A stretch of 40,418 nt of DNA from Xanthobacteraceae bacterium (GTDB lineage Bacteria; Pseudomonadota; Alphaproteobacteria; Rhizobiales; Xanthobacteraceae). Position 1 is the first letter of the stretch. Each line of letters starts with the position of its first letter. A program made the position numbers and the translations under genes. Where the stretch lies: contig JASHVN010000190.1 of the NCBI GenBank assembly GCA_030044555.1, positions 1-40,418 on the forward strand. The letters are read 5' to 3'. Below the pieces are notes generated by a model. It saw only the letters and a program-made list of their open reading frames with translations. It ran no database searches and had not been told where the DNA came from. Below are positions 1 through 40,418 of the stretch, piece after piece.

Positions 1-258
1 TCGGCGCTCAATGGCACGCTGCCGGACTCGCCGCTGCGCGTCGAAAGCTTCGACGACTTGATCAAGCAAGGTCAGGCCATCGCCGGTTCGCCGGATACAG
101 TCTCCAACTGTCTTGCCGCGCAGATCGCCGAGAGCAACGCCAATTACCTCGTCGGCCAATTCTGCTTTGGCGATCTCGCTCTCCATGAAATGCTTCAGTC
201 GGTCGAATTGTTCGCAACGCGAGTCATGCCGGTGTTGCGCCAGGCGTTGGCAGATTAA
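1..258 (+). CDS. Luciferase-like flavin monooxygenase, C-terminal part
   Basis: Only the last 85 codons are present; the reading frame is open from base 1 and ends at TAA 256-258. The stretch GSPDTVSNCL followed by NYLVGQFCFGDL and a final helix (SVELFATRVMPVL) is typical of the C-terminus of bacterial-luciferase-like (LLM) FMNH2-dependent monooxygenases, where the GSP(D/E)TV segment starts the last part of the TIM barrel. Members oxygenate small organics, often aromatic or heterocyclic, using reduced flavin from a reductase. A full-length LLM gene lies at 1284-2480, so two paralogous oxygenases may act in one pathway. Family confident; substrate unknown. Confidence 0.85.
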   Translation, partial: SALNGTLPDSPLRVESFDDLIKQGQAIAGSPDTVSNCLAAQIAESNANYLVGQFCFGDLALHEMLQSVELFATRVMPVLRQALAD

Positions 259-478
259 ATTGGTTGAATGCGCGGCAACAGACGCGCAATCCATTGCAAA
301 TCATCGACGCTCCATACGCACGCGCGCATGAACGACCCTCGTCAGGCGCGTAGCTGCTCATCGATGCATCGCTTGTTTCGCTTGCATTGCAAGAGCTAAG
401 CTGCCCTCGCGATGACGACTTACGCTCGGAATCCGACACCAACCGAGCAGTCATAAGAGACACGCTGGGGAGGACGGA

Positions 479-1267
479 TTGGGTGAGACAGCCATAGCGC
501 GCGAGATCATCACTCTCGCGGGCATCGAGATCGAACTCTTCGAAGGCGGCAAAGGAACTCCACTCCTCTTCCTGCATGGCGCCCAGGGGTTCTCGCCGAC
601 GCACCCTTATGTCGCGCCTTTGACGCAACACCGGCGTCTGATCGCACCTTCGCATCCAGGCTTCGGCGCATCCGGACTGCCGCTCTGGCTCGATAGCGTC
701 GACGACATCGCTTATGTGTATCTTGAATTCCTCGATCACCGCGGTCTTGACCGTATCGATATCGTCGGTTGCTCGCTCGGCGGCTGGCTCGCTGCCGAAA
801 TCGCCACGAAGACCCCCGAACGCGTCGGCAAATTGGCGCTGGTCGGACCTGTTGGCGTCAAGCTCGGGCCGACAGACAAGCTCGACATTCCCGACATTTT
901 TGCCATGTCGCAGGAAAAAGTCGCCCGGCTGATCTACCATGACGTCGCGAAGGAGAAACCCGATTTTGCGAAGATGAGCGATGAGCAACTTACGACCATC
1001 GCGCGCAACCGGGAGACCACGGCGCTACTCACCTGGGAACCCTGGATGCATAATCCAAAACTCCGCCACCGCCTGCACCGCGTGAGCGCGCCGACCCTGT
1101 TTATTCGGGGCGCGAGCGATGGTCTGGTCAGTCAATCCTACGTCGACGGCTATGCCAGGCTCATCCCCGGTGCGCTGGTGACGACAATCGTCGCGGCCGG
1201 TCACGCGCCGCAACTTGAACAGCCGGAAGAATTCGCCCGCGTGCTGTTCGACTTTCTCGACGCGTGA
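479..1267 (+). CDS. Alpha/beta hydrolase (meta-cleavage hydrolase type)
   Basis: 262 residues, usual for the family. Visible: the strand and oxyanion region LLFLHGAQGF (29-38), nucleophile elbow GCSLGG with Ser99, acid GASDG with Asp214, and AAGHAPQLEQPEEF with His242, a complete Ser-Asp-His triad. No signal peptide, so cytoplasmic. The start is TTG at 479, preceded by GGGGAGG at 467-473. It ends 16 bases before the next LLM gene, so the two are probably co-transcribed. Such enzymes hydrolyse C-C bonds of ring-fission products, esters, or amides such as N-formylmaleamate. Beside flavin oxygenases, hydrolysis of a ring-opened intermediate is the natural inference; the reaction is not proven by sequence. 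Confidence 0.9.
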   Translation: MGETAIAREIITLAGIEIELFEGGKGTPLLFLHGAQGFSPTHPYVAPLTQHRRLIAPSHPGFGASGLPLWLDSVDDIAYVYLEFLDHRGLDRIDIVGCSLGGWLAAEIATKTPERVGKLALVGPVGVKLGPTDKLDIPDIFAMSQEKVARLIYHDVAKEKPDFAKMSDEQLTTIARNRETTALLTWEPWMHNPKLRHRLHRVSAPTLFIRGASDGLVSQSYVDGYARLIPGALVTTIVAAGHAPQLEQPEEFARVLFDFLDA

Positions 1268-1283
1268 TCGAAGGAAGAGCGCC

Positions 1284-2480
1284 ATGAAGGCCTGGCATTT
1301 CAGCGAGACCGCCTACCCCTATCTGCCGCCGGACTCCGAGTACGAATCGATCCGCGTCAACCTGCCGAACCGCAACTACGACCCAAAAAAGGGCGCGGCG
1401 CTTTACGACCGCTTCATCGAGGAGTGGCAGGTGGCCGAGGAGGAAGGCGTCAACATCATGCTCAACGAGCATCATCAGACGGCGACCTGCGTCGATCCCG
1501 CCGCGCCGCTGGTGCTGGCTGCGCTGGCGCGCGTCACCAAGACCGCGCGTCTTTTGATCCTGGGCAATCCGATCGCCAACCGCCGGCAGCCGGTGCGCGT
1601 CGCCGAGGAAATGGCCCTGATCGATGTGCTGTCGCACGGTCGCCTTGAGGCCGGCTTCGTGCGCGGGGTGCCCTATGAGATTTCCGCCGGCAACAGCAAT
1701 CCGATGCGCACCAACGAGCGCTTCGCCGAGGCCCTCGATCTCATCGTCAAAGCATGGACCAGCCATGACGGCCCGTTCAGTCACGAAGGCCGGTTCTTTC
1801 ACCATCGCCAGGTCAATATCTGGCCCCGCCCCTATCAGTCACCGCATCCCCCGGTATGGATCTCAACGACGACGCCAAACGGCGCCCAGCGGGTCGGCGC
1901 GCAAGGCTTTGTGCAAGCGACCTTTCTCACCGGCTACGATGGAACGCGCCGTGTCTACGACGCGTATCGGCGCGGATGGCGCGAAGCCGGGCGTGCGCAA
2001 GATGTACCGATCAACCGGCTCGCCTACGCCGCGCTGGTTTACGTCGGCGACAACGAAGCCGACGCGCGTGCCGGAGCCGAGAAAATCCTGTGGTACGTCC
2101 GGGCCAACAAAGTGCCGCAACATTTCTCTTTCCCGCCCGGCTATGCACCGCCGCAAGCGTTTACGCGCATCTTGCGCGGCGACGTTGGCGACCAGCACTC
2201 CAACTTTTCAGCAAAGGCGACGGTCGACGGCACGATCAATGCCGGCCTGATGATGGCTGGCACGCCCGATCAGGTCTATGCGCAAATCCGAAAAATGTAC
2301 GATCACGTCGGCGGATTCGGACATCTTCTGATCATGGGCCAAGCGGGCTTTCTCGATCACGACGAGACGGTACGCAGCATCCGCAATTTTGCGCGTCATG
2401 TTTACCCGCGGCTCAAGGCGGAGATGCCAGATGATGCCATTTCCGGGTTTTCGGCGCCTGCTGAAAGAACCGCCGTCTGA
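1284..2480 (+). CDS. LLM-class flavin-dependent monooxygenase
   Basis: 398 residues from ATG 1284, chosen because AAGGAAG (1271-1277) precedes it; an upstream in-frame start would overlap the hydrolase. The TIM-barrel signature is clear: MLNEHHQTATC, the beta-3 segment LLILGNPIANRRQPVRVAEE, and the block IDVLSHGRLEAGFVRGVPYE, which is the (D/S)xLSxGRxxxGxGRG-type motif of this family. It should use FMNH2 from a separate reductase. No reductase gene is seen in the window. It sits in a tight forward run: hydrolase, this gene, then SDR. Two-component LLM enzymes open rings or hydroxylate heterocycles (RutA on uracil is the known analogue), but residues alone do not define the substrate here. Confidence 0.92.
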   Translation: MKAWHFSETAYPYLPPDSEYESIRVNLPNRNYDPKKGAALYDRFIEEWQVAEEEGVNIMLNEHHQTATCVDPAAPLVLAALARVTKTARLLILGNPIANRRQPVRVAEEMALIDVLSHGRLEAGFVRGVPYEISAGNSNPMRTNERFAEALDLIVKAWTSHDGPFSHEGRFFHHRQVNIWPRPYQSPHPPVWISTTTPNGAQRVGAQGFVQATFLTGYDGTRRVYDAYRRGWREAGRAQDVPINRLAYAALVYVGDNEADARAGAEKILWYVRANKVPQHFSFPPGYAPPQAFTRILRGDVGDQHSNFSAKATVDGTINAGLMMAGTPDQVYAQIRKMYDHVGGFGHLLIMGQAGFLDHDETVRSIRNFARHVYPRLKAEMPDDAISGFSAPAERTAV

Positions 2481-2506
2481 GGGTGAATGATCTGAGGGTA
2501 AACGAC

Positions 2507-3265
2507 ATGGATTTCGGCCTGAAGGATAACGTCATTCTGATTACCGGCGCAGCAAGCGGCATCGGCCAGGCAGCGGCACGCCTGCTCAAAACATCAGGAG
2601 CCAAGCTGGTCCTTACCGATATCAATGCCGATGCGCTGTCCGCCATTGCGCGTGAGACAGCCGCCGGCGTCGAGACTTTGGAGCTCCAACTCGACGTGTC
2701 GTCGGCGGACCAAACGAAATCTGTCGTTGCCACGGCGGCCGACAAGTTTGGCCGCATCGACGGCCTCCTGCACTTTGCCGGCGTGATCGATGCGCACAGC
2801 ATCGAAGACACGACGGTCGCGCACTGGAATCGCGTCATCAACATCAACCTGCTCGGCACATTCCTGACGGCTCAGGCTGTCGCCGCGGTCATGCGCCGCC
2901 AGCGACGCGGCCGCATCGTGCTCACCGCCTCAGATTCGGCGCGCAAAGGAGCATCAATCAGCGGACCGGCCTATGCCGCCTCGAAGGGCGGCGTCATCGC
3001 ATTGACGCGCGATCTCGCCATGAAGCTCGGATCGTCCGGCATCGCCGTAAACGCGATTTGTCCGGGCATCGTTCTCACCCCGATGGTGACTAGGGACGTC
3101 GGCATTGGACAAGCGGTCGTCGATGAAGTGATCTCGCGAACGCCGCTCGGACGCCTCGGTCAGCCCGATGACATGGCCAATGTGGCCATCATGCTGCTGA
3201 CCGACGCGGCCAAGTTCGTCAATGGCGAGATCGTTGAAGTCAACGGCGGCTTTTTCTTCGACTGA
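2507..3265 (+). CDS. SDR-family NAD(P)-dependent dehydrogenase
   Basis: 252 residues from ATG 2507, with GAGGG (2494-2498) in front; a GTG at 2483 would add eight residues with a poorer site. Classical short-chain dehydrogenase features: cofactor loop TGAASGIG (13-20), HFAGV after beta-4 (89-93), structural Asn114 in ININLLG, a Ser near 142, and the catalytic YAASK (Tyr156, Lys160), ending VNGGFFFD. Asp38 after beta-2 (LVLTDIN) favours NAD over NADP by the family rule. It follows the LLM gene after 26 bases, so it is likely the last gene of the forward operon, oxidising a hydroxylated or ring-opened intermediate. The substrate is unknown. Confidence 0.92.
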   Translation: MDFGLKDNVILITGAASGIGQAAARLLKTSGAKLVLTDINADALSAIARETAAGVETLELQLDVSSADQTKSVVATAADKFGRIDGLLHFAGVIDAHSIEDTTVAHWNRVININLLGTFLTAQAVAAVMRRQRRGRIVLTASDSARKGASISGPAYAASKGGVIALTRDLAMKLGSSGIAVNAICPGIVLTPMVTRDVGIGQAVVDEVISRTPLGRLGQPDDMANVAIMLLTDAAKFVNGEIVEVNGGFFFD

Positions 3266-3298
3266 GGCCGCTCGCGCGTGTTGTGAAGAACCTGCTCT

Positions 3299-4312
3299 TC
3301 AGCGATTCGCGATCGCCACAAGCATATCCCAGACCTGTTTCATCTCCGGATGTTGCTGGACGATGTCGTCGCCGACTGACCGCGTCTGCTGATTCAGCTC
3401 GGCGCGTTCGGCGTCGGAGAGTTCGATCAACTGGCCGCCATGCGCGACCCAGGCCTTCCTCTGCTGGTCGAGAAAGTTCAGCGAATAGGGCAGAATTTCA
3501 CTGGTGATCTGCTTGCTGGTGGCGAGGATCTGATTCTGCAAATCCGGCGGCAGCTTGTCGAACCATTGCTTGCTCAGCATCGCCACGCTGTAGAAGTACA
3601 CATGACGCGTTTCGAACATGTATTTGGCCGCATCGTAGTACTTGAACGCGGTGAAGACCGAAACCGCCCCTTGTGCACCATCAATCGCACCCTGCTGCAA
3701 GGCCGGCAGGACATCGCCTAGCGACAGCGGGACGCCGGTTGCGCCCAGGCGAGCAAGAGGTTCGGTCTGGAATTGCGACGCCAAGACCCGGATCTTCGTG
3801 TGCTTCAGATCCGCAATGTGCTGAACCGGAATGCGCATATCGTAGGACGAGGGCCCGACATAAAACAGGCCAACACCGATCAGACCTTTGTTCTCGGCCA
3901 TCGACAGAAAGACCTTGTCGAACTGGGCGTCATCGAAAACCTTGAACGCTTGCTTTTCGTCTTTGAACAATCCGGGCGCGCTCAAAATCTCAAAACGGCG
4001 ATCGACACCGACCAGAAACTCTGGTGGTCCGACCCAGCCCTGAATGGCTCCCATCTGCGTGCCTTCGACCTGCCGGGGAATGCTGCCCAGCTGACTGGCG
4101 GGAAAAACCTCGGCCTTGATCCGGCCGTTGGTATTCTTGTCGATGGCCGCGGCAAAGCGCTTCAACCATTCGTGCTGCGGGTCGTTGAGGGTGGCGGTGC
4201 TCAGCCGCATCACAATGGGCTGCGTCCCCTGTGCCATTGCGTTGCTGGCGATGAGGCTCGCAGCAATCAACGTTCCGTAGAAGATTGCCGTTATGCGGCC
4301 GAACTTTCCCAT
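3299..4312 (-). CDS. TRAP transporter solute-binding protein (DctP family)
   Basis: 337 residues from ATG 4312 with GAGGTGAGG upstream; a longer frame to 4417 lacks a good ribosome site and would bury the signal peptide. The N-terminus MGKFGRITAIFYGTLIAAS ending in a likely ANAMA-QG cleavage site targets it to the periplasm. Family marks include VMRLSTATLNDPQHEW, FPASQLGS, MGAIQGWVGPPEFL, and the Arg-containing motif IRVLASQFQTEPLARLGATGVPL, where the Arg binds a carboxylate in DctP proteins. No DctQ or DctM membrane subunit is present, so it must borrow them or act elsewhere. It lies downstream of the NCS2 permease and ubiD genes and probably shares their substrate class, an organic acid. 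Confidence 0.92.
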   Translation of the reverse strand: MGKFGRITAIFYGTLIAASLIASNAMAQGTQPIVMRLSTATLNDPQHEWLKRFAAAIDKNTNGRIKAEVFPASQLGSIPRQVEGTQMGAIQGWVGPPEFLVGVDRRFEILSAPGLFKDEKQAFKVFDDAQFDKVFLSMAENKGLIGVGLFYVGPSSYDMRIPVQHIADLKHTKIRVLASQFQTEPLARLGATGVPLSLGDVLPALQQGAIDGAQGAVSVFTAFKYYDAAKYMFETRHVYFYSVAMLSKQWFDKLPPDLQNQILATSKQITSEILPYSLNFLDQQRKAWVAHGGQLIELSDAERAELNQQTRSVGDDIVQQHPEMKQVWDMLVAIANR

Positions 4313-4565
4313 GGGCTTCCTCACCTCTGTCTGCCTCATCTCTGTCTGCACCGATTCTGCCTGTATCGACCGGCAACGAGACCAGTGTCCATTTTTTGCG
4401 GTCCCCTCACGTCTCACAGGCCAGCTGGCGGTATGACGATGAAAACGATAGTCAAATAACGAAAGGACAGGAATGATCGAAACGCGGACCAGTCGTGCAA
4501 CACGATGGGTGCTGAGGAGCAGATCGGCCCTCCTTCCGGTTGTGCATACGACCGGAGTGGCAAGG

Positions 4566-5918
4566 CTAAGTCGTCTTGCTGATCTCAGGTTTCTTTCGCT
4601 TGTTCAGCAATGGATCGAGAATGAGCATCGTAATTCCCCCGGTTACCGCCGATTGTTTCAGGATCAACTGCACGACAAGGGGCAAATGATCCATGACGTC
4701 GGGTGAAATGAACAGTCCACCGAGACCGATCATCAGGGCCGAGCCTGCAATAATCAGATTACGATCATCCCATTCGACATCACCGATCAGATGAATGCCG
4801 TGCACCATCACGATGCCGAACAGAATGGTCGCGATCCCGCCCAGCACGACCAATGGCACCAGAACGAGCAGCATGTCGAACTTACTGAAACAGCCAAGTA
4901 CGACCAAAAGTACCCCGGCTGAAAGTGTCGCATATCGTGACGCGACGCGCGTCGTTCGCAGCATACCAATATTGTCCGGGTAGATGTTCATGGCAAAGCT
5001 GCCGACCACGGCTCCGAATATCGAACCGACGGCCGCGCCGAAACATCCTTCCGCCATACGCGAAGGCGGCATCGGCTCGTCCATCCAGCTGGCGACCGCC
5101 TGGTACAAGGGCATGCACGTGATGCTACACGGCACCATCACCAGCACGAAGAGCAGGACGGCTTCCGGCTGGACGCCGAAGCCGAACGGGAACGCCTGCG
5201 GCACGACAAGCCAAGGGGCGGTTACGACCGGCGTGAACGACGTCGGGACGAAAGCCGTATAGGCAAGCGTTCCGGCGATCAGGCCGAGCAGAATCGCGCC
5301 CCGCCGCAGCCATCGCCCGCCAAACAGCGTTACCACGACGAAGACGGTCACGGCGACGAAGCCGCCGAACAGGTTGATGAAGGGGAAGCCCGGCGTCGCA
5401 CGAACGCCGAGCCAATTGGGGAGCGACACTGAAGCGATCTGAAATGAAATTAGAAGGACCATCAGGCCGCTTATCATGGACGACTGGAAGAAGCGGCCAA
5501 AGAGACCGATGATGCTATAGCCGCGCACGGGAACGGCGAAGACCGCCCAAATGAGGCAGGCAACGAACAGCGAGCCGTAAGCGGTGCCGAGCCCGATGCC
5601 GAGAGTATGCCCCATGATCAGAATGGCGATGAAGGTGCCGAAATAAGGCCCCTGCACGATCGGCATCCGCAACAGACCGACCGACTGAAGGCAAGTCGCC
5701 ACCCCCGACGTCACGAACGTCATGCCGTATAGATAGGCGATCTTCTCCGGCGGCAGATGAAACGAGCGGCCAAGAAGTCCCGGAAAGACAAAGATACCTG
5801 CCATTCCGAAGATGTTCTGAAAACCCAGCAGCAGCAGTTCGCCAAAAGGCAACTTGTCGTGAACGCCGACGTCGAACATGCCGCGCGGTTTTGCCGCCAC
5901 CGCGTCGCTCGTCTGCAT
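4566..5918 (-). CDS. NCS2 nucleobase:cation symporter (uracil/xanthine permease family)
   Basis: 450 residues from ATG 5918, with GGGGGAGGAAG directly upstream. About a dozen hydrophobic segments; typical family features are LPFGELLLLGFQNIFGMAG near the start, QSVGLLRMPIVQGPYFGTF (the half-helix QG-P-F region), a pseudo-repeat in the second half, and SALMIGLGGLF. Known members import uracil, xanthine, urate or related N-heterocycles with H+ or Na+. The C-terminus is short, ending in a basic tail. It lies 87 bases downstream of the UbiD decarboxylase; the same pair in the same order survives as a relic at 31490-31739, so the two proteins are functionally linked. That suggests the UbiD substrate is a heteroaromatic acid. 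Confidence 0.9.
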   Translation of the reverse strand: MQTSDAVAAKPRGMFDVGVHDKLPFGELLLLGFQNIFGMAGIFVFPGLLGRSFHLPPEKIAYLYGMTFVTSGVATCLQSVGLLRMPIVQGPYFGTFIAILIMGHTLGIGLGTAYGSLFVACLIWAVFAVPVRGYSIIGLFGRFFQSSMISGLMVLLISFQIASVSLPNWLGVRATPGFPFINLFGGFVAVTVFVVVTLFGGRWLRRGAILLGLIAGTLAYTAFVPTSFTPVVTAPWLVVPQAFPFGFGVQPEAVLLFVLVMVPCSITCMPLYQAVASWMDEPMPPSRMAEGCFGAAVGSIFGAVVGSFAMNIYPDNIGMLRTTRVASRYATLSAGVLLVVLGCFSKFDMLLVLVPLVVLGGIATILFGIVMVHGIHLIGDVEWDDRNLIIAGSALMIGLGGLFISPDVMDHLPLVVQLILKQSAVTGGITMLILDPLLNKRKKPEISKTT

Positions 5919-6005
5919 GATCTTCCTCCCCCGATTTTTTGTTTGATAGTGAAAGAAACGGCGCGTTGGTTTTCGCCGATGCCGCGGCCAGACCAACGGT
6001 GGCGC

Positions 6006-7676
6006 CTAGTCCTCGATGCCGACGTCCGGCTCGACCCTCCAGACCATGGTTTCGGGCGTAAGCCCTCCCCGCTGGCGCTGCTTGGTTGCTTGGCCGTTGT
6101 TTTCCCATTCGCTGCGCGCTGCGCGCTGCGCGAACAATTCCCAATTTTCGGTCCACTTGCCGAGCGTGTAGCCGTGCCAGGGCGTCTTCAGCGCGATGGG
6201 CGGCAGCTTCAGCTCGGCCCACAGCGCTTGCGCGCGGTCCATGAATTCCTTCCTGGGAAGGGCCAATGGCGGCATCGCGCCTTTGATCGTTGCATCGATC
6301 AAGAGCGTCGAATCTGCGGCGCGGCTGCCATATTGCGAGCCCTGAACGTTGCCGCGATAAGGTGACACGTGAACGTCCTCGACAGGATTGCAGCGGTAGG
6401 CGAGCGACCAGAAGACGGCGTCGGCGTTGGTGGGCTCGATATCCTCGCTCACCGCAATGCAAATCTTGCCGCAATCCGCCATCAGCGTCGCCGCCCCTTC
6501 GAGGCCGCGCCAAACCTCGGTACGCGGCGTGCCAGCGGCGTACTGCACGAAGATCACGGGGCGGAGATTGGTCAGCGGCTCATGCATGACAACGCGGCGC
6601 ACGCCGCGCACGGCCAGCCGCTCCTTCAAATGATTGAGCCACAGCGGCTCGTAAGCCACCTTCTTGATCATGCTGGATTCGCTCGGCGTCACCTGGCTGA
6701 TGATCGAGGCGAAGACGGGCGAACGCTTGTGGGTGATGGCCGTGACCTCCATCACCATATTGAAGGCCTCGAGCGCGACATAGCCGTTACTTTCGCCGAA
6801 CGGCGCTTCCGGTTCGAGAAGCTCGGTATCGATCAGCCCCTCGACGACGATCTCGGCGTTTGCCGGCACCTGCAGATCGACCGTCTTGCAGGCCGCGATT
6901 GGAATTGGCTGGCCGGCGAGCGCGCCGGCGACCGCCATCTCGTCCACATCGATCGGGAGCTTTTGCGGGCCGGTGAACATCACCACCGGCGGCACGCCGA
7001 TTACGATGGCGATGGGCATTTTTTTTCCGAGCGCCTTGTATTTCATCCAATGCCGATAACCGCCGGCGCCGTTTTCACCGACGACCATGCGGACCGCAAT
7101 CCGATCGGCTGCTTTCAGACCCGCCCGATAGGTCCCCATGTTCTGCACGCCGGATTCAGGATCTTTGGTGACGCACAGGGTCGCGGTAAGATAAGGTGCC
7201 GCATCAAAGCCCGGCGTCGAGATCGGGACCGGCAGACGCTTCAGGCCACCGCTCGTGCCGCGAAGGCTATCGCCGGTGATGACGACTTCCTGGCATTCCG
7301 CCGACGGTACTGCCACCGGGGCAATTGGATTGCGGATGGCCTTCATCCAGACATCGCCGATCTCTTCGATGTGGCAACCCATGCCTTGCGCATAGATGTC
7401 AGGCGACGCCGCAAAGGCACCGACCACGACGGGGATGTCAAAATGCTTGCCCGTGCCGTCGATCACGTTGGTGAACAGAAAGGCGCGGCGTTCATGCTCG
7501 GAAATGCCGCCGACAAACTGCAGACGCACGAGCGGATGCAGTTCGCTGTCCTTATTGATGGGATGATCGATGCGGGTGAGGAGTCCACGCGCCTCGAGAT
7601 TTTTCAGATGCTCCTGAAAATCGACCGCCACTCGCGTGCTTCGAACGTCGCCGATGGCGCTTGGCGCGTAGTTCAT
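6006..7676 (-). CDS. UbiD-family prenylated-FMN-dependent decarboxylase
   Basis: 556 residues from ATG 7676 (GGGGAGGG seven bases upstream). UbiD enzymes (de)carboxylate aromatic, heteroaromatic or acrylic acids with prenylated FMN. Visible: QNMGTYR with Arg184, matching the cofactor- and substrate-binding Arg; KMPIAIVIGVPPVVMF; and EPEAPFGESNGY, with Glu290 and Glu295 at the five-residue spacing of the catalytic Glu pair. Length is usual for the non-ubiquinone branch. No UbiX prenyltransferase is in the window, so cofactor must come from elsewhere. It is the first gene of a reverse unit (ubiD, NCS2 permease, dctP) under a promoter that carries the TGTCGACA operator. The sequence does not identify the substrate. 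Confidence 0.93.
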   Translation of the reverse strand: MNYAPSAIGDVRSTRVAVDFQEHLKNLEARGLLTRIDHPINKDSELHPLVRLQFVGGISEHERRAFLFTNVIDGTGKHFDIPVVVGAFAASPDIYAQGMGCHIEEIGDVWMKAIRNPIAPVAVPSAECQEVVITGDSLRGTSGGLKRLPVPISTPGFDAAPYLTATLCVTKDPESGVQNMGTYRAGLKAADRIAVRMVVGENGAGGYRHWMKYKALGKKMPIAIVIGVPPVVMFTGPQKLPIDVDEMAVAGALAGQPIPIAACKTVDLQVPANAEIVVEGLIDTELLEPEAPFGESNGYVALEAFNMVMEVTAITHKRSPVFASIISQVTPSESSMIKKVAYEPLWLNHLKERLAVRGVRRVVMHEPLTNLRPVIFVQYAAGTPRTEVWRGLEGAATLMADCGKICIAVSEDIEPTNADAVFWSLAYRCNPVEDVHVSPYRGNVQGSQYGSRAADSTLLIDATIKGAMPPLALPRKEFMDRAQALWAELKLPPIALKTPWHGYTLGKWTENWELFAQRAARSEWENNGQATKQRQRGGLTPETMVWRVEPDVGIED

Positions 7677-7729
7677 CTAGTACCCTCCCCGTCCCGCCAC
7701 CGCATTCGGCGCGTCTGTGGCACCGAATT

Positions 7730-7758
7730 AGTGTCGACATTTGGTCGCTTTTTGTCAA
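7730..7758 (-). promoter_or_regulatory. Promoter and GntR operator of the ubiD unit
   Basis: Reading the reverse strand, TTGACA at 7758-7753 is followed after 17 bases by GACACT (7735-7730), a weak -10. The palindrome TGTCGACA occupies 7732-7739 and so covers the -10 region, 56 bases before the ubiD ATG. The flank (TTAGTGTCGACATTTGG read forward) is nearly identical to the site at 8079. Repression by steric block is inferred; the likely binder is the GntR protein at 14181-14900. Confidence 0.6.
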
Positions 7759-8055
7759 CTGAGGCGTCGCCATTAACAGCCCCGGAGGAAATCTCGGATG
7801 CCGCGTGGTGTGGTCTTTCGAATCGAGCGCGGCGCATGGCGCGGCTGCCACCAGGCGCCACGGCGCAGGTTTTGCCGCTTTGCCCTGCCGCCCATCGCTC
7901 CACGCCCGATTTTTCATTATTTCCTGGGTGTGCAGGTCGTCGCCTGACAGAGGCGGCGGGTAGCGCAAACGCGCCCGAAACGCAGCTATAAAGTGCGCGG
8001 CGGGAAGCTGCTGGAAGGCCAGGCTTATGGGCTTCAGAACGTCCAAACCGCTCGC
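7759..8055. other. Non-coding stretch between divergent ubiD and hydroxylase units
   Basis: Part of the roughly 450-base gap between the ubiD start and the first forward ORF. I see no gene with a ribosome site or recognisable protein, and no strong hairpin. Long frames that cross it on either strand are extensions of antisense frames of ubiD. The regulatory sites lie at its two edges. Confidence 0.5.
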
Positions 8056-8090
8056 TTGACACTAACGAGATCGGATGCTTAGTGTCGACA
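8056..8090 (+). promoter_or_regulatory. Promoter and GntR operator of the molybdenum hydroxylase operon
   Basis: TTGACA at 8056-8061, a 17-base spacer, then TTAGTG at 8079-8084, which runs into the palindrome TGTCGACA (8083-8090). The operator therefore overlaps the -10 exactly as at 15110. The next ATG is that of the small ORF at 8129; the hydroxylase FAD subunit starts at 8251. The -35 is consensus, the -10 is poor. Confidence 0.65.
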
Positions 8091-8128
8091 TAATTGGTCA
8101 AACGGCCCTATTCAACGAAGAGCAAATC

Positions 8129-8254
8129 ATGTCGGGGAGGCCTGACGAATTTGACCGCAGCGAAGCGCCATCGCCGCCGCGATTGTATTTCCGGTCTGCG
8201 GAGCAGCTTGGCGCCGCTTTCGTCATCAGGGCTGTGCTTCCGGGACTACAATGA
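8129..8254 (+). CDS. Small ORF heading the hydroxylase operon, 41 residues, unknown
   Basis: An ATG at 8129 opens 41 codons that end at TGA 8252-8254, overlapping the ATG of the FAD subunit (ATGA, four bases). The product starts MSGRPDEFDRSEAPSPPRL and is not recognised. The hydroxylase FAD gene has no strong ribosome site of its own, so coupling from this ORF would explain its translation. The operator-to-ATG distance (38 bases) resembles that of the NicX-like gene (47). The purine-rich stretch before the ATG is weak. It could be a leader peptide, a small subunit or chance. Confidence 0.35.
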   Translation: MSGRPDEFDRSEAPSPPRLYFRSAEQLGAAFVIRAVLPGLQ

Positions 8255-9135
8255 AGCCTGCTCCGTTCGCGTATCACGTGCCAAGGTCTCTCGACGACGC
8301 TTTGCGACAGCTCGCCTCTCTCGATAACGCGAAAATTCTGGCCGGCGGCCAATCCTTGGTCGCGATGATGAACTTCCGCGTGGTTACGCCGGACCATTTG
8401 ATCGATATCAATTCCGTCGAGGGCCTCTCCGGGATCACCGTCGAGGACGGGCGGCTGCGCATCGGCGCAGCGACACGGCAGCGCGATCTCGAGTTCAGCA
8501 CAGAGATCGCATGGCACTGCCCCCTGATGCGGGCTGCGGTCCTGCTCGTCGGCCACAGGCAGACTCGCAATCGCGGCACAATCGGCGGCAGTCTGGCGCA
8601 CGCCGATCCTTCGGCAGAACTGCCCAATGTATGCGCCGCTCACGATGCCCGGATTGAAATCCACGGCCCGGATGGCGTCCGCACGGTGCCGTTTGCAGCC
8701 TTCAACCGGACATTCATGACGACAGCCGTCGAGGCCGACGAAATCCTGACCGCGGTTGAGATCGACTTATGGGCGCCCGGCCACGGTTATTCTTTCCACG
8801 AATTCGCGCGCCGTCACGGCGACTTTGCAATCGTCGGAGTGGCTGCGCTGCTCGATGTCGATGATGGCCATCGAGTCACTCGCGCCTCCCTTTCGCTGTG
8901 CGGCGTCGATGCGATGCCGAGGCGGCTGCCGGCGGTCGAGTCCGCCTTGATCGGTCGGGTTCTGGACGACGGGACAATCGATGACGTGGCGGACATGGCA
9001 GGCGACCTCGAGACCATCGAGGACCACCATGCCAGCAAATCTTATCGCCAGCACCTCGCGCGCATTCTTTCAGGGCGCGCGCTACGCGAAGCGAATGCGC
9101 GGGCATGCCTGCAAAAAGCACGGGCGGCATCATGA
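8251..9135 (+). CDS. Molybdenum hydroxylase, FAD-binding medium subunit (CoxM-like)
   Basis: 294 residues, the usual size. It carries the two flavin motifs of this family: AGGQS at 31-35 and TIGGSLAHADPSAELP at 110-125. The C-terminal part matches the CO-dehydrogenase flavoprotein C-terminal domain. It passes electrons from the 2Fe-2S subunit to a quinone, NAD or other acceptor. There is no extra 4Fe-4S insert, which argues against a 4-hydroxybenzoyl-CoA reductase. The stop overlaps the start of the 2Fe-2S gene (ATGA, 9132-9135), so the subunits are made together. Transcribed from the operator-bearing promoter at 8056. Confidence 0.92.
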   Translation: MKPAPFAYHVPRSLDDALRQLASLDNAKILAGGQSLVAMMNFRVVTPDHLIDINSVEGLSGITVEDGRLRIGAATRQRDLEFSTEIAWHCPLMRAAVLLVGHRQTRNRGTIGGSLAHADPSAELPNVCAAHDARIEIHGPDGVRTVPFAAFNRTFMTTAVEADEILTAVEIDLWAPGHGYSFHEFARRHGDFAIVGVAALLDVDDGHRVTRASLSLCGVDAMPRRLPAVESALIGRVLDDGTIDDVADMAGDLETIEDHHASKSYRQHLARILSGRALREANARACLQKARAAS

Positions 9136-9623
9136 CGGTCAAGCAGGCGATTGCCGTCACAGTGAACGGCAAGCAGTATCAGCGCGAAGTTGAGCCGCGG
9201 CTGACGTTGGCCGACTTTCTGCGGCACGAAATCAACCTGACCGGAACTCATCTCGGCTGCGAACACGGCGTTTGCGGTGCCTGCACTATTTTGCTGAACG
9301 GTCTTTCCACCCGCTCCTGTCTGACATTTGCCGTACAGGCCCATGGACAGGAGGTGACGACGATCGAGGGCCTCGCCGAGCCGGACGGCACGCTCAGTCC
9401 GTTACAGCAGGCCATGGCGGAAAATCACGCATTGCAGTGCGGCTTCTGCACGCCGGGCATGCTGATCACCCTGACTGAGCTGTTGCGGGATGATCCGAAT
9501 CCCGACGACGCCAAGATACGCGAGACGCTGACTGGCAATCTTTGCCGCTGCACCGGCTATTCCGGCATTGTCGCCGCCGCGCGACAGGTGGCGAAAGGCG
9601 GCCGCGGCATCGCGGGAGACTGA
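9132..9623 (+). CDS. Molybdenum hydroxylase, 2Fe-2S small subunit (CoxS-like)
   Basis: 163 residues from ATG 9132, which overlaps the FAD-subunit stop; an earlier in-frame ATG at 9105 lies within that gene and is less likely. The N-terminal plant-type ferredoxin cluster has Cys43, Cys48, Cys51 and Cys63 ([11 protein letters not shown]...SC). The C-terminal helical domain has Cys103, Cys106, Cys138 and Cys140 (CGFCTPGM ... CRC), one of which also contacts the molybdopterin cofactor in known structures. All eight ligands are intact. It carries electrons from the Mo centre to FAD. Confidence 0.95.
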
Positions 9624-9626
9624 GCC

Positions 9627-11981
9627 GTGGGTGCAAAGCAATTCGGCGCGCGCGTCAAGCGATTGGAGGACCCGGCGCTGCTGGTTGGCAGCGGCCAGTA
9701 CACCGACGACATCAAATTGCCCGGCACCTTGCACGCGGCGTTCGTGCGCAGTCCGCACGCCGCCGCAACGCTTCGTGGCATCGACGTCGACGCCGCACTC
9801 GCTTTGCCGGGGGTGCGCGCGGTGTTCACCGCCAAGGATCTGCCGCCGGCCATGAGCAAAATGCGAATGCCGCAGCTGGTGCCCAATGCGGCGATGCAAA
9901 CGATACGGACTCAGCACTGCCTCGTCGTCGACGAGATCTGCCACGTCGGCCAAGCCGTCGCCGTCGTGCTCGCGGACAGCCAATACATCGCCGAAGACGG
10001 TGTCGACCGCGTTCAGGTTGATTACGACGTGCGGCAGGCGGTCAATGATGTGCGCGACGCGGTCAAACCCGGCTCGCCCTTGGTTCACCCCGATCTCGGC
10101 TCCAATATCGTCGCCGCTTCGCCGATGGCGTACGGCGATGTCGACGCCGCATTTGCGAATGCCAAACATGTCTTCACGGAACACATCTGGCAGCATCGCG
10201 GCGGCGGCAACGCCCTTGAGGCGCGTGCAATCCTCGCCAACTACGATCTGATGAACGATATGCTGACCGTATGGTCGGCGACACAGGTCCCGCACACAAC
10301 CCGGCGCATGATCGCCGAGCTGATGGGGCGCAATCTCGATCAGATCCGTGTCATAGCGCCTGATGTTGGCGGCGGCTTCGGGCCGAAAGCGACCATGTAT
10401 TGCGAGGACACTGTCATCGCGCAAATCGCGATGCAGCTGCGCCGCCCGATCAAATGGACGGAAGACCGGCGCGAGCATTTTCTGTGCGCGACGCAGGAGC
10501 GCGATCAATACTGGGATGTGTCCATTGCCGTCGACGATGATGGCCGCATCATAGGCGTACGCGGACATCTGCTGCACGATTCCGGCGCCTACCTGCCCTG
10601 GGGCATCATCATGCCCTACATCGCGGCAACCACGATGCCCGGCCCGTACGTTATCCCGGCGTACCGTCTCGACATGACGGTCGTATTCACCAACAAAGTT
10701 CCGACAACGCCGGTGCGCGGTGCGGGCCGGCCTCAGGCCGTGTTCGCAATGGAACGGCTGATGGACCGCGTCGCCCGCGAACTGAAGCTCGATCCATCCG
10801 AAGTGCGTCGGCGCAATTTCATTCAACCGGAACAGATGCCCTACCCGGTCGGACTGGTGTTTCGCGACGGCAAGCCATTGGTTTACGACAGCGGCGACTA
10901 CCCGAAGTGTCAGGAGGCCGCGCTCAAGCTTTCCCGCTATCAGGATTTCAAACCACGCCAGGCCGAGGCGCTCGAACAAGGGCGCTACATCGGCATCGGA
11001 ATCGCGAATTACGTCGAGGGAACCGGACTCGGACCGTTCGAGGGCGTGACCGTAAGGGTGCTACCCAATGGCAAGGTGCGGGTCATTACCGGGGCGACCA
11101 ATCAGGGCCAGGGCACACGGACGACACTCTCGCAGATCGTAGCCGACGCGGTCGGCTGCTCCATGGAAGACATCGTCATGACCCTCGGTGATACCGCGGC
11201 AATCGCGAATGGGCTTGGCGCCTTCGCGAGCCGCCAGGCGGTTAACGCCGGTTCATCAGCACGAATTGCCGGCTTGGAGGTGCGTAAGCAGATTCTGCGC
11301 GTCGCCGCGCGCAGTCTGGGCGTGCCCGAAGAGCAAATTGATCTTGAGGACGGCTGGGCCATCTCTCGTTCCGGCAACCGGCAGTCGATCAGCTTCGGCC
11401 GGCTCTCATTCGCCTCGCAGGGCATGCCCGGCTTCTCGATGGAGCCCGGCGACAGCGTCGGTCTCGAGCACACGGCTTTCTATATGCCGCCGCAGGCCGC
11501 CTATTGCAGCGGCACGCACGTCGCGGAGGTCGAGGTCGACGTCGGCACCGGCGCCGTGAAAGTTGTCAATTATGTCGTGGCCCACGACTGCGGAACGGTC
11601 ATCAATCCGCTGATCGTCGACGGCCAGGTGCAAGGCGGCGTCGCCCACGGCATCGGCAATGCACTCCTTGAATGGATGCAATACGACGAGAACGCACAAC
11701 CCATAACCGTAACCTTTGCTGATTATTTGATGCCGATGGCGACCGATGTGCCAGATTGTGTGATCGAGCACGTCGAGACGCCCTGCCCGCTCAATCCGAT
11801 CGGCGCCAAAGGAGCCGGCGAAGGTGGAACCATTCCGGCTGCCGCAGCAATTATCGCCGCGGTGGAAAATGCGCTCTCGCCGTTCGCCGTCTTTTTTGCC
11901 GACACGCCACTTGTTCCGGAGAGGATCGTCTCCGCACTTACCACCGCCAATGCTTATCGCCGCCGTCATGCACAGAAGTGA
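9627..11981 (+). CDS. Molybdenum hydroxylase, large Mo-cofactor subunit (CoxL/XdhB-like)
   Basis: 784 residues from GTG 9627 with GGGAG upstream, three bases after the small subunit. Family marks: GxYTDDI near the start, DVGGGFGPK (the Moco-binding GGGFG), VRGAGRPQ (363-370), and GAKGAGEGGT with the catalytic Glu732. The loop is RGAGRP, not the AYRCSFR of true form-I CO dehydrogenase, so CO oxidation is unlikely. Enzymes with RGAGRP hydroxylate N-heteroaromatics, purines or aldehydes next to the hetero-atom, taking oxygen from water. With an NCS2 permease and UbiD in the same apparent regulon, an N-heterocycle is a fair guess. Cofactor maturation proteins (XdhC, MobA) are not in the window. 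Confidence 0.94.
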   Translation: MGAKQFGARVKRLEDPALLVGSGQYTDDIKLPGTLHAAFVRSPHAAATLRGIDVDAALALPGVRAVFTAKDLPPAMSKMRMPQLVPNAAMQTIRTQHCLVVDEICHVGQAVAVVLADSQYIAEDGVDRVQVDYDVRQAVNDVRDAVKPGSPLVHPDLGSNIVAASPMAYGDVDAAFANAKHVFTEHIWQHRGGGNALEARAILANYDLMNDMLTVWSATQVPHTTRRMIAELMGRNLDQIRVIAPDVGGGFGPKATMYCEDTVIAQIAMQLRRPIKWTEDRREHFLCATQERDQYWDVSIAVDDDGRIIGVRGHLLHDSGAYLPWGIIMPYIAATTMPGPYVIPAYRLDMTVVFTNKVPTTPVRGAGRPQAVFAMERLMDRVARELKLDPSEVRRRNFIQPEQMPYPVGLVFRDGKPLVYDSGDYPKCQEAALKLSRYQDFKPRQAEALEQGRYIGIGIANYVEGTGLGPFEGVTVRVLPNGKVRVITGATNQGQGTRTTLSQIVADAVGCSMEDIVMTLGDTAAIANGLGAFASRQAVNAGSSARIAGLEVRKQILRVAARSLGVPEEQIDLEDGWAISRSGNRQSISFGRLSFASQGMPGFSMEPGDSVGLEHTAFYMPPQAAYCSGTHVAEVEVDVGTGAVKVVNYVVAHDCGTVINPLIVDGQVQGGVAHGIGNALLEWMQYDENAQPITVTFADYLMPMATDVPDCVIEHVETPCPLNPIGAKGAGEGGTIPAAAAIIAAVENALSPFAVFFADTPLVPERIVSALTTANAYRRRHAQK

Positions 11982-11984
11982 TCG

Positions 11985-12716
11985 ATGACCGACAACGCCT
12001 TCACCACGACATTCGACAGCTCCCGCCACGCGACCACCCTGACCTTGATCAGAGGGGAAAGCGGCAATCGCCTGACCGGCGCCGACATCAGCGCCATCGC
12101 GGCGGCGATTCGTGACGCCAGTCACGACGTAAGAAATAAGCTCTTGGTCCTGCGCGCCGATGGCGAGCACTTCTGCTTGGGGCGTATCCCCGACGCCAAG
12201 GGGGCGACGCGACCGACGGCACTGGACCTGCGCGACAGTGTCGCCAGCACAATCATGGCGCTTTACGCCGCCGTGCGTTACGCGCCCATCCCCGTGATCT
12301 GCGTGGCGCAGGGCGACGCGCGCGGCTTCGGCTGCGCCGTCGCCGCGCAATGCGACATTACGATCGCGAGCCGAACGGCGCGTTTCTCGCTGCCTGAGCT
12401 CGATACGACCATTCCGCCAACGTTGGCGATGTCCGCTCTATTGCACAAGGTTCCGCCCAAGATCATCGCGCACCTGGTCTACACGCGGCAGACGATTTCG
12501 GCTGACGACGCGCGGCACTTCGGCTTGGTCAGTCAGGTCAGCGATCCCGGCGAACTGACCGCAGACGTGGATCGCATCGTTGACAGTCTCGGGGAAAAGC
12601 CGCGCGCGGCGCTGACGACCATCAAGGAATATCTCTGGAACGCGCTTCATGTCGACCCGGTAGCGTCCGCGCAGCTGGCACAGAACATGATTTCAGTGGC
12701 GATGTCGTCTTTCTAA
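11985..12716 (+). CDS. Enoyl-CoA hydratase/isomerase (crotonase) family protein
   Basis: 243 residues, ATG 11985 three bases after the large hydroxylase subunit, so the same operon. Crotonase marks: LLVLRADGEHFCLG (first oxyanion-hole strand), then VICVAQGDARGFGCAVAAQCD (second oxyanion Gly), then ARFSLPELDTTIPP, where the acidic residue sits in hydratases, and TRQTISADDARHFGLVSQV. The usual (A/S)GGD of hydratases is replaced by GRIPD in the first loop, so the exact reaction may be hydrolysis, isomerisation or hydration of a CoA ester or another activated carbonyl. No CoA ligase is nearby. Role: processing of a hydroxylated intermediate, inferred. Confidence 0.85.
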   Translation: MTDNAFTTTFDSSRHATTLTLIRGESGNRLTGADISAIAAAIRDASHDVRNKLLVLRADGEHFCLGRIPDAKGATRPTALDLRDSVASTIMALYAAVRYAPIPVICVAQGDARGFGCAVAAQCDITIASRTARFSLPELDTTIPPTLAMSALLHKVPPKIIAHLVYTRQTISADDARHFGLVSQVSDPGELTADVDRIVDSLGEKPRAALTTIKEYLWNALHVDPVASAQLAQNMISVAMSSF

Positions 12717-12804
12717 CAGCAGCCGACGGCCATCCACGCCGACGCATGTCAAAGAAATTCCGGGGCGGAACAAACCCCGAAGAAGTTGCGAGAGGAAAAC
12801 GGCT

Positions 12805-14112
12805 GTGTCCGAACAAAGCTCGGCCCTGAGCGGTGAACGCCCGAGCATAGCAACATCGACGTCCGCCATCCCTTTTTCAGCGTGGCTTGCCCTTGGTTCC
12901 GCTTGCCTCGGCTGGATGTTCGACTCGATGGACCTCAATCTGTTCACGCTGATCCTGTTTCCGACAGTGAGCAGCCTGATCGGTTCGAGCAACGCCGCAT
13001 CGGTCGCGGCCATTGGCGGGACCGTCGTTGCCATAAAGCTGTTCGCCTGGGGGGTAGGCGGCATTTTGTTCGGCGTCGTGGCCGACCGCATCGGCCGCAG
13101 CCGAACCATGTTGATCACGATCCTGATTTACGCCGTCTTCACCGGGCTCAGCGGCCTGTCGCACAACTGGATCGAGCTTGCGGTCCTGCAGGCGATTGCC
13201 GGCGTCGGCATCGGCGGCGAATGGGCCGCCGGCGCGGCGCTGGTCGCCGAGACCTGGCCGGAGCAAAGCCGGTCAAAGGCGCAACAGGTCATGCAAATGA
13301 TGTTCGCGTTCGGCGTCTTTTGCGCCGCCGGCGCCAATCTCCTGGTGGGCCCCTACGGGTGGCGTTGGGTGTTCCTCGCCGGAGCCGCCCCCGCTCTATT
13401 GACGCTGCTGATGCGTAAATGGGTACCGGAGCCACAACGCTGGCAGCAGGTACGCGCTAGCCAAAAAGGGACGCGACAAGACAGTGCGAAAGAGACTTTC
13501 CTCGCCATCTTCCGTCCACCCTTCCTCCGGCACACCGTGGTCGGAGTCGTCATCAGCCTGGCGATGATGATCGGTTCGTGGGGCGGCCTCGTGCTGCTAC
13601 CCACGTGGGTCTACACAATTCTCGGCCCGGGCGCGTCCTCCGTCGTGAAACTAAAGGATACGAGCCAGATCTTCTTCATCATGAATATCGGTGCCGTCGC
13701 CGGATATGTCTTGCTGATTTGGCTGGTTGACTGGATCGGGCGCAGGCCATCCTATTTCGTATTCTGTCTTGGCTCCTATCTCGCCAGCGTGGTGATGTTC
13801 ACCCAGGCGAGATCATATGAGCAGATGTTGTATTTCGTGTTCTTCCTGGGTTTCTTTGCTAATGGTGGCTTCGGCACTTTCGCCATTTACCTGCCAGAAC
13901 TTTTTCCGACACGTTTTCGCGCGACCGGCCAGGGCTTTTGCTGGAACGTGGCGCGAATGGTGACGGGCATCGGTCCGTTCGTGACAGGGATGCTGGTCAG
14001 CACCTTCGGCTCGGTGCCGCATGCCTCCCTCGGCATCAGCTGGGTCTTCGTTCTGGGGTTGATCGCGATCTGGTTCGGCCCCGAAACGCGAGGCAAGCCG
14101 CTTAGCGACTGA
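12805..14112 (+). CDS. MFS transporter (aromatic-acid/metabolite:H+ symporter type)
   Basis: 435 residues from GTG 12805, preceded by AGAGGAAAA (12791-12799). About twelve hydrophobic segments. The early motif FDSMDLNLF resembles the DGxD region of the aromatic acid:H+ symporter family, and GVVADRIGRSRT is the loop 2-3 MFS motif. The second-half counterpart is WLVDWIGRRPSYF. It lies 88 bases after the crotonase gene and is the last gene of the forward unit, convergent with gntR. It probably imports the substrate or exports an intermediate; direction and ligand are not visible. Confidence 0.9.
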   Translation: MSEQSSALSGERPSIATSTSAIPFSAWLALGSACLGWMFDSMDLNLFTLILFPTVSSLIGSSNAASVAAIGGTVVAIKLFAWGVGGILFGVVADRIGRSRTMLITILIYAVFTGLSGLSHNWIELAVLQAIAGVGIGGEWAAGAALVAETWPEQSRSKAQQVMQMMFAFGVFCAAGANLLVGPYGWRWVFLAGAAPALLTLLMRKWVPEPQRWQQVRASQKGTRQDSAKETFLAIFRPPFLRHTVVGVVISLAMMIGSWGGLVLLPTWVYTILGPGASSVVKLKDTSQIFFIMNIGAVAGYVLLIWLVDWIGRRPSYFVFCLGSYLASVVMFTQARSYEQMLYFVFFLGFFANGGFGTFAIYLPELFPTRFRATGQGFCWNVARMVTGIGPFVTGMLVSTFGSVPHASLGISWVFVLGLIAIWFGPETRGKPLSD

Positions 14113-14180
14113 GCACGCGCCGGACGGTACCCTGAGCGTTCAACCGCCGCATGGAACAGGCAACGTCCCTCACTTGTGAC

Positions 14181-14900
14181 TCAGCGTGGCAGGCATTGCT
14201 CCAGTGCCGCAAGGGCGCCCATATGGTTCGAGCGAATGAGCGCCGCTGCCAGATGCGAATCACGATCCTCATAGGCCTTCAGCAATCGTGCATTGTCGTC
14301 GAGCGAGGACTGCATTCGTTTGGGCTGCGACAGGCTCAAACGGCGGAGTCGCAATGTGCGTAGCAACAATGAGTCGAGGATGCGTTTGACCACTCTATTT
14401 GCAGCGAGCTGGGTATTGAGATCGTAAAAATCCACGTTGGCCCACACAAACCCGTTGAGGTCGTCGTTGCGGGCAGCCTCCACCATTGCGGCAAGCGGCT
14501 TGCGCAGTCCGGTGATATCGTTAGCCGAGCTGTTGCGTGCGACGTCGACCGCGATCACTTCGAACAGAGCCGCGCGTGCATGATAGATATCGCGGACCTC
14601 CGAAACCGCCAGCGAAGCGACGCGCGGCCGGCGGCGCGGCGGAATTTGCACAAGTCCCTCTTTCTCGAGCAGCATCAGAGCTTCGCGGATTGGCGTGCGG
14701 CTGGTGTGAAAACGCCGCGACAGATCGACAGAATTGAGGTCATCGCCGGCTGGGCGCAATTCCTCGATGATTTCGGCGGCCAGTTCGCAGGCGATGTCCG
14801 CCACGAGCGATGGCCGGTCATGCCGTTCGGCGACGATGGAGCGTGCGACGGCCAGCGCCCGCGCAAACGAACGCTCGTCGCGAGCCCGCGGGACCGGCAA
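14181..14900 (-). CDS. GntR-family transcriptional regulator, FCD subfamily
   Basis: About 239 residues. Winged helix-turn-helix near residues 35-95: DLSRRFHTSRTPIREALMLLEKEGLVQIPPRR, with the GntR core (S/T)RTPIREAL. The C-terminal part is an all-helical FCD ligand domain with the metal-site pattern Asp ... His typical of acid-sensing members (FADVNFYDL-like segment, DSHLAAALIRSNHM near the end). The frame has no ATG; TTG at 14900 is the furthest usable start and is uncertain. It is divergent from the NicX-like gene. TGTCGACA sites precede it and three other promoters, so it is the obvious candidate repressor, released by a pathway acid. Confidence 0.9.
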   Translation of the reverse strand: MPVPRARDERSFARALAVARSIVAERHDRPSLVADIACELAAEIIEELRPAGDDLNSVDLSRRFHTSRTPIREALMLLEKEGLVQIPPRRRPRVASLAVSEVRDIYHARAALFEVIAVDVARNSSANDITGLRKPLAAMVEAARNDDLNGFVWANVDFYDLNTQLAANRVVKRILDSLLLRTLRLRRLSLSQPKRMQSSLDDNARLLKAYEDRDSHLAAALIRSNHMGALAALEQCLPR

Positions 14901-15025
14901 TTGAGGCCTGGATACGATATCGATGGCGGCTGTCCTCTGCTTGCACGCTGTGACGATTTTATCACGCGATTAGGTAGCGGGAACCAGCTGGTGATGCGGT
15001 GGCGCGGCCTATCCCGAACGCTAAT

Positions 15026-15038
15026 TGTCGACACTATA
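15026..15038 (-). promoter_or_regulatory. Operator and -10 of the gntR gene
   Basis: Read on the reverse strand, TATAGT (15038-15033) is a near-consensus -10 that merges with TGTCGACA (15033-15026), giving TATAGTGTCGACA. No convincing -35 at 17 bases is seen. Position 126 bases before the presumed TTG start fits autoregulation with a leader. The palindrome is the same as at 7732, 8083 and 15110. Confidence 0.5.
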
Positions 15039-15081
15039 CACTGAGAGCGAAAGGTAAGGCTATTGGCGAACGGCTAGAGTC

Positions 15082-15117
15082 TTGACTACTTCCGGCCTTT
15101 ATCCTTAACTGTCGACA
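15082..15117 (+). promoter_or_regulatory. Promoter and GntR operator of the NicX-like gene
   Basis: TTGACT at 15082-15087, 17 bases, then TTAACT at 15105-15110, running into the palindrome TGTCGACA (15110-15117), followed by CAATTTGGCAA. The layout (TTGAC-N17-TTAn, fused operator) repeats that at 8056-8090. The gene starts 47 bases downstream. Confidence 0.65.
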
Positions 15118-15164
15118 CAATTTGGCAACGCTTCACCTCTCCGCCACCAAACACAGGCATAAAC

Positions 15165-16217
15165 ATGTCACTGAATTCGTTTGTCACCGGCAACATGGAT
15201 TACATCCGCCGGCCATTTGTCGCCAATATCAAGCCGGGCCATCGTGTCCTGATCCTCAGTGACTTTTCACACGATCCTCGCGTCTGGCAGGTGGTGCAGA
15301 GCGTCTGTGCGGAGCTTGGCGCGGAAACAACGGTGGCATTGTTCGAACGCCGCGTCGCCGATTATTACGATCCGCCGTCTGCGGTCTGCGAAGCGATGAT
15401 GAAGTCCGATTTCAACGTGCTGCTCGCTTCAACCGGCATGCTTCACTGTCACGCCAATTTCACGGCCATGGCGGCCGGGATTCCGGCCATCTGCATGGAC
15501 GGCGGCATGCAGCTCGAATGGTTTCAGTCCGGAGCAGTGACCGACGACATGAAGCAGATTGCAGTGCGCAAGCACTACGTAGCCAAGAACGTATTCGGTC
15601 CAAATGCGCGCGAATGCCGGGTCACTTCGAAATTCGGCACTGACTTCACCTACAGCGTCGCCAATCGGATCACGCAGCCGCCGCTGCCAACCGATGCGTT
15701 CGATCCTTATAAGATCGTCAATTTCGCCAAGGACGAAAACCGGCCCGGCAACAACCTCCTCTATTATCTATTCCCGACCGGAGAGTTCAACGTCGCGCCA
15801 GTCGAGGGCAGCGCCAAAGGCAAGCTCGTGATTGATTTGACGATGCATCATATCGGACGTCTGCTGACGCCGATCGAGTTGACGGTCGAGCAGGGCCGTA
15901 TAGTCAATATTGACGGCGGCCCCGAAGCGCGAATCCTGCGCGATTACCTGGACGCGTATGGCGACGAGAACGCATATATGTGCCCCGCGGAAGCATCAGT
16001 TGGCGTCAACGCCAAGGCGATCGTGCGCGGCATTCAGCGCGAGGACAAGAACATCATGGGTACCCTGCACTTCGGCCTGGGGACCAACGTCGATGTCGGC
16101 GGTTCAGTAAAGTCCAAGATCCACATGGACGGCGTGGTCTTGCATCCGACGCTTTACGTGGATGGCGTCAAGCGCATCGACAACGGCAAAATCCTGGTCC
16201 CGATCGAGGGCGAGTAA
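15165..16217 (+). CDS. M29/NicX-like metalloenzyme (aminopeptidase or dihydroxypyridine dioxygenase fold)
   Basis: 350 residues, the same length as NicX as I recall it. The C-terminal half aligns with the M29 aminopeptidase / 2,5-dihydroxypyridine 5,6-dioxygenase fold: GRIVNIDGGPEARILRDYL, GTLHFGLGTNVDVGGSVKSK, then His320-x-Asp322 at nearly the same place as the NicX HxD iron ligands. The third NicX ligand (His265) is not conserved: this region reads CPAEASVGVN. Instead Glu207 (PTGEFNVAP), Glu276 and His302 occur where M29 peptidases bind metal. It could thus be a peptidase-like hydrolase (amide or lactam opening) or a ring-cleaving dioxygenase. It is a single gene under the shared operator, so a pathway role is likely; the reaction is open. 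Confidence 0.8.
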   Translation: MSLNSFVTGNMDYIRRPFVANIKPGHRVLILSDFSHDPRVWQVVQSVCAELGAETTVALFERRVADYYDPPSAVCEAMMKSDFNVLLASTGMLHCHANFTAMAAGIPAICMDGGMQLEWFQSGAVTDDMKQIAVRKHYVAKNVFGPNARECRVTSKFGTDFTYSVANRITQPPLPTDAFDPYKIVNFAKDENRPGNNLLYYLFPTGEFNVAPVEGSAKGKLVIDLTMHHIGRLLTPIELTVEQGRIVNIDGGPEARILRDYLDAYGDENAYMCPAEASVGVNAKAIVRGIQREDKNIMGTLHFGLGTNVDVGGSVKSKIHMDGVVLHPTLYVDGVKRIDNGKILVPIEGE

Positions 16218-16297
16218 ACGCTCAGCTACTTACAATACGACTTCCCGCGCGATGTTGGACGCTATGCTGGACGTTTCAGGCTGAATAACCGCCCCAA

Positions 16298-16374
16298 ACA
16301 TAATCCCAAGGCGCCAGCAAGGCTCAATGGGGCGGCCATCTCAACGGTCCATATTGCGCGGGCTGGGATTATGT
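16298..16374. repeat. 11-bp inverted repeat between convergent genes
   Basis: ACATAATCCCA at 16298-16308 is matched by TGGGATTATGT at 16364-16374, perfect over 11 bases with a 55-base loop. It lies between the stops of the NicX-like gene (16217) and the retropepsin gene (16395). There is no T-run, so it is not a standard terminator. It may be a small palindromic element or a bidirectional structure. Confidence 0.45.
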
Positions 16375-16394
16375 ATTGAAGCTGCGAGGCCGCG

Positions 16395-17831
16395 TCACGG
16401 CAAAATCTGGCCGATGGCGAGGTCGAGCCGGCGCTGGTCGGAGGTCCGGATTGCCAGTGAAGTGTGGGCCGGAAATGCACTGAGGTGTCCCACGTCGGCG
16501 GCCGACAGATCGCGCGCGGGCCGCCCGGCAACTTCGACGACGCGCTCGCCGGGCCGCAATCCCGCGCGTTCCGCCCCGCTGCCCGGCAGAACGTCCAAGA
16601 CTTCGAAGGCCTCGTGGTCGGGCTTGTCCAAAATCATTCCGGTGCCATGCAAGACCGGTGGCAATGTCCGTCCCGCCACCGGCTCGAAATAGGCATGTCC
16701 GGATTGGTAGTCGATGGTGACGATGAATTGAGAGAGAATGACGGCGCCCAGAAGGCCGTCCGCATCCAGACCAAAGCGCGCGCCGTTGGCAGGCCTGTTG
16801 AAGGCGGGCGGCGATAACGTTGCCGTCCCGAGCCGCAGGTGCTTGGCAAGCGCAAACTGCACAGTCAGGGGACCGCCTATTCCGCCCGGGGACAGAAAGC
16901 TCAAGACCTTGCTGGATGCGGCGAACGAAGGATGCGCGTGCGCAAAGGCGTCCGACAGGAACACCTCTCCGTTTGACCCGGTGTCGAGCACGAACTGTCC
17001 GGTGGCGCCGTCGAGCTCCGCCTTGATCGACGGATGGGTCAGTCCGTCCGCCGAGATGGCGTAGCCGAGAGGCAGCGCGATCGCCGCTTGCGGCTGAAAC
17101 CCCGGACTGTTCAGGGTCAGCGTGCGGTGCTGGTAATCGACGGTGACGGCATAGCGCGCCAGCAAGTTCGCGCCGATCAGGCCGGCAAGCCGCGGTCGCG
17201 CGCCGCGGTCCACGATGATATTGCGTAGCTCGGCGACGGCGACGAGCGGATGATCGAGCAAAGCGGGGCCGATCGTGATGCTGTCGACTTTGACGATCTG
17301 CACTTGCGAGACCTGCGGGCCGATGCCGCCCATACGCGCAGTGCGCACCGCCGGCGCATTGATCCGGCGCGCCGTCTCTGGCGTCATGATATTGATCGCG
17401 CCGGTATCGAACATGAAGGGCATGGGCGCACTGCCGTCGATCGACGCCTCAACGATGATGTGGCCGCCTTCGAGCGTGAAGGGGATCTCGATCGGGCTCG
17501 ACAGCGTGGTCGGCGTATCGGACGGAACCGCCTTGCTTACGCGCGGCATGCTCAGCTCGCGCTCCAACGCCCCCGGCGGCGGAGGCATATCTTCCGGCGA
17601 GATTGGTTTGCTCGCCGGCGGCGGACTCAGCTCGTCCGACGCGCCCGGCGGCGAGTTTTCCTCCGGCATTTGCGCACTGGCACAACTGATGCTCAGCGCC
17701 GCAAGGCCGGCGAGGAGCAGCAAGGCCGTCGCTATGATCGCGATTAGCGGCGCATGTCCGCTTCTCGCGGCTCGCGGACGCGGCGGCTCGGAGAGCCTCA
17801 ACGACACCAAGGCGATCGGATCGGATTGCAA
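16395..17831 (-). CDS. Membrane-anchored double retropepsin-like aspartic protease with PDZ domain
   Basis: About 478 residues. A hydrophobic segment at 28-48 is followed by a Pro-rich linker (about 52-105), so the enzyme is anchored and faces the periplasm. Two retropepsin-like repeats follow: FMFDTGA (Asp142) with GLIGANLLARYAVTVDYQ, and FVLDTGSN (Asp283) with GLLGAVILSQFIVTIDYQ. A C-terminal PDZ domain (about 398-475; VLPGSGAERAGLRPGERVVEV) probably binds substrates. Both catalytic Asp are intact, so one chain could form an intramolecular dimer. The frame has no ATG; TTG 17831 or the TTG/GTG pair at residues 8-9 may be the start. No functional link to the neighbours is evident. Confidence 0.85.
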   Translation of the reverse strand: MQSDPIALVSLRLSEPPRPRAARSGHAPLIAIIATALLLLAGLAALSISCASAQMPEENSPPGASDELSPPPASKPISPEDMPPPPGALERELSMPRVSKAVPSDTPTTLSSPIEIPFTLEGGHIIVEASIDGSAPMPFMFDTGAINIMTPETARRINAPAVRTARMGGIGPQVSQVQIVKVDSITIGPALLDHPLVAVAELRNIIVDRGARPRLAGLIGANLLARYAVTVDYQHRTLTLNSPGFQPQAAIALPLGYAISADGLTHPSIKAELDGATGQFVLDTGSNGEVFLSDAFAHAHPSFAASSKVLSFLSPGGIGGPLTVQFALAKHLRLGTATLSPPAFNRPANGARFGLDADGLLGAVILSQFIVTIDYQSGHAYFEPVAGRTLPPVLHGTGMILDKPDHEAFEVLDVLPGSGAERAGLRPGERVVEVAGRPARDLSAADVGHLSAFPAHTSLAIRTSDQRRLDLAIGQILP

Positions 17832-17910
17832 GCGGCAGGCGTTTACGAGGACTACGAATGATTATGTCTTAGCACGTTACGGAACGTGCGGTGGCAGAAA
17901 GAGAGACGGG

Positions 17911-17994
17911 ATGCGCGATCAAAGCTACGGCGTGTCAGCACTCATTGTCCTTGCGGTCGTGATCGCGCTGGGGCATTCGCCATCCGAGGCTTAA
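17911..17994 (+). CDS. Possible 27-residue hydrophobic peptide
   Basis: ATG 17911, preceded by AGAGAGACGGG, opens 27 codons: a short head, a hydrophobic core (SALIVLAVVIALG) and a short tail. It lies in the 300-base gap between the retropepsin gene and the VOC gene. It could be a small membrane peptide, but a frame of this size occurs easily by chance. Nothing else is seen in that gap. Confidence 0.15.
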   Translation: MRDQSYGVSALIVLAVVIALGHSPSEA

Positions 17995-18132
17995 TCGCCG
18001 GGCTGACGATTTTCGAAAACCTGCCTCGCGCGGCCAGATTTTCGACAGGGTCGACGCTTACACTGACGGCGGATTCATGACGATGATCCTGACGCACAGG
18101 CTGGCATTGACGCCGCTTTTGGAGAAACCACC

Positions 18133-18492
18133 GTGCAGCCAAGCCTGACCGCAATCCTGCCCTGTAATGATCTCGATCGCAGCCAGGCCTTCTTCGAGCG
18201 ACTGGGCTTCAAGCTCGCGGATGGTAGTCCCGACGACTACAGGATGCTGGCCGATGGTTTGGGCGGGCAGATTCATTTGAATCCGGCGGTGAAAGGCTGG
18301 CTCGTTCCTGGCCGAAATCCGTTTGGGCTCTACCTCTGCCGTGAAGATGTGGACGAACTTGCCGCCGCTTTTCAGGGCGAGGTCCTCGGAACTAACGACC
18401 CGAGCGACAAGCCTTGGGGCATGTACGAGTTCGCTCTGAATGGACCCGACGATGTGTTGGTTAGAGTGGGATGGCCGACGCGCCTCCGCTAG
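18133..18492 (+). CDS. VOC-superfamily protein (glyoxalase/bleomycin-resistance type)
   Basis: 119 residues from GTG 18133 with GGAGAAACC upstream. A single betaalphabetabetabeta pair: AILPCNDLDRSQAFFERLGFKL at the start, then DDYRMLADGLGGQIHL, FGLYLCREDVDELAAAF and the closing WGMYEFALNGPDDVLVRVGWP. The last part has ...EFALNGPDD, as in dimeric bleomycin-resistance-like proteins, while the metal His/Glu set of glyoxalase I is not complete. It is likely a binding or drug-sequestering protein. It stands alone between the retropepsin gene and a pseudogene. Confidence 0.85.
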   Translation: MQPSLTAILPCNDLDRSQAFFERLGFKLADGSPDDYRMLADGLGGQIHLNPAVKGWLVPGRNPFGLYLCREDVDELAAAFQGEVLGTNDPSDKPWGMYEFALNGPDDVLVRVGWPTRLR

Positions 18493-18580
18493 CTGGAGTT
18501 CCGGCCACGACGATGCCAGCGGCTTATCCGGAGCGGTCGCGCCCGGGACAGAAAAGACCTGTTCGACGGGGGTCACTGCA

Positions 18581-19130
18581 TTATCTCCCGCCAATCTGTT
18601 CCCGCTTCTCCGCGGCGAGAGCATCAACTTCTTGCTGGGTTAGGGCACCAACACCGAGAACCTGATAAGGACTATTCGTGTTGTAGCCCTGCTTGCTGTT
18701 ATCCTTGTGTTGTTGATCCTCTTGCTGCTGCTGGCCGTTATTGCAGGATTCCTGATCATTATCATCGCAGCCTCCGAAGCCCAAGAATTCGACGGCGATG
18801 ACCGAGGCTTGGTTGTTGGTCCGGTTCGACGGCGGTGGCACCTTTGCCTGGGCGGCGCCGGCGGCGCTGTTCGCCGCCGTTAACGCGCCGATATTGGGCC
18901 CAGTGACCGTGGGCAGACCGGTCGCGGTGCCCTGTACCTGGATATTCGCCGCGTTGACGACCTGGAGCGCCGCCAGATTGATGTTGCCGGAGACACGGAT
19001 GCCGGCCTAGCCGGCGTCGATGATGCCTTCCGGCGCGACGAGATTGATGTCGCCGGGCGGCACTTGCGGGATCGGGTTGAGCGTGGCGATGCCGGCGCCG
19101 GTCGAGGTCGCGGCTGCGATGATAGGAGGA
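18581..19130 (-). pseudogene. Filamentous-haemagglutinin-like protein, C-terminal remnant
   Basis: On the reverse strand one frame reads GAGIATLNPIPQVPPGDINL, VAPEGIIDAG, stop, AGIRVSGNINLAALQVVNAA, NIQVQGTATGLPTVTGPNIG and on to NQASVIAVEFLGFGG. This is the end of the large filamentous-haemagglutinin family exoproteins of rhizobia, in which DAGEAGIRVSGN is usual. The Glu codon has become TAG (19009-19007). A Gln/Asn-rich tail (QQQQEDQQHKDN) runs to the stop at 18581. The rest of the gene, normally several kilobases, is missing, and upstream bases leave the frame near 19130. No secretion partner is nearby. Confidence 0.75.
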
Positions 19131-19220
19131 ATGCGACACCTGCCGCAGGCGCGGATTGGGCGCGAACTGCTGGCGCCCGTTCAAAGGCATTCGCACCTTC
19201 TGCGAGAACTCCTGCGCCGA

Positions 19221-20186
19221 TTACGGCGTGAACTCATTTGTATAAAGCGTTGACATGTCCGGCGTGGTCGGCAGCTGATTCAGATCAGCAAAGGACCGTT
19301 CGAGAGTGGCGATCGATGCGGCGTCGAACTTGCAGTCCTTGGTGAACATACCGATCGTGAGGTCGTAGTCCTTCGCCATCATGCTTTCCGGAAATCCGGT
19401 CACGCCGGCTTCGATCTTCACCGTCACGTCCTTATGCGTGTGCATGTAATTGATGGTCTCGATCCAGGCGGCAATGAACGCGCGGACCGCGGCAGGCTTG
19501 GTCTTGATCAGCAGATCTGACGCATAGACGGCGCCCGACGCGATGCTGCCCTCATACGAGCTGACCGGGACCAGGAGGCGGCCGGTCTTTTTCTCCTCCA
19601 TCGCGAGGAACAACGATGTATCGCCGGTATCAGCGTCGATCAAATGCGCCTTAAATGCCGAAATGATATTGCCGGCGCCGTTACCAATCGCCGCCTCAAC
19701 GACACCATGCGGACCCCAGCCTTCCTTGCGGTCAAGCTCTCTGGTCAGCCAGTCGGTTAGCGAGCCCGCGCTGGAAAAGCCGATCTTCTTACCCTTGAGG
19801 TCTGCAACGGAGTGAATGGGCGAATCGAACGGCACCCCGATCGCGACAAAGGGGACCGGACCGGCGGATTCGCAGATGCCTTTCATCGGTACGCCCTTGG
19901 CGACGAGTGCCATTTCGGTACCCGAACCGTCGCCGATATCGATGCTGCCGGCCGCCATGGCCGTAGCCATTTTGCTGCCGCCTGCGAAAGTGATGATATT
20001 CAGGTCGAGGCCGTGCTTCTCGAAGAAGCCGAGCTTGTAGCCGACATCCACTGGAAGAACCGGATCCGCAGTCCGCGACGCCTTGCCGACGACAAGCTTC
20101 GTCGCTGCCGAAGCGCCGGAAATCGTCAGCCCCGCGGCGATAGCCAATGCGGCGGCCGCTCCGGCCCAATGCAGCGGCTTAGTCAT
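19221..20186 (-). CDS. ABC transporter substrate-binding protein, NMT1/SsuA type
   Basis: 321 residues from ATG 20186, with GGGGGGAGGAG upstream. Signal peptide MTKPLHWAGAAAALAIAAGL, cleaved after ISGASA. The mature protein has the family pattern: VDVGYKLGFFEKHGLDLNII, AMAAGSIDIGDGSGTEMAL, HSVADLKGKKIGFSSAGSLT (hinge loop with Ser and Thr), then AFKAHLIDADTGDTSLF. Relatives bind nitrate, sulfonates, taurine, thiamine precursors or aromatic acids. There is no permease or ATPase directly beside it; the set at 22576-25413 is the nearest possible partner. It ends a reverse run after the esterase (52-base gap). Confidence 0.9.
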   Translation of the reverse strand: MTKPLHWAGAAAALAIAAGLTISGASAATKLVVGKASRTADPVLPVDVGYKLGFFEKHGLDLNIITFAGGSKMATAMAAGSIDIGDGSGTEMALVAKGVPMKGICESAGPVPFVAIGVPFDSPIHSVADLKGKKIGFSSAGSLTDWLTRELDRKEGWGPHGVVEAAIGNGAGNIISAFKAHLIDADTGDTSLFLAMEEKKTGRLLVPVSSYEGSIASGAVYASDLLIKTKPAAVRAFIAAWIETINYMHTHKDVTVKIEAGVTGFPESMMAKDYDLTIGMFTKDCKFDAASIATLERSFADLNQLPTTPDMSTLYTNEFTP

Positions 20187-20238
20187 TATCTCCTCCCCCC
20201 TGTGTGCGCCTTCGCCTCATCAGGTTCGACTTGCGCCA

Positions 20239-21039
20239 TCACGCCCGCTCAACAAGAAGCTCTGTCAGTCGACCCGGCTGATCGACCATGACATCGTGCC
20301 CGGAATCGGTGACCGCATAGGTTGCCCAATCCGGTTTCGCCTTCACGCTCGCAAGCCATCGGTCGAAGGCGGGCATCGGAAAGTCGACAGCGCGGATATA
20401 GGTCTTCTTGGCGACCCGGTCGCGCGCGCCCGTCATCACGATCGGCTGCAGGCCTACGCCGACCGGCTGCTCGGTGAGCTTCGACTGCACCCATGCTACG
20501 TCCTCGGCATTCTTGATCTTGAAGGACGACGCCGGCGGCGCTGGACGCGAAACCTCGCCCTTGGCCAAAGCCGCGAGCAAGTCGTGGCGGCTTCTTTCCG
20601 TATTCAGGTCGATGCCTTTCTGACCGTTTTCCGGCATGAAAGCGTCGAGATAGACAATCGAGGCCACCTGCGGCAGCACTTTTTCAATGGCGCCCGAAAT
20701 CGGCCAGCCACCGTAGGAATGTCCGACCAATACGGCGTCCTTCACGTCGTACCATTTGAACAGGTTGACGATGTCGTTGATGTGCGTGTCGAGATTGATC
20801 AGTGCGCTCATCAAGTGACTGCGGTCGGCCAGGCCGGTCAGTGTGGGGGTGAAAACGCGATGGCCCTTGGCGCGCAGGCGATCCGCGACCCTAACCCAGC
20901 ACCAGCCGCCATGCCAGGCACCGTGGACAAGAACAAAGGTGCGGCTCCCCGCTTGCGACGACGTTTGTGCTTCCGCCGTGGCAGCGGTCAGAGCTGCCGC
21001 GCCCGCGCCGGCGAGGACAGTTCGTCTTGATGTGCGCAT
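20239..21039 (-). CDS. Exported alpha/beta hydrolase (esterase), probable Tat substrate
   Basis: 266 residues from ATG 21039 (GGGAG upstream); the longer frame to 21267 overlaps the preceding gene. The N-terminus MRTSRRTVLAGAGAAALTAA has SRRTVLAG, a twin-arginine-type signal, so export folded to the periplasm is likely. Then FVLVHGAWHGGWCWVRVADRL (oxyanion HGAWHGG), the nucleophile elbow GHSYGG, VMTGARD near the acid position, and DSGHDVMVDQPGRLTELL with the catalytic His. This is the small esterase type related to plant hydroxynitrile lyase and salicylate esterase. It lies between the MetE-like gene and an SBP gene; it may release an acid that the SBP then captures. Confidence 0.88.
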   Translation of the reverse strand: MRTSRRTVLAGAGAAALTAATAEAQTSSQAGSRTFVLVHGAWHGGWCWVRVADRLRAKGHRVFTPTLTGLADRSHLMSALINLDTHINDIVNLFKWYDVKDAVLVGHSYGGWPISGAIEKVLPQVASIVYLDAFMPENGQKGIDLNTERSRHDLLAALAKGEVSRPAPPASSFKIKNAEDVAWVQSKLTEQPVGVGLQPIVMTGARDRVAKKTYIRAVDFPMPAFDRWLASVKAKPDWATYAVTDSGHDVMVDQPGRLTELLVERA

Positions 21040-21145
21040 GCTTTGCTCCCAATCCTCCCTCAGCCGTTTTGCCGGATTTCCTGCGACCCAACATTGGTTC
21101 GCCCGGGTTGAGCGCGGATGCCAAACGCACCTGAGCTGCGCGCCA

Positions 21146-22306
21146 TCATGGCCATAATTCGGATGTGGCACGCCGCGCACCCGCGACCAAGCTGTGGAAT
21201 TTGGCCCATACGATTTCTGGTTCGATCTCCGGTGGCAGGCCAGGTTGCAACGTCGAGGCGAAGCCACAATCGGATCCCGCGATCACGTTCTCGCGCCCAA
21301 CCAGCTTGGCCAAACGAACGATGCGTTGGGCGACCAGTTCGGGATGCTCGATGATAACGGAAGCATGTGTGATGCAGCCCGGAATCAAGACCTTGCCTTC
21401 GGGAAGCTTTACATGCTCCCAAACATTCCACTCATGCTCATGACGCGGATTGGCCATCTCGAACGAGTAAAAGCCGGCGCGGATCGTCACGATCAAGTCA
21501 GCAAGATGCTTCATCTCGATGTCGCTCGCCCGCGGCCCCATATTGATGCCGTAGCAAGTGTGGTGGCGGACGCGCTCGGGCGGAATATTGCGAAGCGCGT
21601 AGTTTAACGCCTCAATGCGACGGGTTATCCAAGCACGTGTTTCGGCGACGGTTGTGTCCGGATTGAGCATGTAATGCATGGCCAAGCGCGGGTCGTCGAT
21701 TTGGACCTGAAAACCCGCGGCGACGATGGCTTCATACTCGGTGCGCATCGCCTCGGCGACGGCAAAGACGTGCTCCTCGTCGCTTTTGTAATAGCGGTTC
21801 TCCATCAGTCCGGCGCAGCTTGAGGGCGAAACCGAGGGCACGAAAACATCGGCCGGGTTGAGGCCGCCGAGCGCGGCTTTGAGGTTGTTGAGATCAGTCT
21901 GGAGGATCGCGTTGCCGACATAGGTGATGGGGCCCGTGCAGGCAAATGCTTGCGGCTGGGTGCCCGAATGAGCACCGTCTTTATAGAACGATGGAAAGGC
22001 CGTGTTTTCGCGCGTGCGGCGATGACCGCCCTGGACCTTGATTGATTCAAGACCTGAAAGACGCTCCACCGCATAGATCTGGAAGCTCGGCTTCGACTGC
22101 TCACCGTCGCTGACGATGTCGATTCCGAGAGCAACCTGTTTTTTGATGATCTCCCCGACAGCGCCGAGCATGGCAGTTGCCAGCGCGCTGGAGTCGTAAG
22201 GGCGCCTCATCATCTTTGCGAAAAGCAGTGCGGAGAGCTCTTCCGGGCGAGGGAGGCTGCCCACGTGGGTGGTCAGAATACGTTTCTTGCGTTCGTCTAT
22301 AGCCAT
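21146..22306 (-). CDS. MetE C-terminal-domain-like methyltransferase (cobalamin-independent methionine synthase family)
   Basis: 386 residues from ATG 22306 (GGAG five bases upstream). A single (beta-alpha)8 barrel like the catalytic half of MetE. The zinc set is complete: His249-x-Cys251 (HHTCYG), Glu283 (SFEMANPRHEHEW) and Cys347 (AGSDCGF). Also LTTHVGSLPRP at the start and IDIVSDGEQSK, where MetE binds homocysteine. It lacks the N-terminal MetE half. Such stand-alone barrels transfer methyl or alkyl groups to a thiol (homocysteine, coenzyme M or other). Beside ABC transporter and esterase genes it may demethylate or conjugate an imported compound rather than make methionine; that is inference. 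Confidence 0.9.
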   Translation of the reverse strand: MAIDERKKRILTTHVGSLPRPEELSALLFAKMMRRPYDSSALATAMLGAVGEIIKKQVALGIDIVSDGEQSKPSFQIYAVERLSGLESIKVQGGHRRTRENTAFPSFYKDGAHSGTQPQAFACTGPITYVGNAILQTDLNNLKAALGGLNPADVFVPSVSPSSCAGLMENRYYKSDEEHVFAVAEAMRTEYEAIVAAGFQVQIDDPRLAMHYMLNPDTTVAETRAWITRRIEALNYALRNIPPERVRHHTCYGINMGPRASDIEMKHLADLIVTIRAGFYSFEMANPRHEHEWNVWEHVKLPEGKVLIPGCITHASVIIEHPELVAQRIVRLAKLVGRENVIAGSDCGFASTLQPGLPPEIEPEIVWAKFHSLVAGARRATSELWP

Positions 22307-22575
22307 GGGTACTCCAGCGATCTGTTTCGCTCTCGGTGAAAAAAAGTGTGGGGCCGACGAGAGCTTTCGCATTGCGCATCATCGACACTTGCTCGGCCGA
22401 TGCAATTGCATTCCTCAGAAGCATGGTGCCTGTCAAAGCGCCAAGCCACACGGTATGGGCGATACGTGCTGCAAACGGACGCAGCAGCCATTCGCTTCGA
22501 GTGTGAGGCTTTGACGCGGGCGGGCACATTCTTCCCTCGGCATTCAAGCGGCGAACCTACAATGCCCTCACGGCG

Positions 22576-23412
22576 TCAACTGGCCCGTCGGGCGATGAGC
22601 CGTCTTTCGATGATCGTTATTGCCAAGTCTAGCAGCAACGCGAACACCGTTAGCACGACCATTCCGGCAAACACCGCGTTGACGTCGAAGGTCGATTCGG
22701 CCTGAAGAATGAGATAACCGATCCCGCCCGCCGATCCCAAATACTCTCCGACCACCGCCCCGACGAAGGCCATCCCGACAGAAGTGTGCAGGCTGGAGAA
22801 CACCCAGCTGAGCGCCGAAGGTATATACACAGCCCGCAACAACTGCCGCTTGCTGGCTCCGAGCATTCGTGCATTCGCCAGTATCGCCGGATTCACTTCC
22901 CGAACGCCCTGCGAGACGTTGAAGAAAACTACAAAATAAACGAGCGAAACGGCGAGCGCGACTTTCGAAATGATGCCAAGACCGAACCAAAGAATGAAGA
23001 TTGGCCCAAGAATGACTCGCGGCATGGCATTGATCGCCTTTACGTAAGGGTCGAACAGCGCCCCAGCAACCGGCGATAAACCGAGCCAGATTCCGCCGAT
23101 AACGCCTAAAATCGCGCCGATGGCGAAGCCGAGCAACGTTTCGGAAAGCGTAATGCCGAGGTGAATAAAAATCTCACCGGAAGCTGTCCAGTCCCAAATT
23201 TGACCGAAAACCAGAACCGGATCCCCGAAGAAGAACTCCGGCAGGATTTTTGCTTTTCCCAGCACGTACCACGCCAAAAGAATTATGACGAGCACGGTTA
23301 TTTGTAGAATAGCTATCGTCGAGCGGCTGGGCAGCCATTTTCTCGGAGGCCGAGGCCTCCGCTTCGCCGCCACGGAACCGCTAGTTGCCGGTCCCATACT
23401 GATTTCGCTCAT
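22576..23412 (-). CDS. ABC transporter permease, SsuC/TauC type
   Basis: 278 residues from ATG 23412, overlapping the ATPase gene by 32 bases. A hydrophobic segment near 30-50, then five more. The EAA loop that contacts the ATPase is EVNPAILANARMLGASKRQLLRAVYIPSALSWV. AFVGAVVGEYLGSAGGIGYLIL is the characteristic closing part of NitT/TauT-type permeases. The last segment ends in a basic tail (IIERRLIARRAS). It works with the ATPase at 23381-24175 and the SBP at 24361-25413. Confidence 0.95.
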   Translation of the reverse strand: MSEISMGPATSGSVAAKRRPRPPRKWLPSRSTIAILQITVLVIILLAWYVLGKAKILPEFFFGDPVLVFGQIWDWTASGEIFIHLGITLSETLLGFAIGAILGVIGGIWLGLSPVAGALFDPYVKAINAMPRVILGPIFILWFGLGIISKVALAVSLVYFVVFFNVSQGVREVNPAILANARMLGASKRQLLRAVYIPSALSWVFSSLHTSVGMAFVGAVVGEYLGSAGGIGYLILQAESTFDVNAVFAGMVVLTVFALLLDLAITIIERRLIARRAS

Positions 23413-24175
23413 AGGCCTTTAGAACCTCTTCTTTCAGGCGGTCCCATATCTGCATGTGAAGCTCGATGAAACGCGGAGTCGACCTTATTTCGTAGACATC
23501 GCGCGGCCGTGGAAGGTCGATGTTGAATTCGGCGATTGGACGGGTCCCGGGGCCGGCTGAAAGTATGATTACCTTGTCGGAAAGCGAGATTGCTTCGTCG
23601 AGATCGTGAGTAATGAACAGCACCGACTTGCGATCCGCCGTCCACAGGTTGAGGAGTTCATTCTCCATCAGAACGCGCGTTTGAATATCCAATGCGCTGA
23701 ACGGTTCGTCCATCAGTATGATTTTGGGATTCATAATGAGCGTTTGAGCCAAAGCCACCCGCTTGCGCATTCCTCCCGACAGCTCGTGGGGGTAAAGATT
23801 GCCGCGTCCTGACAATCCCACTCTGGTCAACCACTCGGTACCCCGCTGACGCGCGATTTCGCGGGGAACATTGTGAAACTCGAGCCCGGCGGTCACGTTG
23901 CCGAGTGCGGTCCGCCAAGGCATCAGCGCGTCGACCTGGAAAAGATAGCCGGCAGCCGAATTTAAGCCTACAAGCGGTTCACCAAAGACGCTGATTTCGC
24001 CTTCAGTCGGTTCAAGAAGACCTGCCGCCACATTGAGAAGCGTCGACTTGCCGCAACCCGTGGGGCCGACGATCGAGACGAACTCGCCCTCCGCAACAGC
24101 AATCCCGGTGTTCTGAACGGCGACATAACCGCCAAAGCGCACCGTGATGTTCTTCAACTCGAGAGTTCGTGTCAC
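23381..24175 (-). CDS. ABC transporter ATP-binding protein, NitT/TauT type
   Basis: 264 residues from GTG 24175, whose first bases overlap the stop of the 61-residue ORF (GTGA). Complete nucleotide-binding domain: Walker A GPTGCGKST (37-45), Q-loop YLFQVDALMPW, signature LSGGM (132-136), Walker B IILMDEP (152-158) and switch His190 in FITHDLDEA. Energises uptake with the permease encoded just downstream. Start is GTG, with coupling to the small ORF likely as no strong ribosome site stands alone. Confidence 0.96.
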   Translation of the reverse strand: MTRTLELKNITVRFGGYVAVQNTGIAVAEGEFVSIVGPTGCGKSTLLNVAAGLLEPTEGEISVFGEPLVGLNSAAGYLFQVDALMPWRTALGNVTAGLEFHNVPREIARQRGTEWLTRVGLSGRGNLYPHELSGGMRKRVALAQTLIMNPKIILMDEPFSALDIQTRVLMENELLNLWTADRKSVLFITHDLDEAISLSDKVIILSAGPGTRPIAEFNIDLPRPRDVYEIRSTPRFIELHMQIWDRLKEEVLKAYERNQYGTGN

Positions 24176-24357
24176 TCCAACGGCCCCGTTCGTCTGGCTA
24201 TTTGCATTGCAGCTTCGGCAGCCGTCAGTCGCGTCGGCAGAGGAGCATCGAAGACAATTGCCGGGTCGTATGAGAGAGCCCAGTACTTAGCCGCCTCGTC
24301 GGCTGCAGCCTCGTCAAGACCACCTGTCAGCGTCTGTGGCACCCGACGGTCCAGCAC
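24172..24357 (-). CDS. 61-residue ORF inside the ABC operon, unknown
   Basis: GTG 24357 opens 61 codons starting MLDRRVPQTLTGGLDEAAA and ending ...MQIARRTGPLE. It begins three bases after the SBP stop and overlaps the ATPase start (GTGA at 24175-24172), so it is spaced like a true operon gene. No signal peptide or membrane segment; no recognised domain. It may be a small accessory protein, a remnant of an enzyme gene, or an ORF that serves only to couple translation. Confidence 0.45.
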   Translation of the reverse strand: MLDRRVPQTLTGGLDEAAADEAAKYWALSYDPAIVFDAPLPTRLTAAEAAMQIARRTGPLE

Positions 24358-24360
24358 AGT

Positions 24361-25413
24361 CTATTTCTGCGTGTCTGCCGCCTTGTATTTCTTTAGAGCG
24401 GCCTCCACGAACTTGTTGTCAAAGGTCGGCTCTAGTTTGATGTTCCCGGTTTTAAGCTCGGGATCAAGCAGCGCGATGGTCGCAAACACGTTCTTTGCCG
24501 CCTCCATCGTGACGATTCCGTCCCACTGAAAGGCAGCAATGTTGTTCTTGAGCGACTCGCGATATTCGGCCTCGTTCGCCTTGTAATAGGAAGGCGGCAA
24601 CGATTTGATGATGTCATCTATCGACGCCGTCTTGAGCCATTGCATGGCGTGGACGACCGCATTCGCGATGGCTTGGCTGGTCCTGGGGTTATCCTTGACG
24701 AAGGCCGTCTTTGCCATCAGGCAATCGCCAAGATAGGGGCCGCCAAAAGCCGCCTGAGTGCCTTCGGCGTTGCGGCTGTCGACCATGATGGACACCTTGC
24801 CTGCATTGACGAGGTTCGTAATCGCCGGGTCCAGGTTAACAAGCGCGTCGAGTTCGTCACCGTTTTGCATGGCAGCAACTGCACTGACCCCGGTTCCCAC
24901 GCTGACGTATTTTGCGTCTTTCCATGAGACGCCCGCCCGCTCGAGAATCTGCGCGATGAAATCCTGGGTGGAGCTGCCGGGCGCGGAGACGCCGATCGTC
25001 TTACCCTTGAGATCGGCCGGCGCCTTGATGGTAGAGGCCCGCGCTTTACTCACAACCAGGACATTTCCAGGATATCGTCCGAAGGTGACGATGCACGTCA
25101 GATTGATGCCTCTCTTTTGCAGATAGATCGTATGCTCGTAGGCTCCTTCGGCAACGTCGGCTCCGCCGGAAACGATGGACTGCATCGCGCGCGTTCCAGA
25201 ATCAAACGCAGTCGAATGGACGTTGAGCCCCTCCTCCTGAAAAAATCCTTTATTGAGTGCCACGGCATAAGCGACCTTATTCATTTGGCTGATTGAGCCG
25301 CCGACCGAAAGCGTAATGTCTTTCTTCTCGGGCGCGCCGGACTGCGCAATGCCGGGCGTCGCGACCGTCAACAAGAATGTGCCAGCAAACAGAAGGCCCA
25401 GAACCCTGTACAT
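24361..25413 (-). CDS. ABC transporter substrate-binding protein, NMT1/TauA type
   Basis: 350 residues from ATG 25413, with GGGGAGG upstream. Signal peptide MYRVLGLLFAGTFLLTVATP, cleaved near GIAQ-SG. Mature features: AVALNKGFFQEEGLNVHST, IVSGGADVAEGAYEH, KAPADLKGKTIGVSAPGSST and AAMQNGDELDALVNLDPAI, the two-lobed type II binding fold of NitT/TauT systems. It leads the operon: SBP, small ORF, ATPase, permease. A perfect ATTGTATTACAAT operator lies 48 bases upstream, so it is likely under an FCD-type GntR regulator. The ligand is unknown; relatives bind sulfonates, aromatic acids and pyrimidines. Confidence 0.93.
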   Translation of the reverse strand: MYRVLGLLFAGTFLLTVATPGIAQSGAPEKKDITLSVGGSISQMNKVAYAVALNKGFFQEEGLNVHSTAFDSGTRAMQSIVSGGADVAEGAYEHTIYLQKRGINLTCIVTFGRYPGNVLVVSKARASTIKAPADLKGKTIGVSAPGSSTQDFIAQILERAGVSWKDAKYVSVGTGVSAVAAMQNGDELDALVNLDPAITNLVNAGKVSIMVDSRNAEGTQAAFGGPYLGDCLMAKTAFVKDNPRTSQAIANAVVHAMQWLKTASIDDIIKSLPPSYYKANEAEYRESLKNNIAAFQWDGIVTMEAAKNVFATIALLDPELKTGNIKLEPTFDNKFVEAALKKYKAADTQK

Positions 25414-25460
25414 ATGTCCTCCCCAATGAAGCGGCGGCCTTTATCCATTAAGGCCGCTCG

Positions 25461-25481
25461 TCAGATTGTATTACAATCTGA
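25461..25481. promoter_or_regulatory. Perfect palindromic operator upstream of the ABC operon
   Basis: Ten bases on each side of one central T are exact inverted repeats; the core is ATTGTATTACAAT (25464-25476). This is close to the ATTGTATACAAT type of site bound by FCD-type GntR regulators. It lies 48 bases before the SBP start. The same core spaced the same way recurs at 37986-37998. Confidence 0.6.
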
Positions 25482-25597
25482 GGCGGCGCGGACTGTGTCA
25501 AGGGGGAGTCTTGCGATCGACGGCATAAGCGACAGATTGCCACGGAAGCCATTGTCGATGAGATCCGCTCGATCATGATGTGTGTACGCCGGTCCCT

Positions 25598-25751
25598 GCT
25601 AGAGCGGGATGGGTTTTCTTTGAATCGTTGTCCCGCTCTAGCTTATTGTTGGAGCATGATCCCTCGGATCAAGTCCGAGGGCAGGCTTTTTCGAAAACCG
25701 GTATCCACCCTCGGATCAAGTCCGAGGGCAGGCTTTTTCGGGATCATGCTC
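25598..25751. repeat. Composite hairpin-rich intergenic repeat
   Basis: Three nested structures in the 391-base gap before the Bug gene. First, GCTAGAGCGGGA (25598-25609) pairs with TCCCGCTCTAGC (25631-25642). Second, GAGCATGATCC (25652-25662) pairs with GGATCATGCTC (25741-25751). Inside the second lie two exact 33-base copies (25661-25693 and 25708-25740), each with the hairpin CCTCGGA-TCAAG-TCCGAGG. I associate such elements with Bradyrhizobium-like genomes. Not coding. Confidence 0.8.
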
Positions 25752-25804
25752 TCAGGCCTGGCACAGCGGAATCCCGATCCGCCTCGGCTGTGGAAGGCCG
25801 TTAG

Positions 25805-26776
25805 CTATTCTACGATGACGCCGGCGGCCTTGATCGGCGCCGCCCATTTGGCGATTTCACTTTTCACCAACGCGGCAAGATATTGTGGTGACGTTTCGGG
25901 GTCGGGTGCGATCTCGGCACCGAGCGGAACCAGCCGATCACGCACAGCCTGCGAATGCATCGCTGTGACCGCGGCGTCGTGCAGCCTTTTGACCACCGCC
26001 CCGGGGGCATTCTTGGGCAGGAAGATCGCATTCCAAGTATAGGCGATAAGACCGGGCACCCCCTCTTCGACCGCCGTCGGCACTTGGGGCAGAGCCGCTG
26101 AGCGGTGGCGGTCGAGAACCGCGAGGCCCTTGACCGAGCCGGCCTCGATCGGAGGTTTGGCGGTCGTCATGATATCGCACAGGTAATCGACGCGGCCCGC
26201 CTCCAGATCTTGCAACGCCGGCGCCGTACCACGATAGGGAACGTCAGTAACTTTGACGCCGACGAGGTAATTGAACAGCACACAGCCGAGTTGACCGGCC
26301 GATCCAGCAGCCGCGTATTGCATCTGCGCCTGATGCGCTTTGGTATAAGCGACAAATCCCTTGAAGTCGGCAACCGGAAGGCTTTTGCGCGCTTCCAACA
26401 CCAGCGGCACGTTGGCGATGAGAACGACGGGCGTGAAATCACTCGCCGCATTGTACAGCGGGTGTTTATAGAGCGTCTGGCTTTGCGCTTGGGTGCCGAC
26501 GGTGCCAAGCACCATCGTATAGCCGTCGGGTGCGGCACTCGCGACGCGGGCAACGCCGACCATGCCACCGGCGCCGGAGATGTTCTCGACGACGATGCTC
26601 TGACCGAGGATCCTTCCCATGCTGAGCGCCATGACGCGGCCGATAAGGTCGGTCGGTCCCCCGGCGGCGAAGGGAACGACCATTGTCATGGGCCGCGACG
26701 GAAAGTCATCGGCCTGCGCCGGTAAGACGGCGGCCACAACAGCGGCCGCCATTGCCATGCGAGCAAAAATTTTCAT
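25805..26776 (-). CDS. Bug/TctC-family tripartite tricarboxylate transporter binding protein
   Basis: 323 residues from ATG 26776. Signal peptide MKIFARMAMAAAVVAAVLPA, cleaved before DDFPSRP. Hallmarks: RPMTMVVPFAAGGPTDLIGR (first ligand loop), VVENISGAGGMVGVARVASA (second), DGYTMVLGTVGTQAQSQTLY and YAAAGSAGQLGC, all standard in Bug receptors. No TctA/TctB membrane partners are in the window, which is common for this expanded family. The ligand is probably a carboxylic acid. It sits between the ABC operon and the ornithine-cyclodeaminase-like gene, same strand. Confidence 0.93.
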   Translation of the reverse strand: MKIFARMAMAAAVVAAVLPAQADDFPSRPMTMVVPFAAGGPTDLIGRVMALSMGRILGQSIVVENISGAGGMVGVARVASAAPDGYTMVLGTVGTQAQSQTLYKHPLYNAASDFTPVVLIANVPLVLEARKSLPVADFKGFVAYTKAHQAQMQYAAAGSAGQLGCVLFNYLVGVKVTDVPYRGTAPALQDLEAGRVDYLCDIMTTAKPPIEAGSVKGLAVLDRHRSAALPQVPTAVEEGVPGLIAYTWNAIFLPKNAPGAVVKRLHDAAVTAMHSQAVRDRLVPLGAEIAPDPETSPQYLAALVKSEIAKWAAPIKAAGVIVE

Positions 26777-26968
26777 GACACTGAGCCGTACTCGTTCTGA
26801 TCTCTGTAATGGCTACGTCGGCATTGGCTGTGCATTTCTCTCTTGGACCGATTGCAATAGGCCACGAGATTTTCAGCGAAGACCATCATCACCGGTGCCC
26901 GATCGCCGCCGACGGTTTAGCATTCCTCCATGCATCCGATCACCGGTTCAACCGCATTGCGCGCTGCG

Positions 26969-27985
26969 TCACGGAAGCTCTGCCAGTCCCAAATCGATGT
27001 GATCGCCAATCCCTGCCCGCCGCGCCTTTTCATAGACGTAATGCGCACAGACGATGTCCTGAACAGCGAGGCCCGAACTGTCGAAAAAGGTGATCTCCTG
27101 ATCATTCGATCTGCCAGCAGCCTTGCCGGCGATGACGTCGCCGATCTCGATCGTCAAATCCGACTCGTCCACCACGCCAAGTTTCAACGCCACCGAGAAT
27201 TTTCCATCCTCTTTGGCGGTCTGTACGCCATCGCCAATGACCCGCGCCGCTTTGAGGATAGCCGGTTCGACCTCGGTTTTGATACCAACCGCCACAATAT
27301 GCTGACCGGGCCGCAGATGTTTGCGAAGCAGTACCGGCTGCGGTGAATTGGTAGCGGTAATGATGATGTCAGCTTCGTTCACCGCATCTTCCACCGAGGC
27401 GACGGGTCGCAACGCGAGGCCGGTCTCCTGCCTTATCCGTTCGACGAAGCTCAGGCGCCCGTGCTCCGAACGGCTGAACACGAAACCCTGATCGATTTGA
27501 GGCAGAAGTTCGCGTATCGCATGCAGGTTAAACCGCGCCTGCACGCCCGAGCCGATAATCCCGACCCGCGTGGAATCTTTTCGCGCGCAGTAGACGCACG
27601 ACAAGCCTCCCGCCGCACCGGTCCGCGCCGCCGTGAAGTAAACACCATCCATGATCGCCAGCGGAAAGCCGTCGTTCGGATCAAACAGAGTGACGATTGA
27701 GCCAATGTTCATGCCTGGAGGATTTCTCGGAAAGCGAGCAAGCACCTTCATACCCATCGCTTCGGACTCGCCCCCGACATAACCGGCAAGGAGCTTCATC
27801 CACCGCGTACCGTCCGCGAGCCGCAACCATGTATTTGGCGCGACAAGCGTGTTGCCGGAGGAAGTGCCGCGAAATACCGCCTCCTGAATATCGATGCATT
27901 CACGCATCGACATAAGGGCCTTGATTTCCGCCATACTGATGATCAAGGTCTTTCGGCCAGCGAAGATATGTTCGGTACGCGCCAT
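26969..27985 (-). CDS. Ornithine cyclodeaminase / mu-crystallin family protein
   Basis: 338 residues from ATG 27985 with AGGAT upstream. Rossmann loop VGIIGSGVQARFNLHAIREL binds NAD(P). The N-terminal dimer domain has RWMKLLAGYVGG and MGMKVLARFP with the conserved Lys residues of the substrate pocket. Also GGLSCVYCARKDS and ADIIITATNSPQPVL. Members include ornithine cyclodeaminase, alanine dehydrogenase, ketimine reductase and opine-type enzymes, so the substrate is uncertain: an imine or amino acid. It lies 34 bases from the M24 gene upstream, which suggests a shared transcript; M24 could release an amino or amide product that this enzyme handles. Confidence 0.9.
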   Translation of the reverse strand: MARTEHIFAGRKTLIISMAEIKALMSMRECIDIQEAVFRGTSSGNTLVAPNTWLRLADGTRWMKLLAGYVGGESEAMGMKVLARFPRNPPGMNIGSIVTLFDPNDGFPLAIMDGVYFTAARTGAAGGLSCVYCARKDSTRVGIIGSGVQARFNLHAIRELLPQIDQGFVFSRSEHGRLSFVERIRQETGLALRPVASVEDAVNEADIIITATNSPQPVLLRKHLRPGQHIVAVGIKTEVEPAILKAARVIGDGVQTAKEDGKFSVALKLGVVDESDLTIEIGDVIAGKAAGRSNDQEITFFDSSGLAVQDIVCAHYVYEKARRAGIGDHIDLGLAELP

Positions 27986-28019
27986 CTGATCCTGCAGCTC
28001 CGCTGATCCGGGCGAAGGC

Positions 28020-29216
28020 TTAAATGACCTTGAACAGTCCTTCGTCCCAGGGCGTGAGCACTTCGGCTCCCGTGCCGGTGATGTGGATATCTTCTTCCGA
28101 ACCGTAGGTGATCCCCTCGTCGAGGAGGTAGGCCTCTACGTTCACAACCATTCCCGGCTCAAGAACGGCGTCGTCGTCCATTCTGACGAAGGGTGGCTCG
28201 CTGCCGTTGAGACCGACCCCGTGAGCGAGATGAAAGAACGGAGCACGAATGTATTTGCCATATTGGTCCTCGCCCAGCCCGAGTTCCTTGTAGATGTCGA
28301 CCATGTGCTCGATAACGCGGCGGTAGGAATTACCCGGCTTGAAAGCTTCCTCGATGCTGCGCTTCACGACGGTCCGTATCTTGCGATGGCAATCCGCCTG
28401 CCGATCCGTCGGCTCGCCCACAACCGCCATGCGATTAAATTCGCCCCAGTAGCTCTCGAAGATGGCACCCGAATCGATGAACAGAACGTCGCCTTTTCGC
28501 AAGGCTTCGTCCGTCGGTCCCTGCATGCGCGAGCGATGGCCTTTCTTGCGCGCCTTCGCGGCCGAAACCACTTGAATTTGCGTATGGGGCGGGCGCCAGG
28601 CTCCTTCCTCGACAAGGTATTTGCAGACGAGCCGAGTAATGTCTTTCTCGGTGCAGCCCGCGGAGAGTTCGGCAAAGGTTCGGCGTAGAGCGCGAAAATT
28701 GATCAGGCCGGCGTGGCGGATCAGATCGACCTCGGCAGGCGACTTGATCATGCGCAATTGCCAAAGCATGGCGGAGGCGTCAACGAAACGCGCTTGCGGC
28801 ATTGCGTCCCGCAAGCTCAGAAACTCCACGACCGGCAACCACAATCTTTGATCAGCTCCCAGTTCCATGCCGATGGTGGCATCGTTGAGCTTCATGCCGA
28901 CCAGCAGATCTTTCAGTGCGTCGAATTTGAACGGCGGACCGTAGGCGTGGACGTCTTTGACCCACGACTCCTCAAGCGCGTTCTCTTTGTTTACGTTATA
29001 GACGAGCAAGGCAGCTTGGCCGTCCTGCTTCAGCACCATCAGATGCGGTCGCGAGAAATTCGACTGGTAATCGCGCGGAGCATGGCCACTCAGGTAGTAA
29101 TAGTTCATGCAGGCCGAGAAATCCCCAGTCACGATCAGGGCGTCAAGTTTGTCGCGCTGCATCAGCTTCTGCGCGCGCGTCCTGCGCTCTAACATCTCGT
29201 CCAGAGAGAACGGCAT
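28020..29216 (-). CDS. M24-family metallohydrolase (creatinase / Xaa-Pro peptidase fold)
   Basis: 398 residues from ATG 29216, with GGAG five bases upstream; GTG 29237 is a weaker choice. An N-terminal creatinase domain (about 1-150) precedes the pita-bread domain. The metal site reads Asp248 (FIDSGA), Glu259 (YWGEFNR, where most members have Asp), His332 (HGVG), Glu361 (VNVEAYL) and Glu375 (SEEDIHI). The Asp-to-Glu change makes a normal dimetal peptidase less certain; activity like creatinase or another C-N hydrolase is possible. It lies in a reverse run with the cyclodeaminase-like gene and an RraA gene. Confidence 0.9.
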   Translation of the reverse strand: MPFSLDEMLERRTRAQKLMQRDKLDALIVTGDFSACMNYYYLSGHAPRDYQSNFSRPHLMVLKQDGQAALLVYNVNKENALEESWVKDVHAYGPPFKFDALKDLLVGMKLNDATIGMELGADQRLWLPVVEFLSLRDAMPQARFVDASAMLWQLRMIKSPAEVDLIRHAGLINFRALRRTFAELSAGCTEKDITRLVCKYLVEEGAWRPPHTQIQVVSAAKARKKGHRSRMQGPTDEALRKGDVLFIDSGAIFESYWGEFNRMAVVGEPTDRQADCHRKIRTVVKRSIEEAFKPGNSYRRVIEHMVDIYKELGLGEDQYGKYIRAPFFHLAHGVGLNGSEPPFVRMDDDAVLEPGMVVNVEAYLLDEGITYGSEEDIHITGTGAEVLTPWDEGLFKVI

Positions 29217-29401
29217 CGGGCTCCGTACCTTCTTCACAGAATCCTGGGGCTCAGTCGCCTCTGAAGCATTATCCGCCTGGCGACCAGCCCAAACTCAACA
29301 GCTGCTAGCAAAGGACGCCGAGGCGCGCCAATTCGGAAAATTAATGGCTCCATAAAGCCTCGGCGGGACCAAAGCCTATCACTGCTCCCAACCGTCAACG
29401 A

Positions 29402-30064
29402 TCAGAGATGGCCGTATTTGCGATAAGCGGCCAACAAGGACATGCCGCCCCTGATATCGTCGCGAGAACGGCTCTCGACGGCGGCCCAGTGCGCCACCTT
29501 GTCAACCACCACATCGAGGCGCACTTTCGGAACAATAATGACTCCGTCGTCATCGGCCACGACGATATCTCCGGGACGGACGGTAACGAATTCTTCCAAG
29601 CCGCCGCGGAGCTGCACTGGAATTTCTCGAGCGACCACGCGCCAGCGGCCGATCGCCTGTGCCGGCGTACAATAACGCGCCACAATCGGCATGCTGCATG
29701 TCCGCAGAAATGCGACGTCTCTTATCCCGCCGTCCACCACGACGCCCGCACATTGGCGCTCCTGCATCGCAAGCGCTAGCAAGTCGCCGAAGCAGCAGAC
29801 ACCGCGGCTGTCCCTCCCGGCCCAGACTGCCACAGCGCCAGCCGGAATGGAGTCAATCGCTTTCAGCTTCGCTGGATCTCCACCAGCTGACCACGTCTCT
29901 GACCGTCCGCTTATGGTAAAAGCAGGGCCGACAAACCTCGTTCCGGGCCCTTTGACGGAAAACAGCGAAGTGTCAAGAATCTTGGGTATTTCCCCAAGAG
30001 AATCGAACACGTCGGCGATCACCGCCGTTCCAGCGGCGAGTAGCCCCGCCAGTGCTTCTGTCAT
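29402..30064 (-). CDS. RraA-family protein (HMG/CHA aldolase or oxaloacetate decarboxylase-like)
   Basis: 220 residues from ATG 30064, usual size. Key motif GDLLALAMQERQCAGVVVDGGIRDV, where GD, Arg and the final Asp form the Mg2+ and pyruvate site of 4-hydroxy-4-methyl-2-oxoglutarate aldolases; further GDIVVADDDGVIIVP. With these residues present it may be a retro-aldolase that gives pyruvate or oxaloacetate at the end of an aromatic pathway, rather than an RNase E inhibitor. The start overlaps the stop of a 53-codon ORF (ATGA). Confidence 0.9.
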   Translation of the reverse strand: MTEALAGLLAAGTAVIADVFDSLGEIPKILDTSLFSVKGPGTRFVGPAFTISGRSETWSAGGDPAKLKAIDSIPAGAVAVWAGRDSRGVCCFGDLLALAMQERQCAGVVVDGGIRDVAFLRTCSMPIVARYCTPAQAIGRWRVVAREIPVQLRGGLEEFVTVRPGDIVVADDDGVIIVPKVRLDVVVDKVAHWAAVESRSRDDIRGGMSLLAAYRKYGHL

Positions 30065-30222
30065 GGCGATGACTCTCCGATCACCAAATCCCCAACAGCT
30101 GGCTGGACGACTTCATGCTGCATGATCAAAGGAGGGAAGCGACGCAGTTCAAGAATATCCAGTCGACGCCCTCTTGCGGCGAAGAAGCGAGCAAGACCAA
30201 TGAATAATTCTAACGACGCCAT
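30061..30222 (-). CDS. 53-residue ORF overlapping the RraA start, unknown
   Basis: ATG 30222 opens 53 codons (MASLELFIGLARFFAARG... GDLVIGESSP), ending at TGA 30063-30061, four bases into the RraA gene. The start is weakly supported (AACGGGCG upstream), and the frame stays open back to a stop near 30300, so a longer N-terminus is possible. No known family. The ATGA overlap is the only strong point for it. The rest of the 300-base gap between the LysR and RraA genes shows nothing else. Confidence 0.3.
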   Translation of the reverse strand: MASLELFIGLARFFAARGRRLDILELRRFPPLIMQHEVVQPAVGDLVIGESSP

Positions 30223-30364
30223 AAGCGCCCGTTCTGCACCAAAGAAACCGACAAAATCCCTTAGCCTTCGCCGTGGCGGCCCAACGCCGGCATTCGCCTA
30301 TCGAAGCGGGCGCGACGGCTCGATCGTTGCCGGCGTTTGTCTGATTTCTGGGAGTTGGCGGACC

Positions 30365-31312
30365 TTACGTGCCAGGTCGGGCCAGGCTGCGGCACCGCGG
30401 TCGCGCAAGCGGGCCACCTCGCGGTGCCCGCGATTGATCAAATTCCTGTATAATTCGCACCAGCTCCCTGGCGCTGTCCGACAAATAGTCGGAACGGAAA
30501 ATCATGAGCGTGCGCCGCTTCTGATTCAGCTCCACTAACCTGAGTTCAACCAGGGTCTTTTGCTCAAGATCGGCCTCCACTGTGATGCGCGGCACGATGG
30601 CCAGGCCCACGTTCGACTGAACAAAATGCTTGATATTTTCGAAGTTGCACAATTCGGCCACTACGTTGCAGCGAATGCGGTTTCTCTTGAAGACGCCAAG
30701 AACCATGTGTTGAATCGTTTTTGACTGCTGATGGAGGACAATCGGATATCCATCCAAGTCCGACATGGAAACTTCTTTTCGTATCGCAAGCTCGTTTCGT
30801 GGAGAAGCGATCACTACGATCTCATCGGTATAAGCGTCGACATATGCGAGTTCGTGAGAAGTCGGCTGTTCCTTGACGAACCCAATTTGAACATTCCTGT
30901 TCAACACCTGACGGGGAATTTCATCCAACGACCTGCGATAGAGAGCCACCCTGATGTCGCCGTGAAGCCGGAGGTACTGCCGGAGCGGCCTGGGCAAGAG
31001 GTAAACGGCGGCTGATTCGTAAGCCGCAATCTCAAGCGTTCCGACTTTGAGGTTTTTGAGATCATAGAGATGATGTGTCGCCTGGTCGCGCAGTGCAATC
31101 ATTTGCCGCGCGTAATCGACCAGGAGCTTCCCTGCGGCTGTAAGCGACACGTCGCTCAACCCGCGTATTAAAAGCGGCGTGCCGATCTCTTCTTCGAGCT
31201 TCTTGATGCTTTGGCTTACGGCCGGCTGCGTTCGAAAAACTCGCTCGGCAGCGCGTGTAAATGTGCCTTCGTCCACCACGGCAAGAAAATGCTCGAGCTG
31301 AAGAAGCTCCAT
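30365..31312 (-). CDS. LysR-family transcriptional regulator
   Basis: 315 residues from ATG 31312 (AGGA upstream). N-terminal winged helix: MELLQLEHFLAVVDEGTFTR, AAERVFRTQPAVSQSIKKLE and the Gly/Leu turn of the wing. The C-terminal effector domain is of the periplasmic-binding type (EVSMSDLDGYPIVLHQQSKT, FVQSNVGLAIVPR). The C-terminal tail is Arg/Pro-rich. It lies upstream of the RraA gene on the same strand and probably controls the RraA-M24-cyclodeaminase run, or acts on its own promoter next to the relic region. Confidence 0.92.
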   Translation of the reverse strand: MELLQLEHFLAVVDEGTFTRAAERVFRTQPAVSQSIKKLEEEIGTPLLIRGLSDVSLTAAGKLLVDYARQMIALRDQATHHLYDLKNLKVGTLEIAAYESAAVYLLPRPLRQYLRLHGDIRVALYRRSLDEIPRQVLNRNVQIGFVKEQPTSHELAYVDAYTDEIVVIASPRNELAIRKEVSMSDLDGYPIVLHQQSKTIQHMVLGVFKRNRIRCNVVAELCNFENIKHFVQSNVGLAIVPRITVEADLEQKTLVELRLVELNQKRRTLMIFRSDYLSDSARELVRIIQEFDQSRAPRGGPLARPRCRSLARPGT

Positions 31313-31489
31313 TCGCGCGGATCCTGCTATTTGCCGGCCATTCATTCGGACCCAGATTCCGGGACTTGTCAATTGCCGCCTCTCGCCCACCCGGAGGCTC
31401 GCGACTCCTATGGCCCGCCAAGAGGCCGATCATGGCCCAACTGTTACCGCGTGGCTTCGTGCGATTGAACCACCCCGGCAAGACGGACC

Positions 31490-31570
31490 TCATGAGGGCG
31501 GCAGCTTCTCGCGGATTCCGACATCGAACATGCCGCGTGGTTTTGCCGCCACATGTCGTTCGTCCGCTAT
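31490..31570 (-). pseudogene. Relic of NCS2 permease N-terminus
   Basis: The reverse-strand frame reads I-ADERH-VAAKPRGMFDVGIREKLPPS-stop. It matches the start of the intact NCS2 permease (VAAKPRGMFDVGVHDKLP) codon for codon, and the position of its ATG is here ATA (31570-31568). A stop follows at 31492-31490, where the intact gene has the first membrane segment. The 5' spacer is shared with the intact locus: the 28 bases at 31579-31606 equal those at 5931-5958. Only 26 codons survive. Confidence 0.85.
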
Positions 31571-31652
31571 CTTTCTCTCCGATTTTTTGTTTGATAGTGA
31601 AAGAAAACACGCGCCGGCTTCACGCCGATCGTGTGGCTCGGAAGGACGACGC

Positions 31653-31739
31653 CTAGTCCTCGACGTTCTCTTCGATCCGCCAGACCGTTGTTCCGGGCTT
31701 GAGTTCAGCCCTGCTGGCGCCGCCCGGCCGCTTGGCCGT
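31653..31739 (-). pseudogene. Relic of UbiD decarboxylase C-terminus
   Basis: Reverse frame TAKRPGGASRAELKPGTTVW-RIEENVED-stop parallels the tail of the intact decarboxylase, ATKQRQRGGLTPETMVWRVE-PDVGIED-stop. It sits 82 bases upstream of the NCS2 relic, as the intact pair is separated by 87. The frame continues without a stop to 31901 into transposase-like sequence, so the break is in frame. Only about 28 codons remain. Confidence 0.8.
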
Positions 31740-31799
31740 CACATGGCTTGGCGGCTCAATAAGAGCGCTGAACTGACAGCAGGCGGCGTCAATACCGAC

Positions 31800-31901
31800 G
31801 GTGGCCTTTCCTTCTCCTGAAACGGACACAAGGCCGGTGCACAGGATCGGGTGATGCTGGGCGTCGACGGCAACGTGAACGTTGTAGCGAACAACACCTG
31901 A
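31800..31901 (-). mobile_element. Probable transposase fragment (DDE, IS1182-like)
   Basis: In the same open frame as the UbiD relic, SGVVRYNVHVAVDAQHHPIL resembles the block GxGxVGYNVQVAVDAKHHLI of DDE transposases of the IS1182 type as I recall it. Later residues (CTGLVSVSGEGKATVGID) do not clearly belong. No ends or inverted repeats of an insertion sequence are visible. It may mark the insertion that broke the second ubiD operon. A stop (31904-31902) precedes the frame and no start codon is present. Confidence 0.4.
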
Positions 31902-31928
31902 TCAGATCGAAGCTCGTGGACCGGCCGC

Positions 31929-33335
31929 TCAGCTTGAAGTGGCTTGCGGGGCGTTCGTCGCGCTGACGCTCTGATTACGCGGGCCCAGCGCCGCGTCGGT
32001 GTCCTGCGGAATGAGTTCCTCGAGGCTGCGGTGCCTCGGCTCGACCCCGAGCGCGCCGACCACGATGGCTTGAATAATGAGGCAGGCGACCATGAAGGCG
32101 AGCACCCCGACCATCCCGTAATTGCCATAGGCGAACAGGATGAGGCCCGGCACGATCGCTCCCGCCAGCCGGCCGATGGTGTGGCAGATGCCGACGCCAC
32201 TCAGCCGCACGTCGGTGGGGAACAGTTCGGGCACGAACATCGAATAGCCGGTGACGCTGTTGACGTAGATCGAGGTCACCAGCGCGAAGCCGACCACGGT
32301 GATCATCAGGCCATTCCCGACATAGGGATAGAAGCAGCCGATCACTGCGGCAATTAATGCACTCGCGATCAGCGCGCCCTTGCGGCCGATCTTGTCAACA
32401 ACCATGAGCGCGATGATGCCGCCGATCGGGCCGCCCAGCGTCATGATGGTGGTGAAACCGAGCGACTTGACCACGCTCAGCCCTGCCTTGACGAAGAAAG
32501 TCGGCACGAACGTCAAGAAGCCGAAGACGACGACGTTCAACACGATCACCGTCACCGAGCCGACGAACAGGCGCAGCAACAGTTGCGGGTTGCGCAGCGA
32601 GCTCTTCGGCAAAGCGGTGCGCGGCCGCTCCGGTACGCGCGACTTATTCTCCGGCTGACCGCTTGCGACCTCGATCTGATGGACGACCCTTTCGGCTTCC
32701 TCGAAGCGGCCCTTGTGTTCGAGCCAGCGTGGCGATTCCGGAATGTTCTTGCGCAGATACCAGACGATCAGCGCGCCGATCGCTGAAATCCAGAACATCG
32801 GCCGCCAGCCAAAGCTCGGGATGATCAGCAAGCCGGCCAGAGAGCTCAGGAACAGAGCGACCTGCATGGGCATGGCGAGAATGCCAAGCCAGCGGCCACG
32901 CACGGCCGGCGGCAGGAATTCGGTGTAAGTGGCGTAGCCGACCACGATCTCGGCGCCGAGCCCGACGCCCATCACGAAGCGGGCGGCGATCAGAACCTCC
33001 ATGTTGGGCGCCAGCGCTGCCGCGATCGAGGCGATGCCGAAGATCAACAGATTGACTTGGTAAGTGACGCGGCGGCCCAAGTGATCGCCGATCCAGCCCG
33101 AGCAGAAGGCGCCGATCGTCATGCCAAGGAAGGTGGCTGAGGCGAACCAACCGTTGAGCGCAAGCGTCGAGAAGCCGGAGTGGAGGACGGCGCCGAGCAC
33201 ATTGCCAGCGAGGAACAGATCGAAGCCATCGAAGAACATGCCGCCGCCAATCAGGGCGGCGAGCCACAGATGAAACCGCGAGGCTTGAAGGTTGTCGAGG
33301 CGCGCTCCGGATTGGACTGCGAGCGACGTGGTCAT
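31929..33335 (-). CDS. MFS transporter, aromatic acid:H+ symporter (AAHS) type
   Basis: 468 residues from ATG 33335 (GGAG upstream; the frame extends to 33374 without a site). Twelve hydrophobic segments. DGFD at 36-39 in the first helix is the AAHS signature that binds the aromatic carboxylate and proton; GWIGDHLGRRVTYQ is the loop 2-3 motif; PESPRWLEHKGRFEEAE follows helix 6. A second-half DKIGRKGAL copy is present. Likely imports an aromatic or related acid for the cluster 33.5-38.6 kb. A half operator (ATTGTATTATCA) lies about 90 bases upstream. Confidence 0.92.
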   Translation of the reverse strand: MTTSLAVQSGARLDNLQASRFHLWLAALIGGGMFFDGFDLFLAGNVLGAVLHSGFSTLALNGWFASATFLGMTIGAFCSGWIGDHLGRRVTYQVNLLIFGIASIAAALAPNMEVLIAARFVMGVGLGAEIVVGYATYTEFLPPAVRGRWLGILAMPMQVALFLSSLAGLLIIPSFGWRPMFWISAIGALIVWYLRKNIPESPRWLEHKGRFEEAERVVHQIEVASGQPENKSRVPERPRTALPKSSLRNPQLLLRLFVGSVTVIVLNVVVFGFLTFVPTFFVKAGLSVVKSLGFTTIMTLGGPIGGIIALMVVDKIGRKGALIASALIAAVIGCFYPYVGNGLMITVVGFALVTSIYVNSVTGYSMFVPELFPTDVRLSGVGICHTIGRLAGAIVPGLILFAYGNYGMVGVLAFMVACLIIQAIVVGALGVEPRHRSLEELIPQDTDAALGPRNQSVSATNAPQATSS

Positions 33336-33424
33336 TGCAAGGAACTCCTCCCCGATTGCGCGCGTTCGCGGCAATTTTCACCGACGCTATATTATTGTCT
33401 GGCAAAGTACAAGCAGGCGGTATG

Positions 33425-33437
33425 ATTGTATTATCAG
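33425..33437. promoter_or_regulatory. Imperfect ATTGTAT half operator upstream of the AAHS transporter
   Basis: ATTGTATTATCAG matches the left half of the ATTGTATnACAAT palindrome but only part of the right. On the reverse strand it is followed by TTGTAC and, 17 bases on, TATAGC (about 33408-33380), a plausible promoter. Weak on its own; noted because perfect copies exist at 25464 and 37986. Confidence 0.3.
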
Positions 33438-33494
33438 GCCGCGGCGCAGAGCTCCCCCTGCCGCCGACCGGCAGCAGGGGTCAAACGCCCGCGA

Positions 33495-34427
33495 TCAACG
33501 CTTTTCGGCGGCGATCAACCCTGCCAGGGCATCGCGGGCGACGCGGATGTCGACCCCGGAACGGCGCTCCTGCACCAGCATGGCGACGCGGGAATCACGC
33601 TTGCCCCAGCCATTGTTGAGGGCTTCGGTCATCTCAGCGAGCGTCATATTGGCGAACCGCATCGGCACACTCGCTTGGCGGCCGAGGTCCGTCGCGAGGG
33701 TGACGTCCTTATGGGCGAGCTCAAGCGCGAAGGCCGGATTGTCGAACTCATGCGGCAGGAATTGATCGGCCATCCGGTCGACGATGTTCTGGCGGCCGAG
33801 CGAGCCTTGCCGGATGGCGCCGAACAGGGTGAGCGGATCGACGCCGGCCTTGACACCCAGCGTGAATACCTCGGCGAGTACCATCTGGATCCCGTAATTG
33901 GCGCAGTTGTGAACGAGTTTCGCGACTGACGCATTGCCGATCTCGCCGAGGAAACGGATCTGATCACCGAGCTGCTCCAGCACGGCCTTGCAGGCATCGA
34001 AGGTTTGGCGCCCCCCGCTTGTCCAGATAGCGAGCTTCTTAGACGCCGCGCCCTTTGGTCCGCCGCTGACCGGCGCATCGAGCATTGATACCCCGATGGT
34101 CGCCAGTTCCTTGAATAAGCGGCGTACCATTGCCGGCGAATTGGTCGACAGGTCGATATAGACGGCGCCCGGTTTGAAGCCGCTGAACAGGCCATCCGTC
34201 TGCTGCATCACCGCTTCGACCTCGGTCGGGCCGGGCAACGAAGTGAACACTAGTTCCGCCCGAGCTGCGAGCGCGCGCGGGGTGTCGACCCAGACCGCGC
34301 CGTTCGCCACCGCTGCGTCGGCCGACGTGCGGCGGCGCGAATGAACGAAGAGGGTGTGCCCGGCGGCGAGGAGATGGCCGACCATCGGACCGCCCATAGC
34401 GCCCAAGCCGACAAAGCCGATCTTCAT
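33495..34427 (-). CDS. NAD(P)-dependent beta-hydroxyacid dehydrogenase family oxidoreductase
   Basis: 310 residues from ATG 34427, with GGGAG upstream; a GTG at 34436 is less well placed. Motifs: GFVGLGAMGGPMVGHLLAAG (Rossmann), DAPVSGGPKGA (substrate-binding loop), SVAKLVHNCANYG with the catalytic Lys, and HKDVTLATDLGRQ. Family includes 3-hydroxyisobutyrate, tartronate semialdehyde and 2-(hydroxymethyl)glutarate dehydrogenases. After the Rossmann strand the sequence is HSRRRTS, whose Arg residues favour NADP. Next to an FCD regulator and lactonase it probably acts on a small hydroxyacid made by the pathway. Confidence 0.92.
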   Translation of the reverse strand: MKIGFVGLGAMGGPMVGHLLAAGHTLFVHSRRRTSADAAVANGAVWVDTPRALAARAELVFTSLPGPTEVEAVMQQTDGLFSGFKPGAVYIDLSTNSPAMVRRLFKELATIGVSMLDAPVSGGPKGAASKKLAIWTSGGRQTFDACKAVLEQLGDQIRFLGEIGNASVAKLVHNCANYGIQMVLAEVFTLGVKAGVDPLTLFGAIRQGSLGRQNIVDRMADQFLPHEFDNPAFALELAHKDVTLATDLGRQASVPMRFANMTLAEMTEALNNGWGKRDSRVAMLVQERRSGVDIRVARDALAGLIAAEKR

Positions 34428-34493
34428 GATACGCACTCCCAGGTCTGCATCGTGTTCCGCGCCGGCGGCGGCAATCGCGACCCGACGTCGCCG

Positions 34494-35210
34494 TCAGGGC
34501 TTGCCGGTCGTCGCCTTGGCCTTGGCGGGCACCGCCTGCTGGGCCGACAACAGCTTGGCGGCGATGGCGGCGGCGCTGCGAACATGCAGGCGGCAGGCGC
34601 GCGCCGCGCCTTCGGCATCTCTTTTATTGATCGCCCGCACGATCTCGCCGAGCTCGGCGGCGCTGACTGCAAGCCGCCCCGGCTGACTGAGCGTGGTCGC
34701 CCGCAGCATGCTCACGCGGCCATGAATGAGGCGCAGCATCTCAACCAGCATCGGATTGTGGGCACCGGCGGTCAACGCCGCATAGAACTTGGTCTTCACC
34801 AACAGATGATCGGTATTGTTCTTGTTTTTGTAGGAACGTCTCAGTTCGGTATAAGCGTCGTTAAGCGACTTATGCTCGCTTTCCGTTGCCCGCTCGACGA
34901 ACAAGCGGCCCGCCATTTCTTCAAGCGTGGCGCGCAACTCGTAGATGGCGCTGGCCTCGTCGGCGCTGTAAACCGCGACGATCGGCCCGCGATGCGGGAT
35001 GATCTGCACGATGCCTTCGGCCTCGAGCTGGCTTAGCACCTCGCGTAACAATGTGCGGCTGACGTCGAGCATCTCGCACACTTCGCGCTCGATCAGGCGG
35101 TCGCCCGGCGCGAACCGCCCTTCGAAGATCGCGGTGCGTAGCGCCTCGACCACCTGCTTCTTGAGCGAGCTGATGGAGCGGACGACGTGCAGATCGGCTT
35201 GCTTGTCCAT
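34494..35210 (-). CDS. GntR-family transcriptional regulator, FCD subfamily
   Basis: 238 residues from ATG 35210; the frame extends to 35303 but without a better site. Winged helix: LKKQVVEALRTAIFEGRFAP-GDRLIEREVCEMLDVSRTLLREVLSQLEAEGI. The usual SRTPVREAL is here SRTLLREVL. An FCD ligand domain follows (ELRATLEEMAGRLFV, then metal-site His in DHLLVKTKFYAALTAGAH and the CRLHV end). It lies 57 bases from the dehydrogenase gene downstream. Candidate binder of the ATTGTATnACAAT sites. Confidence 0.92.
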   Translation of the reverse strand: MDKQADLHVVRSISSLKKQVVEALRTAIFEGRFAPGDRLIEREVCEMLDVSRTLLREVLSQLEAEGIVQIIPHRGPIVAVYSADEASAIYELRATLEEMAGRLFVERATESEHKSLNDAYTELRRSYKNKNNTDHLLVKTKFYAALTAGAHNPMLVEMLRLIHGRVSMLRATTLSQPGRLAVSAAELGEIVRAINKRDAEGAARACRLHVRSAAAIAAKLLSAQQAVPAKAKATTGKP

Positions 35211-35312
35211 CGATCGATCTCTCAGCGCGGCGAGGAGCCGCGAACTGTTGTTTGCAAGGTTGATTCCAACATTCGCATGATAGCCTAACGAAATGGGATA
35301 CAAATGTTAGAA

Positions 35313-36113
35313 TTAGACCGTTGGCGATTCATCGAGACGCACCACAATGCCCTCGAGATCCGGTTTCGGCGGGCGATAACGCTGCATAACGAGGGGATCG
35401 TGGCCGGGAACGATGTGCTGAAGCGAGGGCGCCGCCGCCTTCACGAGGTCGAAGCCTTCGAGCATCTCTCCGACATGAAAGGCGGTGACGAAGGGCCGGT
35501 AGCGGTCCATGTTTTCATAGAAATGGCTGACGTCGGAAGCGAGCACCACCCAGCCCCGGCGGGTATGCACGCGTACGAACTGCAGTCCGGCAGAGTGGCC
35601 GGGCGCCGGATGGATCGTAACACCCGCCGTCAGTTCGGCCGGGCCGTTGTAGAAGTGAACGCGGCCGGCATAATTGGCCCGCACCATGCCCACCACGTCC
35701 TCCACCTCGTAGGAGTGCTGTAACCGCTTGTAGCGCATGTAACGGCCGACCGCATAGTGCAGCTCGGCCTCCTGCAAATGGAAATTCGCTGCCGGCAACA
35801 GGTCGAAATTGCCGACATGGTCGTAGTGCAGATGGGTGAGGATGACGTCCTTGACGGTCTTGGGCTCGACGCCGACGAGCTGCAGCGATTCGATCGGGCA
35901 GCGCAAAAACTCGCGTTTGCGCCTGGCAGCGACCTCCGCGTTGAAGCCGGTGTCGACCACGAAGCTCCGCTCGGCGCCGACGATGACCCAGACGTAATAG
36001 GCAAGCGGCATCGGCCCGTCATGCGGATCGCCGCCAATGAAATTGTCTGACCGCCTCGCCGCACGGGTCGCGTAGCAGATGGCGTAGACATCGTAGTCGG
36101 GCGGAGTGGACAT
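35313..36113 (-). CDS. MBL-fold metallohydrolase, AHL-lactonase-like
   Basis: 266 residues from ATG 36113 (AAGGA upstream). The zinc motif is THLHYDHVGNFD, with His94, His96, Asp98 and His99; then His173 (HPAPGHSAG), Asp194 (LASDVSHFY) and a late His in VPGHDP. That set matches the dinuclear N-acyl homoserine lactonase (AiiA) branch. In a catabolic operon it more likely opens a lactone or thioester intermediate than quenches signals; either is possible. Between the GntR gene and the epimerase gene, all reverse, gap 36 bases. Confidence 0.92.
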   Translation of the reverse strand: MSTPPDYDVYAICYATRAARRSDNFIGGDPHDGPMPLAYYVWVIVGAERSFVVDTGFNAEVAARRKREFLRCPIESLQLVGVEPKTVKDVILTHLHYDHVGNFDLLPAANFHLQEAELHYAVGRYMRYKRLQHSYEVEDVVGMVRANYAGRVHFYNGPAELTAGVTIHPAPGHSAGLQFVRVHTRRGWVVLASDVSHFYENMDRYRPFVTAFHVGEMLEGFDLVKAAAPSLQHIVPGHDPLVMQRYRPPKPDLEGIVVRLDESPTV

Positions 36114-36149
36114 CGCCGATCCTTGCACTGCCACCGATGGCGCCGGCCG

Positions 36150-37127
36150 CTAAGCGCCGGACGCCGTGAAGGCTTTGAAGCGGGCCGCATAATCCATGAT
36201 GCCGTCCTCGAGCGACCAACGCGGCGCCCAGCCGAGCACACGCTTGGCCGCTTCGACGTCGAGCGAGGCCCGCATCTTGGCGTTGAGCGCTTCGATCTCG
36301 GTGAGCGAATCACCGATTTCGATCGATGCGCCCGGAATCAATCGGCGCACCAGCGCAGCGACTTCGGCTGCACTGCGGGCCGCGCCAGCAGCGACGTTGA
36401 GCACGCGCTGGCCCGCAAACGCCGAAGCCGGGGCGTCGATGCAGCGCATAATGGCATCGACGCAATCGAGCACATAGGTGTAGTCGCGCTTCATCGGTCC
36501 GCCGGTGGCAAAGCGCGAGGGCAGTCCGCGTAGCGCGTTCTCGACCATCGGCTTGATGAACATGGCACTGCGCATGCCGAAACCGTAGATCGCGGTGACC
36601 CGCAGCGCGATGAAGTCAAGCTCCTGGAACGTGGCATAGGCCATGCCGATCGCCTCGCCGGCCATCTTGGAGGTGCCGTAATGGCCGGCCGGGTTGCCTT
36701 CACTGATCGAAAACACCGGATCGATCTCGCGCAGTGTCGGTCCCGGTCCCTTGTGATAGGCGGCATTGCTGGAGATGAAAATGAGGCGCCGCACTTTCAA
36801 TTGGCGCGCCGCCTCGCACACATTCACCAGGCCCATGATGTTGGTCTGATAGGTCGCCGCCGGCTGCATCAGAGAAACGTCAAGGCCGACGATACTGGCG
36901 GTGTGGACGATGACGTCGATCGCGTTGCTGCGACAAACGTCGAACAGGCGGGCCTGGTCGGAAGTCTGTCCGATCTCGTATCGGCCGCGGCGCTCCGCGG
37001 TGATCGCCAGCGCCTCAGGGCCAGGCGGCGCCATGTCGTAGGCGACGGCATTGTGGCCCGCCGCAAGCAAGGCGTTCATCAGATAGCTGCCGAGGAACCC
37101 GGCGCCGCCGGTCACAAGCGCGTTCAT
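36150..37127 (-). CDS. NAD-dependent epimerase/dehydratase (extended SDR)
   Basis: 325 residues from ATG 37127 with AGGGAC upstream. Cofactor loop VTGGAGFLGS (5-14), VIVHTASIVG, then the catalytic YGTSKMAGE (Tyr-x3-Lys), and LRVTAIYGFGMR typical of extended SDRs. C-terminal region NVAAGAARSAAEV. Members act on nucleotide sugars, lactones or aldehydes (uronate dehydrogenase type). With lactonase and decarboxylase genes around it, oxidation of a lactol or hydroxyl group to a lactone is an inference. Part of the reverse run 37918-33495. Confidence 0.9.
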   Translation of the reverse strand: MNALVTGGAGFLGSYLMNALLAAGHNAVAYDMAPPGPEALAITAERRGRYEIGQTSDQARLFDVCRSNAIDVIVHTASIVGLDVSLMQPAATYQTNIMGLVNVCEAARQLKVRRLIFISSNAAYHKGPGPTLREIDPVFSISEGNPAGHYGTSKMAGEAIGMAYATFQELDFIALRVTAIYGFGMRSAMFIKPMVENALRGLPSRFATGGPMKRDYTYVLDCVDAIMRCIDAPASAFAGQRVLNVAAGAARSAAEVAALVRRLIPGASIEIGDSLTEIEALNAKMRASLDVEAAKRVLGWAPRWSLEDGIMDYAARFKAFTASGA

Positions 37128-37195
37128 CGAATTCAAGTCCCTGCTTCTCGTTCGGCGTCATCGACGGCGACGCCCATCACCGGGCGCAGTCGGCA

Positions 37196-37918
37196 TCAAT
37201 GCCCACCGGCTGCCCGTTCCGCCAGCAGCACGCTCATCATCGAAACTGCATGCTCGCTGAGCGGCGGGTTGCTGACTTCCGCCGCCTGACGGGCAAATTT
37301 GCGCAAGTGGGCGACCGACGGGCCGTCCATGCCGGCGATCTTGCGACCGACCGCGATGGCGCGGTCAATTGCGGTGCCGGGCTTGACAACGTCGGTAACG
37401 ATGCCGGCGGCCAGCGCTTCGCTGGCGGAAATCTCGCGGCTCGTTACCGCCAGTTCGAAGGCCCGCTTGTAGGCAACGAAGCGAAACAGATACGATAATA
37501 CGATCAGCGGCGGCAGGCCGTGCGACATTTCAGGCAGTGCGAACACTGCATCTTCCGCCGCCACCACATAATCGGCCTGCGCCGCCATGCCAAAGGCGAA
37601 GCCGAATGCCTGGCCTTCGACGGCGACGATGACGGGAGCGCTGAGCGCATTGAAGGCGGCGTTGACTTTCAGGATCGCATTGAGGTCCTCGGCGACGTCC
37701 GAGGCGCGGGTGAGGCCCTTGGCGCCTCGGCGGCCGCCGCAAAAGGTGCCATCCCGGCCGTGGACGATCAGCGCCCGCATGGTGGAACGCTCGCGCAAGG
37801 CGTGAACGGCGTCGGCGAGATCGAGCACACCCGGCGTGTCGACGAAATTGCCTTTGTCGCTGCCCTTGAGGGTCAACCGCACGACTCCCGAATCCATCTC
37901 AGCAATCTCGACCGCCAT
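37196..37918 (-). CDS. Enoyl-CoA hydratase/isomerase (crotonase) family protein
   Basis: 240 residues from ATG 37918, with GGAGAACAGG upstream; the frame runs on to 38134 without support. Motifs: RALIVHGRDGTFCGG (oxyanion strand 1), APVIVAVEGQAFGFAFGMAAQADYVVA (oxyanion Gly), DAVFALPEMSHGLPP and REISASEALAAGIV. The acidic pair of hydratases is partly replaced: MSHG in the second position. It leads the reverse operon that contains the epimerase and lactonase genes, 68 bases after an ATTGTATGACAAT operator. Confidence 0.88.
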   Translation of the reverse strand: MAVEIAEMDSGVVRLTLKGSDKGNFVDTPGVLDLADAVHALRERSTMRALIVHGRDGTFCGGRRGAKGLTRASDVAEDLNAILKVNAAFNALSAPVIVAVEGQAFGFAFGMAAQADYVVAAEDAVFALPEMSHGLPPLIVLSYLFRFVAYKRAFELAVTSREISASEALAAGIVTDVVKPGTAIDRAIAVGRKIAGMDGPSVAHLRKFARQAAEVSNPPLSEHAVSMMSVLLAERAAGGH

Positions 37919-37985
37919 CCTGTTCTCCGGTGCGCTTGATTTTACGGAGCGCATATATGGACGAAGTGGACAGGGATGTAAACTG

Positions 37986-37998
37986 ATTGTATGACAAT
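37986..37998. promoter_or_regulatory. ATTGTATnACAAT operator between the crotonase gene and the divergent CMD gene
   Basis: ATTGTATGACAAT is an exact inverted repeat with a three-base centre, matching the 25464-25476 site. It is 68 bases before the reverse crotonase start and 223 bases before the forward CMD-type gene, so it may serve the former or both. The rest of the 302-base divergent gap shows no other clear feature. Confidence 0.55.
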
Positions 37999-38220
37999 AA
38001 TGCTTGAGTCCGTTTGCGCCAGCCGGTTGCGGCATTCCCGCCGCAGCCGGTGGAGCGAATGGGGCCGCGGCGTCTTCGCGCACGACCTTCGCGCGACGGC
38101 GTCCGAGGCGCGGTCGCACCGACCGCCACGGCAAGTCAGCACCGGATTTCGGATCGCGATCCGTGTTCCGCCGTCGACTATCACGCGATCTTTCACCTTC
38201 AGATCTTTTTGGAGTTCATC

Positions 38221-38640
38221 ATGAGCGACGCAAACGACGAAACGATCGGCGATTTGTTCCAGCGTGGCCTCGAGCTGCGCCGGGAAGTGCTCGGTTCAGA
38301 ATATGTCGACGGATCGATGAAGAGCGCCAACGATTTCATGATGGCCTTTCAGCGCATCACCACCGAGTGGTGCTGGGGCTATGCATGGGGCCGTCCCGGC
38401 CTCGATAAGAAGACGCGCAGCATGCTCAACCTCGCGATGCTGACTGCGCTTGGCAAATCGGCCGAGATCAGACTGCACGTCCGTGGCGCGATCAACAACG
38501 GGCTGACGGTCGCCGATATTCAGGAAGTCCTGCTGCATGCGACGGTGTATTGTGGCATTCCGGCAGGGCTCGACGCCTTCAAGAATGCCAATGAGGTGCT
38601 CAAGGAAATGGGGAAAGTGCCGGCAAGCGGCACGAAATAG
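38221..38640 (+). CDS. Carboxymuconolactone decarboxylase family protein
   Basis: 139 residues from ATG 38221 (GGAG six bases upstream). PcaC-like helical fold: EWCWGYAWGRPGLDKKTRSM, LNLAMLTALGKSAEIRLHVRGAINNG, LTVADIQEVLLHATVYCGIPAGLDAF. The family includes gamma-carboxymuconolactone decarboxylase (protocatechuate pathway) and AhpD-like proteins; here the single Cys of the EVLLHATVYCG block and the absence of a CxxC pair favour the decarboxylase type. Divergent from the crotonase-epimerase-lactonase run and probably functionally linked. Confidence 0.9.
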   Translation: MSDANDETIGDLFQRGLELRREVLGSEYVDGSMKSANDFMMAFQRITTEWCWGYAWGRPGLDKKTRSMLNLAMLTALGKSAEIRLHVRGAINNGLTVADIQEVLLHATVYCGIPAGLDAFKNANEVLKEMGKVPASGTK

Positions 38641-38775
38641 GCGGTAGAGGGGTGTCGGCTTTTTTAGTTCCGATCTGGTAAATTGACACGACGCCTAATA
38701 TCAAACCGTCGCGCAATACTCAGACGCCAGGTTCTAGCGTCACCGTAGAGCCCGCGAACGGTGAATGTATGGCAT

Positions 38776-39060
38776 TCAGCGTGCCGTTCTGTCGGCGTAA
38801 TGTGTGCACGACGGGCGGCTCCACGTTGCCCGAGTTTCGGTGCGTGCCAGAATTTCGCGACCTTCCAGCATGTCTTCGAGCGTGCCGAATGCATTCATGT
38901 AGTGGCCGGCGAAGCCGAGCTGATCCAATCGCTGGAACAGGGGCGGGAAAGTCGAAGTCGCCCAACCCCGGTTTGAGGTGCAATTCCTTGCCGTTGCGGA
39001 AACAATCCGCACGGCGGACTTCGTCGCGCCGGACGACAGGTCCGACACCTTCGCGCTCGT
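38776..39060 (-). pseudogene. Sugar phosphate isomerase/epimerase, frameshifted C-terminal remnant
   Basis: Reverse strand: one frame gives NGKELHLKPGLGDFD and the next gives FPPLFQRLDQLGFAGHYMNA followed by FGTLEDMLEGREIL. Joined, GDFDFPPLFQRLDQLGFAGHY resembles the end of xylose-isomerase-like TIM-barrel enzymes (HLKPGxGxxDFP ... LGYxGHY). A one-base change in the TTTCCC run (about 38948-38951) breaks the frame, and no N-terminal part exists. It follows the stop of the tandem-VOC gene. Nothing else is seen in the 428 bases after the CMD gene. Confidence 0.65.
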
Positions 39061-39068
39061 GATCGGTG

Positions 39069-39860
39069 CTATGCCGTCGCCTTGTATTCGTCAAAACCGC
39101 CGGGGCCGACTATTTCGGCGACGTTGCCGTCGGGGGCGCGGAACTTCATCGCTTTGGCGCTCGGTTGCGAGAGGATGACGCCGCCATGAGCTTTGATGAT
39201 TTCGGCCACTGCCGCGCGATCCGGAACCTCCAAACCCCAATGATGAATGCCCGGGCCAGAGCCGGCCAACAGCGCCTCGGGGGCTTCTTCGCTGTCATAG
39301 ACCATCAACGCGAGATCGGTTTCGCCATCGGTCATATGCCGTGACACATGTCCGTGATGCTTCTCCGTCTTCAGTTGCTTGAAATCGAAAACATTCTCAT
39401 AAAACCTTGTCGCTACATCGAGATCGTTGACCTTCATCGCCACGTGTGTGATGCGAGCCTTCTTGCTCTTGTCCTTTTTCTTGTAGCGGCCGACGCCGAC
39501 GATTTCGCCGAGGGTGCCGTCTGGTGCGAAGTACTTGAGTGCACCCTCCTCGCGATCCGAGAATATCCGGCCGCCATTGTCTTCGATTTTCTTGATCATG
39601 CTAGGACGATCGGTCACTTCCAGACCGATGTGGTGGATACGCGGTCCGGCGCCGGCGAGCCTGGCTTCCTTTTCATCCTCGCTGTCGTATACCATGAGCG
39701 CGAGATCAATGTTTCCGTCCGTCATATGCCGCGATGTATGCCCACGGGCATGGCCCGTCTTGGTCTGATAGATCCCAAAAACCTCCTCGTAGAATTTCGT
39801 TGAGCGCTCGAAGGTATCCTTATCCTTGCATTTCAAGGCGATGTGAACGATGCGTCCCAT
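39069..39860 (-). CDS. Tandem-VOC (glyoxalase/extradiol-dioxygenase-like) protein
   Basis: 263 residues from the second ATG (39860), which lies nine bases after AGGAGG; the first ATG (39869) abuts that site too closely. Two VOC domains (about 1-125 and 132-263) share almost identical blocks: HTSRHMTDGNIDLALMVYDS / HVSRHMTDGETDLALMVYDS, and GPRIHHIGLEV / GPGIHHWGLEV. His at HIALK and HVAMK, His in IHH, and Glu in GEIVG / AEIVG fit a His-His-Glu metal triad in each half. It could be an extradiol-type ring-cleaving enzyme or an isomerase. A Lys-rich hinge (KKKDKSKK) joins the halves. Confidence 0.88.
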   Translation of the reverse strand: MGRIVHIALKCKDKDTFERSTKFYEEVFGIYQTKTGHARGHTSRHMTDGNIDLALMVYDSEDEKEARLAGAGPRIHHIGLEVTDRPSMIKKIEDNGGRIFSDREEGALKYFAPDGTLGEIVGVGRYKKKDKSKKARITHVAMKVNDLDVATRFYENVFDFKQLKTEKHHGHVSRHMTDGETDLALMVYDSEEAPEALLAGSGPGIHHWGLEVPDRAAVAEIIKAHGGVILSQPSAKAMKFRAPDGNVAEIVGPGGFDEYKATA

Positions 39861-40048
39861 TGATTCCATCCTCCTGTGCGCGCGGTCTCCAGTCGTGAAT
39901 TGTCAGACGCGCAAAAGCATCCCGTCCGGGATTCTGCAGAGCACGAGCGACGTCTCTGCTGGCGCGACTGTGATCGAGTTCCATCCCTTCTGCCGGCGCA
40001 GCCGGCCGAAGGCGGTGCGATGGGGCTGCTATATTCCTGTGGCTTGCA

Positions 40049-40077
40049 TTGACAAGACTGATAGTTTTCTGTAAAAT
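40049..40077 (+). promoter_or_regulatory. Consensus-like sigma-70 promoter in a gene-free gap
   Basis: TTGACA at 40049-40054, a 17-base spacer, then TAAAAT at 40072-40077. It is one of the best promoters in the window and has no downstream gene on that strand before the terminator at 40117. It is assigned to the small RNA candidate. The 39861-40048 bases before it show no gene. Confidence 0.65.
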
Positions 40078-40083
40078 TTCGTT

Positions 40084-40144
40084 CACATACTCAAATGAAC
40101 GGTTTCTTTTGATCTCGGCCGCCCCGATGCGGCCTTTTGTTTTT
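40084..40144 (+). ncRNA. Candidate small RNA, about 60 nt
   Basis: From the expected start, about seven bases after the -10, the transcript would hold a short hairpin (GTTCA 40081-40085 with TGAAC 40096-40100, partly at the start) and a Rho-independent terminator ending near 40144. No ribosome site or ORF of note lies within. I do not recognise an Rfam family. It lies between the tandem-VOC gene and the Bug gene, both reverse. Confidence 0.45.
40117..40144 (+). terminator. Rho-independent terminator
   Basis: GGCCGC (40117-40122), loop CCCGAT, GCGGCC (40129-40134), then TTTTGTTTTT. The T-tract is on the forward strand, so it ends the small RNA candidate, not the reverse Bug gene. Confidence 0.7.
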
Positions 40145-40295
40145 GGCCACCTCATTGACGCGTCGCTCAAGATCGCCACCGCGTCGTGATCATCACATTG
40201 GGACGTCACGCGCGTCGCGGTACGCTATAAGATAGCGCCGCGCCGCTTCATTTCGCTTCAAGCCTCTCCGCGCGCGCTTTGCACTGACGCTTTGG

Positions 40296-40418
40296 CTAGT
40301 TGAGAGTCGTCTGCACACGCGAGTGCAGCAGCAAACTTCTAAATCGCGCCGCTTCGGATTTCAGAAATTTGCCGAGCTCCTGCGGATTCTGGTGAAAGAT
40401 TTCGACGCCCTGTTTCGC
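40296..40418 (-). CDS. Bug/TctC-family binding protein, C-terminal end
   Basis: The reverse frame is open from the window edge for 40 residues, then TAG (40298-40296). AKQGVEIFHQNPQELGKFLK followed by SEAARFRSLL matches the C-terminal helix of Bug receptors, where (P/T)xELxxFLxxExxRW is usual; compare the end of the intact Bug protein, ETSPQYLAALVKSEIAKW. Its start lies beyond the window. It would be the second Bug protein here. Confidence 0.75.
   Translation of the reverse strand, partial: AKQGVEIFHQNPQELGKFLKSEAARFRSLLLHSRVQTTLN

Follow-up and report, generated by a model that had tools for sequence, protein, structure and literature searches.

We lean slightly toward reading the genes at 3299-16217 of the window (the whole 40,418-nucleotide stretch analyzed, from a soil-type Xanthobacteraceae bacterium) as an inducible catabolic regulon assembled from components with different origins, namely a UbiD-family decarboxylase with a molybdenum (Mo) hydroxylase and a GntR-M29 module. 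Judged from sequence, the locus looks like operator capture, in which the UbiD and Mo hydroxylase promoters have come under the operator of the GntR-M29 gene pair. This pair was probably imported into the genome, and the set as a whole looks like an unrecorded breakdown route for an aromatic acid. The locus would document, at the sequence level, how a regulon grows when its operator is captured, with one specific operator joining genes of separate history. Among the matches listed from the open-access PMC literature, no paper concerned the set of UbiD, Mo hydroxylase, and M29, and none concerned a TGTCGACA/GntR operator.

Gene content and shared operator

Families were assigned to the window genes by Pfam and NCBIfam profile searches, which confirmed the UbiD, NCS2, Mo hydroxylase, alpha/beta hydrolase, and M29-like assignments of an earlier sequence-only reading. 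The minus-strand UbiD operon comprises the gene for the decarboxylase, of the prenylated FMN type (6006-7676; PF01977 at 2.1e-53, UbiD_C, and UbiD_N), a second gene for an NCS2 carrier of the xanthine/uracil type (4566-5996; PF00860, 8.6e-50), and a last gene, absent from the earlier reading's list, for a DctP-type TRAP solute-binding protein (3299-4417; PF03480, 2.7e-52). The N, central, and C domains of UbiD scored 29.4, 181, and 32.6 bits against Pfam cut-offs of 24.3, 23.3, and 24.2, and its Glu-Arg-Glu network is complete by alignment and by direct reading (R184, E290, and E295, which we take to be the equivalents of the Fdc residues). The NCS2 carrier scored 224.7 bits with the pbuX model, under the cut-off of 414, and no DctQ or DctM partner of DctP was found among the window genes scanned. 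A 142-aa open reading frame upstream of UbiD (7673-8101) was rejected as a gene; it had zero family matches and reads as intergenic DNA.

On the plus strand, a single operon encodes all three subunits of an XDH-family Mo hydroxylase, which are the FAD subunit (8251-9135; PF00941 at 4.7e-46, and PF03450), the 2Fe-2S subunit (9105-9623; PF01799, 1.1e-31), and the molybdopterin subunit (9627-11981; PF02738, 1.3e-81), together with a crotonase-superfamily enzyme (11985-12716; PF00378, 1.1e-23) and an MFS carrier (12805-14112; PF07690, 1.3e-35). The model nearest to the carrier was that for aromatic acid:H+ symport (TIGR00895; 191.6 bits, below the cut-off of 418). Quinoline 2-oxidoreductase was the best solved relative of the molybdopterin subunit (1t3q_B, 1.8e-139), and the CO dehydrogenase model NF040766 gave 802.6 bits, under its cut-off of 950. 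The previous description of the hydroxylase as a non-CO type is upheld by the presence of RGAGR at residue 364 of this large subunit and the absence of RCSFR, the active-site loop of the Cu-Mo CO dehydrogenase. Next to this operon are the genes for a GntR/FCD regulator (14181-14900, minus strand; PF00392 at 1.2e-10 for the GntR winged helix and PF07729 at 2.5e-19 for FCD) and an M29-superfamily metalloenzyme (15165-16217, plus strand).

A candidate operator with the core TGTCGACA and AT-rich flanks occurs at four sites in the window. Two are on the plus strand, at the UbiD promoter (7729-7743; core at 7732, some 55 bp upstream from the start of UbiD) and the hydroxylase promoter (8080-8094; core at 8083, some 165 bp upstream from the start of the FAD subunit), and two are on the minus strand between GntR and M29 (15022-15036, core at 15026, and 15106-15120, core at 15110, the latter some 55 bp upstream from the start of M29). 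The window contained 7 strand-hits (4 sites) compared to a shuffle mean of 0.80 and maximum of 5, with 0 of 100 shuffles reaching 7, and the 4.9-Mb source assembly (75.5% complete) contained, at up to one mismatch, 4 sites, all in the window, versus 0 for a reversed-pattern control; these counts are partly circular because the pattern was derived from the same four sites. Their location supports a common operator for UbiD, the Mo hydroxylase, and M29, which the earlier reading had placed under one repressor.

The M29 loci of other genomes provided an independent test of the operator. In 10.9 kb of DNA upstream of M29 (350 bp from each of 32 orthologue loci), the core occurred 33 times and the next 8-base palindrome 5 times; it was present at 25 of these loci and missing from 7. 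Allowing one mismatch, we obtained 108 strand-hits for the full pattern in the 32 M29 genomes versus 39 for the reversed control. Over the whole M29 loci, six GC-only palindromes outnumber TGTCGACA. Across the 422 kb of 26 UbiD loci from relatives, the core was found four times, in no case within 1 kb of UbiD. From its position and the co-occurrence of the putative sites with GntR, we propose that GntR is the repressor acting at all four predicted operator sites.

According to this proposal, GntR would repress its own gene, M29, and both operons (UbiD-NCS2-DctP and hydroxylase-crotonase-MFS) until its FCD domain binds the substrate or one of the early products, which would release the genes. 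Import of an aromatic or heteroaromatic carboxylate may be the role of the NCS2 and MFS carriers. To this compound the Mo hydroxylase would add water-derived oxygen, usually next to a ring nitrogen or at an aldehyde, and from it UbiD with prenylated FMN would take off the carboxyl group, in either order. The M29 enzyme, probably a metallohydrolase, would cleave an amide- or lactam-like intermediate by hydrolysis.

No operator site was found at 479-3265, in keeping with the earlier reading. This part of the left flank encodes, on the plus strand, an alpha/beta hydrolase (479-1267; PF00561, 1.5e-22), a luciferase-like monooxygenase (LLM; 1284-2480; PF00296, 1e-40; the open reading frame spans 1215-2480 and the start is probably at about 1284), and a short-chain dehydrogenase (SDR; 2483-3265; PF13561, 8e-63). 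The hydrolase and LLM genes are adjacent in all seven fetched loci of relatives (out of eight detected at roughly 70% identity or higher), and none of UbiD, the hydroxylase, M29, or the SDR is present in the fetched stretch around the pair in these seven loci. LLM orthologues at 91% in two genomes (G004 and G005) are on contigs without UbiD or Mo matches. Because the pair is conserved in relatives without UbiD, Mo, or M29, we rejected its assignment to the regulon; on this gene-order evidence, 479-2480 is probably a separate conserved locus outside it, and we are unsure of the membership of the SDR. One of the two LLMs listed previously was recovered by its profile, and the second is represented only by a C-terminal tail (1-258, plus strand), in an open-ended reading frame cut by the contig end and assigned to its family by eye; this tail is outside the regulon. 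The comparison gave no support for the idea that the 3.3-16.2 kb stretch as a whole is an insertion into an otherwise syntenic genus locus; its flanks fail to align in the seven fetched loci.

Distribution of the two parts in other genomes

GntR (E ≤ 1e-40) and the M29 orthologue were each found in 1 of 101 genomes of the relative set (78 of them at least 90% complete), the window's own, and in 0 of the other 100 relatives searched, 18 of which contained distant M29-fold matches (E ≤ 0.001). The GntR-M29 module with the same operator recurs in many other alphaproteobacteria of the Hyphomicrobiales and Rhodobacterales. Orthologues of M29 were collected by a profile search of genome contigs with a four-sequence alignment; 32 loci were retained and 14 further loci at 31-37% identity were excluded. 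Counts over the 32 loci are non-independent because some are from near relatives (four from Ancylobacter). The flanks fetched for these loci contain a GntR orthologue in 20 of the 32 cases, in 16 of which it is no more than 3 kb from M29. By tblastn (E ≤ 1e-8, 40% coverage), neither UbiD nor the Mo hydroxylase was detected in the fetched flanks of any of the 32, a search with lower power at some loci because contig ends shorten them (for example, to 4.3 kb for L105 and 6.2 kb for L099). The partners of M29-GntR elsewhere include PcaD-like hydrolases (below cut-off), TPP enzymes, mandelate-racemase-type enzymes, CoA-transferase III, and HIBADH; as neighbors of other chemistries, they provide no pointer toward a heteroaromatic substrate.

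UbiD and the Mo hydroxylase are common in the family Xanthobacteraceae and are often paired there. We examined 27 UbiD loci (20 hand-chosen family loci, 5 of 8 plasmid records, the other 3 serving the M29 comparison, and 2 from M29-bearing genomes) and counted 26 after dropping L086 (UbiD 51%). A Mo large subunit lies within 3 kb of UbiD in 16 of the 26 loci overall and in 11 of the 20 family loci, and of the 14 Mo large subunits at ≥60%, 9 are on the same contig as UbiD. In the UbiD tree, the window gene falls within the family (8-row set, 100/100). Within this 8-row set, a Mo large subunit occurs within 3 kb in 1 of 5 other flanked loci (L060, and not L059, L062, L065, or L077), and the pairing is strongest in the sister set. 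This weak pairing lowered our confidence in a hybrid regulon and raised that in two pathways lying side by side. In one relative a cupin is located near UbiD, with an auxin-binding protein as its sole solved match. The combination of UbiD, Mo hydroxylase, and M29 had been singled out as unusual, and orthologues in unrelated contexts as evidence against a common pathway; the UbiD-Mo pair is instead recurrent, so that its substrate could be sought using relatives, whereas M29 accompanies it at 0 of 32 orthologue loci and the GntR-M29 half does occur in unrelated contexts within the fetched flanks.

The M29/NicX-fold enzyme

The M29 protein scored 25.1 bits with Pfam M29, under the cut-off of 27, and matched zero NCBIfam models. 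Its predicted structure (pLDDT 90.8) had NicX as best fold match (Foldseek 3.9e-24), the overall fold aligning to 7cn3 with Z 30.8 over 316 residues (rmsd 3.8) at 22% identity, and is nearer to NicX than to the M29 aminopeptidases PepS, AmpS, and AmpT (4icq, 1zjc, and 2ayi), whose fold it shares at Z 21.3-22.5. CgnE/CgnB are among the lower fold matches (Z 13.8 and 12.4). The iron ligands of NicX are His265, Ser302, His318, and Asp320, as given in excerpts of PMC7910607; the window protein keeps two of the four, in a His-x-Asp pair (H320 and D322), whereas the other two are replaced by E276 and G304. The NicX substrate pair Leu104-His105 is matched by L93-H94. The protein also contains E207 and H302, as in M29 peptidases, so that E207, E276, H302, H320, and D322 form an M29-hydrolase-like ligand set. 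Of the six catalytic residues of M29 peptidases, it retains five. Unlike the aminopeptidases, it lacks, judged by spacing, the Tyr that AmpS and Lmo1603 have seven residues after H302 (Val309 in the window protein), is shorter, and sits in a proposed catabolic regulon. In an alignment of 43 rows (the window protein, 29 orthologues, and 13 distant sequences, leaving out orthologues L102, L117, and L120 and distant L136), E207, E276, and H302 are present in 43 of 43 rows, and all 30 close rows have H320 and D322.

The suggestion of NicX-like dioxygenase chemistry thus ran counter to the metal-ligand pattern, which is of the M29-hydrolase type. A NicX-type step is unsupported because two of four iron ligands are replaced and five of six peptidase residues kept; the closer fold and the retained Leu-His pair leave room for oxygenase chemistry. 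Judged by these residues, the protein is more probably a metallohydrolase than a dioxygenase. We tentatively suggest, with appreciable doubt, that it and its 32 orthologues constitute a third catalytic type in the NicX/M29 fold, with the NicX shape, a peptidase-like metal center, and hydrolysis of a catabolic lactam, imide, or amide, and also the fixed core of a portable GntR-operator-M29 regulon to which various upper pathways are attached via the operator, here UbiD and the Mo hydroxylase. This uncharacterized enzyme occurs in the culturable named genera Ancylobacter, Bosea, Rhizobium, and Silicimonas, so its reaction is directly testable.

Alternative pathways and related systems

Two unrelated pathways may simply be adjacent, with a common operator that serves co-induction by a general aromatic signal and no channeling from UbiD and the hydroxylase to M29. 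The separate histories of the parts and the very varied partners of the M29 module in other genomes fit this arrangement, which we nonetheless regard as unlikely; within the assembly the operator is confined to these promoters, which suggests a regulator dedicated to this set. A nicotinate- or picolinate-like route, in which the Mo hydroxylase and UbiD turn a pyridine carboxylate into a dihydroxypyridine that M29 cleaves as a NicX-type Fe(II) dioxygenase, seems quite unlikely to us. The NicX fold match, the conserved Leu-His pair, and the closeness of the Mo large subunit to quinoline 2-oxidoreductase among solved proteins speak for it, but the two replaced iron ligands, the zero NCBIfam matches of the M29 protein, and the lack of a Mo hydroxylase in all 32 orthologue flanks speak against it, as does the absence of the later nic enzymes (deformylase, maleamate amidase, and maleate isomerase) among the Pfam/NCBIfam matches listed for the genes of 1-16217. 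No nic or pic lower-pathway gene was named among these listed matches, which were to general profiles only. The rut pathway failed its feature tests (RutD, 47.2 versus a cut-off of 238.5; RutG, 53.8 versus 758.65), and the RutA model was not among the 20 LLM matches listed. The statement that the set matches no known pathway holds for rut, as it does for the hmf features described below, and may hold for nic and pic, which, like the quinolinate pathway, were compared in part by their general features.

We consider very unlikely a furan-type pathway, in which UbiD would act on a furan dicarboxylate as HmfF does, and the Mo trio together with the crotonase would correspond to HmfABC/HmfE in acting on furoyl-CoA. 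The best solved relative of UbiD was 6h6x (2.2e-43), presumably the same enzyme as 6H6V. The latter is HmfF in the portion of PMC8988006 that describes it, and the hmf cluster, in Table 2 of PMC12064950, likewise pairs UbiD with a three-subunit molybdopterin-dependent hydroxylase (furoyl-CoA oxidase) and a hydrolase. The similarity to HmfF is distant (152 bits, with E. coli UbiD scoring 105), however, and the HmfF specificity histidine, H297 in excerpts of PMC7976604, corresponds to S334 in the window UbiD, an equivalence from one pairwise alignment in which H297 was taken as H296 of the 6h6x chain count. The CoA synthetase HmfD, or any AMP-binding ligase, is absent among the genes of 1-16217 scanned; moreover, the hmf regulators are LysR/AraC rather than GntR, and NCS2 and M29 are extra in the window. 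The lum operon for lumichrome/riboflavin in Nocardioides simplex resembles the proposed regulon in combining heterocycle decarboxylation, a xanthine-oxidase-type hydroxylase, and hydrolases, as described in excerpts of PMC12746152. In the same excerpts, its decarboxylase is the TPP-dependent LumK/LumL in place of UbiD, its LumJ hydroxylase has all domains in one chain, and a Rieske dioxygenase comes next.

Gene content and operator sites

The genes that a sequence-only reading had listed for positions 1-16217 were correctly named; of its two luciferase-like monooxygenases (LLMs), one is complete, and the second is present only as what appear by eye to be its last 85 residues at the contig start (1-258). 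Absent from that list were the final gene of the minus-strand UbiD operon (UbiD-NCS2-DctP), encoding a DctP-type TRAP binding protein (3299-4417), and the crotonase and MFS carrier genes (11985-14112) that close the divergent, plus-strand hydroxylase operon behind its Mo trio. No DctQ/DctM partner for the TRAP binding protein was found among the window genes scanned. The window spans an entire contig; its assembly totals 4.89 Mb in 703 contigs and is 75.5% complete. This incomplete 4.9 Mb assembly contains 15 UbiD matches, a large set, two of which share one 6.5 kb contig.

In two intergenic regions, TGTCGACA is found four times, bordered by AT-rich sequence (core positions 7732, 8083, 15026, and 15110); the sites lie ∼55 bp before UbiD, ∼165 bp before the hydroxylase, and, in two copies, between the genes for the proposed repressor (GntR; GntR/FCD regulator, 14181-14900, minus strand) and the M29/NicX-fold protein (M29; 15165-16217, plus strand). 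When up to two mismatches were allowed, the pattern TWGTGTCGACANWWT gave 7 strand-hits in the window versus a shuffle mean of 0.80, and 0 of 100 shuffles reached 7. At up to one mismatch, 4 sites were found across the assembly, all inside the window, and the reversed pattern gave 0. The pattern was derived from these same window sites; therefore, the independent test lies in other genomes. The gene set is real, with a dedicated four-site operator and a mosaic origin; the regulatory and evolutionary reading is supported entirely by sequence comparison.

Distribution of the GntR-M29 module and origin of its partner genes

A search of a species-level genome collection with an alignment of four M29 sequences yielded 46 loci, of which 32 carry orthologues (56-93% identity). 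The hosts include Pseudorhodoplanes, Bosea, Chelativorans, Silicimonas, four Ancylobacter species, Prosthecomicrobium, Rhizobium lusitanum, Marivita, Nocardiopsis, and Streptomyces; Hyphomicrobiales predominate among the best named relatives. A GntR orthologue (53-81%) accompanies M29 within the retrieved flanks, which extend to 10 kb at most, in 20 of the 32 orthologue loci; in 16 of these it lies within 3 kb of M29. The operator core was detected in 25 of the 32 loci (104 occurrences in 579 kb), and in 22 it sits in the 400 bp preceding M29 or no more than 60 bp into the longest reading frame. Counted across entire loci, the core is less common than six GC-only palindromes; in the 10.9 kb directly upstream of M29, the core occurs 33 times and the next 8-base palindrome 5 times. 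Summed per-genome counts of the full pattern over the 32 whole genomes came to 108 strand-hits versus 39 for the reversed control, with no clear excess in a few genomes (G110, G127, and G130). We read GntR-operator-M29 as a putative portable regulon whose partners change between genomes, because the core elsewhere also precedes genes for transporters, alpha/beta hydrolases, TPP enzymes, CoA-transferase III, mandelate-racemase-like proteins, and HIBADH.

Matches to UbiD, the Mo subunits, or NCS2 (E ≤ 1e-8, 40% coverage) were found in 0 of the 46 M29 loci, some of which are short; UbiD orthologues (E below 1e-100) occur in 2 of the 32 orthologue genomes, on contigs other than that of M29. In a set of 101 genomes, made up of the window's own plus 100 relatives (completeness 90% or higher in 78 of the 101), M29 orthologues and GntR (E ≤ 1e-40) were each confined to the window's own genome, and 18 others have only distant M29-fold matches (best by E-value, 35% identical). 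NCS2 relatives (E below 1e-60) are rare, occurring in 2 of the 101 genomes, the window's own and G001; in G001, NCS2 and UbiD sit on separate contigs.

UbiD relatives (E below 1e-60) are common in this set (24 of 101 genomes). A Mo large subunit lies within 3 kb of UbiD in 16 of 26 fetched loci (UbiD at least 58% identical), 9 of these 16 subunits being 54-71% identical to that of the window; the 20 UbiD loci from the window's family include 11 such cases. Fourteen Mo large subunits outside the window reach 60% identity or more, and 9 of them are on a contig that also carries UbiD. UbiX, a PcaC-like protein, TIGR02444, a TPP enzyme, or a cupin is found near the pair in relatives. A 128-residue PcaC-like protein, scoring under the PcaC cut-off, directly adjoins UbiD in five genus-mate loci (L067, L069, L070, L073, and L075). 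Across 422 kb of relatives' UbiD loci the operator core was counted 4 times, about the chance level, and never within 1 kb of UbiD. In a 36-row tree the window UbiD falls within the family, where it belongs to an 8-member set (support 100/100) and is sister to a gene of G026. Of the five other members of this set fetched with flanks, L060 alone carries a Mo large subunit no more than 3 kb away (divergent, 54%); the divergent layout recurs at 68% in L061, which is not in the set. The UbiD and hydroxylase parts are native to the family, but their exact pairing in the window may be recent. Native enzymes beneath a foreign switch would be what is predicted by operator capture, in which UbiD and hydroxylase genes come under the GntR-M29 operator.

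Predicted chemistry and the M29 metal site

We infer the chemistry of the proposed regulon, which most likely serves an aromatic or heteroaromatic carboxylate. R184, E290, and E295 are all retained in UbiD. Among solved proteins its best relative is HmfF, whose specificity histidine is replaced by Ser334. The closest solved relative of the hydroxylase large subunit is quinoline 2-oxidoreductase. The combination of UbiD and a three-subunit Mo hydroxylase is not new in itself, being known from the hmf furan pathway (PMC12064950); that pathway also includes a CoA synthetase, and none was seen in the window's set. The lum operon likewise couples heterocycle decarboxylation to a subsequent xanthine-oxidase-type step (PMC12746152).

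An AlphaFold2 model of M29 from 43 sequences (pLDDT 90.8) has as solved fold relatives NicX (Z = 30.8 and 30.0) and M29 aminopeptidases (Z = 18.7-22.5). The NicX iron ligands are His265, Ser302, His318, and Asp320 (PMC7910607); in the alignment the first two are replaced by E276 and G304, whereas H320 and D322 match the others. Compared with M29 peptidases, the protein has E207, E276, H302, H320, and D322, with Val309 where spacing predicts Tyr. All 43 rows of the M29 alignment keep E207, E276, and H302, and every one of the 30 close rows keeps H320 and D322; 11 of the 13 distant rows (L121-L130 and L132-L134) carry Arg-x-Glu rather than His-x-Asp, which suggests a second metal-site variant of the M29-like family. 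A ring-like substrate stays plausible because Leu104-His105 of NicX is matched by L93-H94, and M29 is a predicted hydrolase with a NicX-like pocket.

Genes flanking the probable regulon

The earlier doubt about membership of the upstream genes was justified: 479-3265 contains no operator sites, and the hydrolase-LLM pair (479-2480) is conserved separately in all 7 relatives' loci fetched (LLM 70-90%) of the 8 found, the other being in G022; in the closest two, the DNA is 82-85% identical. None of UbiD, the hydroxylase, M29, or the short-chain dehydrogenase was found in the stretch around the pair in those 7 loci, and 479-2480 appears not to be part of the regulon. None of the other 20 relatives searched has a match (E below 1e-60) to the aspartyl protease with a PDZ domain encoded at 16395-17831. 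Positions 19221-25413 encode NMT1-type binding proteins, an ABC permease and ATPase, an alpha/beta hydrolase, and a MetE-like protein; this segment and the hydrolase-LLM pair may belong together, because MetE-like genes are also near the pair in two relatives' loci (L235 and L240). The row at 25805-34436 (TctC, ornithine-cyclodeaminase-like, M24 peptidase-like, RraA-like, LysR, MFS, and 3-hydroxyisobutyrate-dehydrogenase-like genes) looks like another catabolic cluster.
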